64,000 nucleotides of DNA, from assembly GCA_023138875.1 (NCBI GenBank), contig JAGLOO010000030.1, positions 62,001-126,000 on the forward strand, given 5' to 3'. The notes under the pieces are model-generated. The model was not told the origin of the DNA, did not search any database, and saw only the letters and a program-made list of their open reading frames with translations. Every line of letters begins with the position of its first letter. Within the stretch, counting starts at the first letter, position 1. Shown here in pieces: positions 1 through 64,000 of the stretch. The DNA is from Bacteroidales bacterium. Its GTDB lineage: Bacteria > Bacteroidota > Bacteroidia > Bacteroidales > GCA-2748055. Made by a program: the position numbers and the translations under genes.

Positions 1-177
1 GGAGATTACCTGCTCTTCAAAAATGCCGGAGCATACTGCCATGCCATGTCATCCAACTATAATTCCAGGTTCCGTCCGGCCGAAGTACTCATCCACGAGG
101 GCAAAGATTACCTGATACGCAAACGGGAGGAGATGGACGACCTGCTCCGCAACCAGTTGGAACTGGATATCCTTTAA
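1..177 (+). CDS. lysA: Diaminopimelate decarboxylase, C-terminal end (partial)
   Basis: The window opens inside this gene; only the last 58 codons are present, ending in TAA at 175-177. The translation carries the hallmark C-terminal stretch of PLP-dependent group IV decarboxylases: AGAYCHAMSSNYNSR followed by RPAEVL. In this family the Tyr of the GAY motif contacts PLP and the RPAEVL segment closes the barrel/beta-domain interface. The enzyme decarboxylates meso-diaminopimelate to L-lysine in the cytoplasm. The next gene starts 16 bp downstream on the same strand, so the two may be cotranscribed. Confidence 0.85.
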   Translation, partial: GDYLLFKNAGAYCHAMSSNYNSRFRPAEVLIHEGKDYLIRKREEMDDLLRNQLELDIL

Positions 178-193
178 CCTTCATTCTTACCAG

Positions 194-2146
194 ATGGACC
201 TGTCTGTAGTTATTGTTAATTATAACGTCAAATATTTCCTGGAACAGTGTCTGCACGCTGTCCAGCAGGCCATGGAAGGGTTGAAAGTGGAAGTGTTTGT
301 GGTGGACAATAATTCGGTGGACGGGTCGGTAGGGGAAATTCGCCAGAAGTTTCCCTGGGTCAACATCATCGAAAACAGACAGAACCTGGGCTTCAGCAAA
401 GCCAACAACCAGGCCATCAGAGAATCCCGCGGCCGTTATGTGCTTCTGCTGAATCCGGACACGGTGGTGGAGGAAGAGACCTTTAAGAAATGCATTGACT
501 TCATGGACACCCATCCCGATGCCGGTGCCCTGGGTGTCAAGATGATCGATGGCAAGGGTGAGTTTCTTCCCGAATCCAAGCGCTCATTGCCCACTCCCAT
601 GGTATCCTTCTATAAGATGTTCGGACTCTCATCCCTGTTCCCAAGGTCACGGCGTTTCGGCAAGTACCACCTGGGGTACCTTGACATGGAGGGGACACAC
701 AGTGTGGATGTGCTTGCCGGGGCTTTCATGTTCCTGCGCAGCGAAACACTTGAAAAAACGGGGCTGCTGGATGAATCGTTCTTCATGTACGGGGAAGACA
801 TTGACCTGTCGTACAGAATCACCGAAGCCGGATATAAAAACTATTACTTCCCTGGCACAACAATCATTCATTACAAGGGGGAGAGCACCAAAAAGGGAAG
901 CCTCAACTATGTAAAGATGTTTTACCAGGCCATGATCATCTTCGCTGGAAAACACTTTACATCCCGCAAGGCCCGCACATTCAGCATACTGATCAACCTG
1001 GCCATTTACTTCCGGGCGGCACTCTCCGTGTCACGCCGGTTTGTGAACAGGATTTACCGGCCGGTCCTGGATGCCGTGATCATCTATCTCGGGTACATGT
1101 TTGCACTCCCCCTCTGGGAACAGGTGCGTTTTGACATGCCTGACTACTACCCACCCATGTTCCTCCACCTGGTGGTTCCTGCATACATCCTGGTCTGGCT
1201 GATCTCCCTCTATTACTCGGGAGGTTACGACAAACCGATGCGGGTCTTTTCATTCCTGAAAGGCCACCTGGTGGGCACGCTGGTGATCCTTGTCATCTAT
1301 GCCATGCTCCCGCTGGACTGGAGGTTCTCCCGGGCCCTGATATTTTTGGGATCACTCTGGGCCATTGTAAGTACACTGGGACTGAGGATCCTGTTTCACC
1401 TGGCCCGCATCAAGGATTACGAAATCGACCTGAATAAACAGAAGCGGATGGTCATCGTGGGCAAGGAAGAGGAAGCCCGGCGGGTAAGCACCCTTCTGCT
1501 TGATACCCAGGCCAAGCCCGATATCATAGGATTTGTATCTCCATCGCCTGCCGGCACCGGATCGGAGTATATGGGGCACATTGAACAGATTGATGAGATC
1601 GCCAGTATTAACCGTGTGGATGAGATTGTTTTCTGTTCAAAGGACCTTCCTTCACAGGGGATCATCCGGATCATGACCCGGCTGATCGGATCATCGGTCG
1701 ATTTTAAGATCGCCCCCCCCGAAAGTCTTTCCATCATCGGCAGCAACTCCATCAATACTGCGGGCGACCTCTACACCATCCACTTCAACTCCATTGGAAA
1801 AGAGTCCAACCGCCGGAACAAAAGGCTTTTTGATGCGGTTACCGCCTTGCTCCTCTTTATCACCTTTCCACTCTGGTTCCTCTTTGTGAAAGGCCATTTT
1901 CGAAGCGTGGGGAATGTGGTCCGGGTACTGCTGGGACTCTGTACATGGGTGGGGTATCTTAAACTGAAAAGCGATGATCTTTCAGACCTGCCTCACCTGA
2001 AAAGGGGCATCCTGAATCCCGGGATCCATTTCCCCCCTGAGAACCTTTCCTCCGACAGGGTCAAGGAGATCAACGTGGTGTATGCCAAAGATTACAGGGT
2101 ATTCAATGACCTGTTAATAATCACCCGGAATTTCAGGAAGATTTAA
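194..2146 (+). CDS. GT2 glycosyltransferase fused to a degenerate polyprenyl glycosylphosphotransferase-like membrane domain
   Basis: 650 aa in two parts. Residues 3-230 are a GT2 (rhamnosyltransferase-like) domain: VVIVNYN, VDNNSVDGS (38-46), the DXD-like NPD (87-89) and the ED pair at 201-202 before LSYRI. From about 285 to 405 there are four predicted membrane helices, then a Rossmann/CoA-binding-like segment starting KRMVIVGKEEEARR near 418. A last helix (LLLFITFPLWFLF) leads to a tail resembling the end of WbaP/WcaJ-type phosphoglycosyltransferases (NPGI, then a YAKDYRVFNDLLIITR end). The catalytic Asp-Glu and PRP motifs of that family are absent, so the C-terminal part is probably not a transferase and may anchor the GT2 domain or bind a polyprenyl substrate. 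Glycan target unknown. Confidence 0.8.
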   Translation: MDLSVVIVNYNVKYFLEQCLHAVQQAMEGLKVEVFVVDNNSVDGSVGEIRQKFPWVNIIENRQNLGFSKANNQAIRESRGRYVLLLNPDTVVEEETFKKCIDFMDTHPDAGALGVKMIDGKGEFLPESKRSLPTPMVSFYKMFGLSSLFPRSRRFGKYHLGYLDMEGTHSVDVLAGAFMFLRSETLEKTGLLDESFFMYGEDIDLSYRITEAGYKNYYFPGTTIIHYKGESTKKGSLNYVKMFYQAMIIFAGKHFTSRKARTFSILINLAIYFRAALSVSRRFVNRIYRPVLDAVIIYLGYMFALPLWEQVRFDMPDYYPPMFLHLVVPAYILVWLISLYYSGGYDKPMRVFSFLKGHLVGTLVILVIYAMLPLDWRFSRALIFLGSLWAIVSTLGLRILFHLARIKDYEIDLNKQKRMVIVGKEEEARRVSTLLLDTQAKPDIIGFVSPSPAGTGSEYMGHIEQIDEIASINRVDEIVFCSKDLPSQGIIRIMTRLIGSSVDFKIAPPESLSIIGSNSINTAGDLYTIHFNSIGKESNRRNKRLFDAVTALLLFITFPLWFLFVKGHFRSVGNVVRVLLGLCTWVGYLKLKSDDLSDLPHLKRGILNPGIHFPPENLSSDRVKEINVVYAKDYRVFNDLLIITRNFRKI

Positions 2147-2152
2147 CAGGAT

Positions 2153-2174
2153 ATTTTGTTAAATTTAACAAAAT
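2153..2174. promoter_or_regulatory. 22-bp perfect AT-rich palindrome upstream of the first PD40 gene
   Basis: The two 11-base halves are exact reverse complements (left half ATTTTGTTAAA). It lies in the short gap between the stop of the GT2 fusion gene (2146) and the ATG at 2186. It could be a dimeric regulator operator. It also contains TTTTG, which resembles the -33 element of Bacteroidota promoters. The function is inferred from position and symmetry only. Confidence 0.35.
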
Positions 2175-2185
2175 TGCTAAACAGT

Positions 2186-4516
2186 ATGAACCGGGTCCTG
2201 TTCTATTCTTTCCTTCTTTCCCTTTTCATTCCGGGTGTTCTGTTTGCACAGAGGGATTCCTCGCGTACCGATTTCCTGGATGCCGAATCATGGTTCCTCT
2301 TTGAAGAGTATGCAGATGCACTGCCTCTTTACATGAGGTTATACAGGCGGGATCCCGGAAATGATAACCTCAAATATAAAATTGGGATCTGCCTCCTGAA
2401 TGATCCCTACCAGAAAGACAAGGCCATCGGGTACCTGCTGGATGCAAGTGATAACATCAATCCCAATTACAAAGAGAACAGTTTTAAGGAGCAAACTGCA
2501 CCTCCGGATGTGCTCTATTACCTGGGCAATGCCTACCTGGTCAACGAGCTGCTGGAGATGGCTATAGAGTCATATGAACAGTTCCTGGAGATGATGGACC
2601 GGGACGTATATGACGAAGAACTTGTACAGACCCAGATCAGGGCTTGCAAAAATGCACAGAGGTTAAAGACCATGCCGGTTGATATCGATCTGACTATACT
2701 GGATTCACTTATCAATACCCGGTATTCAGATATTCGTCCGGTAGTTTCCGGGGATGGTACAAAACTGGCTTTTGTAACGGAACTCCCCTTCTATGACGGG
2801 GCATTCTATTGCGAAAAAACCGACGAGGGATGGTCCTATCCCCAGTCCATCACCACCTCCCTGGGATATGACGCCGACATTTATCCTGCAGGCCTTTCCC
2901 ACGACGGCACCGAGATGATCCTCTATTATGACGATGATTATATCGGCAACCTGTACTACAGTCAGTTTGAAGATGGCAGGTGGCTGCCTGCGGTAAAACT
3001 GGGCGAAAATATCTCCACCAAATACTGGGAATCGCATGCCTGTTTCAGCAGGGATGGCCAGACCCTCTATTTCACCAGCAACCGGAAGGGAACCCATGGA
3101 GGCCTGGATATCTATAAATCGGATCGCCAGGCGGATGGAAAATGGGGACCGCCCGAAAACCTGGGGCCCACCATCAACAGCCGCTACAATGAAGAGACCC
3201 CATTCATTACCGGGGATGGACAAACACTCTATTTCAGTTCATACGGCCATTATAACATGGGCGGTTATGACATCTTTTTTTCAAAAAAGAAAGCAGACGG
3301 TTCATGGGGAGAACCCATCAACCTGGGATATCCCATCAATACAACCGACGATGACCTCTTTTTCCAGCCCATCAACAATGGGTTCGAAGCCTATTACTCC
3401 ATCTACAGCAACAAGGGTCGGGGCAGGCACGATATCTACTACATGGATATCTACTCGGTGGACAACCCCCGGATGTACTTAGTCTCAGGCAACCTGCGCA
3501 CGGAGGATGGATCCATTGATACTGCACAGATAGCCATCTTTGTGGTGGATTCCAGGACCGGTGATACGATCATGTATGGTTCACCTGATGAAGAGACCGG
3601 AGCATTCGGCTTCAACCTGCAGCAGGGCCTGTACGAGCTGCATTTTACCGGCACAGGCTATGAAGAGCTGATCAGGCCCCTCAACATCACTTCCGTTTCC
3701 AATAAGCAGGGTATCAGGCTGGACGGCGATATTGAACTATCCCTAGTCAGGAAAGAATCCCTGGTATTTGTCGGAGAAGAGAGCCAGATCCAACTGAAGG
3801 ACACCCTCTATGAGGGAGTAGCTGGCGAAACCATTGAAGTTCCGCTGAAACTTCAAAAAGGAAGTATACTGATTACTAAAGTTTACCAGGACTCTGTCCT
3901 TGTAAGCGTGGACACGATTGAGGTAGACAAGCGCCGAACCACCCTGGAGATCGAACCACTTCCCGGAACCAGCAGGGTTGAGCTTGAAATGATTGACAGC
4001 GATGGTAATATCCATAAGAATAGCTTCATCGTAATTGGCAAAGAACCGCGGAAAGCTTCAACCGCAGCCGCAGGACAACAACGTCTGAAGTCTGAAGTGG
4101 AGAGTGGACAGGCAGAGGCACTGCTCTTGCTGGCCGATGCCGTAGCAAATGGTGATGCCAGTTTGCTGTACAGGCACCTGCTGGAGAATTCTGAGGGCTC
4201 ATTGAAATCATACCTGGAAAGCCTTGACCTGGACCAGGCAGGCATCCATACTCCGGAAGATCTGATCAGACACCTGGAGGAAGCTGCTCAAGGGCATGGA
4301 TTCACCATGGATGATGTCAGGGCAGCCATGTTAATTGGCCTGGATGAACCCCTTGAGGTGGATCGCATCGATGATGAACTCCTGGAGATATCCGGTGATC
4401 CGGGTGACAGGAAAGGATGGCCTGTCGCAGTAGCCGGACTATCAGGTGCAGGATGCCTGCTGCTGATTATTCTGTGGTGGATACGCCGTAAAAACAGGAG
4501 AAATTCCACTGAATAA
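2186..4516 (+). CDS. Secreted TPR/PD40 beta-propeller protein with C-terminal membrane anchor
   Basis: 776 aa from the ATG at 2186. I chose this over the upstream TTG (2156) because it opens a clear signal peptide (MNRVLFYSFLLSLFIPGVLFAQ-like, cut after about 21 residues) and the TTG lies inside a palindrome. TPR-like helices follow (about 25-145), then PD40 blades with repeated SxDGxTLYFxSxR/G signatures and GGLDIYKS or GGYDIFFS, ending near residue 425. A beta-sandwich-like region (YLVSGNLRTEDGS) comes next, and the protein ends in a hydrophobic helix (about 745-768) with a basic tail RRKNRR. The N-terminal half resembles PorE-type periplasmic T9SS components, but the OmpA domain is replaced by a C-terminal membrane helix. 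It is the first of three related genes in a row and is probably an envelope scaffold. Confidence 0.75.
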   Translation: MNRVLFYSFLLSLFIPGVLFAQRDSSRTDFLDAESWFLFEEYADALPLYMRLYRRDPGNDNLKYKIGICLLNDPYQKDKAIGYLLDASDNINPNYKENSFKEQTAPPDVLYYLGNAYLVNELLEMAIESYEQFLEMMDRDVYDEELVQTQIRACKNAQRLKTMPVDIDLTILDSLINTRYSDIRPVVSGDGTKLAFVTELPFYDGAFYCEKTDEGWSYPQSITTSLGYDADIYPAGLSHDGTEMILYYDDDYIGNLYYSQFEDGRWLPAVKLGENISTKYWESHACFSRDGQTLYFTSNRKGTHGGLDIYKSDRQADGKWGPPENLGPTINSRYNEETPFITGDGQTLYFSSYGHYNMGGYDIFFSKKKADGSWGEPINLGYPINTTDDDLFFQPINNGFEAYYSIYSNKGRGRHDIYYMDIYSVDNPRMYLVSGNLRTEDGSIDTAQIAIFVVDSRTGDTIMYGSPDEETGAFGFNLQQGLYELHFTGTGYEELIRPLNITSVSNKQGIRLDGDIELSLVRKESLVFVGEESQIQLKDTLYEGVAGETIEVPLKLQKGSILITKVYQDSVLVSVDTIEVDKRRTTLEIEPLPGTSRVELEMIDSDGNIHKNSFIVIGKEPRKASTAAAGQQRLKSEVESGQAEALLLLADAVANGDASLLYRHLLENSEGSLKSYLESLDLDQAGIHTPEDLIRHLEEAAQGHGFTMDDVRAAMLIGLDEPLEVDRIDDELLEISGDPGDRKGWPVAVAGLSGAGCLLLIILWWIRRKNRRNSTE

Positions 4517-4621
4517 AACCATAGTATTTACCGTACGTGAATTAAAGAACAGAGAAATTTCCAGGCCTTTGAAAGGTTGGATATTTCAATTTGATTTTTA
4601 TTGTGCTGTCAATTAAATTTT

Positions 4622-4629
4622 TAAATTTG
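4622..4629 (+). promoter_or_regulatory. Candidate Bacteroidota -7 promoter element (TAAATTTG)
   Basis: The octamer TAAATTTG matches TAnnTTTG. It lies 26 bp before the ATG at 4656, in the 139-bp gap after the preceding PD40 gene. A TTTG at 4590-4593 is further upstream than the usual 17-23 bp spacing, so the -33 element is not convincing. Motif and position only. Confidence 0.35.
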
Positions 4630-4655
4630 TAATATACACGATAAACCGTCCCGCA

Positions 4656-6452
4656 ATGAGAAGACCTTTCTTGATGCTATCCGTTTTGCTTCTTGCCTCA
4701 ATGGTCGCCGGTCAAAATGTAAAAGAGGACTTTTATGATGGCGAGTTCTTTTTTGCTGAGGAAGATTATGAGGAAGCATTATATGCCTTTAACAAAGTGT
4801 ATAAAAGCGGGTACCAGGATAATGCCAACATCAATTACCGCATGGGAATTTGCTTGCTTCAGATCCCCGGCCGGAAAAGCGAAGCCATCCCCCATCTGGA
4901 ACAAGCAGTCGAATTCATTTCAGAACGTTACAGGGAAGGAGCCTTTAAAGAAGTAAACGCACCCCCCGATGCCCTGCTATACCTGGGAAATGCCTACAGG
5001 ATCAATATGGAACTGGAAAAGGCCCGGGAGAAATATGGTGAATACGACCTGTTCCTTGGCCCCAGGCAAGAAATGCAAAAGGCATATACTGACAAACAGA
5101 TAGAATCGTGTGGCAATGCAGTTGTGGCCATAAATAACCCTGTGGAATACACCAGGGGAAACCTTGGGCAGGTCAATGAAACCCATTCCAACAGGTACAA
5201 TGTGGTTATTTCAAATGACATGAATACCATGGCATTCATGGGAAAGAATCCATTCTATAACAGTGTGCAGGTTTCTATGAAAGAGGATGACGGAACCTGG
5301 GGCAAACCAAAGAACATTACACCGTCTATCGTATCCGACGGAAACATGGATGTGGTGGCACTTTCGTCCGACGGAAAAACCATGCTGCTTGCTGTTTCCG
5401 ACGAATTCGACAGCAACATCTACACCTCTGTTTTTGCCAATAACCGCTGGAACCCGGCCAAATCACTGGGAAAAACCATCAACTCCAGGTATTACGAATC
5501 ACACGCCACATTCAGCCCGGACGGAAAGACGATCTACTTTACAAGCAACCGGACTGAGTCCCTGGGGGGAATGGATATTTTCAGGAGCGATATGCTTGAG
5601 GACGGTACCTGGACCGAGCCTGTGAACCTGGGCCCCACCATCAATACGAAACTCAGTGAAGAATCTCCTTTCCTGAGTCCGGACGGAAAACGCCTCTATT
5701 TCAGCTCGCAGGGTCACAACACCATAGGTGGTTTCGATCTGTTCTATTCCGAACTTCAGGCCAATGGCAACTGGGGTACGCCGGTAAACGTGGGGTATCC
5801 GCTGAACACCACCGACGACGACCTGGCTTTTTCACCCCTGGGAATTGGAGAAGAAGGGGCATCAATGGTCTTTGCCAAAGGCGATGGATCGAAATATGAC
5901 GTGTATAAATTCGAATTTATCCATCGGGATGCAAAACCAGTCCTGGTACCCATGGATGAGATAGAGGAAGTAGTTGTGGAGGTTGTCGAAAAGAAAACAG
6001 AGGTCGCACCGGAACCGGAAGTTGTTGAACCACCGGAGAAGTACCTGATCAGACCCATCTTCTTTGAGTTCGACAGCTATGCACTCTCCAAATCCAGCCA
6101 GTCGAAACTGAACGATCTGTCAGGACTCATAGCGAAGTTCCCGGCACTAAAACTTGAAATTACCGGGCATACCGACGCGGTAGGAACCTTTGAATACAAC
6201 CAGCGCCTGTCCGTTAACCGGGCCGCTGCTGTGTCCAAATACCTGATATCAAACGGCGTTACAAAAGATCGATTGAAGATAACGGGAATGAGTGAAAGTG
6301 AACATGTTGCCCGGAACAGGACCGCCAACAACAGGGATGCCCCCGATGGAAGGGAATTGAACCGAAGGGTGCAGTTTAAGGTTTCCATTACAAAGGACGT
6401 GATTATCGAGATGGAGAAGATCAATGTGCCCGACCATCTGAAAATTAATTAG
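4656..6452 (+). CDS. PorE-like TPR / PD40 propeller / OmpA-family protein
   Basis: 598 aa. A hydrophobic N-terminal signal (MRRPFLMLSVLLLASMVAG) is followed by TPR-like repeats (about 25-150), a PD40 propeller (about 170-425; SPDGKTIYFTSNR, LSPDGKRLYFSSQGH), a Glu/Val-rich linker (about 430-465) and a C-terminal OmpA peptidoglycan-binding domain (about 465-580; FFEFDSYALSKSSQSKL, ITGHTDAVG, GRELNRRVQF). This architecture is that of PorE, which tethers the type IX secretion machinery to peptidoglycan, but the carboxypeptidase-regulatory-like domain usually between propeller and OmpA is not visible. T9SS use is independently supported by three sorting-domain proteins in this window. It may be PorE itself or a paralogue; the two flanking paralogues lack the OmpA domain. 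Confidence 0.8.
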   Translation: MRRPFLMLSVLLLASMVAGQNVKEDFYDGEFFFAEEDYEEALYAFNKVYKSGYQDNANINYRMGICLLQIPGRKSEAIPHLEQAVEFISERYREGAFKEVNAPPDALLYLGNAYRINMELEKAREKYGEYDLFLGPRQEMQKAYTDKQIESCGNAVVAINNPVEYTRGNLGQVNETHSNRYNVVISNDMNTMAFMGKNPFYNSVQVSMKEDDGTWGKPKNITPSIVSDGNMDVVALSSDGKTMLLAVSDEFDSNIYTSVFANNRWNPAKSLGKTINSRYYESHATFSPDGKTIYFTSNRTESLGGMDIFRSDMLEDGTWTEPVNLGPTINTKLSEESPFLSPDGKRLYFSSQGHNTIGGFDLFYSELQANGNWGTPVNVGYPLNTTDDDLAFSPLGIGEEGASMVFAKGDGSKYDVYKFEFIHRDAKPVLVPMDEIEEVVVEVVEKKTEVAPEPEVVEPPEKYLIRPIFFEFDSYALSKSSQSKLNDLSGLIAKFPALKLEITGHTDAVGTFEYNQRLSVNRAAAVSKYLISNGVTKDRLKITGMSESEHVARNRTANNRDAPDGRELNRRVQFKVSITKDVIIEMEKINVPDHLKIN

Positions 6453-6473
6453 CATCCACATAATTTGCAAGTG

Positions 6474-7949
6474 ATGAAGAGATTACTGCCTGTAGCCATA
6501 TTGATCTGTTGCATATACCTGCCGGTATCATCACAGGATGAATCAGCAGAAGAGTTGTTTTACGATGCAGAGTTTTTTTATACTGTAGAGGAGGATTTCG
6601 AAGAAGCGGCATACCTTTTCAGGCAGGTCCTCCGGCAGGAGCCCGGCAATGCCAATGTGAAGTTCCTGCTGGGCATGTGTTACAACAACATCCTGGGACA
6701 GGAGCACGAAGGTATTCCCCATTTTCTTGAAGCCACAGAGGAGATCAACCTCAAATACAAGGCCAACAAGTATACCGAGAAAAAGGCTCCGCACCATTCC
6801 TGGTTCTACCTGGCCGAAGCCTACCGGAAAACCAATCAGATGGATGAATCATTGAATGCACTCAATGTATTCCTGTCCCTCAAAAACTTTGAGAAATCCT
6901 ACAATGTGCGCATTACAGAAGATGAGATCAAGGCAGTCGAAAGGGCCAAGATCATCAGGGATGCCGAACTAAACCTGCGTGCACTCTATTTCAATGAGCC
7001 CATCAATACCCCGGATAATGATTACAGCGGTGTGATCTCTGCCAACGGGAAAATGATGGTGTGGGTAAACAGTAAAGCATTTTACGAGGCAGTCTATATG
7101 ACCACCCGGAAGGAGAGAGACTGGACCCTCCCGGTGCTCATTACACCCCAGATTGTTTCCGACGGTGACCTGTATCCTTCAGGACTATCAGCCGACGGAA
7201 CCAACATGCTTCTGGTCAAAAGGCAAAAGAAAGGGAACAGCGACATATGGTACAGTCAGTATGATGGATTGTTGTGGAGTCCGGCACAACCCCTTCACGG
7301 AGAGGTCAATACGAATTCAAACGAGGATCATGCCTCTTTTGATCCCGAAGGAAACCGGATCTACTTTTCCAGTGACCGCCGGGGCGGTGTGGGTGGACTG
7401 GACATCTATTACTCGGACCGTCAACCGGATGGCCAATGGGGTGATCCCGTAAACATGGGTGAGCAGATCAACACCAAAAAAGATGAGACATCAGCCTACA
7501 TTTCTCCGAATGGGAGCAGGTTCATTTTCAGTTCCCAGGGACATTTCAACATGGGGGGATTTGATATTTTCAGGTGTGAAATTCAGGAGGATAACAGTTG
7601 GAGCCAGCCCACCAATATGGGCTTCCCCATCAACACCACGGGCGATGACAGTTACTACGTTCCCCTGAATGACGGACTGAGCGGTCTCTATACCAGGTTC
7701 ACCAACGAAGGGATTGGCATGCAGGACCTGTGGTATGTAGAGATCCTGGGGGAGGACGGGATCATTGCCGGGGGGCTAACTATTGCCGTGGATTTTAAAG
7801 GCCTGAGCCACAGGGATTTTGCAATCATTGTGTTGGATGAGAATACCGGTGAGGAGATAGAGGTCCTCTATGATGCCGAATCAGACACGTTCAAGGCACT
7901 TTCCGGACCGCAAAAGAGCTACAGGGTTATCTCTTACAAGCAAAAATAG
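6474..7949 (+). CDS. Secreted TPR/PD40 beta-propeller protein
   Basis: 491 aa from the ATG at 6474; the TTG at 6465 would add three residues ahead of the signal peptide MKRLLPVAILICCIYLPVSSQ. TPR-like repeats occupy about 25-165 and a PD40 propeller about 190-420, with SFDPEGNRIYFSSDR and GGLDIYYSDRQPDGQWGDP repeats. A short beta-rich tail follows, with no OmpA domain and no membrane helix. It sits 21 bp after the PorE-like gene and is almost certainly cotranscribed and paralogous. Likely a periplasmic or outer-membrane-associated structural protein; exact role unknown. Confidence 0.75.
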   Translation: MKRLLPVAILICCIYLPVSSQDESAEELFYDAEFFYTVEEDFEEAAYLFRQVLRQEPGNANVKFLLGMCYNNILGQEHEGIPHFLEATEEINLKYKANKYTEKKAPHHSWFYLAEAYRKTNQMDESLNALNVFLSLKNFEKSYNVRITEDEIKAVERAKIIRDAELNLRALYFNEPINTPDNDYSGVISANGKMMVWVNSKAFYEAVYMTTRKERDWTLPVLITPQIVSDGDLYPSGLSADGTNMLLVKRQKKGNSDIWYSQYDGLLWSPAQPLHGEVNTNSNEDHASFDPEGNRIYFSSDRRGGVGGLDIYYSDRQPDGQWGDPVNMGEQINTKKDETSAYISPNGSRFIFSSQGHFNMGGFDIFRCEIQEDNSWSQPTNMGFPINTTGDDSYYVPLNDGLSGLYTRFTNEGIGMQDLWYVEILGEDGIIAGGLTIAVDFKGLSHRDFAIIVLDENTGEEIEVLYDAESDTFKALSGPQKSYRVISYKQK

Positions 7950-7950
7950 C

Positions 7951-8511
7951 GTGAACATTCTGGAGAACAAAAACATCTCTCTCAGGGCGCTTGAACCTGA
8001 GGACCTTAAGGTATTGTACCTGTGGGAGAATGACACTTCTATATGGCGCCTGTCCAATACACTGGTACCCTTTTCCAAATTCCTGCTGAAGCAATACCTG
8101 GAAAATGCCCATAAGGATATTTTCGAACTGAAACAACTGCGCCTCATCATTCAGCTCAACGCAGATACACGGTCCATTGGAACCATTGATCTGTTTGATT
8201 TTGATCCGTTTCACAGACGTGCCGGAATTGGTATCCTGATCGCCGATCCATCCGAGCGCAGGAAAGGTTACGCAAGGGAAGCGCTTGAAACCCTGATGGA
8301 CTATTGTTTCCGGGTGCTGCGGCTCCACCAGCTTTACTGCAACATTGCCTGTGGAAACAGCGACAGCATGAAGCTCTTTACCAGTGCCGGATTCACGGTA
8401 GCAGGTGAGAAAAAAGAGTGGCTGTTCAACGGGAAAGATTTTGAAAACGAATGGATGCTCCAGAGGATCAATCCAGCGATTCATACCGCGGAATCTCAGC
8501 CAGGAAGTTGA
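7951..8511 (+). CDS. GNAT-family N-acetyltransferase (RimJ/RimL-like)
   Basis: 186 aa from the GTG at 7951, one base after the preceding stop; the open frame extends upstream into the PD40 gene but those codons are not needed. RimL-type features: an N-terminal ISLRALEPEDL strand, the acetyl-CoA-binding P-loop-like RRKGYAREALETLMDYCF, and the terminal GNSDSMKLFTSAGF motif. Such enzymes acetylate protein N-termini, amino acids or small amines; the substrate cannot be read from sequence. The 3' end overlaps the convergent HsdR-N-like gene by 44 bp. Confidence 0.8.
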   Translation: MNILENKNISLRALEPEDLKVLYLWENDTSIWRLSNTLVPFSKFLLKQYLENAHKDIFELKQLRLIIQLNADTRSIGTIDLFDFDPFHRRAGIGILIADPSERRKGYAREALETLMDYCFRVLRLHQLYCNIACGNSDSMKLFTSAGFTVAGEKKEWLFNGKDFENEWMLQRINPAIHTAESQPGS

Positions 8512-8920
8512 CCTTCTGGTTATCAAAATCGATATAACAGCAATAGTGTTTCAGGCCATTGGTAACCATCAGGTATTTTACACTGAAAACCATGTTATAA
8601 CGGGCAGCCTGGTCAAAGGTCTCCCTGCTGATCTTCACTCCCGGTGCCTTGCATTCAACCAGCACCGCAGGTTTACCGGCAGGTTTGTGTACCAGGATAT
8701 CGCATCTCCTGGTCATCTCGTTAAGCTTCAGTGAAAACTCGGTCAGTATCAGTGACGCCGGATATCCCTTTTCCTCCACAAGGTACCGGGTAAAACGCTG
8801 CCTCACCTCTTCCTCAGGTGTAAGCAACACGTACTTCTTTCTGTATATATCCAGAACATAGCGCCTGTTCTCCTCTACGCGGTACTGGAAATCATATACA
8901 GGAAGATTCAGTTTTTGCAT
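8468..8920 (-). CDS. Stand-alone HsdR N-terminal (HSDR_N_2) PD-(D/E)XK nuclease-like protein
   Basis: 150 aa. It matches the N-terminal nuclease domain of type I restriction HsdR subunits (PF13588 type): TPEEEVRQRFTRYLVEEKGYP, then RRCDILVHKP with Asp74 and VLVECKAP with Glu89 and Lys91, giving the D-ExK catalytic triad. No helicase, HsdM or HsdS gene is nearby, so this is not a restriction system. In Bacteroidota such orphan proteins commonly sit beside holA and AMP nucleosidase, as here, and their role is unknown. It is divergent from amn and overlaps the GNAT gene tail-to-tail. Confidence 0.8.
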   Translation of the reverse strand: MQKLNLPVYDFQYRVEENRRYVLDIYRKKYVLLTPEEEVRQRFTRYLVEEKGYPASLILTEFSLKLNEMTRRCDILVHKPAGKPAVLVECKAPGVKISRETFDQAARYNMVFSVKYLMVTNGLKHYCCYIDFDNQKVNFLAEIPRYESLD

Positions 8921-8993
8921 GAATACCGTATCTTAGCAAAAGAAATCAATGTAGCAACCGATCTCACTTACAAAGTAAGTAATTTCTAAACCT

Positions 8994-9767
8994 ATGAAGA
9001 CAAAACAGGAAATCATCGAGAACTGGCTTCCCCGGTATACCGGGATTCCGACAGAGAATTTCGGCAAATATATATTACTCACGAATTTCCATGGGTACCT
9101 TGACCTGTTTACCTCCCTTCACAACACCGAGGTGGTTGACAGGAGTGTGGCCATGCCCGCGGCCACATCCAACGGGATCACCATGATCAACTTTGGCATG
9201 GGTAGCGCCAATGCAGCCACCGTCATGGACCTGCTTGGGGCCATCACACCTAAGGCAGTCCTCTTCCTGGGCAAATGTGGCGGATTAAAGAAGAAAAATG
9301 AACTGGGCGACCTGATCCTGCCCATCGCGGCCATCCGGGGCGATGGTACTTCTGACGATTATCTCCCGCCGGAGGTGCCTGCACTTCCTTCCTTTAACCT
9401 GCAGCGCGCCGTATCCACCACCATCAGGAACATGGGAAGGGATTACTGGACCGGAACTGTTTTCTCCACCAACAGGCGCGTATGGGAGCATGACAATAAG
9501 TTTAAGAAATACCTGAGGTTGGTCAGGAGTATGGCCATTGATATGGAAACCGCCACCCTTTTTACAGTAGGCTTTGCCAATGGGATCCCCACAGGTGCAC
9601 TGTTGCTTGTATCCGACCAACCCATGATCTCCGAAGGGGTCAAAACACAGAAAAGCGATAAGATGGTTACCGAGCAATTTACACAGATGCATCTGGAGAT
9701 AGGGATCGAATCACTCAATGAGATCATCGACCATCGCGAATCGGTGAAACACCTAAAATTTGAGTAG
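8994..9767 (+). CDS. amn: AMP nucleosidase, short Bacteroidota form
   Basis: 257 aa, roughly the length of the phosphorylase-fold catalytic domain alone (the E. coli enzyme is near 480 aa). Recognisable segments are GKYILLTNFHGYLDLF at the N-terminus, the glycine-rich LFLGKCGGLKKKNELGDL, and SMAIDMETATLFTVGFANG, whose MET is the ribose/purine-binding motif of this superfamily. The enzyme hydrolyses AMP to adenine and ribose 5-phosphate in the cytoplasm. ATG start chosen; the gene is followed 8 bp later by the holA ATG. Confidence 0.88.
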   Translation: MKTKQEIIENWLPRYTGIPTENFGKYILLTNFHGYLDLFTSLHNTEVVDRSVAMPAATSNGITMINFGMGSANAATVMDLLGAITPKAVLFLGKCGGLKKKNELGDLILPIAAIRGDGTSDDYLPPEVPALPSFNLQRAVSTTIRNMGRDYWTGTVFSTNRRVWEHDNKFKKYLRLVRSMAIDMETATLFTVGFANGIPTGALLLVSDQPMISEGVKTQKSDKMVTEQFTQMHLEIGIESLNEIIDHRESVKHLKFE

Positions 9768-9775
9768 TTTTGGGG

Positions 9776-10780
9776 ATGACCTACGAACAGTTGATCGGCG
9801 ACCTGAAAAACAGAGCTTACAGACCCCTCTATTTCCTTTATGGGGATGAGCCGTATTACATCGACCTGGTTACCGAATATATCACAAAACATGTACTCAC
9901 CGAGGCTGAACAGAGCTTCAACCAGACCATCGTCTATGGCAAGGATAGCGATGCAGGAGAGGTGATCAACCTGGCCAAACGGTTTCCCATGATGGCCACA
10001 CACCAGGTAGTGGTGGTCCGCGAAGCCCAGGAGCTGAAGGATTTTGAAACCATGATCCACTATTTTGAAAATCCACAGCCCTCCACACTCTTGGTCATCA
10101 ATTACAAATATAAGAATCCCGATAAGCGAAAGAAGGTCTTTAAGGTGCTGGAGAAAAATAGCGCGACCTTCCAGTCAAAGAAGCTCTACGACAACCATGT
10201 ACCGGGATGGATCTCAGGGTACGCATCCAACCGGAAATACCGCATTGAACCCAAAGCAGCTGCCCTGCTTACAGAGTTCCTGGGAAGTGACCTCTCCAGG
10301 ATCGCCAATGAAATAGAGAAGCTGATCATCGCCATCGGCGAGAAAGAGAGGAACATCACACCGGCACATGTGGAGGAGAACATCGGGATAAGCAAAGACT
10401 ACAACCAGTTCGAACTGCAGAATGCCCTGGGAAAAAGGGATGTGCTTAAAGCCAACCGGATCATCAATTATTTCACCGAAAACCCGAAGAACCACCATAT
10501 TACGCAGACCATCTCCTCCCTGTACTACTTTTTTTCAAAACTGCTTCTGATCCACTATATCAAAGACCGGTCGAAACAGAATGTGGCAGCTACACTAAAG
10601 GTCAATCCCTTCTTCGTACAGGATTATGAAGCCGCCGCCCGCCGCTACAGTGCAGGAAAGCTGGTGGAGATTATCTCTTTGCTCCGCACGTATGACCTGC
10701 GTTCCAAGGGGTATGATGGCAACGCCACTCCGGCCGGGGAACTGTCGCGGGAACTTGTATTTAAAATTTTGCACCTGTGA
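9776..10780 (+). CDS. holA: DNA polymerase III subunit delta
   Basis: 334 aa from the ATG at 9776 (a TTG six bases upstream is less likely). The N-terminus (YRPLYFLYGDEPYYID) and the following AAA+ domain I/II layout, the small helical lid (AAALLTEFLGSDLSRIANEIEKL) and the C-terminal collar domain (NQFELQNALGKRD; ISSLYYFFSKLLL) match the clamp-loader delta subunit. It opens the beta sliding clamp for loading. The stop codon overlaps the GTG of the rhomboid gene (GTGA). Confidence 0.88.
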   Translation: MTYEQLIGDLKNRAYRPLYFLYGDEPYYIDLVTEYITKHVLTEAEQSFNQTIVYGKDSDAGEVINLAKRFPMMATHQVVVVREAQELKDFETMIHYFENPQPSTLLVINYKYKNPDKRKKVFKVLEKNSATFQSKKLYDNHVPGWISGYASNRKYRIEPKAAALLTEFLGSDLSRIANEIEKLIIAIGEKERNITPAHVEENIGISKDYNQFELQNALGKRDVLKANRIINYFTENPKNHHITQTISSLYYFFSKLLLIHYIKDRSKQNVAATLKVNPFFVQDYEAAARRYSAGKLVEIISLLRTYDLRSKGYDGNATPAGELSRELVFKILHL

Positions 10781-11400
10781 TAACCCTGATCATCGTCATT
10801 ATCACCGTGCTATTCTCCGTGGCGGCCTTCCGGTTCAGGGACCTCCTGTACCGGTTCGACCTGTCGCCATACCACATTGTACATAAGAAACAGTATTACA
10901 GGATCTTTACCCATGCCTTTCTCCATACCGATTACATGCACCTGGGCATCAACATGCTGGTCCTCTACTCCTTTGGAACCGGGATTGAACATATCTTTAA
11001 ACAAAACCTGGAGGCCCATGGCCTGATCTTTTCAGGTACGTTTTTTTATATCCTGCTATACGTATCCAGCATAGCCTTATCCGCCCTCAGCACCGTCACC
11101 CGGCACAGGAACGATGAAGGCTACAGTGCGGTGGGTGCATCAGGTGCTGTTTCGGCCGTGGTCTTTACCTACATCTTCTTTGCACCCCTGCAGAAAATCT
11201 ACTTCTATTTTGTACTGCCCATCCCGGGTATTATTTTCGGGATCCTTTACCTGGTCTATTCCAGTTACATGAGCCGTCGCAACAAAGACAACATCAACCA
11301 TGAAGCACATTTCTGGGGTGCGGTAGTGGGCTTCCTCTTCCCCATTCTGCTGGAACCAGAACTTTTTATGCTGTTTATTGAAAACCTTTTTCCCGGATAA
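10777..11400 (+). CDS. Rhomboid-family intramembrane serine protease
   Basis: 207 aa, GTG start overlapping the holA stop by 4 bp. Six hydrophobic segments. Catalytic features are complete: HLGINM in helix 2 (HxxxN), the nucleophile Ser122 in GASG, and the partner His178 in AHFWGAVVG. Rhomboids cleave transmembrane substrates within the inner membrane. Natural substrates cannot be predicted. Translational coupling to holA is likely. Confidence 0.88.
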   Translation: MITLIIVIITVLFSVAAFRFRDLLYRFDLSPYHIVHKKQYYRIFTHAFLHTDYMHLGINMLVLYSFGTGIEHIFKQNLEAHGLIFSGTFFYILLYVSSIALSALSTVTRHRNDEGYSAVGASGAVSAVVFTYIFFAPLQKIYFYFVLPIPGIIFGILYLVYSSYMSRRNKDNINHEAHFWGAVVGFLFPILLEPELFMLFIENLFPG

Positions 11401-11410
11401 CTGCTCAGAA

Positions 11411-11896
11411 ATGCAAAAAGCCATCTTCATAGACCGCGACGGGGTCATCAGCAACAACCGGGACCACTATTACCTGACCCAGGTAGAGGATTTTCAATTC
11501 AACCCGGGGGTATTTGAAACCCTTGCAGAACTGCAAAACAGGGGTTATATATTTATTGTGATTACAAACCAGGGAGGGATAAGCCAGGGAATGAACAGCG
11601 TGAAAAATGTGGACAACATCCATGATCACATGGATGCCCTCCTGAACCTTAAAGGCATTAAGATCCGGGAAATCTACTACTGTCCCCACCACAGCGACAA
11701 TGAAGCGTGCTTATGCAGAAAACCTCTTCCGTTGATGATCGAAAAGACCCTGGCCCGGTATAACATCGATCCTCAACAATCCTGGTTTATCGGGGACTCG
11801 GAGCGGGATGTGGAAGCAGGAAAAGCAGCAGGGGTTCAAACCATTCTTATCAACCCAAACAGCAACCTGACACAGGTGCTGGATCGGATTCATTAG
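11411..11896 (+). CDS. gmhB: HAD-family heptose-1,7-bisphosphate phosphatase (GmhB-like)
   Basis: 161 aa from the ATG at 11411; the open frame extends 33 bases upstream into the rhomboid gene. The HAD nucleophile motif FIDRDGVI (Asp8, Asp10) begins the protein, the TNQGG motif II follows, and the zinc-binding CPHH...CLCRKP cluster typical of GmhB is present, then FIGDSERDVEAGKAAG (motif IV). The enzyme removes the 7-phosphate from D-glycero-D-manno-heptose 1,7-bisphosphate for LPS core. A histidinol-phosphatase activity is the alternative within this family. Confidence 0.8.
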   Translation: MQKAIFIDRDGVISNNRDHYYLTQVEDFQFNPGVFETLAELQNRGYIFIVITNQGGISQGMNSVKNVDNIHDHMDALLNLKGIKIREIYYCPHHSDNEACLCRKPLPLMIEKTLARYNIDPQQSWFIGDSERDVEAGKAAGVQTILINPNSNLTQVLDRIH

Positions 11897-11908
11897 TACC
11901 TGCAGTCA

Positions 11909-12496
11909 CTAATTGAGGCCCGGATCCTCGGGAAAGTTGGCCCACGCCCTGTACTTGTTGTTGTAACGGGCCAGGGTATCGCTCCAGAATTCAGTCTCTA
12001 CCCCCTGCATCAACATGCGGGGGGATATATTTCCCACCAGCCATGCATTCGCTTTCATTTCCCCTTCCAACTGGTCGGCAGACCACCCGGCATAACCCAC
12101 GAAAAAGCGAATTTCAAAGGGTTTGATACCTCCTTCAGCGATCATGCTCTTCATGCTGTCGAAATCGCCGCCCCAGAATATACCATCGGCAATCAGGACA
12201 CTCCCGGGTATACGCTCGCCAAGGGTATGGATGTAATGAACCGTGTTGTTGCTTACCGGACCACCCATGGAGATACTGAATTCTGACTCAGGGAAGTCAT
12301 CCACTATCTCGGCGATGCCTATTTCCAGGGGTTTGTTGAGAACAAAACCCAGGGATCCCTCCTCGTTGTGTTCAGCGAGGTAAACGATGGAACGGTGGAA
12401 GTGATTATCGCTCAGAAAAGGTTCCGAGATAAGAATCCTGCCTTTCTCCACAACATTCTCATTGACAATATGAAAGAAATCGATATTCAGGTCCAT
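11909..12496 (-). CDS. YqgE/AlgH family protein
   Basis: 195 aa. Family signatures are GRILISEPFLSDNHFHRSIVYL near the N-terminus, GSLGFVLNKPL, MGGPVSNNTVHYIH and FVGYAGWSADQLEGEMKANAW. YqgE/AlgH proteins are small conserved cytoplasmic proteins of uncertain function; AlgH was named for an effect on alginate expression in Pseudomonas. Convergent with gmhB (12-bp gap) and divergent from nhaC. Confidence 0.85.
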   Translation of the reverse strand: MDLNIDFFHIVNENVVEKGRILISEPFLSDNHFHRSIVYLAEHNEEGSLGFVLNKPLEIGIAEIVDDFPESEFSISMGGPVSNNTVHYIHTLGERIPGSVLIADGIFWGGDFDSMKSMIAEGGIKPFEIRFFVGYAGWSADQLEGEMKANAWLVGNISPRMLMQGVETEFWSDTLARYNNKYRAWANFPEDPGLN

Positions 12497-12596
12497 TGCA
12501 TCAAAATTTCCCTTGTAGCAAGATACGCCAATTTTGTATTAAATAAAACGAACATCCAAGAAAAATAGTATCTTGACGGCTTATCTTTCAATCCCT

Positions 12597-14099
12597 ATGA
12601 GCCAGAAAGAAGCAAGGCAGCCTAATCTCCTGCAGGCCCTTATTCCCATTGTTGTTTTAATTACACTTCTGGTCCTGAATGTTACCAATTTTGGCGATCA
12701 TACCCTGGACGGTGCCAACCAGTTTGCACTGATCCTTGCCTCCGCAGTTGCAGGGATTGTTGCTATCTACCTGGGGGTAAAATGGACCGATATACAAACA
12801 AGCATGGTAAAGAGCATCAGTTCGGCCATGCCTTCCATCCTGATCCTCCTGATGATCGGCGCACTGGCAGGCACCTGGCTACTGAGCGGGGTTATCCCCA
12901 CGCTGATATACTATGGACTCAAGGTATTCCACCCGAAGATCTTCCTGTTTGCCACAGTAATCATCGCCGGAATGGTATCCCTGGCCACCGGTTCTTCCTG
13001 GTCGACCGTTGCCACCATCGGGATCGCGCTCATTGGTGTTGGACAGGCACTGGGTATTCATGAAGGACTCATTGCCGGGGCCGTGATCTCCGGGGCCTAT
13101 TTCGGCGATAAAATGTCTCCCCTGTCCGACACCACCAACCTGGCACCGGCCATGACGGGGACCGACCTCTTTACCCACATCAGGTACATGACCATCACAA
13201 CGGTGCCGGCCATGTCTATTACGCTGATCATCTTCCTGATCATCGGGTTCACCTATACATTCGAATCAACCCCCGGAGATATAGAACTGGTCCTTCAGTC
13301 CATCGAATCCAAATTCAGGATCACACCATGGCTGATGCTGGTCCCGGCATCCCTGATATACATCATTATCAAAAAGATACCTCCCCTTCCTGCCCTGCTT
13401 GCAGGATCATTGATGGGAGGAATTTTCGCCATTATCTTCCAGCCCCACCTGGTGAGGGAGGTGGCCCTTGGGCTGAACAGTGACACGACCACCCTGTTCA
13501 AGGCATCCTACCTCTCGGTGATGCAGTCCATTTTCGGAGACATCTCCATCACCACTCAGAACGACATGGTGAACGAATTGCTGTCCACTACGGGAATGAG
13601 GGGCATGCTGAACACCATCTGGCTGATCCTGTCTGCCATGATATTCGGAGGGGCCATGGAATCGGCCGGACTCCTGGTAAAAATTACCAATTCGGTAATC
13701 CGTTGGGCCCAATCCACCGGTTCGCTGGTCACAACCACCATTGCCACCAGCATCTTTTTCAACATCACCGCATCGGACCAGTACATTGCCATTGTGGTGC
13801 CCGGCCGCATGTTTGCTGACACCTATAAGAAACGGGGATTGAAACCGGAGGTGCTCAGCCGTACCCTGGAAGATGGCGGCACCATTACCTCGGTCCTTGT
13901 GCCATGGAATACCTGCGGCGCCACCCAATCGCGGGTACTGGGGGTCCCGACCATGGAATACTTGCCCTACGCCTTCTTTAACTTCCTGAGCCCGCTGTTC
14001 AGCATCCTGTTCGCTTACCTCAACTACCGCATACGCAGGTACGGCGATGATGAGCCTGCAACAAAATCCATCAGCGATAAGGAGCGAAAAAAAATCTAA
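12597..14099 (+). CDS. nhaC: Na+/H+ antiporter, NhaC family
   Basis: 500 aa from the ATG at 12597; the open frame has a TTG 24 bases upstream that I do not favour. About 11-12 membrane helices. NhaC family signatures are GTWLLSGVIPTLIYYGL, ATGSSWSTVATIGIAL, the conserved GAYFGDKMSPLSDTTNLAPA segment, and NITASDQYIAIVVPGRMF followed by LEDGGTITSVLVPWNTCGA in the second inverted half. It exchanges sodium for protons across the inner membrane, for pH and salt homeostasis. A small membrane protein gene follows. Confidence 0.88.
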   Translation: MSQKEARQPNLLQALIPIVVLITLLVLNVTNFGDHTLDGANQFALILASAVAGIVAIYLGVKWTDIQTSMVKSISSAMPSILILLMIGALAGTWLLSGVIPTLIYYGLKVFHPKIFLFATVIIAGMVSLATGSSWSTVATIGIALIGVGQALGIHEGLIAGAVISGAYFGDKMSPLSDTTNLAPAMTGTDLFTHIRYMTITTVPAMSITLIIFLIIGFTYTFESTPGDIELVLQSIESKFRITPWLMLVPASLIYIIIKKIPPLPALLAGSLMGGIFAIIFQPHLVREVALGLNSDTTTLFKASYLSVMQSIFGDISITTQNDMVNELLSTTGMRGMLNTIWLILSAMIFGGAMESAGLLVKITNSVIRWAQSTGSLVTTTIATSIFFNITASDQYIAIVVPGRMFADTYKKRGLKPEVLSRTLEDGGTITSVLVPWNTCGATQSRVLGVPTMEYLPYAFFNFLSPLFSILFAYLNYRIRRYGDDEPATKSISDKERKKI

Positions 14100-14150
14100 A
14101 AGGGTAAAAACAGATCTCCGGATATTTCCTGTAAAACTCTCAGGGTTTAC

Positions 14151-14158
14151 TATCTTTG
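14151..14158 (+). promoter_or_regulatory. Candidate -7 promoter element (TATCTTTG)
   Basis: TATCTTTG matches TAnnTTTG exactly and lies 8 bp before the ATG of the small membrane protein at 14167. The implied leader would be very short. No clear TTTG -33 element is seen at normal spacing. It may allow expression of the small gene separately from nhaC. Confidence 0.35.
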
Positions 14159-14166
14159 TTGTTCAT

Positions 14167-14394
14167 ATGTTTTTAAAGATCCTTATTATATCCCTGATAC
14201 TCCTCAGCCTGGCCACGCTGGGAATGGCATTGAACATCCTGGTCAAGAAAAAGGGGAAATTCCCAGCCTACAGGGTAGGGCACAACCGCGACATGCATAA
14301 ATTAGGCATCTCCTGCGTGAAACACGAGGAGATCAATTGCCACAAGAAAAAGTTGAAGGAAAAAGGTTGTGACGGATGTCAACAACCGGCTTGA
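14167..14394 (+). CDS. Small membrane-anchored cysteine-containing protein, unknown function
   Basis: 75 aa from the ATG at 14167. One hydrophobic N-terminal helix (FLKILIISLILLSLATLGMALN) precedes a basic soluble tail with four cysteines in CVKHEEINCHKKK and GCDGCQ. The cysteine spacing (C-x8-C, then C-x2-C) could bind a metal. The open frame upstream overlaps nhaC but the internal ATG gives a sensible membrane start. I do not recognise a characterised family. Confidence 0.6.
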   Translation: MFLKILIISLILLSLATLGMALNILVKKKGKFPAYRVGHNRDMHKLGISCVKHEEINCHKKKLKEKGCDGCQQPA

Positions 14395-14406
14395 GAGCAC
14401 TAAAAT

Positions 14407-16410
14407 TTAGTCCGGATATACTTCAAATTCTATTGATTCCGCACTACCTGACTTTCCTGAGTATTTTTCGTTACTGGTTTGATATTCCGGAACTATAGCT
14501 GCTACCCTGCTGACCAATTCACCCTCCGATAGGGATGGATATGAATAGAGTAGTGTATGGATCTTTGCCAGCAACAGTTTATGGTCCAACCAGGCCACCT
14601 CAGCAATTTTAACCTTCGGGTTATATGTTGGCATGGTTTTCTCTTTATGGGCAATCAATTCTTCATACAATTTCTCACCCGGCCGTAAACCGATGTACTC
14701 GATCTGGATGTCCTTGTCCGGCACAAATCCGGAAAGCCGGATCATCTGTCTGGCCAGATCATCTATCTTCACCGGCTTGCCCATATCAAATACAAAAACC
14801 TCCCCTCCCATCCCCATGAAACCAGCTTCCAGCACCAGCTGGCAGGCCTCGGGAATAGTCATGAAATACCTGGTAATTTCCCGGTGTGTGACGGTAACCG
14901 GACCTCCCTCTTCAATCTGCTTTCTGAAAATAGGGACAACAGAGCCATTGGAACCAAGAACGTTCCCAAACCTGGTAATCACAAACTGTGTACGGTTACC
15001 GGGACTAAGCGATCTTGATTGTAAGATCATCTCACACATCCTTTTTGACGCTCCCATTACATTGGTTGGATTTACCGCTTTATCGGTGGAAACCATGACA
15101 AATTTCTGAATCCTGTATTTCAGAGCCAGCTTTGTTAATAATGTTGTACCCCCTACATTCACCCTGATCGCTTCATGCGGATTTTCCTCCATCAGGGATA
15201 CATGTTTGTAGGCGGCAGCATGAAAAACAATTTCCGGCTGAAACTCTCTAAATATCCAGTCCATTTTAACCTGGTCGGTAACGTCAGCAAGGATCGTACG
15301 AACGGATGCATGCCCGAAATGTTCCTGAAGCTCATTTTCAAGGTGGAACATGGGTGTTTCACCATTATCCAACAGGATAAGTTTCCCCACATTAAACCGC
15401 ATAAGCTGACGAACAATTTCAGAACCGATGGAACCGGCTGAACCAGTTACAAGAATGGTCTTATTCCGCAAACCCTTACCTATCATCTGCATATTCATCT
15501 GAATTGGGTCCCTTCCCAATAAATCCTGCAACTTGATTTTCTTCAGTTGATCTAACTGGAACTCTTCACTAAACCATTTACTTACAACCGGTACTTCAAG
15601 AACTTCAAGTCCCAGATCAACTGCGAAACTGTATATTTCACTTTTCTCAGATGGGGGAATATCCTTAATGGCAAAGATCATGGTTTCAATATTGAACTTC
15701 TCCAGAAATTCCCTTTTAAGTTTTTTAGGGCCAAATACAGGAATCCCCTCAAGGTTTTTACCCTGCAATTTCTTGTTATTGTCAAGGAAAGCAACGATGT
15801 TATATTCGTTTGAACGGTCGCTCATGATCACTCCCTTCACAATCACACCCATTACCCCCGCTCCAAAAATTATTACATTTTTTTTGTTTGTTGGATTTAC
15901 TGAGACCAACTCATAAAACATCTTGATTAATATCCTGACTGTAAAAAGAATTGCATTGATGGAGATATAATGGATCAGGATAATGGATAATGGGATATTT
16001 AGTAATTCATACCACCCAGCACGTCTGCTTATGAAAGTCAGAAACAGTAATGTAATAAGAGATGCGGTGGTTGTAATGATAACTTTAAATATGTCCCTGA
16101 TTGTGGTATGCCGGATAAGACCAACAAATGACCGGAATATCATTGAAAAGCCACAATACACCCCCATCGCCAGAATGGATTGGTTGAATGCCAATCCAAA
16201 ATCAATTGCCTCAAACTCAAAATTGTACCTCAGGAAATAGGCGAAAATAAATGTAATAGCCACAGCACTCCCATCAAATAAGAATACCGACCACCGAGGC
16301 AGGGAGTGTTTATGAAACATAGCCCTGGCTTGTGAGCGCAGATACTCTATCCGTTGAAAATCTCCAACCTTCATCTTCAGTTTGGCTATACTTAATTTAA
16401 AATTTATCAA
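14407..16410 (-). CDS. Membrane nucleotide-sugar 4,6-dehydratase, PglF/WbpM/CapD-like
   Basis: 667 aa. About four N-terminal membrane helices (42-165), a first Rossmann-like domain with GAGVMG (183-188), then the catalytic SDR domain with TGSAGSIG (322-329), STDKAV (441-446) and VMGASKR (451-457), where Met replaces the usual catalytic Tyr as in the PglF/WbpM class. These enzymes convert UDP-GlcNAc to UDP-4-keto-6-deoxy-GlcNAc, the first step towards UDP-diacetylbacillosamine and related sugars. It is the last gene of the leftward polysaccharide region. PglE-, PglD- and PglC-like genes lie upstream in the same transcription direction, which supports that pathway. Convergent with the small membrane protein gene (12-bp gap). 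Confidence 0.85.
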   Translation of the reverse strand: MINFKLSIAKLKMKVGDFQRIEYLRSQARAMFHKHSLPRWSVFLFDGSAVAITFIFAYFLRYNFEFEAIDFGLAFNQSILAMGVYCGFSMIFRSFVGLIRHTTIRDIFKVIITTTASLITLLFLTFISRRAGWYELLNIPLSIILIHYISINAILFTVRILIKMFYELVSVNPTNKKNVIIFGAGVMGVIVKGVIMSDRSNEYNIVAFLDNNKKLQGKNLEGIPVFGPKKLKREFLEKFNIETMIFAIKDIPPSEKSEIYSFAVDLGLEVLEVPVVSKWFSEEFQLDQLKKIKLQDLLGRDPIQMNMQMIGKGLRNKTILVTGSAGSIGSEIVRQLMRFNVGKLILLDNGETPMFHLENELQEHFGHASVRTILADVTDQVKMDWIFREFQPEIVFHAAAYKHVSLMEENPHEAIRVNVGGTTLLTKLALKYRIQKFVMVSTDKAVNPTNVMGASKRMCEMILQSRSLSPGNRTQFVITRFGNVLGSNGSVVPIFRKQIEEGGPVTVTHREITRYFMTIPEACQLVLEAGFMGMGGEVFVFDMGKPVKIDDLARQMIRLSGFVPDKDIQIEYIGLRPGEKLYEELIAHKEKTMPTYNPKVKIAEVAWLDHKLLLAKIHTLLYSYPSLSEGELVSRVAAIVPEYQTSNEKYSGKSGSAESIEFEVYPD

Positions 16411-16710
16411 TTCTCCAGTTTAATCACTGAGTAATTCAAAATGAAATTATAAAATCTTTATGGGGTAACCTGTCTAATCTTGGTTCAATTTGATCAACTT
16501 ATTTTGTGAAATGATTGGTCGCCTGTGTGTTGCTATAAGATGTATATTTGTACTAATTTCTCACCTTCATCCCAACCTGTTATTTGACAGTCCTAATCAA
16601 GCAGTTAATCACATACTTTGCTTGATTAATCAAAACAGCAGCCAAAAAGCACTGATATCGTCAACAAGAAACATAGCTAATGCCGGTGATAGTGAAATGG
16701 AGTAAATTGA
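16411..16710. other. 300-bp intergenic region, no supported gene
   Basis: AT-rich spacer between the dehydratase and the dockerin-like gene. A 71-codon + strand open frame (16490-16705) shows no family resemblance and no sensible hydrophobic or domain pattern. A TATATTTG octamer at 16543-16550 points right, away from the intact minus-strand genes. I see nothing else. Confidence 0.5.
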
Positions 16711-18363
16711 TTAATTCTTGATGATCTTATGCATAAGAAATCCACCACTGATCATAGATGCTTTTAACAAATACACTCCTGGTAGTAGATCAAACAAATC
16801 AACTTCAATCGCAGCTTTCATTTGAAGGGATTGATTGCGCACATATGTCCAAATTACTTTGCCGCTAATATCCTGGATTGTAAGGCTTATGATATCTTCA
16901 CTCCCTTCATTCAGGATAATGTGTAATATCCTACTGGTAGGATTTGGATATATAATCATCCAAGAGTCCTTATTACTATCCAATCCAACATTGGCACTCT
17001 GTCGATCAACAGAAAAAACCAATGTGTCCGAGCTCCAGTTCTGAAAAATATCTTCAGCATATACGATCAACTGGTGCAACCCATTATCTAGTTGCATTGT
17101 TAATGTTCCTTCTGTTCCAATATCATTTTTCGTTAACCCGGAATCTAATGAATACCAGCCTCCGGCTAGATCAAGATCACTTATGTTATACTGAAAAATA
17201 ATCTGGTCACCATTATATACACTATCCAAGATTGGAGAATGGATGGTTATTTGAGGAGGTGGATCATCCACAGAAATCATCAATTGCCTCTGTGAGCTAT
17301 TTGAAAAAAGATCCTCAGCTTCCATTGTAAACACATACGAACCATTCTTCAGTTTAAGCTTCAATATTCCTGCCGGCTGAAAAGCATATACCAACCGGTC
17401 ATGTCCAACATCGAGATACATGGAATCGTCATAAATTACATTCCTGATTGGATCTTCCCCTATGCAATACCAGGCGTTCTTCAAATTTTCATCTTGGATA
17501 CTATATTCCAGATCCACATGCCCGGAGTTATATATTATCATTTCCTCAGCTGGAAAAAATTGAATCAAAGGTAAGATTGTATCTCTTCTGGTGATATTTT
17601 TTATTCCATCCATCCAATTATGCAGTGAATCAAAACGTTGATTGGGATCTGGATTATTAATATTATCCAAAAATAATAGTTGATCCGATTGCGGATCGAT
17701 GAAACACCAATCATTCCAGTCAAACACATTGTCCCCAACAATGATTGCCATCATCGGTTTTATATAAGAAGAATCTGCAAGACTGTAACCAATTCCTGAA
17801 TAAAATACCGGAAGGTTAAACCTGCTATTGTATTCAAAGGAAATTGGTGGGCTTTCAAATAGGCCAAACACTTTTTCATCATATCCATGTAGGTTGATTA
17901 TTGTCTGGTCTAAATAATAATCACCTGTATATTCAGTGGGATTTGATTGTTCATTAGTATTATCAATAATTAACATCTTCTCCAACCACCAGATCCTTTC
18001 TTCTTTTGTTTTTAAACGGTTCCAGTGAGAAGGAAGATAATCTGAATTTCCAGCGATAAATCCTTCCAATAATTTAAAATCCAGTTGGTTTACCGATTGA
18101 TCTCCATCGATATCCGATCTATCATAAACTAAATCAAACTGTTCATCGGATCTCAAACCTTTTAGGATACTATCCAATCGATACACATCGTCCCAATTAA
18201 TAAAGTTGTCATTATTCACATCGCCTGATCCATAGTAACTTAATAATGAATCATTTGAGGCTACAAAAGGATTAATGGGGTTATATTGAGCAAGCAAATT
18301 GAATGGGATAATCAGAGTGCACAATGAGAAGATAATGCATATTGATTTGAATGCTTTAGGCAT
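16711..18363 (-). CDS. Secreted dockerin-like protein with T9SS sorting domain
   Basis: 550 aa. Signal peptide (about 1-25, ending NLLAQ). Residues about 45-105 hold two calcium-loop repeats of type I dockerin form: DVNNDNFINWDDV followed by a helix, and DIDGDQSVNQLDF followed by a helix. The middle is a beta-rich extracellular region, including two Ig-like segments (about 350-460, e.g. PPQITIHSPILDS). The last 80 residues are a type A T9SS sorting domain (IYPNPTSRILHI, ISGKVIW, LLPGVYLLKA, HKIIKN). It is therefore predicted to be exported across the outer membrane by the type IX system. Dockerin at the N-terminus is unusual but need not mean a cellulosome; these repeats also occur as general calcium-binding modules. 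Substrate unknown. Confidence 0.75.
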   Translation of the reverse strand: MPKAFKSICIIFSLCTLIIPFNLLAQYNPINPFVASNDSLLSYYGSGDVNNDNFINWDDVYRLDSILKGLRSDEQFDLVYDRSDIDGDQSVNQLDFKLLEGFIAGNSDYLPSHWNRLKTKEERIWWLEKMLIIDNTNEQSNPTEYTGDYYLDQTIINLHGYDEKVFGLFESPPISFEYNSRFNLPVFYSGIGYSLADSSYIKPMMAIIVGDNVFDWNDWCFIDPQSDQLLFLDNINNPDPNQRFDSLHNWMDGIKNITRRDTILPLIQFFPAEEMIIYNSGHVDLEYSIQDENLKNAWYCIGEDPIRNVIYDDSMYLDVGHDRLVYAFQPAGILKLKLKNGSYVFTMEAEDLFSNSSQRQLMISVDDPPPQITIHSPILDSVYNGDQIIFQYNISDLDLAGGWYSLDSGLTKNDIGTEGTLTMQLDNGLHQLIVYAEDIFQNWSSDTLVFSVDRQSANVGLDSNKDSWMIIYPNPTSRILHIILNEGSEDIISLTIQDISGKVIWTYVRNQSLQMKAAIEVDLFDLLPGVYLLKASMISGGFLMHKIIKN

Positions 18364-18541
18364 GGTGTATCAAAAGTGAGTCTTATTCTAGCTTATTTTC
18401 CAAGGACCTATTTGTGAGGAACTCTCGAATCAACAATCTTTATTACAATCCATAGAATACATAATGAGCTGGCCCACATTGATGCTGATAATCGAGGGGA
18501 TATGGATTGAGAAATCCAAACAACGAAGGCGTTATTTTACC

Positions 18542-18559
18542 AACAGCACGCGTGCTGTT
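18542..18559. repeat. 18-bp perfect palindrome in IS debris
   Basis: AACAGCACGCGTGCTGTT is its own reverse complement and stands out in AT-rich sequence. On the + strand it is followed by TTCTTAAT, so it could fold as a weak terminator hairpin; otherwise it may be a residual transposon end or a regulator site. Confidence 0.3.
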
Positions 18560-18597
18560 TCTTAATAAAAACCCTTGTCAATATTAGGGTTACAGAA

Positions 18598-18729
18598 GTA
18601 TTGTCCCGATCTTTGGATCATGAAAACCGGGAAGGTATTACACTGCTGGCCTGTATGGCCCATGCCAGAAGTTCGATAAAGCTAAGGATAATGATCCTGA
18701 GCGCTCAGGCTATGCCTTGAAAAAGAAGT
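18598..18729 (+). pseudogene. IS66-family transposase fragment (frameshifted)
   Basis: The + strand reads DHENREGITLLACMAHAR, then, after loss of one base near 18671, FDKAKDNDPERSGYAL. This is the ACMAHARRKF-type block of the IS66 DDE transposase. Only about 44 codons survive, with a frameshift. It abuts an IS21 helper-gene fragment in the same orientation. No terminal repeats were found. Confidence 0.7.
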
Positions 18730-18943
18730 GGCTGTTTGCCTGTTTAACTTCATTAATCAACTCTTTGAGAAAACATCCTTTGCAATCACTAACAACAAGG
18801 CATCAAAACAATGAGCTCAAATGCTTGATGATGAGGTGTTGGCCTCTGCTCTGCTGGATCAGTTATTGTTCCGGTGTGAGGTCATTAATCTGACCGGGAA
18901 AAGCTATAGAATAGAAAACAGAAAAACGATTTTTAACCAATGA
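18728..18943 (+). pseudogene. IS21-family IstB helper ATPase, C-terminal fragment with in-frame stop
   Basis: The translation LFNFINQLFEKTSFAITNNK, a TGA at 18812-18814, then [20 protein letters not shown] and [14 protein letters not shown] to the TGA at 18941-18943 matches the C-terminus of IstB. The stop sits where the family normally has Trp (EWA), a simple TGG to TGA change. The ATPase core and istA are missing. Confidence 0.75.
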
Positions 18944-19143
18944 AATCTTTCATAGATCTAAAACTATAAAAGTGTGCACCCTTGTTACCATTATTTGTGC
19001 ATTCCTGATTGCGAAAAACTATGCATTTGTAATTACCATTTATAAAGTACTCACTAATAGCCGTCATGTCATGAATAGTTTAATGGAAAAACTCATTATG
19101 TATCACGAAGTACACCGGTTTTATAGACAGGGATCATAGTTAA

Positions 19144-19776
19144 TTAAGTCAATCTAATTTTCCTTACAGTCTTTTGTGGATTCCCAATAACACTTTGCCC
19201 TTCACCAATGTTTTTTGTGATTACTGAACCTATTCCACAAATTACTGAACTTCCAATATTAACCCCATTTGCAACATTTACTCCCGTACCGATAAAAACC
19301 ATACTACCAAGGCGAACAGATCCTGAAAGTGTTACTGAGGGTGCTAAAAAGCAGCAATCATCAATTATTGAATCATGAGCAATAGTAACTGATAAATTCA
19401 ACAGACAACCTTTACCAATTTGAACTTTCTTATCAATAACTACATTTGGATAAATAACAGTTCCTACATCAATTATCGATGATGCATCAACAATGGCAGT
19501 TGGATGGACAAATGTGAATAATCTCCTTTTGTTTTCGATAAGATTGTAAATTACTTCCTTTTTCTTCTTTAAGTGCTGGTAGCCCAGGCCTACAATAAAT
19601 TCAATCTCTGAAAACTTACTATCCAAAAAACTAGAAAAGGAATAAAAATCTTTTGCCCCTATTTTATAAACTAAATCGTCAAAATATATGAATTTAGTAT
19701 CTTCAATTGTGCTTTTTATAAAATATTCAATTTGTTGTCCTAGCTCGCCATATCCAACAATTCCAATTATTCTCAT
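19144..19776 (-). CDS. NeuD/PglD-family sugar O- or N-acyltransferase
   Basis: 210 aa. An N-terminal Rossmann-like PglD_N domain (IGIVGYGELGQQI) is followed by a left-handed beta-helix of hexapeptide repeats (about 95-195), with the putative catalytic His in SVTIAHDSIIDD and a terminal IGNPQK. Family members acetylate 4-amino sugars (PglD) or sialic acid (NeuD) using acetyl-CoA. The DSIIDD variant of the usual GD loop and a separate double PglD-like gene nearby suggest a different acceptor. Separated from the aminotransferase gene by about 270 bp of AT-rich sequence with no clear gene. Confidence 0.8.
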   Translation of the reverse strand: MRIIGIVGYGELGQQIEYFIKSTIEDTKFIYFDDLVYKIGAKDFYSFSSFLDSKFSEIEFIVGLGYQHLKKKKEVIYNLIENKRRLFTFVHPTAIVDASSIIDVGTVIYPNVVIDKKVQIGKGCLLNLSVTIAHDSIIDDCCFLAPSVTLSGSVRLGSMVFIGTGVNVANGVNIGSSVICGIGSVITKNIGEGQSVIGNPQKTVRKIRLT

Positions 19777-20047
19777 TTTATTTCATTTTTTGCCTAATTA
19801 TTAGGATGTTATTAAAGAAAAACATTTGTTCATCTATATTCACTTAACCTAAAACAAAACACAGGTATCATTAATTCTCCTATTCTTTCTTCTGTTGAGA
19901 AGTTGCAGCGGGTTTTACGCTTGATTTCCTTAATTGAGTAAAATAAGTGCATGAAACTTGGAATTTGATAAGTAAATTATTCAGGATAGGCTTCTAGTTT
20001 ATCACGAAGACTTAATATATAATTTCTATGAAGTCTGTTAACCATTG

Positions 20048-21178
20048 TTAAACCAAATTTCTTTTTATTACACTTATCACCCGTTGACGATCCTCCTTCG
20101 TCATATTAGAACCTGAAGGAAGACACAGTCCTTCAGCAAAAAGCTTCTCTGAAATACCATTCGAAAACATAGGGCAGGTTGAGAAAACAGGTTGTAATTG
20201 CATAGGCTTCCACAAAGGTCTTGTCTCAATGTTCTCTTTTTCCATCGCAATTCGAATTTCCTCTCGTGTTTTACCTGTCTTAGCAGCATCAATAAGGATT
20301 GTCGTAAGCCAGTGATTTGAATAATATGATTCGTCTGGTTCATCTAAGAAGCTGATACCCTCATAATCCTGAAGGTTCTTCTTATAGAACAGGAAATTAT
20401 CTCTCCTTTGCTTGATTCTCTGATCAATAACCTCCATTTGTCCCCGGCCAATACCGGCCAATATATTACTCATTCGATAGTTATACCCTATCTGGCTGTG
20501 CTGATAATGATTTGCAGCATCACGGGCCTGCATCGCCAGAAAACGAGCTTTCGCGATCAAGTCTTTATCATTTGAAACAAGGGCCCCACCACCAGAGGTG
20601 GTAATAATCTTATTCCCATTAAAGGAGAGTACTGACATTTTTCCAAATGAACCCAGAGGCTTTCCTTGGTATAGACTTCCAAGTGCTTCTGCAACATCCT
20701 CGATTACCGGAATTTCATACCTATTAGCTATTTCCATTATTCTTGTTATATTCGCCGGCATGCCATAAAGATGAACCAAAATAATTGCTTTAGGTTTTGA
20801 TCTTTTGGTGATGCGATCTTTGATTGCAACTTCAAGCAAATCGGGACTCATATTCCAGGTTTCCGGTTCGCTGTCTATAAGAATTGGTGTTGCTCCAAGG
20901 TAAGTAATGGGATTTACAGTTGCAGAGAAAGTAAATGAGGAAGCAATTACCTCGTCAGCCTGGCCTACGCCCAACATGATAAGGGCCAGATGAATCGCTG
21001 CTGTTCCAGAGTTAAGTGCTACTGCATGTTCCACACAACAATACCTTGCTAGTGAATCTTCAAAGGCATCTACATTCGGACCAAGTGGTGCAATCCAATT
21101 AGTAACAAAGGCCTCATCTACATACTTTTGCTCTGTACCACCCATATGGGGTGGGGAGAGCCAAATCCTCTTATTCAT
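20048..21178 (-). CDS. DegT/DnrJ/EryC1/StrS sugar aminotransferase, PglE-like
   Basis: 376 aa, PLP-dependent. Features are LNSGTAAIHLAL, PVIEDVAEALGS (Asp161 for the PLP pyridine nitrogen) and SFNGNKIITTSGGGA with Lys190 as the Schiff-base lysine. The N-terminal RIWLSPPHMGGTEQKYV is characteristic of PglE/PglC-linked aminotransferases, which convert UDP-4-keto-6-deoxy-HexNAc to the 4-amino sugar with glutamate. It starts 3 bp after the stop of the double PglD-like gene, supporting a shared operon and sequential reactions. Confidence 0.87.
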   Translation of the reverse strand: MNKRIWLSPPHMGGTEQKYVDEAFVTNWIAPLGPNVDAFEDSLARYCCVEHAVALNSGTAAIHLALIMLGVGQADEVIASSFTFSATVNPITYLGATPILIDSEPETWNMSPDLLEVAIKDRITKRSKPKAIILVHLYGMPANITRIMEIANRYEIPVIEDVAEALGSLYQGKPLGSFGKMSVLSFNGNKIITTSGGGALVSNDKDLIAKARFLAMQARDAANHYQHSQIGYNYRMSNILAGIGRGQMEVIDQRIKQRRDNFLFYKKNLQDYEGISFLDEPDESYYSNHWLTTILIDAAKTGKTREEIRIAMEKENIETRPLWKPMQLQPVFSTCPMFSNGISEKLFAEGLCLPSGSNMTKEDRQRVISVIKRNLV

Positions 21179-21181
21179 ATC

Positions 21182-22444
21182 TTAATTGGATTTCTTAAAT
21201 ATCTTTGGAAATTCCCTGGCAGGATTTCCACCCATTAAAGAGTTTGATTTAACGTTGTTTACGACTATACTTCCTGCGCTTATTTTTGAATTATCTCCGA
21301 TCTCTCTCCCAGGGAATATCGTTGCATTGCTGCCGATAAACACATTCTTGCCTATTTTGGTTTGTCCACTTAGATCCACATTTGCCATTAAAGATGAAAA
21401 ATCTGAAACTACTGAATCATGGCCTATATGGGTTCCTAGATTAATTGTGACAAAGCTACCGATATTAATATTTGTACTTATTACTGCATGAGGGGCAATA
21501 ACAGTACCATTGCTAATTTCAATGTTCTTTCCAATAATGGCGCTATCGGAAATGAATGAAAGAAAACGTACCTTGTCATTTAATCGATTAACAATGTTTT
21601 CTTTCATATCTGGATCTGCTACTCCTAATAAAACATAATCTTCATCCTTGAATTGAAATTCATCAATTTTACCTAATATGTTATAGTCCGAAGGATACTG
21701 GTCAAGTGCATCAGTTCCATCATCAATATATCCTTTTAATGAATAGTTATCTCGAAAACTTTTTGATAGACTAATCCAGCTTTCAATCTCCCGACCAAAA
21801 CCGCCAGCTCCAACAATATATACATTAGATTTTTTATGTATTTCATGTTCATCTTGGTATCTAATTATTTTAGCAGGGTTCCCAACTACAACAGCATTAT
21901 CCGGAACATTCTTAATAACAATTGATCCCATACCAATTAAAGCATTCCTTCCAATTTCCACTTCTTGAATTATTGTAGAACCAGCCCCAATCCAAGCAAG
22001 AGAACCAATCTTTACACTTCCGCAAACAGTTGCCCCTGGAGCTATATGTGCATAGTCACCAATTATGCAATCATGATCAACAGAGGCATTTGTATTTACA
22101 ATACAATGATTCCCAATTAAGCAGCCTGATTGGACAACTGCCTGTTGAAATATTACGCTACCAATACCAAGTGTACTATAACTTGAAAAAATAGCTGAAG
22201 GATGAACTACAGATTCAAATCGCAGGTTTTGCTTCCTCGATATAGTTTTTCTTGTATGGTTATCACCAATTCCGATGATTATCAATTCCTTATTTGAATC
22301 GAATTGACTGAAACTTATAATAGGATATCCAAGGAAATTTTTTATTGATAGATTATCATCAATGAATCCCTTGATCTCTTTCCCATTTGCCCGTAAGCAA
22401 TCAAGAATTACCTTGCCATGTCCACTTGCACCGTAAATCCACAT
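21182..22444 (-). CDS. Tandem double PglD/NeuD-like acetyltransferase
   Basis: 420 aa, twice the family length of about 210. It holds two complete copies in one frame. Copy 1 (1-197) has GASGHGK (5-11), a hexapeptide helix, His124 in SVDHDCIIGD and the terminal VVGNPAK (187-192). Copy 2 (206-417) has VGAGGFGRE (211-219), His342 in THIGHDSVVSD and GGNPARE (405-411). Both keep the nucleotide-sugar-binding N-domain and catalytic His. The copies are divergent, so this is an old fusion rather than a recent duplication. Expected reaction: acetyl transfer from acetyl-CoA to a UDP-4-amino sugar. PglD-type enzymes are trimers, so a fused pair implies either two activities or a special assembly. It directly precedes the PglE-like gene. 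Confidence 0.85.
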   Translation of the reverse strand: MWIYGASGHGKVILDCLRANGKEIKGFIDDNLSIKNFLGYPIISFSQFDSNKELIIIGIGDNHTRKTISRKQNLRFESVVHPSAIFSSYSTLGIGSVIFQQAVVQSGCLIGNHCIVNTNASVDHDCIIGDYAHIAPGATVCGSVKIGSLAWIGAGSTIIQEVEIGRNALIGMGSIVIKNVPDNAVVVGNPAKIIRYQDEHEIHKKSNVYIVGAGGFGREIESWISLSKSFRDNYSLKGYIDDGTDALDQYPSDYNILGKIDEFQFKDEDYVLLGVADPDMKENIVNRLNDKVRFLSFISDSAIIGKNIEISNGTVIAPHAVISTNINIGSFVTINLGTHIGHDSVVSDFSSLMANVDLSGQTKIGKNVFIGSNATIFPGREIGDNSKISAGSIVVNNVKSNSLMGGNPAREFPKIFKKSN

Positions 22445-22454
22445 ATGATAAGCA

Positions 22455-22595
22455 TTAGTGAAAGAAATTTACTTCTGGCTTTGCATTCCCTATGAACTTT
22501 TCTATTGTATATATGCCTTCTTGAAGGCTTATCCTTTTTAAGCAGTGAAGTTTTAGACAATTCTTGTATTTAACCCCTCCCGTATTTTCAGTCAT
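22455..22595 (-). other. 46-codon open frame, possible remnant of a sugar-nucleotide epimerase C-terminus
   Basis: Reading leftwards from the ATG at 22595, the frame contains CLKRISLQEGIYTIEKFIG, which recalls the xxISLEEGIxxTIEWF end of extended SDR epimerases. It is too short to be an enzyme and its start overlaps the end of an IS3 fragment. Resemblance by eye only; it could be chance. Confidence 0.25.
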
Positions 22596-22776
22596 GCTAA
22601 AAGTAGAGTTTCCGAGCAGATTTTACGTTTTTTATGAACCTCTTCTGGTGTTAAATTATCCGAAGAACTATAAGGATGATTTTCGTTGTAATCTTCATCC
22701 CATTTGTCTGAGATTCTTTTACTTGTTCAGTGTCCGAGAAGATATATGCATCCAGAACATTCTTTCGGCTAACTGG
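22592..22776 (-). pseudogene. IS3-family OrfB transposase, C-terminal fragment (frameshifted)
   Basis: Reading leftwards: SRKNVLDAYIFSDTEQVKE, then, after a one-base shift, SDKWDEDYNENHPYSSSDNL and TPEEVHKKRK to a TGA. This is the C-terminal end of the IS3/IS150 DDE transposase (normally LDAY...W..DYN..RPH.SLG.LTPEE). The Arg of RPH and other conserved positions are already lost. A possible DNGPEF-like remnant lies just upstream near 22830. No ends were found. Confidence 0.7.
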
Positions 22777-22858
22777 TATTGCTGATGTTCTAAATAGATA
22801 AACTGAATCAAAGGAACCTGGTCCATTTTCAATTGGGGGGTCTTGTCTGTATTTCCAA

Positions 22859-23890
22859 TCATTTTGCTCTGTAAGCAGGAAAGTATTTCCCCGAGTTTTC
22901 CTTATCTCTCGTGGTAAACTCTGATAAATCGAAATATTTTTCGTGATCAACAATCAACTCCCACACCTCGAAATCAAATAGGAGATCAGAGAATCCTCTT
23001 TTAAAATGAAAAAGAGAATCATTAGTATTGCCACTATAGCCACCTCCCAGATGCAAAAGTTTCATCTTCAGATTATAACCAATCAAGCGTGCATCATCAA
23101 AAATCATCTTCATTGGTGATAATTGCCTAAACTTAAATGAATCAGCTCCCAAATGATACTGCATAATGTTCTGTGTAAAAGTGAATATTGCCCCACCGGC
23201 AATCTCATCTTCCTTTTTCGCTATTAATAATTTTACTTTAAAACACGGATTGTTAATGAGTGAATAAAAGTATTCATAATTAAAATAATATGAAAAATCA
23301 GCATTTAATCGATTCATCGTCGCCGTATATAGGTCAGAAAATGAGTTAATCTCATTCTTATTTGATACCTCAGTTACAACAAAACCATTTTCCCTCATTT
23401 TTAATATATTCCGTCTATGATTTTGTCTATATTTCTCTAATTGTACTTCAATAGGAAGAGTTAAATCTATTCCAACCGTCTTATTAACAAATTTGATTTC
23501 TCCAACTCCTTCAAGTACTCTATCTGAGCATATCAATGGATGTAAACGTGAAAATACACTCACAATGTTTTTCTCATGGAAAAATGATAATAGTTCAGTC
23601 TGGAAGTATTCAACATGTGCTCTTGATAAGCATTTCATGGGTATATTACTAATTGGTCCACAATATCCATATACAGATGTACAATCGTACAAGTCTGTAC
23701 CTTCAATTTTCCGTATTACTAGAGGAATAGCAATGAAGTTATTATCATAAGATGCCACACATAATATGGGTCTATGATTTTGAACCAATAATGAATAGGA
23801 CCTGGTATGATAGAAATCATATTGGTTTGCGGAAGAAATAATATCGACCCATAACGGATCTCTAACTTCTATTATTGAAAATGATCTCAT
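22859..23890 (-). CDS. FemAB/GNAT-like (Acetyltransf_6) protein
   Basis: 343 aa from the ATG at 23890; a TTG seven codons upstream is an alternative. It has two GNAT-like lobes: an N-terminal half with YDFYHTRSYSLLV and LVIRKIEGTDLYDCTSVYGY, and a C-terminal half with RQNHRRNILKMRENGF, IAGGAIFTFTQNIMQYHL and LHLGGGY. This is the FemAB/lipid II aminoacyl-ligase-like fold often found in exopolysaccharide loci. Characterised relatives move amino acids from aminoacyl-tRNA, or acyl groups, onto amino functions. The acceptor here is probably a glycan precursor. It ends at the edge of an IS3 remnant. A second member lies at 24787-25770. Confidence 0.7.
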   Translation of the reverse strand: MRSFSIIEVRDPLWVDIISSANQYDFYHTRSYSLLVQNHRPILCVASYDNNFIAIPLVIRKIEGTDLYDCTSVYGYCGPISNIPMKCLSRAHVEYFQTELLSFFHEKNIVSVFSRLHPLICSDRVLEGVGEIKFVNKTVGIDLTLPIEVQLEKYRQNHRRNILKMRENGFVVTEVSNKNEINSFSDLYTATMNRLNADFSYYFNYEYFYSLINNPCFKVKLLIAKKEDEIAGGAIFTFTQNIMQYHLGADSFKFRQLSPMKMIFDDARLIGYNLKMKLLHLGGGYSGNTNDSLFHFKRGFSDLLFDFEVWELIVDHEKYFDLSEFTTRDKENSGKYFPAYRAK

Positions 23891-24068
23891 GTGAACTTGA
23901 TTCAAAGTCAAAGGGATCTATGGTGTAATATGAATTACCTTTGTACTTTTTCTTGTATTTCACCCTATTACTATCAATTTAATACGCTTATTACCAACAT
24001 TATACATGTTTGTTCTGAGAAAACCAGCAATCCAAAAATAAATATCTCTATAAACGTACAGGATAGAT

Positions 24069-24695
24069 TCATTTTATATTCCCGGTAAAGGAATCGTAAA
24101 TAACAGAGCCAACTTTTGCACCGACCTCACCAATTCCTTCCCGTTTCAATATTTTTTTGAAGGTCATCCATTGAATTTTCATATCAATAAGAAACGTCAT
24201 ATGATCTACGTAATAAACATCTAATTTGAATTTATCGTCCCAGCTTAAGGCATTACGCCCATTCACCTGTGCCAGACCAGTAATACCTGGTTTTACTTCA
24301 TGTCGACGTTTCTGAAAATCGTTGTATAATGGGAGGTATGCAACAAGTAAGGGCCTCGGACCCACTATACTCATATCTCCTTTAAGTACATTGATTAATT
24401 GCGGTATTTCATCTAAAGAAGTATATCGCATAAAACTTCCTAAAGAAGTTACTCGCTCATTATCTGGTAATAATGTCCCACTTTCATCCTTTTTATCATT
24501 CATGGTTCTAAATTTTACGATTTTAAACAAGCGCCCATTCTTACCTGGGCGTTCCTGAAAGAAAAAGGGAAAGCCGGAATTGCAGATAAATAGTACTAGA
24601 ATTAATAGAATTAATAAGGGTGAAACCAACAAAAGAACAAGTAAGCTTATAGTGAAGTCGAGGCAAGGTTTGAAGACTTTTTTATATGGTTTCAT
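24069..24695 (-). CDS. Monotopic phosphoglycosyltransferase, PglC-like (initiating sugar-1-phosphate transferase)
   Basis: 208 aa. One N-terminal reentrant helix (about 12-38), PFFFQERPGKNGRLF, KFRTM (61-65), the catalytic Asp95-Glu96 in YTSLDEIPQL, GPRP (112-115) and KPGITGLAQVNGRN (135-148). This is the minimal PglC type without the large N-terminal membrane domain. It transfers a sugar 1-phosphate from UDP-sugar to undecaprenyl phosphate at the inner-membrane cytoplasmic face, starting repeat-unit assembly. With PglF-, PglE- and PglD-like genes alongside, diacetylbacillosamine-1-phosphate is a plausible donor product. Confidence 0.9.
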   Translation of the reverse strand: MKPYKKVFKPCLDFTISLLVLLLVSPLLILLILVLFICNSGFPFFFQERPGKNGRLFKIVKFRTMNDKKDESGTLLPDNERVTSLGSFMRYTSLDEIPQLINVLKGDMSIVGPRPLLVAYLPLYNDFQKRRHEVKPGITGLAQVNGRNALSWDDKFKLDVYYVDHMTFLIDMKIQWMTFKKILKREGIGEVGAKVGSVIYDSFTGNIK

Positions 24696-24786
24696 AATAA
24701 ATAATTCTTTAATCTGTGAATTTCACATATTTGGAAAATTAGATTTTTAGCATGAACACATATTATACACCTATAAATATTACATA

Positions 24787-25770
24787 TCAACCCCTGTATA
24801 AAGGAAAATAATTGCTATTTATAGTCTCACCCCTTTTTATTCTCAAATCAACCAACTTATTGTATATCTCCTCGTCTCTTATTTTTTGCCCTATGTGAAA
24901 ATCGCATTTACCATTTCTTGTAAATTGTTTTTTATATGCAAACAATTCATTAGTAAAAGCACCTCCAATATGCAATTGTTTTTTTCCATTCTTTTGACCC
25001 CACTTAGCTGCTTCGTTCATGATTAAGCTATTTGCATTTTTTGGGTAATGTTGATAATTATTTGCAACCAAATGAAAATGAAGGTAATCTCCAAACTCCA
25101 TAAATATTCCTGACGAAATATATTCATCTTCAAAAAGAGCATTAATGAGAAATTGTCTATTATCAAGTGATTTAAATGTTCTAATTAAGAAATCTAAGTT
25201 GAACAGATAATATTCAGACATAGCATTCTTTTCAAATGTTGACTGATAAAGCCTATGAAATTCTCTTAAACTTGAACCAGAAAAATCATATTCCAATTGA
25301 ACTCCAATTTTTTCCGCCTTTCTTATTTTTGTTCTAATCTTTGAACAATACTCTTCCATAAAAAAATCTCTAACTGTCAGATCGGTATATAAAGTATACT
25401 TATTATATTTTAATGTATATATCGTTCTAAAATCCAAATGATTTCTTAACCATGGGCTAAATCTTACATATTCAGCAATGATATGCTCATGAAGACAATA
25501 TTCATTAAATGCCTTATCAAACTTAGTTATTAGTACTTTTTTGTTTGAGTTTGCATATGCAAGAACTATAGGACCGCTAAATCCGTATGGAGTTATTATA
25601 TCATAATAGGTTACATGTCCTAAATCATCAGGCACTTGTCTTTTTATAAACTGATAATACACATGACCTAGATAATTTTTATACTCAAATATACAGACCT
25701 CACCCTTATCGATCATCTGGTTTGCTTTGCCCCACTCTGGCAAAAAATAAATATCGGGAAGATTCATCAT
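24787..25770 (-). CDS. FemAB-like aminoacyl/acyl transferase
   Basis: 327 aa. FemAB/GNAT tandem-lobe pattern: an N-terminal lobe (VTYYDIITPYGFSGPIV), then KIRTKIRKAEKIGVQLEYDF, ISSGIFMEFGDYLHFHLVAN, LIMNEAAKWGQKNGKKQLHI and a GGAF turn. It shares the family but not close identity with the 22859-23890 protein. Its start overlaps the stop of the upstream GT4 by 4 bp (ATGA), so the two are translationally coupled. Likely adds an amino acid or acyl group to an amino sugar of the repeat unit. Confidence 0.7.
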   Translation of the reverse strand: MMNLPDIYFLPEWGKANQMIDKGEVCIFEYKNYLGHVYYQFIKRQVPDDLGHVTYYDIITPYGFSGPIVLAYANSNKKVLITKFDKAFNEYCLHEHIIAEYVRFSPWLRNHLDFRTIYTLKYNKYTLYTDLTVRDFFMEEYCSKIRTKIRKAEKIGVQLEYDFSGSSLREFHRLYQSTFEKNAMSEYYLFNLDFLIRTFKSLDNRQFLINALFEDEYISSGIFMEFGDYLHFHLVANNYQHYPKNANSLIMNEAAKWGQKNGKKQLHIGGAFTNELFAYKKQFTRNGKCDFHIGQKIRDEEIYNKLVDLRIKRGETINSNYFPLYRG

Positions 25771-26999
25771 TCTTTTATCGAACTTAAAGAAGTAATATAT
25801 TTACCTGCGATGATGTTTCGATCAAAATGTCTTTTCGCAAAGCGATATCCGTTATCGCCTTGTTTTAAAAGACGTTCACCATCACTCATACACTCTCGAA
25901 TCTTAACAGCAATATCTTCAGTGTTCTCAGGTTCAGCAAAGACTCCGCAATCAGCCTTTTCCACTAAATCACGAGAGATCCCATCAATTAATAAAAGAAT
26001 TGACGTTTTACACGACATATAATCAAAAGTCTTATTGCTATAGATTGTTTTAAAAGTATCCACGCGTTTTAATACAGATGTTCCAAGATCAGATGCAATT
26101 ATATACTTTAAAACATCTCGTTTAGGGATGGGATCAATAAATCGAATATTTTTTAACTTGCGATTATCAGCTTCTTCCATAAGCATCGGTTTTTGCATCC
26201 CACTACCAATTAAAAGGAAGAGAACATTCGTATCCCGCAATAGTTCAGCTGTTTCTAATAATTGAATCAAATGATTGGCTAAACCATGTGCTCCCACGTA
26301 TACAATAACGAAGTTATCATCGATACCCAGTTCCTGCCTGAATGCTGTTCTATCAAAATCCGACAATACCTCATCGGACATAGAAAAATCAGCAGCATTA
26401 GGTAGGAACACTAATTTCTCCTTAGGCACATTTTTTTTCTTAATAAGTATTTCGCAGAATGCCGGTGTTAGGACACTGATAAGGCTTGCTTTTCTATAGA
26501 TGAATTTCTCGAGCCAATAGGCGAGCCGTATAATTAATTTATTTGAAACAACACCTATGTCAATTGCAGACTCTGGCCATAGATCACGTACCTCAAAAGC
26601 AAAAGGTATCCGTTTTAACTTAGAAAGGATGATGGCAGTTATGCCAAGAAAAAGGGGAGGTGAAGTAACTAAAATTAAGTCAAATTTCGATCTTACTTTG
26701 AATAATCCTGTCCATGAAGAACTAATTACAAAACTAAAATAACTCCATAATCTTCCTCGGAAACTAACATTATATAGCTCTGACACATGAGATCTCCATA
26801 CCGAGACTTTATCGTGTTGCTTATGTACAAAGAACTTTCCTTTGTATTCTGGTCTTTTCTTTGAACCATCATGAATCATACCTGCAATTACTGTGATTTC
26901 ATGACCTTGTTCTGCCCATATCTTAGTCATTTCGTTAAATCGCGATCCTCCGGCATCATTTTCCTCGGTAAAATACTGATGTATTAATAAAATCCTCAT
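25767..26999 (-). CDS. GT4-family glycosyltransferase, WbuB-like
   Basis: 410 aa, GT-B fold. N-terminal MRILLIHQYFTEENDAGGSR with the acceptor-binding glycine loop, FEVRDLWPESAIDIGV (a WbuB-type signature), LPNAADFS, and a C-terminal donor domain with YVGAHGLANHL and FDYMSCKTSILLLIDG. WbuB-like enzymes usually add the second sugar to the lipid-linked primer. It overlaps both neighbours by 4 bp (heparinase-like upstream, FemAB downstream), showing a tight translationally coupled trio. Confidence 0.87.
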   Translation of the reverse strand: MRILLIHQYFTEENDAGGSRFNEMTKIWAEQGHEITVIAGMIHDGSKKRPEYKGKFFVHKQHDKVSVWRSHVSELYNVSFRGRLWSYFSFVISSSWTGLFKVRSKFDLILVTSPPLFLGITAIILSKLKRIPFAFEVRDLWPESAIDIGVVSNKLIIRLAYWLEKFIYRKASLISVLTPAFCEILIKKKNVPKEKLVFLPNAADFSMSDEVLSDFDRTAFRQELGIDDNFVIVYVGAHGLANHLIQLLETAELLRDTNVLFLLIGSGMQKPMLMEEADNRKLKNIRFIDPIPKRDVLKYIIASDLGTSVLKRVDTFKTIYSNKTFDYMSCKTSILLLIDGISRDLVEKADCGVFAEPENTEDIAVKIRECMSDGERLLKQGDNGYRFAKRHFDRNIIAGKYITSLSSIKE

Positions 27000-28864
27000 G
27001 ATTTAAGCTTTATTTCTGTCTGAAATACTTGAGGTCTATCTAGTTTTATGATTAATCGGTGAACTTCATGTTTCTCCCAGTAATAATGTGAAGAATAACT
27101 TGTTTTTACTTCAAAGGATGAACATGGTTGAACATAAATAATACCCCACGATGTATGAATAGTATTCCCAACAATATATATGTCATCAGCAACAATATTG
27201 TACCCTATAGATGCTGATTTGAATCCTCCAGATATAGTATCACTTATTGTCCATGAATTATTATTCTGACTTATTCTTCTTTTGTGCTTGTTGCCATGTT
27301 GATCAGTATAAGCACCTTCCCAACTTTGTCCATATGCATGATGATCTTTAATATCACCTATATCATCCGAATTGATCCAGTTTCCTAATAAAGACCTGCT
27401 TATTCGGGGCATAGGCTCATGATCATCAAAACAAACAGTATTGTGAGCATGTATCGATTCAAAATCAAATGTTTGGTCAACGTTTGATGGATTATAAGAA
27501 AAACTCCCGGAATCACATAAAATATTATTCCCTTTCCACCAAAGATCAAAATGAAAGATGTCGTTTTGGTGTGGACGAAAACGAAAATTAGGAAATCTTA
27601 ATAAACACCATGAATTAAGTGAATACAGAAGGACATATCCACTTTTCAATAAAACACTCCTTTTCTTTGGTTTGGTTATTTCAGTATTATCATTCTTAAT
27701 TTGAAACCAATAAAGCGGTTCATTCCAAGGACCATTTTCAAAATACCTGGTATTTCTAAATAGTGCAGATGCTAACTGAAGTGACGGTCGAAAATCACGA
27801 TAATCACATGAATGAAGATTGAGGAGTTTTGCTCCATCATTCGAACCTAAATTAGGGCAATTCCCCGTCGAATAGTCAGTGACTAACCATAGCCAATTAG
27901 TCAATACTTTTGCCTTATAATAAAAAGTATCATCGAGTCTATTTGCTTTTAAGCGAATTCTCCAGAATTCTACCATGCAGCAAGTATCTAAAACTACCCG
28001 ATGATAGTTTACTGATTGCTGTGAGAATCCGCCATCAGCATCAACTAATTTCTTCATGCGGTTTTCAATCCATCGCCGACCTTTTGATTCAAAACGTATT
28101 GCTTTTAATTTATCAAAACCTATGCTTTTTAGCCAACAACCTCCTATAAATAATGCGGCAGCCTCACTTGTTCCATGGTTATTGTTCTGTGCTAAAGCAT
28201 ATCCAATATTAGAACCGATACGCTGTAAATGCCAAAAAACTAAATCAACCAATGATTCTGAAGGACTATTTGATTGTCCGAGAATAAATGAGGCGTTTAA
28301 TAGATTAAATATCCTAATAGAGGCTTCTTGTCCACATTTCCAATTTGGGCCCATGTTTAAAGGATTTTTTATCGCCCAATCCCGTATCCACGAGTTTACT
28401 GTATTAAGATAAACTTGATTACCAGAAACCATATATGCCCTAGAAAGTGTAATTATCCAATCTAACCTTGAAGCTTCCCAAATATTCTTTATATCTCCCA
28501 CAGTAGGATGAAAATCCGGCAATCTGGACCAATGTGCCTGATTATTAGGATATTGCTCTTCATTAAATGGATTTTTAAACCAATTAGGAGGGGAGCCTAA
28601 GTTCTTCCAATGAAACGAATAATAACATATCTCACCCTGGATAATTCTATTTGCATGATCCAAAATCGGATCCTCCCATATTTCTGGAAAATCATTAACA
28701 ACCTTAGAATTTGTAAAGATATCCCCATTAACTTTAAAACTTCTTTTTGGGGTTCTAAATCTTTGGATGCCAGTTTTTATGGTAAATCGATACCATAAAA
28801 CATATACTACCTCTGGGATTCCCAGTTTTACAATTATCTTAGCATAATCAAGATACCTACTCAC
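26996..28864 (-). CDS. Heparinase II/III-like protein of an O-antigen/EPS locus
   Basis: 622 aa. An alpha/alpha-toroid N-terminal region (about 60-380) with WHWxx-type segments, NNNHGTSEAAA (227-237; candidate catalytic Asn/His) and GGFSQQSVNYHR (Tyr287, His288), then a beta-sandwich heparinase C-domain (about 395-620) with FHFDLWWKGNNILCDSG and HAHNTVCFDDHEPM. The family comprises polysaccharide lyases acting on uronic-acid glycans. No signal peptide is evident, so a cytoplasmic or unconventional role is possible. Such genes occur next to WbuB-like transferases in many surface-polysaccharide loci, where their role is not established. A decayed paralogue fragment lies at 30733-30999. Confidence 0.82.
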   Translation of the reverse strand: MSRYLDYAKIIVKLGIPEVVYVLWYRFTIKTGIQRFRTPKRSFKVNGDIFTNSKVVNDFPEIWEDPILDHANRIIQGEICYYSFHWKNLGSPPNWFKNPFNEEQYPNNQAHWSRLPDFHPTVGDIKNIWEASRLDWIITLSRAYMVSGNQVYLNTVNSWIRDWAIKNPLNMGPNWKCGQEASIRIFNLLNASFILGQSNSPSESLVDLVFWHLQRIGSNIGYALAQNNNHGTSEAAALFIGGCWLKSIGFDKLKAIRFESKGRRWIENRMKKLVDADGGFSQQSVNYHRVVLDTCCMVEFWRIRLKANRLDDTFYYKAKVLTNWLWLVTDYSTGNCPNLGSNDGAKLLNLHSCDYRDFRPSLQLASALFRNTRYFENGPWNEPLYWFQIKNDNTEITKPKKRSVLLKSGYVLLYSLNSWCLLRFPNFRFRPHQNDIFHFDLWWKGNNILCDSGSFSYNPSNVDQTFDFESIHAHNTVCFDDHEPMPRISRSLLGNWINSDDIGDIKDHHAYGQSWEGAYTDQHGNKHKRRISQNNNSWTISDTISGGFKSASIGYNIVADDIYIVGNTIHTSWGIIYVQPCSSFEVKTSYSSHYYWEKHEVHRLIIKLDRPQVFQTEIKLKS

Positions 28865-28873
28865 AGACCTTCT

Positions 28874-29009
28874 TTAACAATGATGGATAAATAACGTTTT
28901 CATCAGATAATGTGAAACTTTTTTATGCGCTTTCTTGAAATGAGAAATGTTCTCTACATTAAAAGAAAGAATCGCATTGTAAAAAGCTACATGATCCCAT
29001 GGTTCAATT
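28874..29009 (-). pseudogene. GT4 glycosyltransferase C-terminal remnant
   Basis: Leftward reading gives IEPWDHVAFYNAILSFNVENI, bounded by stops. The intact GT4 at 31115-32149 has IEPKSYIDLYNAIKSFNKENI in the same place near its end, so this is the tail of a close paralogue. Its stop is about 10 bp upstream of the heparinase-like ATG. Everything upstream of the donor-domain end is missing. Confidence 0.65.
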
Positions 29010-29113
29010 TAATCTAAGGAAGCAATTAAAACTTACTCTGTCTCCTATTTGGTATTCCAATCGGTCGGAAAGATTATAGAGGCTTTGGTTAAATAAGGCT
29101 GAACATCATTAGC

Positions 29114-29295
29114 CTACAAAAGGGTGGGCGCTTGCCATTGGATAAGTCTCATTTTTTTATACGCCTCATTTAAAGGGTCTTCTAATATTTTCCAATCAAT
29201 ATATTCATAAAGTTTTGAGGGATATCTCCAAGTTTGGAAAGCCTTTCAATTAAAAATTGATCGTCAAAAAGGTCAAGCACGTTTAGGTTCTTCAT
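29114..29295 (-). pseudogene. IS5-family transposase N-terminal fragment (frameshifted)
   Basis: From an ATG at 29295 the leftward frame reads LNVLDLFDDQFLIERLSKLGD, and after a one-base shift PSKLYEYIDWKILEDPLNEA. This resembles the KGDPLxxLxxxIDWExFxxxLxxA N-terminal block of IS5-group transposases. The DDE core is missing and no inverted repeats were recognised. Confidence 0.6.
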
Positions 29296-29411
29296 TATTG
29301 CACATTTTTTTATATTATAAAACTAACCAATTAACAAGACCATACCAGGTTAACATTTTAACATCTAGCTTAATATGTCATTTTTGAGTTTTTGAGATGC
29401 CCAATAAATAA

Positions 29412-30644
29412 TTAATGATCATTATTTAAAAGCATACTCACTAAATCTTCATGCTGTTTAATAATCTTGCTTCTATGGAATCCTGATAATATCTTACCTC
29501 TAATATCATTATTAAAACAATACTTTATTCCATTAACAAGGTCATCTGGATCTTTGTATTTTGACAAGTAGCCATTATGGCCATGCTTAATCATATCTGG
29601 CAATCCTCCGATATCAAATCCCACAACAGGTGTTCCGCAGCATAGGCTCTCCATTACAGTTGTAGGTTGGTTATCTGCAAGAGAAGGTACAACAAATACA
29701 TCAGCTGCATTGTAGGCGAGAACCATTGAGAATTCATCTTTCAAAAAGCCTAAGAATCTTGTCTTAAATGGAATTGAATTAGCTAATTTTTTGTTGTAAT
29801 CGCTCCCAAATACTAACACTGTTATATCTTTAAAGTCATTATCATGACTTAATTGGGATAATGCCTTTATTAAATATGGCCAACCCTTATATGGGCTCTC
29901 AATAGAGACAGAACCAAAAGAGATAATTCTATCTTCTGTATCAATGTTTAGGACTTTTCTTGCGAGCTTTTTGTTCACCGGTTTAAAAACTTCACTATCT
30001 ATAGCATTTGGAATGTATAAAATAAGTTTATCTCTGAGTAATTTAGATTGTTTTGAACAATTAAACAGCCACTTGCTTGGTGATATAAAATGAAGATTTT
30101 TGTATTTAGAATATAATTTGGCTTTCTTTCTAAATTGAAACGTTGAAAGATCAGTTCTTTTCTGCTTCTTTAATGCTGGACATCTACTACACTCTGATTT
30201 GTATTTTTCACAAGTGAAGCTATAATGACACCCACCGGTAATCATCCACATGTCATGCATTACAAAAACTACTGGCTTACCAAGTTTTAGAATCTGTTCT
30301 ATTCTTTTTAAATTTAGAAATCCCCCTAAAATCCAGTGAAAATAAATTAAATCGGCATCTAATATTTGTTCGATACTATTAATATTTGATCCAAGTACTG
30401 GAATTGTGAAATTACCATAATTCTTATTCATTTTTCGGGTTAATAATGCTTGAATGGATTTATCCACTCTTGAGACAAGCTCTGGTTTTATTCCAAGCCA
30501 TTTCACTGCTTCTGAACCTATTGGGCCTTGTCGCATTGATATAATGCTTGAATTGATATGAGATTTTTCTTCAAAAGCATTATGTAAACGAATCGCCGAA
30601 CGTCCTGCGGATTCAGTTGAATATTGAATTTGAATTACTCTCAT
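29412..30644 (-). CDS. GT4-family glycosyltransferase
   Basis: 410 aa. The N-terminus MRVIQIQYSTESAGRSAIRLH, then FVMHDMWMITGGCHYSFTC with a cysteine cluster (CEKYKSECSRCPAL), SPSKWLFNCSKQS and LYIPNAID, is the pattern of WcaC/colanic-type GT4 enzymes. The donor domain has FGSVSIESPYKGWPYL and PSLADNQPTTVMESLCCGTP. It adds one sugar to the lipid-linked repeat on the cytoplasmic face; the linkage is not predictable. Flanked by IS5 and heparinase remnants, but itself intact. Confidence 0.85.
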   Translation of the reverse strand: MRVIQIQYSTESAGRSAIRLHNAFEEKSHINSSIISMRQGPIGSEAVKWLGIKPELVSRVDKSIQALLTRKMNKNYGNFTIPVLGSNINSIEQILDADLIYFHWILGGFLNLKRIEQILKLGKPVVFVMHDMWMITGGCHYSFTCEKYKSECSRCPALKKQKRTDLSTFQFRKKAKLYSKYKNLHFISPSKWLFNCSKQSKLLRDKLILYIPNAIDSEVFKPVNKKLARKVLNIDTEDRIISFGSVSIESPYKGWPYLIKALSQLSHDNDFKDITVLVFGSDYNKKLANSIPFKTRFLGFLKDEFSMVLAYNAADVFVVPSLADNQPTTVMESLCCGTPVVGFDIGGLPDMIKHGHNGYLSKYKDPDDLVNGIKYCFNNDIRGKILSGFHRSKIIKQHEDLVSMLLNNDH

Positions 30645-30732
30645 ACTAAATAATATCTTTTGTTTAAAAAACTCTAAGAAATATCTATATTATAAATACG
30701 TTTTGCTATTGAATTTTGTTGATAAATATAAG

Positions 30733-30999
30733 CTAAAAAAATTGTGTATATGATGATAAATTAACTATAAAACTCCCATCTTCTTCAACCAGTTTTGAGA
30801 TTCTAATCGGCGGCCTTGTGCTACACAAGCTATATGTTTCTGAAACTTCAAAATCAATTCCATTAAGCCAATTTCCACAAATAAATACAGCAGCAGCCTC
30901 ACTTGTACCATGATTGATATCCAAGTCAATGACGTATCGTATTTTGGAGCTGATACGCTGCAAATGCTCGTAAACCAGAAATTTCCTTAAACCCAACAT
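30733..30999 (-). pseudogene. Heparinase II/III-like fragment
   Basis: An 88-codon open frame with LVYEHLQRISSKIRY, INHGTSEAAAVFICGNWL and KLVEEDGSF, aligning with residues about 208-288 of the intact heparinase-like protein at 26996-28864 (FWHLQRIGSNIGYAL; NNNHGTSEAAALFIGGCWL; KKLVDADGGF). The catalytic Tyr-His block is replaced and the rest is gone. It lies directly downstream of the intact GT4 at 31115-32149. Confidence 0.75.
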
Positions 31000-31114
31000 T
31001 ATAGAGAATCAATACCATAATAAATATGTAACATTTATTAATCCAAGTCACTATTGGCAGAGCCAACAGCACACTTCTATCATCAGAGGTGGAGGATTTT
31101 TAGTTTATATTAAA

Positions 31115-32149
31115 TCACAGGTTATAAATTACTTCGAGCAGAGAAGAATAAACTCTATGTTCGTTAAAAATGGATGAGCTTTTAATTGAACCCTCCTGAT
31201 AATAAGCAATGTTTTCTTTATTGAAGCTTTTAATAGCATTATAAAGATCAATATAGCTTTTTGGCTCAATTAATACTCCATTGTGTTTACCGACGATCTC
31301 AGGTATTGAACGAATTCTAGAGGCAATTACTGGAACACCTAGGCCAAGTGCTTCAACAATAATTCCAGGATATCCTTCTTGCTCATCATTAGTAGGCAAG
31401 ACTAGAACATCATAATTCTTAAGCTTTGCAACAACCTCATCGGGCTTCAAAACTCCTTTATAATTAGCCTTTGATTTTTGAAACATATCTAATCCAATCT
31501 TTGAGTCCTTGATAGGTCCATAAATGTCAAAAGTATAATCAGATGTCAACATATTTGCCGCTTTTAATATCTCAAATACCCCTTTCTTTTCATGAACATG
31601 ACTAATAAACACAAACCTTTTCTTGAACTCCTTTTTTACGACAATTTGATTATCTGGAGCTCTTCGTACTGTTGGGAACCATAGTACATTCCTATTTCCG
31701 AGATCATGTAAATATTGAACAATATATTTTGTTTGAGCAAGGATTAAATCACTTTTCAACAAACTATTGCAGAGTATTCCTTTCGCGAAGTATGTTGCTC
31801 TCTCAAGTAAAAAATCAAGCCCTCCACCAAATTTCCGAAATACAATCTTCCTGTTAAATATCTTGCAAATAAAAAATACTAAAGGTCCAGAAAATAGAGC
31901 CCCGCGACTGGATACATTTAGCATTATAACATCATAGTTCTTAATCTTGATCAATAAATGAAACAATGTTCGAATAAGATTGAATACCAAAGAATACTTT
32001 AAAATAAAACAATTTGTCTGAATAAAGCCGTTGGGGAAATTATTCCTATCACAATAATCCAAAAGATTTTTCATTGAAATAGTCGCACCACCATATGTTT
32101 GCGGGTAGTCAATATGAGGCAGTGGACCAATGATTAGTAGTCTATTCAA
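31115..32149 (-). CDS. GT4-family glycosyltransferase
   Basis: 344 aa, GT-B. N-terminal LLIIGPLPHIDYPQTYGGAT with the acceptor glycine loop; donor domain with FVFISHVHEKKGVFEILKAA, DVLVLPTNDEQEGYPGIIVE and GLGVPVIASRIRSIPEIV. The EGYPGIIVEA segment carries the Glu pair typical of GT4. Sugar specificity unknown. The C-terminal 20 residues are paralogous to the remnant at 28874-29009. Confidence 0.85.
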   Translation of the reverse strand: MNRLLIIGPLPHIDYPQTYGGATISMKNLLDYCDRNNFPNGFIQTNCFILKYSLVFNLIRTLFHLLIKIKNYDVIMLNVSSRGALFSGPLVFFICKIFNRKIVFRKFGGGLDFLLERATYFAKGILCNSLLKSDLILAQTKYIVQYLHDLGNRNVLWFPTVRRAPDNQIVVKKEFKKRFVFISHVHEKKGVFEILKAANMLTSDYTFDIYGPIKDSKIGLDMFQKSKANYKGVLKPDEVVAKLKNYDVLVLPTNDEQEGYPGIIVEALGLGVPVIASRIRSIPEIVGKHNGVLIEPKSYIDLYNAIKSFNKENIAYYQEGSIKSSSIFNEHRVYSSLLEVIYNL

Positions 32150-32287
32150 AGTCTAAGAAAGATTGGAAATCATTTGTAACTATTAGAGAAGCACACTTAA
32201 GTATGACTGTCTGAAATGATAATCTATTACTGGTGACAAAGATGATTTAGCTTTTTTTTACATTTCAATAAAAAACGCCTTAGGTTT

Positions 32288-33442
32288 TTAACGAAAATTC
32301 TTAAGGTATGGGATTACTTTATTAATTTCAATTTCTGCAGAAAACTGATTTGCTGCCAATTTCTTTCCATTCTTTCCAATTTCAATTGCATAATCATAAT
32401 CAAAAATTACCTCCAGCATTTTTTTCGCAAATACCGTGGGTTGATTATTCTCGGCCAGAAAGCCATTAATTCCATCTTTAACAAAAAGGGAAATCTCACC
32501 AACGTCTGTCACAACCACTGGAACTTCAGACGCAAGATATTCTCCTAGTTTTGTTGGAAATCCTCCTTCAGCTTGTCGATTTTTTGGCCGACAAAGTACG
32601 AGCATCCTTGATTCAGATAGAAGAAATGGAATTTCACTACGCTCAACACTTCCTGTAAACTCGACAGCATCTTCAATTCCTTCCAGTTCACAAATACTCT
32701 TCAGGGGTCTTATTAATGACTCGTTTGATATGTCCCCAATAAGTCGTAATTTATAATGCTCAGATGTAGATTTGATAAATATTGAATAAGCCCTAAGTAG
32801 GTTATGGAGGCCATCTTTATCACTATAGAGGTTTCCGCAATAAGAAATAATGTTCTTTCTTGTATTTGGAATATTACTAAATCGCTTTAAATCTACTGTC
32901 ATTTTCATGACAATTATTGGTGCAGATATATAATGATTAAAATAGTTCTTCAAAGCATGACTAATTACAAATAATAGGTCCGTACCTTTTAATGAATATC
33001 GCAAGCATTTTGTTTTAAAATTTTTTAGTTTATGATTGTGTCCAGGATATTCTGTAATTTCACGTATTAATGACAACTTATTTACATAGCATATAAAACG
33101 AACTAATAATTCAAAACACCCATTATATCCATACTTATAGAGTATCACGTTATCCTTCTTGCTTATATCTATAATAAATCTTATTATTGAGATTACATAC
33201 CATACTAATTTGAATTTGCGCTTTTTTGAATAAAATTTCAGACTAATTCTCTCATCTAAATCTAATGGTCTTTTAAATTTCGAATCCAATAATGCCAAAG
33301 TAGTAATCTCAACTTCAATTCCCATATCTACTAATGCATTGACAATAGTTATAGTTCTATTTGCCATTGCAGTAGGTTTACAAATATTATGAAGTGTAAG
33401 ATATATTATTTTTGAATAACTATTTTTGATATTTTGATCCAT
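32288..33442 (-). CDS. GT4-family glycosyltransferase
   Basis: 384 aa. GT-B signatures: KPTAMANRTITIVNALVDMG, LIREITEYPGHNHKL, IISYCGNLYSDKDGLHNLL in the donor domain, and VLCRPKNRQAEGGFPTKLGE with YLASEVPVVVTDVGEI. The N-terminal domain has several short hydrophobic stretches suggesting peripheral membrane association. Specificity not predictable. Confidence 0.83.
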   Translation of the reverse strand: MDQNIKNSYSKIIYLTLHNICKPTAMANRTITIVNALVDMGIEVEITTLALLDSKFKRPLDLDERISLKFYSKKRKFKLVWYVISIIRFIIDISKKDNVILYKYGYNGCFELLVRFICYVNKLSLIREITEYPGHNHKLKNFKTKCLRYSLKGTDLLFVISHALKNYFNHYISAPIIVMKMTVDLKRFSNIPNTRKNIISYCGNLYSDKDGLHNLLRAYSIFIKSTSEHYKLRLIGDISNESLIRPLKSICELEGIEDAVEFTGSVERSEIPFLLSESRMLVLCRPKNRQAEGGFPTKLGEYLASEVPVVVTDVGEISLFVKDGINGFLAENNQPTVFAKKMLEVIFDYDYAIEIGKNGKKLAANQFSAEIEINKVIPYLKNFR

Positions 33443-33724
33443 TTTAAATAACCTTTTGTAAGCAAATACTAAGGAAGCATTATTCCGCTCTTATGAAGCT
33501 TACATGAGGAAACACCCCCAAATAGGTCTACCTGTGGTTCTTTATTGGTTTTTCTCAACATGTTTAAGGTAAATTTGTTAACGATAGAAAGCAACAAAAA
33601 TAATTAAAGATAATTGTATGTCTCTAACAATCTATTATTTATATCTTTATGGGACATAATAAATATCCAAAACCAATATGAACTACTATGACTTTTCGGA
33701 GTGGATTCTATATTATAGGTTGGC

Positions 33725-35053
33725 CTAGCTGTTATCTAAACCATTAAGCGATGTTAATAAGCGCTGAAATCGATCTTTAACAATATTTGCGTTGAAGTTT
33801 TGTGATGCATATTTTACAGCGTTTTGACCAAGCATAGTTCTGTAAGAAACGATATCGATTAGAAGTTCTAATGCCCGGATGATCTGTTCAATACTTCTAT
33901 TAGATACAAGATGTCCACAGACGTTGTTAGAAAAAAGCTGTGATACAGCTGACTCTTTGGGAGCATAGACAAGTACTGGAGTACCAGATATCATATATTC
34001 AGAAGTTTTAGTTGGCATCGAAAGTCTAAGGTATCTAAAGCCACGACTGTTAAAATCATTTGGCAAAACAAGTATATCTGCTGATGCATATATCTGTGGT
34101 ATCTGATTGTAGTTAACCTTTGGATTTATCCTTATGCATTTATATATCTCAAGTCGATTTAATATAGTATTCTCAATTCTGGTAGTTTGAATATATAGAG
34201 TGATCTTCTTTCCTTTATCATTCATTCTTTCGATAGAGGTGGCGATGTCAATTAATGATTCTCCAATACCGATACCAATTCTTCCCGCATATAGAACTGA
34301 AATATTTCTCTTGTCAATAGAATAATCAGTTTTAATGCAATTTCGCCATCGATCGATGTCAATAGGATTATGAAAAGCTATGAAGTCTCTGCCATACCTT
34401 TTACGATATTCAGTTGCCATTAAATCAGAAATGCTTAAATGCAGATTAACTTGAGATAAAAGCTTTCTAAATTCCGAATCTATTTTTCTATGCCAAAAGG
34501 TCTTGAATAAACCACTATCGCTAATAGTAGATGGCCAATCATCCATTATGTGAATAGCTGAAGGTAATTTTAAGTAGCTACACAATTTTCGAGCAAAAGT
34601 TACACCCTCACGTGTTGATACCTGAATGTATATAATATCTGGATTAAATGCTGATAGCCAATCTTTCAGATTAATCGAAATTGATATTCTTGAAGAATAG
34701 AAAAATAAACCTGTCCAGCGTAAAATAGCACTAAGATATCTTCTAATTCTCGTTTGTTTTACTTTAAGACTTTGATTATTTGACACAGGTACTATCTGTT
34801 TTTTAATTAATCTTGGGCCTGAATGATAATCAGGATAAAAGAAATTAAATGGGAAGACCCACTTATACTCTTCACTCCCTAATTGATAATAGAGATTGCA
34901 TGTGTCTACACTAATATTTGATAGAAGCTGTGCTGCAGCTATAACAGCAATTTTATCCTTTGGCCAGCCATTAAATAGGTTAGTTAAGGTGATACCTCCA
35001 CCAGATTGGGAGTTAAATGGCTGACCTACTAACAATACTCTGGGAACTGTCAT
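33725..35053 (-). CDS. GT4-like glycosyltransferase
   Basis: 442 aa, among the longest GTs in the locus. N-terminal LLVGQPFNSQSGGGITLTNL acceptor loop; IHIMDDWPSTI; LSISDLMATEYRKRYG; FHNPIDIDRW; donor domain with SVLYAGRIGIGIGE and LRLSMPTKTSEYMISGTPVL. No membrane helices beyond weak hydrophobic patches. Probably adds a later sugar of the repeat. Confidence 0.82.
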   Translation of the reverse strand: MTVPRVLLVGQPFNSQSGGGITLTNLFNGWPKDKIAVIAAAQLLSNISVDTCNLYYQLGSEEYKWVFPFNFFYPDYHSGPRLIKKQIVPVSNNQSLKVKQTRIRRYLSAILRWTGLFFYSSRISISINLKDWLSAFNPDIIYIQVSTREGVTFARKLCSYLKLPSAIHIMDDWPSTISDSGLFKTFWHRKIDSEFRKLLSQVNLHLSISDLMATEYRKRYGRDFIAFHNPIDIDRWRNCIKTDYSIDKRNISVLYAGRIGIGIGESLIDIATSIERMNDKGKKITLYIQTTRIENTILNRLEIYKCIRINPKVNYNQIPQIYASADILVLPNDFNSRGFRYLRLSMPTKTSEYMISGTPVLVYAPKESAVSQLFSNNVCGHLVSNRSIEQIIRALELLIDIVSYRTMLGQNAVKYASQNFNANIVKDRFQRLLTSLNGLDNS

Positions 35054-35063
35054 AGTTTAGTAT

Positions 35064-35071
35064 CAAAACTA
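35064..35071 (-). promoter_or_regulatory. Candidate -7 promoter element (TAGTTTTG)
   Basis: On the - strand TAGTTTTG fits TAnnTTTG and lies 10 bp before the ATG of the GT4 at 35053. No TTTG at standard -33 spacing was seen. Weak, motif-only evidence. Confidence 0.25.
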
Positions 35072-35114
35072 AATAACCAATATCAGAAATTCACTTTGCT
35101 TTTTCAAAGTAAGA

Positions 35115-36353
35115 TTAGTAAGATATGTGCTCATTTTGATAAGGATTCTTGAAGCAAATTGGGAAAAATAATATCATTATATAAAACAATCTTCCTGTAA
35201 TATCTTGAGAAAAAGCTAATAATAAGGAAACAATAAAAAACAATACGTGAACCTTTATATCCTTTTGATCGATGTAAATAAGCCATTTTGAAATCCCAAA
35301 ATAAAACAAAACAAAATAATAAATACCAATCGGTATTCCATATATTAAAAACACTAACGATAAACCATTTGGTGTTGTTTCTCTCTCTGTGTAATAAACA
35401 TTTTGTTCTTCATTTCCATATTTAAGTACAACCCCCGCCAAAGGAAATTCGCTTAATCTTTCAAAATGATAAACAGCTGCTCCAAAACGCGATGAACGAT
35501 TGTAATGTCTAGCTTCAATGTTAGAATTTACTTTACCTCCAATAAAATCTAAATTCCAAATATATAGATAGGCGAAATAAATAAAAACAACAATAATCGG
35601 TAAGCTTATTAGAAACTTCAAAATACTATTTTGAAAAGATAATCTTGACAACAATATGAGAAACAGAACAATATATCCGGTAGTTGATAATGTAGTGATA
35701 AGGGCAATAATAAATACTAAATTCTTCTTAGATAAGATTGCTCTTTTTTCAATATACAAATTCATTAATAAAGCCAAATTTAGAAAAACTGCAAACATAC
35801 CTGGTTCCCAAAAAGCTCCGCAATTCCTGGGTATTACACCAGGAGAATCTTGTCCAAACAGATAAGTAAAAAAGACTAGAGTTTTACTCTTGTGTGACTC
35901 AGGAATATGATCAGTTCCCAATGGAGTTATTATTGATCCTAATGTGTTTTTAATAGTCTCCTGCACAGATGGCAGAAATTGTGTAGGATAAAACACCAAT
36001 GAGAAAATCGCCAAAAAAAATATGATATTTATAAATGTAAGATGAAATCTATCCTTAATAATAACTAGCACTAAATAACACAGTAAAAAATCCATTAAAT
36101 CACCTAATATGTTTTTTATTGCAAGTTCATAAAGTTCAAATTTAAATCCTTGAAAAATCAAGGGTATAATAAAAGGAATTGCAATTATTAAGAACTCAGG
36201 ACTAAATCTTCTTTTACTACTAATAAAATACAATACTATCAGGAATAAAAGTGCAATTTGCAAAAATAATGATGCTCTAAAAATAACTTCAAAACCTGTT
36301 AGTGCAATTACAAGTCCTAATAAAACGTATTCAATTGTTATGCTTTTTGACAC
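35115..36353 (-). CDS. Wzy-like O-antigen/EPS polymerase
   Basis: 412 aa with about 10-11 hydrophobic helices and a large polar loop (about 270-330; IEARHYNRSSRFGAAVYHF and AGVVLKYGNEEQNVYY). Primary sequence is poorly conserved in Wzy proteins; the topology, length and place beside GT4 genes and Wzx support the call. It would polymerise lipid-linked repeats at the periplasmic face. An O-antigen ligase-type function is the alternative. Confidence 0.65.
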   Translation of the reverse strand: MSKSITIEYVLLGLVIALTGFEVIFRASLFLQIALLFLIVLYFISSKRRFSPEFLIIAIPFIIPLIFQGFKFELYELAIKNILGDLMDFLLCYLVLVIIKDRFHLTFINIIFFLAIFSLVFYPTQFLPSVQETIKNTLGSIITPLGTDHIPESHKSKTLVFFTYLFGQDSPGVIPRNCGAFWEPGMFAVFLNLALLMNLYIEKRAILSKKNLVFIIALITTLSTTGYIVLFLILLSRLSFQNSILKFLISLPIIVVFIYFAYLYIWNLDFIGGKVNSNIEARHYNRSSRFGAAVYHFERLSEFPLAGVVLKYGNEEQNVYYTERETTPNGLSLVFLIYGIPIGIYYFVLFYFGISKWLIYIDQKDIKVHVLFFIVSLLLAFSQDITGRLFYIMILFFPICFKNPYQNEHISY

Positions 36354-36818
36354 TTAAGAAGAGTTTCCTTCAATCTGAAATAATTTCATGAAAAGCCAAT
36401 TTAATGATTTCATCGTTACTTTTCCTATTTAATATAAGGGCACCTAATCAGTCCGATTAAAATTAGCGATAATATTTAAAACATTTGAACATTCTGATTG
36501 TTAGTCAATGCTGTATCGGTAATAGTTCTGAGGATAAGGCGATAAGATAAGGATATTGATCTAATATGCTGTCAAATAATCAAAACTTCATATTCCTTGA
36601 CCAATCAGACCTTTCGAACTTAATCTTCAAATAGTTTCATTCCTCTTTTTTCTTTAATCCACAAAGGAAATCCGTTGTAGCATTGGACTCTTTGTCTTAA
36701 TTATCAACAATTTATAGTTTATAGACAGACCCTAATTACTTAGATACACTTTTGCATCTCATTTATTGAGATTGCCTGATTTACTTTGTCTATTATAATC
36801 CTTTCCAGGATCATACTA
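36354..36818. other. Intergenic AT-rich stretch, nothing recognised
   Basis: About 465 bp between the polymerase gene and the left end of the ISAs1 remnant. All six frames are broken and I see no family motif, RNA or clear promoter. It may be degraded former coding sequence. Confidence 0.4.
36809..36818. repeat. Left target-site duplication of the ISAs1 remnant
   Basis: GATCATACTA immediately left of the inverted repeat. The right copy, GATCATATTA at 37252-37261, differs at one base. A 10-bp duplication is consistent with the 8-10 bp typical of ISAs1-family insertion. Confidence 0.6.
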
Positions 36819-37251
36819 CAGGGTTGACACATTTAAATTCTAAGGGGTTTTAGCAGGATTATATTATCCCTGGCAGCTACCAAACGCTTATTATTGATAC
36901 TCATATTCTTGTATTCCTCCATCATAAGCAGGTTTAATACGATTTCCCCTCAATCGCGAAGTTATTGGCTGCATGCCCATTTCTTTTTCTCTGAGCGTCC
37001 TCCCTGAAGGTAACATCAAGTGTCCAATGCAGTGAGTTCTCTACTCCCCAGTGTTGCCGGATGAATAAGTTGAAGCTTTTCGCGTCTGCTTCAACGCTGC
37101 TGATATATAATCGCTTCTCAGATGATTCCTTGCCGTTGATTTCCCTGATAGCTGTGACACGAGCAAGACTTTTCAGACTTGCCCATTGTTCTTTCTCATC
37201 AAGGAAATCCAGTTTATTGATCACCTCATATTTTTATATGTGTTGACCCTG
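36819..37251 (-). mobile_element. Internally deleted ISAs1-family insertion sequence (433 bp)
   Basis: Imperfect terminal inverted repeats are visible: the left end reads CAGGGTTGACACATTTAAA, and the right end, reverse-complemented, reads CAGGGTCAACACATATAAA (16 of 19 identical). A 10-bp target duplication flanks the element. Inside is only the C-terminal third of an ISAs1 transposase on the - strand, starting about 27 bp from the right end, so roughly 0.8 kb of the usual 1.2-1.3 kb is deleted. It is now non-autonomous. The right target copy contains the stop codon of the neighbouring beta-helix gene, so insertion was exactly at that gene's 3' end. Confidence 0.75.
36833..37224 (-). pseudogene. 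ISAs1 transposase, C-terminal fragment (frameshifted)
   Basis: The leftward frame from 37224 reads WASLKSLARVTAIREINGK, LYISSVEADAKSFNLFIRQ and HWGVENSLHWTLDVTFREDA, the diagnostic ISAs1 DDE C-terminal block. After residue NNFAI the frame shifts; the true tail continues in another frame as NLLMMEEYKNMSINNKRLV to a TAA at 36833-36835. The N-terminal two thirds are absent. Confidence 0.8.
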
Positions 37252-37253
37252 GA

Positions 37254-39983
37254 TCATATTACAATAAATCTTGCAGAAATAATACCAAGATTACCTCGTA
37301 AAGTTATTACATAAGGTCCAGCAGGCAATATGCCAATATCAATTGAAAGATAATCAGCTTCGGAACGCTCGTTATAGAAAACTCTTCCAGATAGATCAAC
37401 AATAGTGATGCTTTTATTACTTTGATAATTTGTAATAACGTTTAGTATAGAGCCGGTAGGGTTCGGATACGTTAATAAAAATAAACTGTGTTCAGGAAAT
37501 GACTGGTCCATAAAGGACTCTTTAGTTACTCTTCTTAAAACTAATGAACTATAAGGTAGGAGATCAAAGTTATGATACTTGTTACCCCGAAAATCAATAT
37601 AATAATCATTATCATGGACCTCCAATATATCTTCAGAAGGATTATAAAGAAACACGATTGAATCATCAAATCTTGTTTCTTGAATATCTGCCATATACAA
37701 CTCAACATTATCTACCCAAAAACTGGTACTATCTTCATCAACAATTATCATTACTCGAGCGTTTGCATCACTAGTATCTGGTGTGAAAATCAATTCAAAA
37801 TCCTGTCTTTGGTCATTTAACGAAATAAGCTGCTGCTTTGCAACATCATAATTATTTTCACCGGAAGGCATTCGAACGATAGCTTTTTTATCTGGGTAAG
37901 ATGATAGTATAGAAAGCTTTAAAGCATAAACCTCCCCTGCAATAATTTCACCACATCTTGTATCACAAGACATATAGCTAACAGGTTTACCTGATGAAAA
38001 ATTAAAATGAAATTTTAAACAACCATTATCAAGCAATTCATTCTCATCCCATAAGGTTATACCATTATTAAACTTGGACCACACAAACCACTCAGAAATA
38101 TCGGTATCAAAAGTACTATTGTAAATCTTGTTTATCCCATGATATCCTTGAACTGAATACATAGGCAATTCAAAAGGGCTAGTTGATGAATGCTGATCAT
38201 GCAAATAAAGATCTTGCCATTGGTTAAGAGTAATTAAATCTGTATTATTTCCAAACTCATTTACATACGTTATACCTATGGTTAATTTATCTTCAAATGG
38301 TCGGCAGTAGTAATTATAATCAAAAGTGCCAAATTTGCCAATATCGTTCTTTATCGTTCTAAATGTTGCAACTAATTGACTAACTTCTTTACTAATAAAA
38401 ATGTTATTCTGAATAATTCCATGAGTAATAGGGAAATCTGGAGCATGGCTATCGTGAACGAATGCAATTTGAGAATAATTATTAAAAGAAGTATTGCCAA
38501 TTACGGAGAAGTGATTAGAATTGTGAATATAAATCCCATAGCCAGAACAATTTGCTATTGTATTGTTAATTACCATTACATGGTTCGATCGATCATCCAG
38601 ATAAATTCCTTGAGCACTTCCGAAATCTGGATTATCCGTACCAGATGCAGCTCCATATCCATTGATTACAATGTTTTGTTCAATTGTTTTATCAATATCC
38701 TCGATTCCTTCACTCCCAGTGTAAATACCTCCTCCATCATCGAGTGTCATACAAAAATAGTCAACAAAATTTTTCGTTACATGAATTGAATCGCCTAAGA
38801 AAGAAATCCCTAAATATCCAATGCTGTCTACAAAGTTTGCCTCACAATGGATTCTATTACCTGATAGGGTAATTCCCCTATATTTAAGATTAGTATTAAG
38901 TCCCATTCCAGGACGCAAACCTGTTAAGCAAATATGATTTCTATTGACATTGATTTCTCTGATTCTTTGAAATACTAACGCATTGTTATTCGCACGTGAA
39001 ACACTATTTCCAACAAAATCTGCATTAGTGCAGTCCCCAAATACAACAGCATTATTTCCTGCATCTGATATTATACAATTCTTAATGTTAAAATTAGTTG
39101 ATGCAACAATATAAAGATTTTCGCTCATACCACCTTTAAACTCGATATTCTCAAGTGTGAAATGATGCACCTTCAATGCATAGAAAACATAAGGAAAAGC
39201 TGTTGCACTAATTTGTTGATAGTTAGGATCTGTTGTCGAAAAAAGATACATTTTTCTCTCTTGGCTATTATAGAACCATTCACCTTCTGTGTCAAGAGTG
39301 CCCAAGTGGTTCTGAATAAAAAATCCAAATTCATCAATTAACTCAAAGGATGCAGATTCACCAAATGTTAATGAATTTCCGCTATGTGTGAGAATTGGTA
39401 ATCTTTCCATTAACCAGCGGCGGGTTCTAATAACAGCCTCTCCTCCAGTCCAATCTGGCATCAAAGTGAGATTCGAATTAGTAACACCTATCTTTCCAAC
39501 ATGACTCTCAATACTAAGATATCCTTTATTTGGTAGATCAGTATTAGGATACCGGCCTAATTGTTGTGAAAGACCATTTATAAAGAGGTTAGTAACTGAG
39601 GTGTCTAAATGTAAACAATCTGCCACCCAAATATTTTCATCAATTTCTATCCAGTTTGTAATTGTTTTAGCGCCAAAAATAACAGGAACAGTCCCAGACC
39701 CAAAATCACTTAGGACTATTCTCTTCTGCTCAGTTCCAGATCTAGTAAGCAATATTTGGCCAATAAAAACATCACCTCGCTTAAAAAGAATAGAGTCTCC
39801 GTGATTGATGAATTCCATTGACTGATTTAACTTATCTAAAGTTTTCCATGGCGTGTCAGGATTTTGTGCCTGCTCAATAGTATATTCATCACTCCCTATT
39901 GAATTTGAGAAGTAATAATTCTTAGCCCCTGCATCAGGAGAAAACAATGAAATAATTAAAAATATACTAATTATACTTCTCAT
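37254..39983 (-). CDS. T9SS-secreted right-handed beta-helix protein with carbohydrate-binding module
   Basis: 909 aa from the ATG at 39983; an upstream TTG (40028) would add 15 residues before the signal peptide MRSIISIFLIISLFSPDAGA. The N-terminal part (YYFSNSIGSDEYTIEQAQ, KTLDKLNQSME, GDSILFKRGDVFIGQI) is typical of secreted beta-helix lyases/epimerases. A parallel beta-helix occupies about 270-530, with the motif TLDDGGGIYTG and IYLDDRSNHVMVINNTIANC. Residues about 625-770 are a CBM4/9-like jelly roll (FWVDNVELY). The last 75 are a T9SS type A sorting domain (TYPNPTGSILNV, LSGRVFYN, LPAGPYVITLRG). Expected at the cell surface. It may cut or modify the glycan made by this locus. Paralogous along its whole length to the protein at 58349-61111. 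Confidence 0.8.
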   Translation of the reverse strand: MRSIISIFLIISLFSPDAGAKNYYFSNSIGSDEYTIEQAQNPDTPWKTLDKLNQSMEFINHGDSILFKRGDVFIGQILLTRSGTEQKRIVLSDFGSGTVPVIFGAKTITNWIEIDENIWVADCLHLDTSVTNLFINGLSQQLGRYPNTDLPNKGYLSIESHVGKIGVTNSNLTLMPDWTGGEAVIRTRRWLMERLPILTHSGNSLTFGESASFELIDEFGFFIQNHLGTLDTEGEWFYNSQERKMYLFSTTDPNYQQISATAFPYVFYALKVHHFTLENIEFKGGMSENLYIVASTNFNIKNCIISDAGNNAVVFGDCTNADFVGNSVSRANNNALVFQRIREINVNRNHICLTGLRPGMGLNTNLKYRGITLSGNRIHCEANFVDSIGYLGISFLGDSIHVTKNFVDYFCMTLDDGGGIYTGSEGIEDIDKTIEQNIVINGYGAASGTDNPDFGSAQGIYLDDRSNHVMVINNTIANCSGYGIYIHNSNHFSVIGNTSFNNYSQIAFVHDSHAPDFPITHGIIQNNIFISKEVSQLVATFRTIKNDIGKFGTFDYNYYCRPFEDKLTIGITYVNEFGNNTDLITLNQWQDLYLHDQHSSTSPFELPMYSVQGYHGINKIYNSTFDTDISEWFVWSKFNNGITLWDENELLDNGCLKFHFNFSSGKPVSYMSCDTRCGEIIAGEVYALKLSILSSYPDKKAIVRMPSGENNYDVAKQQLISLNDQRQDFELIFTPDTSDANARVMIIVDEDSTSFWVDNVELYMADIQETRFDDSIVFLYNPSEDILEVHDNDYYIDFRGNKYHNFDLLPYSSLVLRRVTKESFMDQSFPEHSLFLLTYPNPTGSILNVITNYQSNKSITIVDLSGRVFYNERSEADYLSIDIGILPAGPYVITLRGNLGIISARFIVI

Positions 39984-40534
39984 TCTAAACTGCTTGAATA
40001 TCAAAAATACTACTTTTAAAAATAGCAATTGTTAATGATTCACTTTTTTTATTCTTGAATTCATTTTTTGTAGCTATAGGCATATCTATAAGCTCCTTTT
40101 TTAGATTACGGGTATTTGAAACTGACCAAGCCCCTATCTATTTATTCGCACTTTTTTCTGAGAGAGTTGTTTTCAAATGCCTTATTATTAATACGTTCAT
40201 AACTAACCGTCAATAAGTTAAATTCCATTATACTAGCAGCATAATAATTAACTCAAGTTGCTGCTTTCTCAAATATACAACCATGACTTGGGATAGTAAA
40301 AAACATTCAGAAAGTCATAGCAAGTAATGAACAACTGGTCTGCGGTTTCTTATTGGAAATCATCTGATGAGGTTTAAAATCAGTTATAGCTTTTTTCTTT
40401 TTACAACCCACTAACATGGTTAGATCTTCAAATTAAGAACATAATACATTTAAAAAAAGCTTGAGCCCTATAAAATTTTCCGTTTGAAATCAATAATTGG
40501 TCTTGCTTGAAAGCGAGAATTTACCTTAGCTTGT
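39984..40534. other. 550-bp intergenic region upstream of the beta-helix gene
   Basis: AT-rich and without an open frame that resembles a protein. The only signal I can support is the TATTTTTG element close to the beta-helix gene. The length suggests that the beta-helix gene has its own promoter rather than depending on the flippase gene upstream. Confidence 0.4.
40002..40009 (-). promoter_or_regulatory. Candidate -7 promoter element of the beta-helix gene (TATTTTTG)
   Basis: On the - strand TATTTTTG fits TAnnTTTG, 18 bp before the ATG at 39983. Sixteen bases further upstream is ATTG, near the -33 TTTG. The same octamer occurs at similar distance before the Wzc gene at 45166. Confidence 0.4.
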
Positions 40535-41914
40535 CTATTTTGTCCAAATACCTTTCTTTTTCTTGTTAATTACCAGATGATATTGAAGGGGTGCCAAAAT
40601 GAATGTATTCAGATGTGCTACTATTGAAGCAATATACAATGCATGAACTTTCAGATTGAAAAATTTGATCAAAATGAAAACAACAAAGATATAAAGAAAT
40701 GGAGTAAATAGACATGCAATAAACTGTATACGTAATGCATTTATACTGTTTAATAATGTTACATATTTTAGTCCAAATATGACAACATTAAAATAAAGAA
40801 ATCCCCAAAAAGAAAGTGGAAATCCAATATTGACTGTACCTTCACCTAGCCATACTCTATATACTGTTTCTGAAAAGAATAACATGAATACGCTCACAAT
40901 AACCAATATTACATTTAGTTGATTGTATCTCCTAATACCATTTTTAATCCACTTAAAATCCTGTTTAACATAAGCCTCAGTTGAAGCAGACCAGAAAGGT
41001 AAAATGAAAATATTTGAGACCATCAATAATACTCCAAAATACTTATAAACAATATTGTATGATGTTACTTCAAGGGAACCAAATTGTTGTAGAATTATAA
41101 TATTAGCAGATTGATATTGTACAATCCCAGCAATTTGTATTACAAAAAAAACTACTCCTAGACTAAATAGATTCTTGGCATATGTAATCCTTACTCTAGA
41201 GATTTTAGGTCGAAATCTTCTAAACTCACCATTGAATAAAACTACTGATGCCAAAGAAAGGATAATAATAGGTGCTGAACACAATGCTATTCCAAGTTTT
41301 ATTAAAGATCCATCTGTAGTTTTAATTAGGACTATAATTATGAGAAGTGATATAAACTGGCCTAAAAGATCTATAAATGAAGCCTTTGCAGGTTGTTGGT
41401 CAGCGATTATGATAGTATTAATTACTTTTAGCACAAATTGTATACAAAAATAGGTGAAAACTATTAGCGCAAGCATTGTTACTTCTTCCTTTAAATCCTT
41501 TGATACATTCAGGATAATGGCCCAATCCAGGAAATTGTTGACTATTAGGAATAACAACCATATTAAGAAAAAAATTGCGCCCAGAATGGCATAGGTTGTG
41601 CTCACATAATTCTGAGCTAAAGAGGTATCACCTTTAGCTATTGATTCAGCGAGCCTATTTCGTAAACCTTGAGTTAATCCAATATCAAAAAAACTAAACC
41701 AAGCAACAATGGAGCTAAGCGTAATCCAAACACCATAACGAGAGGGGTTTATATAGTTAATAATAAGAGGCACAAGCAAAAGGCTAATTAGAATGCTAGC
41801 ACCTCTAATGAAAAATGAAGCAATTATGTTCTTTTTAGCCTTTACGCTTCGTTGATGACCTGTAGTAAAATACTTATACAAGGAATTAGCAAATTTCGAT
41901 CCTAAGAATCTCAT
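40535..41914 (-). CDS. Wzx-type oligosaccharide flippase
   Basis: 459 aa with about 12 membrane helices. N-terminal KKNIIASFFIRGASILISLL and NPSRYGVWITLSSIVAWFSF followed by DIGLTQGLRNRLAESIA match the MOP/polysaccharide flippase family (RfbX/Wzx). It moves undecaprenyl-linked repeats across the inner membrane. In transcription order it lies between Wzc (with an IS110 remnant between) and the beta-helix gene. Confidence 0.85.
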   Translation of the reverse strand: MRFLGSKFANSLYKYFTTGHQRSVKAKKNIIASFFIRGASILISLLLVPLIINYINPSRYGVWITLSSIVAWFSFFDIGLTQGLRNRLAESIAKGDTSLAQNYVSTTYAILGAIFFLIWLLFLIVNNFLDWAIILNVSKDLKEEVTMLALIVFTYFCIQFVLKVINTIIIADQQPAKASFIDLLGQFISLLIIIVLIKTTDGSLIKLGIALCSAPIIILSLASVVLFNGEFRRFRPKISRVRITYAKNLFSLGVVFFVIQIAGIVQYQSANIIILQQFGSLEVTSYNIVYKYFGVLLMVSNIFILPFWSASTEAYVKQDFKWIKNGIRRYNQLNVILVIVSVFMLFFSETVYRVWLGEGTVNIGFPLSFWGFLYFNVVIFGLKYVTLLNSINALRIQFIACLFTPFLYIFVVFILIKFFNLKVHALYIASIVAHLNTFILAPLQYHLVINKKKKGIWTK

Positions 41915-42080
41915 TGAATTGTTAGTTGACTCTTAATAATATTCCACTGAACCCTCAACAGTAAACTGGACATTAGGTTAAGCAACTAGTTTTTGATTAG
42001 ATTTTTGTTCATCTAAATCTTTCATTGACATTTCCAGCGTTGTATAGATCCTTCCTGAGTTATACCATGCCTAGATATAT

Positions 42081-42689
42081 TCAAAATTGAAATTGCTGCT
42101 TGCTTCCTGGTAATATATTTATTCTGATAGACCCATTCAACTTCTCCAATTGTATCCCTTCCAGCCAGTTTATATACGCTTTAGACCAATGTGTTTGAAC
42201 TTCAATAAACCTATCAGGATAGGTTATGCCATGTAATTGAAGAAATGCTTTTATCCTGTTTGTGGTTCGTACTCGATCTTTCACAAGGAGCTTCCGGGTT
42301 CTAAGTAGCTGACAGTCCTGAAATAGGGTAACAGGTGGTATTCATATGGAGTGAACCTGACTTGTGCGCAACGACCGGGCGATTTTTCTGCTGTCCATCG
42401 GATCTCGTTTCTGATCTTTCTTCTTATGGGTGGTGGATATGTCTGATGGATTAATCACCAGGCGCTCTACACCCTGATCAGTGAGTGTGCTGTGTTTTAA
42501 AACCAAAATGCCCCGCTTCATAGGCTGCAATATACTTACCACCAGGGTAATTCCGGTTCAGATACTTCACTAATACATCAGGATTGCATCCTGGGTAAAG
42601 GTCTTCAAAAACATATCGTCTGTCTCTATGGTCACTGCCCAGTCCTTTTTGTGTATGTCAATACCGCAATAAAGATTTGACCACTGAAA
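42081..42689 (-). pseudogene. IS110-family transposase remnant, multiple frameshifts
   Basis: Reading leftwards through three frames: SNLYCGIDIHKKDWAVTIET, then FLKTFTQD, PDVLVKYLNRNYPGGKYIAA and YEAGHFGF, then LVINPSDISTTHKKKDQKRD, DPMDSRKIARSLRTSQVHSI, and finally VRTTNRIKAFLQLHGITYPD with THWSKAYINWLEGIQLE. This is the DEDD N-terminal domain of IS110 transposases. The C-terminal Transposase_20 domain is not found. The rest of the 41915-42820 gap is AT-rich with no gene. IS110 elements lack long inverted repeats, so the ends cannot be set. Confidence 0.82.
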
Positions 42690-42820
42690 TCTAATTTGCT
42701 ACTTTGTGTTTGCATAGGTCTTAAGAATAAGTTAAACTTTGTTTGTCACAATAGATTTAATCTTATTTGAAAACCTATGCTTTTTCAAACAGATCTGTCC
42801 GATCTATGGTAGCAGTTCTA

Positions 42821-45166
42821 TTATGATTTAGTTTTATTATACTTATACTCGTATTTATAGTTATAAGCATACCGATAAGAACTTTTTTTCGACTTGAAAT
42901 CATTCACCAGGAGACTGAGTCTTTTTATCCCGTTAGCCTGTACGTCTGAAAGGGTTGCAACTAAAAAACGTTTCACAGTTTTTCCGTGCCTCACAATGAC
43001 AATATTTGCGTCTGCTATTGCAGCTACGTGATAGCTGTCTGAAACTGCTCCAATCGGGGAACTATCAACAATAATAAAATCATAATTCTCTTTCAACCTG
43101 TTAAATAGTTGCCCGATTTTCTCTGAGGAAGATAGTTCCCCTGGATTCGGGGGTATGGGACCTGCAGGTATCACACTTAGGTTTTGAAAATCTGTGGTAA
43201 AAATAATGTCATCGATGCTATTTTTACCAATCAAATAAGTTGATAATCCTACATCGCTGTTCAATCCAAAACTGGTTGGAAGATTCGGTCGTCGAAGATC
43301 AAAACCAACAAGTACAGTTTTCTTCCCCGCAAGGCTGTATGCTGATGCAAGGTTTACAGCAGTAAAAGTTTTACCCTCACCCGGCATCGTTGAGGAAATC
43401 AGTAAAATAGGACTTTGAGTTTCCCTTGTAAAAAACTCCATCCGGGTTCGTAAACTTCGAAAAGCTTCCGCAATCCTGGATTGAGGTTCATTTAATACCA
43501 CAGTATTATAACTTAATCTGCTGTGAGGGATATGCCCAACAAGGGGCAAACTGGTTAACATCAGGATATCTTCTTCGGAGGAAATTGTATTCTGAATTGA
43601 ATTTCTCAAAAGTAGGATAAATAGTGGAATTCCAAAACCCAATAAAATGGCCAATAGAAAAACTACTTTACTCTTTGGGGCTACTGGGGATAAATCAGCA
43701 GTAGCTGGATCGACTAATTCATTATCCGGTTTGTTGGATGCTTTCTGGATCTGGGCTTCGGCCCTTTTTTGAAGAAGAAAGGTATATAAAACATTATTAA
43801 GGTTAAACTCTCGCTCTATACCCAGCAATTGACGTTCCTTTACAGGTAATCCGGATGCCTTCACGTTAAGGCGCTTGATCTGTGTATTATTCTCGTCCAT
43901 TGCCATCTTATTGGCACGTCGAATACCTTGCAGTGTCTCTCTCAGGCTTTGTGTAATGTTTCCCATCTTTAGTTCAAGTTGGGCTTGAAGTGGATTCCTA
44001 TCACCTAATTCACTACTGTAATACTCAGTCTGTAATCCGGATAGTTCCTGTACGAGTGCCCCAAGAAGTGGGTCCTCTATACCCATGGTAGCAGGAGAAA
44101 TAGGAGATTCTTGATTATTTTCTATAGATAAATACTCAGCAAGGTAATCATAGTAATTGGACACAAGTGTCAACCGGGCTTGCTCGTTCTCAAGGACCAC
44201 AGCTTGATCAATAATTTGTTGAGCCTGGGCCGAGATATCCATAATTCGATGCCTGGAGCGGAATTCCTGGAGCCGGTTCTCTGTAATCACAAGAGAATCT
44301 GACACATCCATTAATTCCTCATCGATAAACTCAATGATACGATTGGCCTCATGGTTTTTCTTCTCCAGTTGACTTGCTATATAAACCTCAGAAAGCTTAT
44401 CAAGAAATATCTTATCCTTGGTTTTATTAGTACCTTCAAGAATCAATCTGATAATAGTTCCATCTATGGAGGTAGTTTTAATTTCCAGTCTGTTTCTATA
44501 ATGCTCTACAAGGGATTCCATTTTATGAACAACAAAATAGACCTTTTGCCTGGAATCAAATAAGTTCAGGATCCCTGGATTGGGAAGTATAGTAAAGGAA
44601 CCTCCATGGAAATCAATTTTATTTCCAAAAGAAACAATGGTATCAAACTGGACAAATGGACTCTCTTTAAACGCGAGTATAAACATATCATTTACAACCG
44701 GCTTAACAAAATACTCTTGATTGTAACTGGAAAATGCTTTAAAATGTGGAACTACATCAATTGGATTCAGAGGATAGAATGAAGCTTTCTTAAAAAGTTG
44801 TTTCCTGTAGCAGTCAATATCAAAAGGTAACTCACCCAGGGTTTTACGTATGAGGGTTCGTGATGAAAGAATATCAATCTGGTTATCAAGATTTTGACCG
44901 CCAGGTCCTAAGCCAATCCCCTGTAACATGTTTTCCGCTCCGGACATTCTTACATTGTCTCCCTCTTCAATGAGGATGGTCGTTGTTACACGGTACGTCG
45001 GTAAAGTATATTGGATGTAAAAATACGCTGCAACACCGGCAATTACGATACAAATAAGGAAATAATACCAATTGCTAATTATCATTAATCGCAGTTTTTG
45101 TAGATTAATCGTATCGGAATGACCAACATTTGGTCTCTTATTATGAAGGGGTACTGTATTATTCAT
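42821..45166 (-). CDS. wzc: Wzc-like polysaccharide co-polymerase with bacterial tyrosine kinase domain
   Basis: 781 aa. A Wzz domain with an N-terminal membrane helix (about 32-52) and a long periplasmic coiled-coil region (about 250-450; NHEANRIIEFIDEELMDVSD), a proline-rich second helix near 500-525, then the cytoplasmic BY-kinase: Walker A PGEGKT (595-600), Walker A' VLVGFDLRRP, Walker B FIIVDSSPIGAVSD, and a C-terminal Tyr cluster (SSYRYAYNYKYEYKYNKTKS). It controls polymerisation and export with Wza/Wzy by cycles of autophosphorylation. Paralogous to the kinase at 61179-63518. It has a candidate promoter just upstream and a small duplicate fragment of itself at 45194-45277. Confidence 0.9.
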   Translation of the reverse strand: MNNTVPLHNKRPNVGHSDTINLQKLRLMIISNWYYFLICIVIAGVAAYFYIQYTLPTYRVTTTILIEEGDNVRMSGAENMLQGIGLGPGGQNLDNQIDILSSRTLIRKTLGELPFDIDCYRKQLFKKASFYPLNPIDVVPHFKAFSSYNQEYFVKPVVNDMFILAFKESPFVQFDTIVSFGNKIDFHGGSFTILPNPGILNLFDSRQKVYFVVHKMESLVEHYRNRLEIKTTSIDGTIIRLILEGTNKTKDKIFLDKLSEVYIASQLEKKNHEANRIIEFIDEELMDVSDSLVITENRLQEFRSRHRIMDISAQAQQIIDQAVVLENEQARLTLVSNYYDYLAEYLSIENNQESPISPATMGIEDPLLGALVQELSGLQTEYYSSELGDRNPLQAQLELKMGNITQSLRETLQGIRRANKMAMDENNTQIKRLNVKASGLPVKERQLLGIEREFNLNNVLYTFLLQKRAEAQIQKASNKPDNELVDPATADLSPVAPKSKVVFLLAILLGFGIPLFILLLRNSIQNTISSEEDILMLTSLPLVGHIPHSRLSYNTVVLNEPQSRIAEAFRSLRTRMEFFTRETQSPILLISSTMPGEGKTFTAVNLASAYSLAGKKTVLVGFDLRRPNLPTSFGLNSDVGLSTYLIGKNSIDDIIFTTDFQNLSVIPAGPIPPNPGELSSSEKIGQLFNRLKENYDFIIVDSSPIGAVSDSYHVAAIADANIVIVRHGKTVKRFLVATLSDVQANGIKRLSLLVNDFKSKKSSYRYAYNYKYEYKYNKTKS

Positions 45167-45183
45167 AGTCTATATTTTAATTC

Positions 45184-45191
45184 TCAAAAAT
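45184..45191 (-). promoter_or_regulatory. Candidate -7 promoter element of the internal wzc (TATTTTTG)
   Basis: On the - strand TATTTTTG matches TAnnTTTG and lies 17 bp before the ATG at 45166. An ATTG sits 19 bp further upstream, a plausible -33. It would allow separate expression of the proximal assembly set. Confidence 0.4.
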
Positions 45192-45193
45192 AT

Positions 45194-45277
45194 TTAAAAG
45201 GGAAACTCATCAATTGGATCCAGAGGATAAAATGAGACATCCTTAAATAGTTGTTTTTTATAGTAATCGATTTCCAT
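45194..45277 (-). pseudogene. Wzc fragment (27 codons)
   Basis: The leftward frame reads EIDYYKKQLFKDVSFYPLDP then IDEFPF and a stop. Both intact Wzc proteins have this block in the periplasmic domain (DIDCYRKQLFKKASFYPLNP in the adjacent one). The DNA also matches positions 44758-44826 closely by eye. It is a relic of a third wzc or of a partial duplication. Confidence 0.75.
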
Positions 45278-45283
45278 AACTTG

Positions 45284-46051
45284 TTAGTTTAAATCGTAAT
45301 AGCTGACAATTTCATGTTTGGCTAGAAGGTTACTTATTTTCGAACTACTAAAGAATCTGGTCTCTGGATCATTCTCGCTTTCGGGGTGGAGCATGATTTC
45401 TATTATCTTATTATTCATAGATAATAGTTTCGACAATATTTTGTATTGTTCCTTAAAATTGAGATCCTTTTGAAGGTCAGGCGTAAAATATCCATCGATT
45501 GTTTTAATTCTACTTTTTAAATATGCCTGATGAAAGCTTTTGTATATTTTTTTAATAAGGTTATTGTGTTTATTAAAGAGCATTTTTTGAGTCCGTATGT
45601 AACGGATATTGAATCTTTTTGCCGCTTTTATCATACTTCGCAATGATGGCAAATATAAATGAAGATGATGGTGATGATCTAAATGAGATATTTGAATCCC
45701 GCTATCAAGAACTTTTTCTATCTGTAGACAGTATTCCATATAAACCTCGGATTCATCAATTGAAAACCTTTTAAGCTTCTTGAGGATTTCGTCCAGATTA
45801 TAAAATTGATTTGTATCTCTGTTAAATATGGTCTGATAGCCATTCCCAATATTAAAAGGCCCATCTAAACAAAGGTGCACGCCAATACCTAAATTCGGAT
45901 TATCTTTTGAGATCTCAACAGCATGACTAAAATACCTCCCACTGGCTATGATCGTTGAACTTGATACTATTCCTTTCTTGTGCAACATGAATATTGTATT
46001 ATTCGACTCTTCAGATGTACCCATATCATCTGCATTAATAATAAGTCTCAT
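45284..46051 (-). CDS. ChbG/YdjC-type carbohydrate deacetylase
   Basis: 255 aa. The N-terminal LIINADDMGTSEESN with metal-ligand Asp8/Asp9, GIGVHLCLDGP (His59) and SHLDHHHHLHLYLP (121-134) are the metal-binding motifs of the YdjC/HpnK family; MLHPESENDPETR near the C-terminus completes the pattern. Family members remove N-acetyl groups from amino sugars such as chitooligosaccharides or hopanoid-linked GlcNAc. Here it probably deacetylates a precursor or lipid-linked sugar, giving a free amine that could then be acylated or amidated. 53 bp after the upstream gene. Confidence 0.82.
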   Translation of the reverse strand: MRLIINADDMGTSEESNNTIFMLHKKGIVSSSTIIASGRYFSHAVEISKDNPNLGIGVHLCLDGPFNIGNGYQTIFNRDTNQFYNLDEILKKLKRFSIDESEVYMEYCLQIEKVLDSGIQISHLDHHHHLHLYLPSLRSMIKAAKRFNIRYIRTQKMLFNKHNNLIKKIYKSFHQAYLKSRIKTIDGYFTPDLQKDLNFKEQYKILSKLLSMNNKIIEIMLHPESENDPETRFFSSSKISNLLAKHEIVSYYDLN

Positions 46052-46104
46052 TATTATTTATATTTTGTTAATCCTCACAGAATAAATATTTTCTCAAAAA
46101 TAGA

Positions 46105-47598
46105 CTATCTCAGTCTAAACTTAATAGGATCCATGGGATTGATAAAACCGGCTTTTACAAGAGTTTTTCTTGTAAATTTCTTGAATTTTCGGGATAATGA
46201 TTTCGGGTTTATGGGTTCTTCCAGTACATCAGTCCACATGGCCTGCATTGCTTTCCGATAGAACAGATAATCCGGGTAGCATCGGTATTTTGGGTCAACT
46301 CCCAGTACCATATCTAATAATTCCCTGTTATTGAATGGTGTAAAGGCTTCCTGAACGATGTCCCACTCAAGCTGACTCTGTGCCTGCCAGCTTCCCAGAC
46401 GTTGCTCCCAGTAGTAAATATCCAATGGTTTATATCCAAAAGGAATCACACTTATCTCAATATCATCAAACCACTCCATCATGCGGTCCTTAATGAAATC
46501 AATATGCTTCCAGTTGTAAGTCAGGTTCAGGACATATGTACCCGATTTAATTTCGGGATGCTTTCCTGATGGATAATACTGACAGCGAGCTATTTCGGCA
46601 CAATTGCCTTTTAAGGTAACCCGTTCCTGGGGATAATCTTCATACATTGCATGTGCAATGATTCCCCAATCGTGCAGGTGCGGATTATCTGTATTTCCAT
46701 TATATATTTCAGCAAACCGCTCATCAATGGGCCTGCGACAATCAATTATATAATGAGGATAATCTAATTGTGACATCAGGTTAAGTGGAATCCTGATATC
46801 AGGTGATTTATCCGTTAAGTCATAATACTTCAATGTATAAAAATACACATCATTGGCTAAATCCTTACAAGAACTCAGTATGGTTCTTGAATCTACACCG
46901 GCTGTTAATGGCAGGGCCAGCTTAAATCTATTGTTTGCTGCACGAAGGGTATTCTTTACAATGTTGCAATATTGGTCTACTGTCTCCTCCAGATTTCTGG
47001 TTTTCAGTGGCTTAGTTGGCCAGAACCTTATTTGCCTGTTATTGGAAGCATCCAGGTAATGATTCGGAACCAGATGATCAACATGATCATACAGTGAAGT
47101 ACCGCTTGGAATGTGGTGCTCAATGTTGGAATTTGCGTAAACCGAGTTAAAATATTCATGATACTTCGTCCCCTTTATAAGTTCCATCACAAGCTCCAGT
47201 AAAAGGGGCTGGGAAGCTGCATGGATCGCATTTTCATATTTAGTATAAACCACCTGTCTGAGTCCACAGGTATCATGGAAAATATAGCACTGATCCTCTT
47301 GTTTGATGAATAATACGAACCTCCCTACCAGGCCATAGAGTTTTACAGGGATTTCGCTGATCGATTTAATGCTGGAGATATCATTGAGGACATCTGTATT
47401 TGATTGATCAGGAAATCTGGGATTAATTGTATAACCTACCAATGCAAAATCGAAATCACCTTTTCTGACAATTGTCAGATCACAATCGGGATGAACATAT
47501 AGTTTATGGGATCCCAGTTCTTCATATTGCCAGTTCCCTAAACTCGGGCATTTCTTCGTTGTAAATAAGTACTGTCTCCTAAATTTCAAATGATCCAT
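46105..47598 (-). CDS. Asparagine-synthetase-like amidotransferase domain protein (no glutaminase Cys)
   Basis: 497 aa. The C-terminal two thirds match the ATP-pyrophosphatase domain of asparagine synthetases, with the PP-loop LALPLTAGVDSRTILSS (228-243; SGGxDS becomes TAGVDSR). The N-terminal region looks like a shrunken glutaminase fold, but there is no Cys2, and the protein starts MDHLKF. Ammonia from glutamine is therefore unlikely; free ammonia or an amine could be used to form an amide. In a glycan locus it may amidate a uronic or amino acid substituent. It lies between the deacetylase and an aminotransferase. Confidence 0.7.
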   Translation of the reverse strand: MDHLKFRRQYLFTTKKCPSLGNWQYEELGSHKLYVHPDCDLTIVRKGDFDFALVGYTINPRFPDQSNTDVLNDISSIKSISEIPVKLYGLVGRFVLFIKQEDQCYIFHDTCGLRQVVYTKYENAIHAASQPLLLELVMELIKGTKYHEYFNSVYANSNIEHHIPSGTSLYDHVDHLVPNHYLDASNNRQIRFWPTKPLKTRNLEETVDQYCNIVKNTLRAANNRFKLALPLTAGVDSRTILSSCKDLANDVYFYTLKYYDLTDKSPDIRIPLNLMSQLDYPHYIIDCRRPIDERFAEIYNGNTDNPHLHDWGIIAHAMYEDYPQERVTLKGNCAEIARCQYYPSGKHPEIKSGTYVLNLTYNWKHIDFIKDRMMEWFDDIEISVIPFGYKPLDIYYWEQRLGSWQAQSQLEWDIVQEAFTPFNNRELLDMVLGVDPKYRCYPDYLFYRKAMQAMWTDVLEEPINPKSLSRKFKKFTRKTLVKAGFINPMDPIKFRLR

Positions 47599-47705
47599 TT
47601 TATTTAGCTCTATATGTTAATCCCGTTTCACAGGTTGCATGAACCAGAATTTCGTGATGGGAACTATCCAATCAGTTATTAAAAAATATCCTTCTTCAAA
47701 TGCAA

Positions 47706-48872
47706 TCATTTTGTGAGGATTAGTCGAATGGATTCGCAAATGTATTTGAGTTCTGTATCTTTCAAATCCGGATATATGGGAAGGGAAACCAAACCCTTCC
47801 AGATCTTCTCCGTATTTGGGAAATCATCCGGATCAAGGTTGTAAGTATCCCTGTAATAAGACATTCGATGTAACGGTTTGTAGTGCACAGAGGTACCAAT
47901 CCCCTTATCTGTCATCTGATCAATAAATTCATTTCTAGATACTTTAGATTCTGGAAGAATGATTATCGGAAAAAGATGCCATGAATGATGCTCCAATGGT
48001 CCCATGCACACTGGTAGATCTATCCATGGTATCTGACTCAGTTCATTATAATAATACTCAGCACATCGCTGCCTTTCTTGCCTGAAATACTCTGCTTGTT
48101 CCAGTTGGGCTAGTCCGATGGCTGCGTTAACATCAGGCATATTATATTTATATCCCGGTGCCACAACATCATATTCCCAGGAGCTTATATCCGTGTTATA
48201 TCTCTGCCAGATATCCTTATCAATTCCATGCAGGCGCATGGTCCTTGCCCTGTTATATACTGACTCCTCATCAGTAACCAGCATACCCCCTTCCCCTGTA
48301 GTAATTGTCTTATTGGCATAGAAACTAAAACAGGTGATATCGCCAAAAGTACCAATATACTGGTCCTCATGTTTCGTTGGAAATGCATGCGCTGCATCCT
48401 CAATCACTCTTATATTGTATTGTCTACAAATCTCAATAATTCCGTCACCCTCAGGGGTAGTCATCCTGGCAGCCTGCCCCCCGTAATGTACAAGAATGAG
48501 TGCTTTAATATCCCCATTCCTTTTTAATGCCTCCTTGAGTATAGAAGTGGTTACCAGCCCTGTACTATAGTCAACATCCAAAAATAGAGGATCCGCTCCC
48601 ATATATCTAATCACTTCCGCAGAGGCAGTAAAGGTCAATGAAGGAACAAGAACCTTATCACCACTCTGTACTCCGATCGCCTCAAGAGCCAGATGCAGGG
48701 CGGAAGTACATGAGTTCACGGCACAGGCATATTTTGCTCCAACATAACCGGCAAACTGCTTTTCAAAATCGAGCGCTTTAGATGATGTGGTAAGCCATCC
48801 ACTACTAAGTACCTCGGTGAGGTATTTATACTCATTTCCTGATATGGATACTTTTGCGAATGGTATTTTCAC
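47706..48872 (-). CDS. DegT/DnrJ/EryC1/StrS sugar aminotransferase
   Basis: 388 aa from a GTG start at 48872, supported by a strong Shine-Dalgarno. CAVNSCTSALHLAL, RVIEDAAHAFP (Asp159) and SFYANKTITTGEGGM with Lys188 as the PLP lysine identify it. It makes a 4- or 3-amino nucleotide sugar from the keto precursor with glutamate. It belongs to a different subgroup from the PglE-like enzyme at 20048-21178, so two amino sugars are probably produced by the region. Confidence 0.87.
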   Translation of the reverse strand: MKIPFAKVSISGNEYKYLTEVLSSGWLTTSSKALDFEKQFAGYVGAKYACAVNSCTSALHLALEAIGVQSGDKVLVPSLTFTASAEVIRYMGADPLFLDVDYSTGLVTTSILKEALKRNGDIKALILVHYGGQAARMTTPEGDGIIEICRQYNIRVIEDAAHAFPTKHEDQYIGTFGDITCFSFYANKTITTGEGGMLVTDEESVYNRARTMRLHGIDKDIWQRYNTDISSWEYDVVAPGYKYNMPDVNAAIGLAQLEQAEYFRQERQRCAEYYYNELSQIPWIDLPVCMGPLEHHSWHLFPIIILPESKVSRNEFIDQMTDKGIGTSVHYKPLHRMSYYRDTYNLDPDDFPNTEKIWKGLVSLPIYPDLKDTELKYICESIRLILTK

Positions 48873-48877
48873 TTGAT

Positions 48878-48884
48878 TTCCTCC
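48878..48884 (-). promoter_or_regulatory. Strong Shine-Dalgarno before a GTG start
   Basis: On the - strand GGAGGAA lies 5 bp before the GTG at 48872. Bacteroidota genes rarely carry such strong ribosome-binding sites, so it stands out, and it decides the GTG start of the aminotransferase. Confidence 0.6.
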
Positions 48885-48918
48885 TTAATAATTACAGGAT
48901 ATACGTAATTTCTTATGT

Positions 48919-50130
48919 TTAACTGGCAATCGAATCTGTCTCAAACTCATCCATGATTGAGACATGGATTAAGTCAATCGCTGATTCGCATGCATGAACT
49001 GCTTCAGCAGTTCTGGTTCCAGATGCAATAACGAACCCGACTCGGTCAGAACCACTTTGTAAATCATTGACGATCTCACCCTCCCTTTTAAATAGAGATG
49101 CCTCATTAACGCCTTTTACTGATAGTGCTTTTTCTATGCCACTGATTGATTTGATTTTACCTCTGGATGGTGTAAAGAATCTGATCGCTGCAGCTTTATC
49201 GAACTTGACTTCCAGATCAGGTATTTCATTCATGGCCACCTTAATACTGTTTTCAATCATATCAATACCGGTTGATAGCGGAACAAGATGAGTAGCTATA
49301 AACCCTCCTCCTAATCTGGCACCTATTTCAACAATTTTGGGCCCCTGTTTAGTTATGATAATCTCGGTATGAGCAGGTCCATGTTCGATCCCTAATGCTT
49401 TTATTGCATCTGCAGTTATTTTTTTTACACTCTTTATGGTTTTAAGATCTAACCGGGCAGGTTGAGTATGACCTGTCTCTACAAAATAGGGAGGCCCTGT
49501 AGTAATCTTATCGGTAATAGCACAGAAATTCACTGTCCTGTTACAGGAGATGGTCTCAACACTGATTTCCATGCCAGTCATGAACTCCTCAATTAGTATT
49601 TCCCCAGTACGAGCGAATTCCTTAGCATGACGAAATCCTTTGCTTACATCTTTCTTTGATTGCACCAAATATACCCCCCTGCTTCCTGAGTTATCCGCAG
49701 GTTTAACAATGAAGTGGAAGTTATAATGCTTTGCAAGTAAATGGTAATCCTCAATGCTTTTAACCTTATGAAAACTGGGTATTGGAACATTATACTGTGA
49801 CAACCGCTTACGCATCAGACACTTATCAGTGGCAGAATAAGCAGTATCAGTAGAGATCCCAATCAATCCAAGTCTTTCTGAAACCGCTGCCACACCACGT
49901 ACAGGCATATCAGTTGCAAGGGTTAAAATCCCATCAATCTTTTTTTCAACTGCTGCGGCAACAATCTTATCCGTATCTATCGTGCTGATTAATAACGACT
50001 CATCTGCATATTGGAATCCAATTGCATTGATGTCCATATCAACAGCAATTACATGATAACCCATTTGTTTGGCCTTCCTTATTGCAGGGACCTGCAATAT
50101 GCTCGCCCCGAGGATCATGATCTTCTTCAT
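48919..50130 (-). CDS. ATP-grasp ligase of a polysaccharide locus
   Basis: 403 aa. The N-terminal preATP-grasp domain (KIMILGASILQVPAIRKAKQ) is followed by the ATP-grasp core: FHFIVKPADNSGSRGVYLV, EILIEEFMTGMEISVE, GPAHTEIIITKQGPKIVEIG and ARLGGGF. It has carbamoyl-phosphate-synthase/biotin-carboxylase style nucleotide-binding residues. ATP-grasp enzymes join a carboxylate to an amine or thiol through an acyl phosphate. Paired with the aminotransferase it may attach an amino or hydroxy acid to an amino sugar. Its ATG overlaps the stop of the upstream transferase by 4 bp. Confidence 0.82.
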   Translation of the reverse strand: MKKIMILGASILQVPAIRKAKQMGYHVIAVDMDINAIGFQYADESLLISTIDTDKIVAAAVEKKIDGILTLATDMPVRGVAAVSERLGLIGISTDTAYSATDKCLMRKRLSQYNVPIPSFHKVKSIEDYHLLAKHYNFHFIVKPADNSGSRGVYLVQSKKDVSKGFRHAKEFARTGEILIEEFMTGMEISVETISCNRTVNFCAITDKITTGPPYFVETGHTQPARLDLKTIKSVKKITADAIKALGIEHGPAHTEIIITKQGPKIVEIGARLGGGFIATHLVPLSTGIDMIENSIKVAMNEIPDLEVKFDKAAAIRFFTPSRGKIKSISGIEKALSVKGVNEASLFKREGEIVNDLQSGSDRVGFVIASGTRTAEAVHACESAIDLIHVSIMDEFETDSIAS

Positions 50131-50726
50131 TTGCTTGACTCAATTCTTTTATATGTTTTTTCTCTTCTGAGTACCATGAAAACCGTTTTAATGAATATCT
50201 TCATATCGAACCCCAGGGATAGGTGGTCCACATAGTATCTATTATGTTGAATTATCTCTTCCCAGCTGCTCTCACCTCTAAAATATGCTTGGCTATAACC
50301 GGTTAAACCAGGTTTCACGCAAAGATTATACTTTACTTCAGTAAGAAATTTTTCATTCAGAGTAATATCGGGTCTTGGTCCAATCAGACTCATCTTTCCA
50401 GTAAATATATTCAAAACCTGTGGAGTTTCATCCAAGCTCGTTTCTCTCAGGAATCGTCCTATTCTTGTTACCCTTGGATCATCTTTGGCATTATAGGTAG
50501 ATCCATCAGCTAATCTGATATCCGGAGCATCAACGACCATTGTTCGGAATTTAAACATTTTAAATGGTACTCCGTTCCTACCTAATCGGTTTGAACTATA
50601 AAAAATTGGCCCCCCATCTTCTAGCTTTATTAAGATAGCAATTGGACCAAAAATAAGCAGTAGAAAAGGTACACTGATTACGGATATCAATAAATCAAAA
50701 CATCTTTTAACAATCCGGCGATACAA
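50127..50726 (-). CDS. Monotopic phosphoglycosyltransferase (initiating sugar-phosphate transferase)
   Basis: 199 aa. N-terminal helix (about 9-34), YSSNRLGRNGVPFKMFKFRTM, catalytic Asp99-Glu100 in TSLDETPQVL, GPRPD and KPGLTGYSQAYFRG. This is the second minimal PGT of the window. It differs from the PglC-like one in its KPGLTGYSQ and FRGESSW motifs, so probably uses another sugar. It would start the repeat of the distal cluster. Translationally coupled to the ATP-grasp gene. Confidence 0.88.
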   Translation of the reverse strand: MYRRIVKRCFDLLISVISVPFLLLIFGPIAILIKLEDGGPIFYSSNRLGRNGVPFKMFKFRTMVVDAPDIRLADGSTYNAKDDPRVTRIGRFLRETSLDETPQVLNIFTGKMSLIGPRPDITLNEKFLTEVKYNLCVKPGLTGYSQAYFRGESSWEEIIQHNRYYVDHLSLGFDMKIFIKTVFMVLRREKTYKRIESSK

Positions 50727-50739
50727 TCTGTGTTTCTGT

Positions 50740-51963
50740 TTAATAAGTTATATATTTTGTCTGGATACGAATGTCCAGAATAATATTTACCAGCCTATTC
50801 AGGTTTTCTTCCCTTGAGAAATTATGCAGAGCAAACTTATAGCCGTGTGCCCCATAATCCTGCAAATCTTTTAGAGTCATCTTCGCTGTTCGTTGCATGG
50901 TATCAGCAAGTACATCAAGATTATCCGGGGGTATGACCCAGCCACATCCAGCAGCTTTAATGATATTGGCTGAGTCGCTTCCCTGATCCACGCAGGCAAT
51001 GATTGGTTTTTCGGATAGCATATATGAGCAAAGTTTTGAGGGGAGGGCATAAAATGCTGATCCCTTTCTCAAACTCAAAAGCAATACATCTGCCTGATCC
51101 TGTATCGTGAGAACTTCCTCTGGTTGAGCATCCCAGAACTCTATGTTGGATCCGGTATAACTGTTTGCCAGTTTCATTAAGGAGTCCCTTTCTGAACCAT
51201 TTCCTGCAATAATTAATCTTGAATCATTGATTTGTCCTATGCAATACGACTTAATAATGGTGTCGACACCGGCAGTTGGGCTCAAACTACCAAGGAACAT
51301 AAAAGTGAATGGTTTACTTCTGCAATTTCTCTTACCTGTATGATTGAATTTCAGGAATTTCTCAGATTGCGACCAGTTGTGTACCACCTCAATATTTTGC
51401 TCTTCAAGTCCACGGGTTCGAACAAGATAGTCCTTCATATTCGGAGAAATCGTTGCAACTTTTGTGGAGTTCCTTAGAGAATACTTATCAATTGGTAATA
51501 AAAGTCTGTGAACCAATTTTCTGAATGCAGGAAGCTTTTCCAGCAATGACTCTGGATAAATATCCTGTACACTGATAACACTTGGTATTGAGTATTTAAC
51601 AGAGGCTCTTACTATAAAGTATTGAGCGAAAAGGGGCCAGGCACCAACAAATACACATCCTATCTCATTTCGATTTTTTCTAATATAATCTGCAATGTGT
51701 TTGCCAAAACTGTAACTCTCTCTCAATCTTCCAATTAGCCTCGATCTTGGAAATACAAACGAGTTGAGGATGGTCTGCTCAAAACTATTTTCATATTCAA
51801 TATGTTTCTTAAAGACGTATCCCAGTGGACGAGAAGGTCTTGGTGTAACAACCTTAACTGAATAATCTCTACTCAGTTCACGCGCCAGCTCATATGAACG
51901 AGAAGCGGAAACAACAGGTTCTGGCGGGAAAACTGCAGCTACTATTAATATGGTGGAGTTCAT
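50740..51963 (-). CDS. GT4-family glycosyltransferase, WbuB-like
   Basis: 407 aa. [19 protein letters not shown] at the N-terminus, [31 protein letters not shown], and [20 protein letters not shown] in the donor domain, with [20 protein letters not shown]. Probable second-sugar transferase after the initiating PGT encoded 13 bp downstream in transcription. Its start overlaps the stop of the acetyltransferase gene by 4 bp. Confidence 0.85.
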
Positions 51964-52517
51964 ATGAGTGTTCTGTCTTCTTCTGACATTTCCTGAAGCT
52001 TAATCAAGATGCTTTCATGCTCAATAATCTCTTCTTTGGTAAATCTCATCTTTATCACTTTTGCCGGACAACCTCCGACAATGCTGTAAGGTGAAACATC
52101 TTTAAGAACGATTGATCCAGCTGCAATAATTGATCCACGACCAATTTTAACAGGGCTTAGGATAATCACCCCATATCCAATCCAAACATCGTCTTTGACT
52201 ATTATTTTACGGTTGTCCCCGCGTCCCGAGTCCCACATTGTCTTCCCAATGATATTATAATGATGATCATCAGAATTCAATAAGGCAACACTGCCGGCAA
52301 TCATCACTTTGTTACCTATCTTAATGTCGCACAGGAAATTACATCGAGGGCCAATTCCTACATCGTTACCTAAATATATATTCTTTTGAGGAGACCAGAA
52401 GGTTGTGCTATACTGACAATGCACATTCATACCACGCTTCACCCAGGGGTATCTTAGCTTAAAGATCAGAATATTGCGAAAGCTATTCAGGATGTTTTTC
52501 AATCTTGATTTATACAT
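51960..52517 (-). CDS. Hexapeptide-repeat O-acetyltransferase
   Basis: 185 aa from the ATG at 52517; a TTG five codons upstream is possible. Left-handed beta-helix repeats (about 55-160; [40 protein letters not shown]) with the catalytic His in SDDHHYN and terminal GGCPAKVIK. Resembles maltose/galactoside/serine acetyltransferases used in O-antigen O-acetylation. Acts in the cytoplasm on a sugar or lipid-linked intermediate. Confidence 0.82.
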
Positions 52518-52532
52518 GTGTTGCCCGATCAA

Positions 52533-53699
52533 TCATTTTTCAATCTGTATTGCTCTTTTAGCGATATCGGAGTAAGAAAATCGCTTCATTCCAATACCCT
52601 CAGCAATATTTTTCATTTTATGATACACGGATTTATCACCAATAATTCCTTCGAGCACGCTCTTTATCTCCTCCACTTCATCCATATACAGGAATCTACA
52701 ATTCCCTCCTAAATCAACATGATCCAGACCCCTCCAGTATTTAAAAACGCAAGGAATTCCCAAACCAACAGCTTGTTCCCAAAGAACAGAATGCGTACCA
52801 GGAAAAACAACCAATTCAGAAGCCAGCAGAATATCATTTACCTGATCCGCGTTAATCCATCCAATATTTCTTATCCCAACTGTTTTTGATAACTCATCAA
52901 TAATTGGTTTCATTTCATCATTCAATGTGCCAAACAGGATTAGTTTTATTCTTTTATCAGATAACTCATTTATCGCCCGTAAAAGCAAATGTGTATTCTT
53001 TCGTTTGTCAATTTTACCTCCTGTTACGATTAAAAAATCGTCCTGTGAGATGTTGTGTTTTTTTCTGATTCTATCCCCTATTTGAACCCTTTGTTCGAAA
53101 TCTATCCCGTAATCATCTACACCTAATTCAAGTAGTTTGATCTTCTTTGAAGATATCTTATACGCCTCTCCTAAAAAATCACAGCGCAACGGAGTAACAC
53201 CGTAAAACACTTCTGTAAACGGTTCTATCAGCTTAGCGCAATACTTCCAGATTATCTTATGTAAAATATTCCAGGAGAACCAGTTAGACACACTATTGAT
53301 CCTGTCAGCATGGTTATCAACAAATACTCTTATGTGTTTACGCTTTCTTAAATATTTTACTACCTGCCTGATATCCCAGAACTGACAACCATGAATAAAA
53401 AGAATCTCCGGCTCTTCCCTGTCGATTGCATGATATGTATTCTTATAACGGCGCAATATCTTGTTCAGGAATGTAAATGGCTTTCGGTTATTCAATCTTG
53501 TAACCCTGTAACCATCACTACATATGTACTCTCGTGCAGTATCTTGGTAATAAAAATTACCGTCTTCGTCAAACGACATTAATGAGGCAATCACTGCCAC
53601 ATCGTATCCCATGAGTTTGTGGTATTTCGGCAGCATATTCTCCTGGTAAGAATAGTTATCTATATAGAATGCAGCAAGGCATACATGTAAAATCTTCAT
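52533..53699 (-). CDS. GT4-like glycosyltransferase
   Basis: 388 aa, GT-B. ILHVCLAAFYIDNYSYQENM at the start, FVDNHADRINSVSNW, FYGVTPLRCDFLGEAY, LLELGVDDYG and donor-domain LIVTGGKIDKRKNTHLLLRA. The C-terminal Glu motif is FPGTHSVLWEQAVGLGIP. One base of its ATG is shared with the upstream stop (TAATG). Confidence 0.8.
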   Translation of the reverse strand: MKILHVCLAAFYIDNYSYQENMLPKYHKLMGYDVAVIASLMSFDEDGNFYYQDTAREYICSDGYRVTRLNNRKPFTFLNKILRRYKNTYHAIDREEPEILFIHGCQFWDIRQVVKYLRKRKHIRVFVDNHADRINSVSNWFSWNILHKIIWKYCAKLIEPFTEVFYGVTPLRCDFLGEAYKISSKKIKLLELGVDDYGIDFEQRVQIGDRIRKKHNISQDDFLIVTGGKIDKRKNTHLLLRAINELSDKRIKLILFGTLNDEMKPIIDELSKTVGIRNIGWINADQVNDILLASELVVFPGTHSVLWEQAVGLGIPCVFKYWRGLDHVDLGGNCRFLYMDEVEEIKSVLEGIIGDKSVYHKMKNIAEGIGMKRFSYSDIAKRAIQIEK

Positions 53700-54574
53700 T
53701 AGACTGCTTTGTTAGGAGGTAAAATCACGTTTGGAAGAAGCGTTTTAAGCCACAAACTAATAAAAACGAATGGTGCCCGCCATGGAAAGAACCGTTTCAT
53801 AAAATACATATATGCACTGAACTCAATCCCCTTGGGACTTTTCAAATAAGTCATTCTTTCTTTCAAATTCATCTTTTTGATATTCGGAAATACATAGTCA
53901 AAAATGCAGGAACCACAGTACTCGGGACAAACCAGTACGGGTATTTTTTGCTCCAATGCACGCAGTGTGTAATCATAATCCGCCTTTCTATGAATATACT
54001 TTGCATTGAAAATACCAAGAGTGTCAACAACTGAATGGGTCACAAACATGATGTTGGCATTTCCTAATTGACATTCCTCGATTGTCCCATCCGGGAATAT
54101 CTTTTGAGTCTCGAAGGTCCATTTATTCTTCAGATTACGTCCTCCATATGTAAATTCCCCCGTTTTCGGATTCCGCACACTACCGATGTATATACCAGCC
54201 ATTCCGTAGGTTTTAATAGAGTACTCATGGGTCTCGAATATCTGATCAAAACAACTCATATCAACCATAGTATCATCATTCAGAAGTAAAAATGCATGGT
54301 ATTCCTTTTTATGAGCTTCATTCCATGAATTTCTCATGCCTCCAGCCCAGAATAGACTACCATTGCCAGGTAAAATGATAATCTCAGGAAAATCTTTTTC
54401 AATGGCATAAGAGGTTCCATCTATAGATCCATCATCTGTCAGATATACTTGCATCTCAAATGGATATGGACACACGTCCTTGGAGGCATAAAGGTGTCTG
54501 AGACAAGCAAGTGTCTTATCCTTCCGGTTATGGCAAGTTAGTAATACGGCTACCTTGTTAATCTCTGGATTCAT
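53699..54574 (-). CDS. GT2-family glycosyltransferase
   Basis: 291 aa, GT-A. VAVLLTCHNRKDKTLACLRH, YLTDDGSIDGTS, FWAGGMRNSWNEA and the DXD-like LLLNDDTMVD, then RKADYDYTLRALEQ. Resembles family-2 enzymes that transfer rhamnose or related deoxy sugars. Five bases separate it from the upstream gene, so it is cotranscribed. Confidence 0.87.
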   Translation of the reverse strand: MNPEINKVAVLLTCHNRKDKTLACLRHLYASKDVCPYPFEMQVYLTDDGSIDGTSYAIEKDFPEIIILPGNGSLFWAGGMRNSWNEAHKKEYHAFLLLNDDTMVDMSCFDQIFETHEYSIKTYGMAGIYIGSVRNPKTGEFTYGGRNLKNKWTFETQKIFPDGTIEECQLGNANIMFVTHSVVDTLGIFNAKYIHRKADYDYTLRALEQKIPVLVCPEYCGSCIFDYVFPNIKKMNLKERMTYLKSPKGIEFSAYMYFMKRFFPWRAPFVFISLWLKTLLPNVILPPNKAV

Positions 54575-54579
54575 CTCAA

Positions 54580-55674
54580 TCAGGAATGAAGAAGCGAGTT
54601 GTATACATCTTTAAGTAAAGAATAATTTGATTCTGTCGAGGTGGTGTTTGTTTTGCTTTCCTTTTTTAATGTTTCAATTATTTTTACAACAAGATCCTCA
54701 ACATCCTCACTCTTAAACAATATTGCCTCTGAAGGCCTTTCGACACAGTCACTGGCAATCAAATAGGTATTCTGGCTAATAGCCTCTCTTACAACCAGAG
54801 AATCACCATCTGTGAGTGTTGGGCGTAACACAATATCGCTGCATCTCCATAATTTTAATGGATCATTAACCGGTTTCAGGAATAACAATACGTTCTCAGA
54901 TAGCTTTAGTTCCTCAATGATCTGTGTGTAAGCGTTGATTAGATTTGTTCTATCTTCATTCGGAATACTTATAACGAGTCCTACATTGTTATCAAAAGTC
55001 TTAACTTTTGCCAGGGCTCTTATCGCCAGGTCAATTCCATAAAGATCTTTATTATTTAGATTCCTTATAGTGTTTGCATAAACTGATAAGATCTTTGATC
55101 TGGATCCCATGAAATCCTCAATCTCTGCATTTAATTGCCCGTTCATTATCTTTGTTGGGACATAAGCAGGAATGACCGAAATCAATGAGCTGTCGGCATT
55201 TAATCCTATAAGCTGCAATTTGATATTGTTGTTAACAGCTATCCAGCGTATTCTTTTCTTTCTTAGCGCTTTCTTAAACAGGTAAAGCATAAGTTTTGGT
55301 ATCTCTTCTGGATTGCTGAACATCATTTGGTCATGGATTGTATAAACCAATCTCTTCCCGGATAACAATAATAATAGCAACGTTGGAGACTCCCAGGCGG
55401 GATGTCCATGAAGGTGAATGATCTTTGAGCGGTCTCTTATTCCATCGTTTAAAAACCAAAGCAAACTTCTTATAATTTCATATCTCACCCAAGGATAATG
55501 TGCACTTTTAACATTGATCCTGGATTCTGAATTTTCACCTGAAATTGAGATCGAATAAACACAGCCAAGCATTCCATCATCTGCCAATGTGCTTGCCAAT
55601 CGAGCATTATGAACTGAGATTCCCCCAATACGAGGTGGGTAAGCTCCTTTTATGGAGATGGTATTTTTCTTCAT
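54580..55674 (-). CDS. GT4-like glycosyltransferase
   Basis: 364 aa. ISIKGAYPPRIGGISVHNAR (acceptor glycine loop), IIHLHGHPAWESP, YTIHDQMMFSNPEEIP, then in the donor domain SVYANTIRNLNNKDLYGIDL and RPTLTDGDSLVVREAISQNT. A member of the GT4/GT1 superfamily in an EPS operon; specificity unknown. Confidence 0.8.
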   Translation of the reverse strand: MKKNTISIKGAYPPRIGGISVHNARLASTLADDGMLGCVYSISISGENSESRINVKSAHYPWVRYEIIRSLLWFLNDGIRDRSKIIHLHGHPAWESPTLLLLLLSGKRLVYTIHDQMMFSNPEEIPKLMLYLFKKALRKKRIRWIAVNNNIKLQLIGLNADSSLISVIPAYVPTKIMNGQLNAEIEDFMGSRSKILSVYANTIRNLNNKDLYGIDLAIRALAKVKTFDNNVGLVISIPNEDRTNLINAYTQIIEELKLSENVLLFLKPVNDPLKLWRCSDIVLRPTLTDGDSLVVREAISQNTYLIASDCVERPSEAILFKSEDVEDLVVKIIETLKKESKTNTTSTESNYSLLKDVYNSLLHS

Positions 55675-55683
55675 TATCTCTCT

Positions 55684-56949
55684 CTATTGCTTTTCAATCA
55701 GGACAATTAATAACCAGAAAGGGAGATACATTAAGGGAGATAAGGTTATACTGGTCAATAACAAGATGAAAATTAGTGCAATACCTAACGTATTCGACCT
55801 GTTTCTCAGGAACCAGTTGACAAATAGACCAATGTAGGTCATTAGTCCAATGATTCCATAATCATAAAAGATTTCCAGGAAATTATTGTGAGGAGAGCCA
55901 TGCACATTCCCTACAGCCTGGCCAACTAATTCAGATGAATAGTGGCTGCCTCCTCCAATAAGCAATGTCTTGAAATTAGAAGCAATGAAGGTTTTAAATG
56001 ATTCTCTCCAAATGTATGTTCTATCTGATCCCGTATAGATTGACTCCTCCCTGAATCGATCAATTAGTGGTTCAAAGTACGATACTTTTGAGAAAGCAAT
56101 TCCAATTCCGATAATAAGTAATGCTATGATCAGGATATTTGTCAGAGAATTTGCTTTTCTAAAAACGATATATACAATTGGTAGGATTGCTACAAGAAAT
56201 GCGCTCCTTGATGCAAGCATTCCAAGGGTTACCATTCCCAGTATAAATGTCAGTAAATAGAATAGTCTAAAGATTAATTTCTCATCATGGGATTCAAAAA
56301 AATAGTAAAAGGAGATTACTATACCAATCGCTATTACACAGCCAAGATAATTTGGATCACTCCAGTACATCCTATCAACACCCTGGTTGGCTGCTGAATG
56401 AATGATAAAATCTTTAAAAAAAATAAGTCCATAGATTGAAAGGCAAAACGAGACTATTATAAAACCCACTTCCATAAGCCGAATTTCCTTCCAGTGGCTC
56501 ATAAGCTTAACAAGTAAAACGGATATAAGAAGTAGTTGTATGAACTCAAGTTTAAAAGCAGAATTAATGATATTGGAAAACACTACAACAACAAGTAGAA
56601 GAAATATTCCTGAATTTATCCTTGATGAGGATAATCCGAAATATAAATAGTAAATATATAAAGCTGCCACCAGGAGTAAATAGAAACTTGACTGTGAGGG
56701 AAGATAGCCAAATGGTGCAACTGAAAAAAGCCTTATGGTAGCAAATATGGTGATAAGCGCAGGAGCAATATAAGGGTATTTAAGCAAAGGCAATACAAAG
56801 CACGTTATAAAAGCCAGCCTAAATACAATATTTGGTTCAACCAAATTTCTATTAGTCCATGATAATGCAATCATCAGGAGAGCCAGATAATATATCCCGA
56901 ATAAAAGAATTGGCCTTTTATCTTCTATATCTTTTAGCAGGGCATTCAT
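55684..56949 (-). CDS. Wzy-like O-antigen polymerase/ligase (Wzy_C)
   Basis: 421 aa, about 11-12 hydrophobic helices. The C-terminal loop contains GGGSHYSSELVGQAVGNVHG then SPHNNFLEIFYDYGIIGL; the H-x2-N-x-x-LE pattern is the Wzy_C/O-antigen ligase signature (PF04932). It polymerises or ligates repeats at the periplasmic face. It directly follows the Wzx gene in transcription order. Confidence 0.85.
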   Translation of the reverse strand: MNALLKDIEDKRPILLFGIYYLALLMIALSWTNRNLVEPNIVFRLAFITCFVLPLLKYPYIAPALITIFATIRLFSVAPFGYLPSQSSFYLLLVAALYIYYLYFGLSSSRINSGIFLLLVVVVFSNIINSAFKLEFIQLLLISVLLVKLMSHWKEIRLMEVGFIIVSFCLSIYGLIFFKDFIIHSAANQGVDRMYWSDPNYLGCVIAIGIVISFYYFFESHDEKLIFRLFYLLTFILGMVTLGMLASRSAFLVAILPIVYIVFRKANSLTNILIIALLIIGIGIAFSKVSYFEPLIDRFREESIYTGSDRTYIWRESFKTFIASNFKTLLIGGGSHYSSELVGQAVGNVHGSPHNNFLEIFYDYGIIGLMTYIGLFVNWFLRNRSNTLGIALIFILLLTSITLSPLMYLPFWLLIVLIEKQ

Positions 56950-57003
56950 TATATTTTTCTATCGGTACATCCTGAAATAAAGATTCAACTTTTCCTGATA
57001 CTT

Positions 57004-58284
57004 TTAAACCGTCCTTCTCCTGAGAAATATCCTGAATATCGAAAGATGAGCAAGGTAAAACAGAGCACCTGAAATAATCTTACCAATAACAGCCCCATCC
57101 AGTCCGTATAGTTTTATGAGGAAATAAACAATTGGCAGGCTAATTAGCAGACCAGCCATGGAAGAATAAAAATTCAAATTGAATTTGCCATAGCCCATCA
57201 ATGCTATTCCTTTCATCATATTCAGATACATCAGGGTCCCCCCCACACTGAGATAAATAAAGTATCCGATGGATAAATCGTATTTTCCGGAGAATGCAAA
57301 TCTAATAAATGGTGGAACCAACACAATACCCAGAATACATATAACGATCCATACCAGATGATTCATTTGGTTATATTTCTTATATGTTTTCCACCAGCTG
57401 ATGTAGCTTTCTGATTTGCTGGAAAAATATGGAAATGCTACCTGCTGAATACTTGCCTGGAAGATCCCATAACCACTAAGCAAAGTAATGGCAAACATAT
57501 AATAACCTACATCACCCCTGTCCTCAACCAGATAGTTAATGAAATAGATATCCATCGTATTAAGAAGCATATAGGCAAGGTTTGCGAGTAGCGCAAACCT
57601 TGCAAATCTCCACATATCTGCGAGGAAGGTAAAGTTAAACTTCATTTTCAGGAGTTTTTTTACAAAGCCAAGCAACCCTCGCTTTAAGGAAAAAACAGAC
57701 AAGAATCCGGTTATCGAAATAATTGCAACATATCCTTCAAGTTGATACAGATAAGTTGCACCGATAATTAAACCAACACTTACCAGTTTTACTACCAGCT
57801 GGATCTTGGCCATTTTCTTCAAATCCTTCATGGCTTGGTAATAAGCCACCTGCATCGATTGTATATTTGTTGGTAATAAGAACAACGCATAATAGGGAAA
57901 TAGAGAAGTTATTACCGGATCATTTGAAACTAATCCGGTGTTCGCTAAAACGTACAATAAAAGGTACAGCAATATAAAGGATAGTGATGCAACCAGCATG
58001 GACAGGTGCAGCATATCTGATATTTCTTCCATCGAGCGCTTATCAGAAGCCATCTTAACAAGGGATACATTAAATCCAAATCCACCGATCAAAGCACTTA
58101 GTCCAATATAAACCTGCATGATCTTAATCCTACCAATATCTTCAGGTTCAAGGATACCTGCAACAAATAACTGGGAGCCAAATCCGACAATATAGATCAA
58201 TCCTTTGGCGGTGAAAAGATGGAAAAAGCCCTTTTCCCCAACATTTTTAACTTCTGCTAAGCACTTATTGATAAAGGCCTTCAT
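57004..58284 (-). CDS. Wzx-type polysaccharide flippase
   Basis: 426 aa, about 12 helices. FHLFTAKGLIYIVGFGSQLF, ILEPEDIGRIKIMQVYIGLS and GGFGFNVSLVKMASD match the MOP polysaccharide exporter family. It flips lipid-linked repeats for the distal assembly set. Only distantly similar to the flippase at 40535-41914, unlike the closely paralogous beta-helix and Wzc partners. Confidence 0.85.
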   Translation of the reverse strand: MKAFINKCLAEVKNVGEKGFFHLFTAKGLIYIVGFGSQLFVAGILEPEDIGRIKIMQVYIGLSALIGGFGFNVSLVKMASDKRSMEEISDMLHLSMLVASLSFILLYLLLYVLANTGLVSNDPVITSLFPYYALFLLPTNIQSMQVAYYQAMKDLKKMAKIQLVVKLVSVGLIIGATYLYQLEGYVAIISITGFLSVFSLKRGLLGFVKKLLKMKFNFTFLADMWRFARFALLANLAYMLLNTMDIYFINYLVEDRGDVGYYMFAITLLSGYGIFQASIQQVAFPYFSSKSESYISWWKTYKKYNQMNHLVWIVICILGIVLVPPFIRFAFSGKYDLSIGYFIYLSVGGTLMYLNMMKGIALMGYGKFNLNFYSSMAGLLISLPIVYFLIKLYGLDGAVIGKIISGALFYLAHLSIFRIFLRRRTV

Positions 58285-58348
58285 TTAATACATTGTCCCG
58301 GAAAATCAAGAAAGTCCGCAATTACAGGAATTCACCGGTGCAAATCAT

Positions 58349-61111
58349 TTAAACGATAATTAGCTTCATTAGACTATAACTATAACTTTCAATTCCCCTA
58401 ATTAGGATGATATAAGGACCTTTTGAAAGTGAGGAGACATCAATTTTTTTTGACCTTAGTGATGTTTGCTCCTCATATACCGTTCTGCCAGATATATCGA
58501 TGATCGTGATGGTTTTATTACTGTTATCATTTGTAATAATATCGATCATATAGCTGGCGGGATTTGGATAGACCAGTGCATACAGAACGGGCTTTATTGA
58601 CGGATTAATCCCATAATAGTCTTCTGATACTCTGAATAAAACTAATGAGCTGAATGGCTGAAGTATAAAATTATGGTACTTATCACCCCTTGCATCAATA
58701 TAGAACTGATCATCGTAATAATTTGAACTTGTATTCACGGGGTTATACACAAATGACAGAGAATCCTCAATATTTGCCAGTTGGACAGTAGCTTCATACA
58801 GTTCCACATTATCCATCCAATAAGAGTTCGCATCTTCTAAAATTGTAAAATCAACCGTCGCACTTGCTGCTCCCATATCAGGTGAAAATAGCAATTCATA
58901 CTCTTTTCTATCAGTTCCTATTAGAGCCACCTGGGAAGATGCAAGAACATTACCTGGTGAATTATAGTTACGTAAGAGCATCGACACCTTTCCATCTGGT
59001 TGGGAGGAAAGCATTGAAAACCTCAGAACATAATCTTGATCAGCTGAAACATCACTAACTGCAGTGATTGCAGCCAGGAAACCATCAGCATTCCCGGATA
59101 AACCATTGAATTTAAGCTTCATGCTTCCCTGATCCAGTATTCCTGTATTATCCCATGAAATCAGACAATTATTATAATTGGAAACACATGTCCATCCAGA
59201 AATGTCCTGGCCAAAATTGCCATTTGGAATCTTATCAGAATCAACTGACTCCACAGAAAAGCTGGAGATTTCTTTAGGACTGACGGATGAGTTTAGATCA
59301 TAATTATAGTTGTTTTGCCACTTGCTAAGATCAAGTAAATCGACCTCATTTCCCGAGCTTTCGTCAATCTTCAAAACGCGTATGGTCTCCTCTTCATTAA
59401 TTGGTCTGCAATAATGATTGTTATTGAATGAACCGAACTGGGATATTTTACTCTTATCAACTACCCGGAAATCAGCAACCAGTTGACTACCAAGCCTGGA
59501 AAAGAAAATATTGTTCTCTACAACGCAATTTGTTATGGGGAACTCCACAAAAACAGGATCATGAGCGAATACCAGTTGAGTGCCATTGTTATAACTCGTA
59601 TTCCCTATGATAGAGATATTGTTTGAATTGTGTATATATATGCCAAAACTCACGCAATTTGCAACTGTATTATCCAGTATCATGGCGTTGTTTGAACGAT
59701 CATCCATATAAATTCCCTCTGCCAATAATAATGCAGGATATCTCGTACCATGACCAGCTCCTATACCATTTATGACAATGTTTTTCTCAATGAACCTATT
59801 TGAGTATATGGTATTTCCATCACCACCAGTATATATTCCTCCACCATCGTCAAGTGTAATACAAAAATGCGAAATATTGTTTTTCTTAATGCTAATGTCA
59901 TTGCCCGTGAAGTATATACCATTATAACCCACACTATCAATTCTGTTTAATTCGCAGGTGATATCAGTTCCTTCAAAATAAATACCAGTATATTGAGTCC
60001 CTGCTGAATATATCCAGGTGTAATTAACTCCCATCCCTGCTCGTAACCCAATATCAAAAAGATCATTGTCTTTCACTTGAACTTTATGACAGGCATCAAA
60101 TGTAATTCCTTTACTATTTGATTGCCTGATTGTATTTCCTATAATGGAAACATCGGTGCAACTTAAGAAATGAGCCCCATCATTACCAGAATCAGAAATA
60201 AGGTTGTTGCAAATAATTATGTTTTCTGATGACTCGATAAGTATTGCATGATTTGACGAACCTCTGAATTCCAGTTGAGATATTTCAAAATCGTGCTGAT
60301 TCCTGGTTACAAATATTGATGAATATGAGGTCACTTCTGTATTCATTGTATTGGGATCAAGTGATTGATATATATACAGTTTAGAATTTGATTGATCGAA
60401 ATACCATTCACCATTCCTGTCCAGAGTATTCAAATGGTTCTGTATAAAAAACCCATAATCATCCAGTATTTCATGCTTGGTAGGTTTCGGAAATTGCAAT
60501 TCATTGCTCTCATGAGACTGTATGGGAACTCTGTCTAAATAGTATCTCTTTGTACGCAATACTGCATCACCTCCACTCCAATCTGGAGTGGGGTGGAGTG
60601 AATTACTAAGAATGACAGTCCTACCACCATGAGCATCGATGTTAAGATATCCACTATTGGGATCATCGGCATTTGGATATCGACCAATCTGCTGCGAAAT
60701 ACCATTGATAAAAAAGTTTGTTACTGCTGTATCTATTGATGGACAATCAGCACTCCAGATATTGCCTCCTGCATGGGCCCATTCAGTAATTGGTCTGGTA
60801 CCTTTTATAATTGGAACCGGACCACTACCATAGGCGCTAAAGACGAGTTTACTGTTTAATGATCCGGAACAAGTGAGAACGATTTGACCGGTGAATGTAT
60901 CTCCTCTTTTAAACAATATTGAATCTCCGGGCATGAGAAGATCCATTGATACATTCAAATGATCTAATGTTTTCCAGGGACTATTGGGATTCTGTGCCTC
61001 ACCAACAGAATGATTATCATTTCCATTCGAGCTGGAAAAATAGTAAGTCTTGGAGGACGATTCCAATAAGAACAAAAACAAAGATGCAACAATGAGTGCC
61101 AGTTTTCTCAT
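58349..61111 (-). CDS. T9SS-secreted right-handed beta-helix protein with carbohydrate-binding module
   Basis: 920 aa. Signal peptide KLALIVASLFLFLLESSS, then KTYYFSSSNGNDNHSVGEAQ and GDSILFKRGDTFTGQIVLTC. The beta-helix (about 265-525) contains the same TLDDGGGIYTG motif and IYMDDRSNNAMILDNTVANC as the paralogue at 37254-39983. CBM4/9-like region about 630-770 (YWMDNVELYEA) and a C-terminal T9SS type A sorting domain (VYPNPASYMIDI, ISGRTVYEE, LSKGPYIILIRG). Predicted cell-surface protein. Inverting mannuronan epimerases and pectate lyases share the fold, so either lyase or epimerase activity on the exported glycan is plausible. It lies between Wzc and Wzx. Confidence 0.8.
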   Translation of the reverse strand: MRKLALIVASLFLFLLESSSKTYYFSSSNGNDNHSVGEAQNPNSPWKTLDHLNVSMDLLMPGDSILFKRGDTFTGQIVLTCSGSLNSKLVFSAYGSGPVPIIKGTRPITEWAHAGGNIWSADCPSIDTAVTNFFINGISQQIGRYPNADDPNSGYLNIDAHGGRTVILSNSLHPTPDWSGGDAVLRTKRYYLDRVPIQSHESNELQFPKPTKHEILDDYGFFIQNHLNTLDRNGEWYFDQSNSKLYIYQSLDPNTMNTEVTSYSSIFVTRNQHDFEISQLEFRGSSNHAILIESSENIIICNNLISDSGNDGAHFLSCTDVSIIGNTIRQSNSKGITFDACHKVQVKDNDLFDIGLRAGMGVNYTWIYSAGTQYTGIYFEGTDITCELNRIDSVGYNGIYFTGNDISIKKNNISHFCITLDDGGGIYTGGDGNTIYSNRFIEKNIVINGIGAGHGTRYPALLLAEGIYMDDRSNNAMILDNTVANCVSFGIYIHNSNNISIIGNTSYNNGTQLVFAHDPVFVEFPITNCVVENNIFFSRLGSQLVADFRVVDKSKISQFGSFNNNHYCRPINEEETIRVLKIDESSGNEVDLLDLSKWQNNYNYDLNSSVSPKEISSFSVESVDSDKIPNGNFGQDISGWTCVSNYNNCLISWDNTGILDQGSMKLKFNGLSGNADGFLAAITAVSDVSADQDYVLRFSMLSSQPDGKVSMLLRNYNSPGNVLASSQVALIGTDRKEYELLFSPDMGAASATVDFTILEDANSYWMDNVELYEATVQLANIEDSLSFVYNPVNTSSNYYDDQFYIDARGDKYHNFILQPFSSLVLFRVSEDYYGINPSIKPVLYALVYPNPASYMIDIITNDNSNKTITIIDISGRTVYEEQTSLRSKKIDVSSLSKGPYIILIRGIESYSYSLMKLIIV

Positions 61112-61178
61112 ACGGAGCTTCTATAATTTCTCAACTAATGCACAAAATAAAGAATCCTCCTAACAGCTCCAATTACTT

Positions 61179-63518
61179 TTACTTCTTTTTAGTGCTATAG
61201 TTATACTTGTACTTATAGGCAGAACTGTAAGCGCCTTTGGTTGCTTTTACATCATTCACAATTATACTGAGGTGATTGATTCCGATAGCATCAAGCTCTG
61301 CGAGTGTTGCCTCAAGAGGACCTTTCATGGATTTTCCGCTCCTCACTATCAGGATGGTAGCATCGGCAATGGCAGCAAGTGGATAGCTGTCAGAAACCGT
61401 TCCTATGGGAGCACTATCCACAACGATATAGCTGTATTTCTTTCTAAGCTCGTTAAACATCTGCACTGTTCTCTCTGAGTCTATTAATTCTGCAGGGTTT
61501 GGTGGAATAGGGCCTGCCGGAATCACATCTAAATTGTCATAATTCGTTTTGTAAAGAATATCTTTCAATGGATCATTACCAATCAAATAAGTGGATACCC
61601 CTATCTCATCGTTCAATCCAAAATCAGGTGAGATTTTTGGTCGACGCAGATCAAAACCCACAAGCACTGTTGATTTGCCAGTAAGACTGTAAGCTGAGGC
61701 CAGATTTAAAGCTGTGAATGATTTACCTTCATTAGGAATGGAAGAGGAAACCAATACCACAGGATTCTTAGTATCCAGTGTGAAATATTGCATGCGGGCA
61801 CGCAGGGTCCTGAAGGCATCGGCTACCTGCGATTGTGATTCATTCAGCACAACAGTTTGATAATCCAGCTTCAGATGAGGAATATGTCCTGCAACGGGCA
61901 AATTTGTAAGAGACTTCAGATCCTCTTCAGTGTTGATCTTTGTGTTAAGGGTATCAATAACCAATAGTGTTACAAATGGAATCCCCAACCCCAGAAGTAT
62001 GGCCATAAGATAAACCATAGCGATATTGGGCGATATTGGCATGAGCTGCACCCTCGCCGGGTCAATCAACTCATTGTCTGGCTTATTGGAAGCTTTCTGG
62101 ATCTGAGCTTCTGCCCTTTGCTGAAGAAGAAAAGTGTACAATACATTGTTCAGATTAAACTTACGTTCTATACCTAAAAGCTGACGCTCTTTCACTGGTA
62201 ATCCGGCTGCCTTCACATTCAAGCGCCTGATTTGTGAACTGTTTTCATCCATAGCCATCTTATTGGCCCGTATGATCCCCAGCAAGGTCTCTCTTATACT
62301 CTGTTTTGTATTTCTTATTTTTAATTCAAGCTGGGACTGTAGAGGGTTTCTTTCACCCACACCACTGCTAAAATACTCCGCTTGTGTGGTTGAAAGTTCC
62401 TGCATAAGCCGGGCAAGAAGAGGATCTGAAATACCCATGGTTGCCGGAGAGATAGGTACTTCCTTATTGCTTTCTTTTGAAAGGTATTCTGTAAGATATT
62501 CGAAATAGTTCGATTCCAGCTGTAACCTGGCTTTCTCATTTTCAAGTTCCATTGCCTGATCTAAAATCTGTTCTGCCTGGATTGATACATCCATGATCCT
62601 GTTCCTGGAGCGGAATTCCTGAAGTGCATTTTCTGTAATCATCAGTGAATCTGATACATCCACCAGTTGTTCATCAATAAAGGCAATGATCCGGTTGGCC
62701 TCATGATTTTTCTTCTCCAGATTGCTGGCCAGGAATACATCTGTGAGTTTAGAAAGAAACATCAAGTCTTTGATCTTGTTAGTCCCCTCAAGACTTAATC
62801 TGATCACACTACCTTCTCTTGAAAACTTGTCTATTTTAAGTCGTTGCCGATAATAGTCAGTCAGGGTTTCATTATTAAGGAATTTAAAGTAAATCTTATT
62901 TGATGGCATCCGATCTGGAAAAAGTGTGGGATCTGGTACAACATTGACAGATGCTCCCATGAAATCAATTTTACTTCCAAACGACACCACGGTATCAACT
63001 GTCCCCATTGGTTTCTTATGATATGAAAGCTTAAAAGACCTGCCTTCCTTCATATCTATGGAAAACTCCCTGTTATGTATGATTTCTGAATTAGAATAAG
63101 GGATTACGTCTATTGGGTGGTATGGATAATATGAAACTCGTTTAAACAGGCCTTTCCTATAATAATCAATCTTAAAGGACAATTCATCCAGTGCTTTATT
63201 GATCATTGACCAGGACGATAGTATTTGAATCTGGTTATCAAGATTCTGGGCACCTGCTTGCAAACCAAAACCCTGCAGCATACTTTCAGTGTCTGGAATA
63301 CCCCTGGAACCACCTTCTTCAATTAAAATAGTTGAACTCACTAGGTAGATCGGAATGGTATACTTATTATAAACAGTTGCACAAGTGCCGGCAACTATAA
63401 GTGAAATCAAGAATAGGTGCCACTTAGACAGAATCAACTTCAGGATCTTACCCAAATTGATAATATCCGGCTGTTTTCGGGAGATGGTTTGATTTGAGTC
63501 AGAGGGATGTGGTTGCAT
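61179..63518 (-). CDS. wzc: Wzc-like polysaccharide co-polymerase / tyrosine kinase
   Basis: 779 aa, same plan as the paralogue at 42821-45166. N-terminal helix (about 31-50), long periplasmic coiled region (NHEANRIIAFIDEQLVDVSD), second helix about 500-525, then BY-kinase with PNEGKS Walker A, VLVGFDLRRP, YIVVDSAPIGTVSD and a C-terminal Tyr cluster (YSSAYKYKYNYSTKKK). Works with the Wza-like porin encoded just upstream (57-bp gap) and Wzy. Confidence 0.9.
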   Translation of the reverse strand: MQPHPSDSNQTISRKQPDIINLGKILKLILSKWHLFLISLIVAGTCATVYNKYTIPIYLVSSTILIEEGGSRGIPDTESMLQGFGLQAGAQNLDNQIQILSSWSMINKALDELSFKIDYYRKGLFKRVSYYPYHPIDVIPYSNSEIIHNREFSIDMKEGRSFKLSYHKKPMGTVDTVVSFGSKIDFMGASVNVVPDPTLFPDRMPSNKIYFKFLNNETLTDYYRQRLKIDKFSREGSVIRLSLEGTNKIKDLMFLSKLTDVFLASNLEKKNHEANRIIAFIDEQLVDVSDSLMITENALQEFRSRNRIMDVSIQAEQILDQAMELENEKARLQLESNYFEYLTEYLSKESNKEVPISPATMGISDPLLARLMQELSTTQAEYFSSGVGERNPLQSQLELKIRNTKQSIRETLLGIIRANKMAMDENSSQIRRLNVKAAGLPVKERQLLGIERKFNLNNVLYTFLLQQRAEAQIQKASNKPDNELIDPARVQLMPISPNIAMVYLMAILLGLGIPFVTLLVIDTLNTKINTEEDLKSLTNLPVAGHIPHLKLDYQTVVLNESQSQVADAFRTLRARMQYFTLDTKNPVVLVSSSIPNEGKSFTALNLASAYSLTGKSTVLVGFDLRRPKISPDFGLNDEIGVSTYLIGNDPLKDILYKTNYDNLDVIPAGPIPPNPAELIDSERTVQMFNELRKKYSYIVVDSAPIGTVSDSYPLAAIADATILIVRSGKSMKGPLEATLAELDAIGINHLSIIVNDVKATKGAYSSAYKYKYNYSTKKK

Positions 63519-63574
63519 TTGTTTAAAGTCTGTTACTAAAGTCTTTTATGAAATAATCTAAGTTCTATATACAA

Positions 63575-64000
63575 TTACTGCAATACGTTATATAAGAGAA
63601 TGGCTGTGGTAACCGTTGATAGTATCAATACGTATGGAAAAGTACTCATCTGAAAGAATTTCCCCTTAAAAGGTTGTGCATATATCACATCATTGGGAAG
63701 AATATAGAAGAATTCTGAATCAACGATTTTGATATCCGTAAGATCAAATTCCTTAACAATTGAGCCATCCGATGTATTGCGAATAATTTGCACCTTATAC
63801 CGATTACTGAAATCACCCATATCACCTGCCATTGCAAGTGCTTGGAAGACATTTAATTGTTCTTTGTAGATAGGATATCTACCAGGTTGGCGTACCTCAC
63901 CAAGAATACTCACATAGTTATTTACTAGTTTAACAGTGATCGCAGCATCTGAAACATAATCATCCAGTATCTCCTGCAGAATTACTTTTACCTCCGGCAA
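63575..64000 (-). CDS. Wza-like polysaccharide export protein, C-terminal part (partial)
   Basis: The last 141 residues of a gene that runs off the right edge; no start is visible. An SLBB/Wza-type domain reads VSILGEVRQPGRYPIYKEQL then NVFQALAMAGDMGDFSNRYK, followed by DSEFFYILPNDVIYAQPFKG and a C-terminal hydrophobic helix (FPYVLILSTVTTAILLYNVL), as in outer-membrane export channels of Bacteroidota. It would be the first visible gene of the leftward transcript. Confidence 0.85.
   Translation of the reverse strand: MPEVKVILQEILDDYVSDAAITVKLVNNYVSILGEVRQPGRYPIYKEQLNVFQALAMAGDMGDFSNRYKVQIIRNTSDGSIVKEFDLTDIKIVDSEFFYILPNDVIYAQPFKGKFFQMSTFPYVLILSTVTTAILLYNVLQ

Follow-up and report, generated by a model that had tools for sequence, protein, structure and literature searches.

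The window, by which we mean the whole 64,000-nucleotide stretch analysed here (bases 62001-126000 of its contig, in a genome of 4.79 Mb), carries on its minus strand two modules for exopolysaccharide (EPS) assembly, each of which includes a gene for a beta-helix protein, BH1 or BH2. Read from right to left, the order is OPX, Wzc2, BH2, Wzx2, Wzy2, glycosyltransferases and an initiating transferase; the second module continues leftward with Wzc1, Wzx1, BH1, Wzy1, more glycosyltransferases and a second initiating transferase. The main features are as follows.

OPX/Wza C-terminal part, 63575..64000, minus strand: outer-membrane polysaccharide export; the gene extends past the window and is the sole OPX gene found on the contig
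Wzc2, 61179..63518, minus strand: chain-length protein/tyrosine autokinase; Wzz and GNVR matches, TIGR01007 above cut-off
BH2, 58349..61111, minus strand: 920 aa; T9SS-tailed right-handed beta-helix protein, GH141-like; candidate catalytic-type Asp residues D422 and D470
Wzx2, 57004..58284, minus strand: flippase; Polysacc_synt_3 and Polysacc_synt matches
Wzy2, 55684..56949, minus strand: polymerase; Wzy_C match
pHPT2, 50127..50726, minus strand: initiating sugar-phosphate transferase; Bac_transf match
Wzc1, 42821..45166, minus strand: family support; 60% identical to Wzc2
Wzx1, 40535..41914, minus strand: probable flippase; no family match of its own, supported through relatives 41% identical to it
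BH1, 37254..39983, minus strand: 909 aa (from ATG); paralogue of BH2, with both BH2 motifs present, at 413-423 and 460-467
Wzy1, 35115..36353, minus strand: putative polymerase, from position; no family match
pHPT1, 24069..24695, minus strand: initiating sugar-phosphate transferase; Bac_transf match

A first-pass annotation of this DNA, made from the sequence, had placed each beta-helix gene within a Wzc/Wzx/Wzy set, and this stands, with family support for both Wzc proteins, both initiating transferases, Wzx2 and Wzy2. The relatives that support Wzx1 lie beside members of the beta-helix family at two other loci: the one at L032 adjoins the family gene, and the one at L036, one gene away, matches Polysacc_synt above cut-off. 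The Wzx1 profile showed no similarity to Wzx2 by hhalign and had no match among solved structures. OPX is matched three times in the genome, once at the right edge of the double module.

The closest paralogues between the modules are the Wzc (60%) and BH (43%) proteins, whilst the initiating transferases and the few other genes common to both are just 23-44% identical. Since BLAST at 1e-5 found no match between Wzx1 and Wzx2, nor between Wzy1 and Wzy2, the two modules probably make different polymers, and BH1 and BH2 may differ in specificity to suit them. A recent duplication of a whole EPS module as the origin of BH1 and BH2 is ruled out by the same absence of matches and by the low identities of the initiating transferases and other common genes.

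As first described, BH1 and BH2 are paralogues (43-44% identical) that share a signal peptide, a beta-helix and a T9SS domain. Residues 19-180 and 361-560 are 54-55% identical, residues 181-360 only 36%, and the longest exact run common to both is TLDDGGGIYTG, the motif to which attention had been drawn. Pfam Beta_helix, NosD and Por_Secre_tail are all above cut-off in both proteins, and the libraries searched describe proteins of this type mainly as beta-helix repeats plus a sorting tail. They are the only full-length members of their family found in the source genome, the remaining seven of nine matches covering the tail region alone. BH2 is tightly embedded in its EPS gene run: it follows Wzc2 by 67 bp and precedes Wzx2 by 64 bp, all on one strand (71 and 68 bp if stop codons are left out). 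BH1 is placed more loosely, with large intergenic gaps and no same-strand open reading frame of at least 120 aa inside 300 bp. Terminator-like signals number 8 near BH1 against 2.8 in shuffled sequence, and 2 near BH2 against 3.4; promoter-like counts show no clear excess over shuffles (24 against 22.6, and 38 against 33.9), and an Rfam scan gave no match.

Both proteins are predicted T9SS cargo. An N-terminal hydrophobic signal peptide can be read from each sequence, Por_Secre_tail is joined by TIGR04183, also above cut-off in both, and the source genome encodes the T9SS translocon SprA together with 88 Por_Secre_tail matches, 83 of them above cut-off.

An AlphaFold2 model of BH2, built from 74 sequences, is of high predicted quality (pLDDT 93.7, pTM 0.89). 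Its top Foldseek match among solved structures is the GH141 enzyme BT_1002 (E 1.3e-18), which is also the best match by VIA-align 2 (Z 29.8 over 459 residues, rmsd 2.6). The runners-up are AlgE6 (Z 23.5), AlgE4 (23.4), NosD (23.2) and an alginate lyase (23.1), followed by PL6 lyases (about 22), GH136 (22.0), the RbmB lyase (21.9), the adhesin PfbA (19.2) and AlgG (19.0). For GH136 of the LnbX type, a profile comparison gives E of about 1e-23 with its best stretch confined to residues 20-109, and the LnbX model itself falls far under cut-off. The CBM-like module noticed at the outset is borne out by Foldseek matches to the carbohydrate-binding modules 8xmz (TM 0.81 by target length) and 2y64 (0.71). 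With the sequence profile of the helix core, the two best solved-structure matches are 9rx2 and BT_1002. Entry 9rx2 carries only the name ‘parallel beta-helix repeat protein’, and a literature search found no paper on it. The similarity to BT_1002 is remote, single-sequence searches reaching it only at E 0.61 and 0.19 (phmmer). For the GH141_M insertion domain of Pfam, BH2 reaches 25.5 bits and BH1 18.5 bits, under the cut-off of 27, and BH1 and BH2 are therefore termed GH141-like rather than GH141 members.

In the profile alignment, a correspondence counted by hand and drawn from the sequence profile, BH2 residue D422 aligns with position 528 of the BT_1002 construct and D470 with position 569. 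These positions would be D523 and D564 after a constant offset of 5, since the 41-residue spacing matches that of D523 and D564, which two reports describe as essential (PMC12786026) and catalytic (PMC5593877). D422 lies in TLDDGGGIYTG and D470 in IYMDDRSN. All 74 sequences have D422, and D470 is kept in 69 of the 71 rows with a letter at that position; the neighbouring D421 is found in 42 of 74. Because D422 and D470 align with D523 and D564 and are conserved in the family, TLDDGGGIYTG is probably a catalytic motif of a GH141-like hydrolase.

These results bear on what the proteins might do. The first-pass annotation had favoured an alginate-type lyase or an AlgG-like epimerase tailoring the EPS, and had proposed comparing a predicted structure with AlgG and the polysaccharide lyase families. 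The epimerases and lyases do follow GH141 in the structural ranking, AlgE and AlgG matching in the same broad fold but more weakly than GH141; BT_1002 stands 6 Z units above the next best and aligns over 459 residues against about 310, its catalytic Asp pair is both aligned and conserved, and a further sequence feature is missing. The AlgG/AlgE mannuronan epimerases have a catalytic motif of the DPHD/DPHE type with DPH as its core, and DPH is absent from both BH1 and BH2. A lyase or epimerase is thus very unlikely. A non-enzymatic matrix protein, in which the beta-helix and CBM-like module would bind EPS at the surface in the manner of a lectin or adhesin, would account for the CBM-like domain and for PfbA among the structural matches, and it has a partial parallel in WceF, which is reported to agglutinate with its EPS and to cleave slowly (PMC7949094). 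However, the catalytic-type Asp is kept almost without exception, which binding alone would not obviously need, and of the readings considered this is the least likely.

The surroundings of the family elsewhere bear on the substrate. A reference-genome scan gave 277 relatives, of which the best 80 were taken as 79 loci, 67 of these assigned to Bacteroidota by record title. The family is sparse: it occurs in 6 of 395 genomes of a sample of the phylum and 8 of 295 of the order (the source genome being counted in both), and 17 further genomes of the genus were searched without finding it. The 23 stretches from a first contig scan with BH2 alone included no relative. The largest clusters of neighbouring proteins are WecG/TagA/CpsF (23 loci), GT4 glycosyltransferase (20, window included), initiating transferase (15), Wzc (13) and OPX (10), with SusC (13) and SusD (12) forming a second set.

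Among the 56 family loci that span 15 kb or more, 23 hold at least one EPS hallmark; the corresponding counts are 2 among 36 T9SS-cargo loci and 4 among 39 other regions of 20 kb (6/75 pooled). Two hallmarks are present at 16/56, against 0/36 and 1/39 (1/75 pooled), and WecG at 19/56 against 0/75. The hallmark marker models were built from family neighbourhoods and may be more sensitive there. The T9SS-cargo loci were drawn from five family-carrying genomes. The other regions are not strictly random, being evenly spaced stretches of four genomes (G249, G182, G091 and G371) plus six of G000, four of which hold a T9SS-tailed gene. Duplicate loci (L030, L034, L035 and L038) were dropped before counting; L195 was taken out of the T9SS control, as it overlaps a family locus, whilst L173, L178 and L189 were kept as controls though they hold family members.

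Distances to WecG and OPX, counted with curated Pfam models, point the same way. The 32 genomes used were those of named isolates with a family locus of 15 kb or more, together with G249, G371 and G091; they were picked for the family and none of them for EPS genes. The expected values treat genomes as independent and placement as uniform, whereas the rows share ancestry. In 16 of the 25 WecG-bearing genomes a family member lies within 10 kb of WecG (0.35 expected). An OPX gene lies within 25 kb of a family member in 15/32 genomes (3.4 expected), but there is no enrichment within 10 kb (3/32, 1.5 expected). As WecG is enriched within 10 kb and OPX only within 25 kb, the family member commonly seems to sit at the WecG end of the cluster, away from OPX. 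Placement directly beside Wzc, as for BH2, is seen at three other loci (L062, L076 and L104) and placement beside OPX at four (L039, L037, L092 and L069), and in 24 of the 36 EPS-linked members, BH1 among them, the gene is outside any co-directional run with a recognised EPS gene. The tie of the family to EPS synthesis is real and recurrent, though not universal.

The phylogeny, a tree of 92 of 101 rows after nine were dropped for short cores, places BH1, BH2 and L039 in one clade (support 100), each within a few genes of a Wzc. At L039, the nearest relative, the gene is followed by OPX and Wzc. Its BH protein is 52-54% identical to those of the window and its Wzc only about 31-32%, which rules out a recent Wzc inherited together with the BH gene between L039 and the window. 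Across the tree, 36 of the 92 rows lie near EPS hallmarks, 10 are linked to SusC/SusD and 3 to both. The EPS label requires 18 changes, at least 12 of them forced by the branches starred in the tree; shuffled labels average 27.1, and 0/500 shuffles were as low. Thus the EPS association is clustered on the tree, yet has been gained or lost many times. Such turnover would suit an enzyme able to serve both EPS making and glycan eating, and some family members are probably degradative, since most lie away from EPS hallmarks and SusC/D is present at 11 of the 56 longer loci.

Might BH1 and BH2 themselves be scavenging enzymes, degrading foreign glycans (algal, plant or from other bacteria) as food and lying among EPS genes through island shuffling? 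The SusC/SusD-linked branches and loci lend this some weight, as do the characterised GH141 enzymes, which attack alpha-L-fucosidic links, xylan and fucoidan. However, the window contains no member of the SusC/D clusters, the EPS link exceeds both control sets and chance on many separate branches of the tree, and BH2 sits tightly inside its EPS gene run; scavenging is an unlikely account of this pair. The first-pass annotation had held that its idea would be refuted if homologues lay mostly away from wzx/wzc loci. To an extent they do: just 21 of 87 family matches, short and split ones included, lie within 10 kb of WecG, OPX is not enriched at that distance, and there are the SusC/D branches, yet the EPS link remains above controls. 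What survives of the proposed T9SS lyase or epimerase coupled to EPS assembly is therefore a surface-targeted carbohydrate enzyme tied to EPS clusters, with GH141 the better match for its type. Alternatively, the enzyme might cut the nascent EPS and rejoin it to another chain or a surface acceptor. Transglycosylation is within reach of glycosidases that use a nucleophile and an acid/base pair, provided that they are retaining, and both the surface location implied by the T9SS tail and the position of the genes at or in EPS clusters would fit. We regard this proposal as very unlikely.

The part played by T9SS, to which the coupling had originally been ascribed, proves to be common but not universal: 26 of the 36 EPS-linked members match Por_Secre_tail of Pfam at 1e-3 and 10 do not. 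GH141_M at the same threshold is matched by only four of the 36. A custom tail model, built from the members judged tailed, which it then finds, detects a tail in 27. Of the nine without, two (L063 and L084) are cut by contig ends, the match of L045 reads through a stop, L062 has a weak tail-like match in another frame, and five (L041, L044, L051, L068 and L072) look intact. Absence of a tail does not reflect absence of the system, as SprA was found in 16/16 genomes searched, including those of L041, L044, L051 and L072. T9SS export is thus common, yet no condition of EPS linkage, and the tail-less forms might act in the periplasm.

The explanation we favour, and think probable, is that BH1 and BH2 are GH141-like hydrolases which reach the cell surface through T9SS and there trim or remodel the EPS made by their own cluster. 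From the computed fold, the alignment of the GH141 Asp pair, the secretion signals, the T9SS machinery and the recurrent EPS linkage, we infer hydrolytic activity, the cognate EPS as substrate and a role in finishing it. The polymer would be flipped, polymerised and exported by the Wzx, Wzy, Wzc and OPX proteins of the cluster, whilst the BH protein would travel separately, by Sec and then T9SS, and at the surface would hydrolyse links in the polymer, adjusting its length, release or texture. A bolder version is a phylum-wide, two-machine finishing system. In it, EPS clusters of the WecG/Wzx/Wzy type would recurrently encode, across Bacteroidota, their own matched surface enzyme, GH141-like and in many cases a T9SS cargo. 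This enzyme would cut the newly exported polymer and might also rejoin it by transglycosylation, setting its length or fixing it to the cell surface; we consider this generalization unlikely.

The control, shedding and anchoring of surface exopolysaccharide in Bacteroidota seem little studied. A likely enzyme type can now be given to proteins annotated mainly as a beta-helix plus sorting tail. Provided that their substrates are the polymers made by their own clusters, these proteins would each be a candidate for a specific glycosidase of an EPS that is otherwise uncharacterised.

The idea of an enzyme that trims or modifies the EPS of its own cell is not new, since WceF, RbmB, AlgE and the rhizobial glycanases are precedents, and the initial statement that no characterised example was known went too far: WceF (PMC7949094), RbmB (PMC11637428), AlgE (PMC12350332) and ExsH (PMC1403797) each work on EPS that their own cell produces. 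Among the open-access papers listed by the literature searches, none ties GH141-like or T9SS-tailed beta-helix proteins to gene clusters for EPS synthesis. Relative to the literature found, the GH141-like enzyme type, T9SS as the exporter and the recurrence at Bacteroidota EPS clusters are the features not found in print.

WceF of the Pantoea stewartii stewartan cluster resembles the BH proteins in being a glycoside hydrolase with a right-handed beta-helix whose gene lies in an EPS cluster with wzc; its mutation raises polymer size and it is thought to trim or reorganise the matrix. Unlike the BH proteins, it is a tailspike-like trimer with a Tat signal, and proteobacterial (PMC7949094). RbmB of Vibrio cholerae, the beta-helix match noted above, is an enzyme of a biofilm cluster whose EPS system resembles the Wzx/Wzy type, and its target is the cell's own polysaccharide; it differs in being a lyase, which may either stay in the periplasm or be secreted further (PMC11637428). 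The AlgE epimerases of Azotobacter are beta-helix proteins that leave by a separate export machine and modify their own polymer, but they are mannuronan C-5 epimerases and use type I export via EexDEF instead of T9SS (PMC12350332). The rhizobial ExsH, PlyA and PlyB are alike in role, as extracellular glycanases acting on their own EPS. ExsH is secreted by PrsDE and PlyA is attached to the surface; cultures of a plyB mutant are more viscous, and a plyA mutant leaves EPS processing unchanged. In contrast to the BH proteins, these glycanases use type I export (PMC1403797). Finally, GH141 itself is exemplified by the alpha-L-fucosidase BT_1002, the xylanase Xyn141E and the Wf141 endo-fucanases, which act on substrates of plant or algal type (PMC12786026, PMC5593877), in contrast to the bacterial EPS proposed here, and to which the BH proteins, though remote in sequence, are likened by their fold and by the aligned catalytic Asp pair.

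Three matches to the outer-membrane polysaccharide export (OPX, Wza) gene were found in the genome, one of them on the contig that carries the window (window 63575-64000), as against two Wzc/Wzx/Wzy sets. With a single match on this contig, one outer-membrane exporter may be common to both modules.

Several further genes of the window bear on the polysaccharide or on secretion:

16711-18363, (-) strand, 550-aa T9SS-tailed protein, adjoining EPS genes
22859-23911 and 24787-25770, (-) strand, related protein pair in an EPS module, 23% mutual identity
26996-28864, (-) strand, heparinase II/III-type protein, with both its N and its C domain over cut-off
45284-50130, (-) strand, grouped genes for a YdjC-like protein, an asparagine-synthase-like protein, a DegT aminotransferase and an ATP-grasp ligase

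The 22859-23911 protein matches the FemAB and GNAT models, each just below cut-off, and the pair might add amino acids to the glycan. The grouped genes at 45284-50130 may together serve to make a sugar that is amidated or aminoacylated. The heparinase II/III-type protein is surrounded by glycosyltransferases inside the second EPS module (that of Wzc1, Wzx1, BH1 and Wzy1), and no obvious signal peptide was seen in it. The 550-aa protein is of a different kind from the T9SS-tailed beta-helix paralogues BH1 and BH2; its dockerin-like repeat, at 22.8 bits, falls just short of the 22.9-bit cut-off.

Among relatives of BH1 and BH2 in other genomes, five apparently intact members near EPS-synthesis hallmark genes (loci L041, L044, L051, L068 and L072) have no T9SS tail, and the T9SS translocon SprA was found in all four of the genomes searched from this group. 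Two family genes are apparently stop-interrupted:

L065, 15342-16085 and 16121-20005, split copy, Cyclobacterium qasimii
L045, 9926-11743, match running through a TGA, Puia dinghuensis

The Zobellia and Cellulophaga members (L067, L074, L078, L079 and L109) form a single clade on the family tree, which is likely to be a degradative branch of the family. Other large proteins are encoded upstream of the family member in this clade, those of L074 and L078 (the only two scanned) having T9SS tails and CBM domains, and the Zobellia loci have SusC/D genes near the family member.
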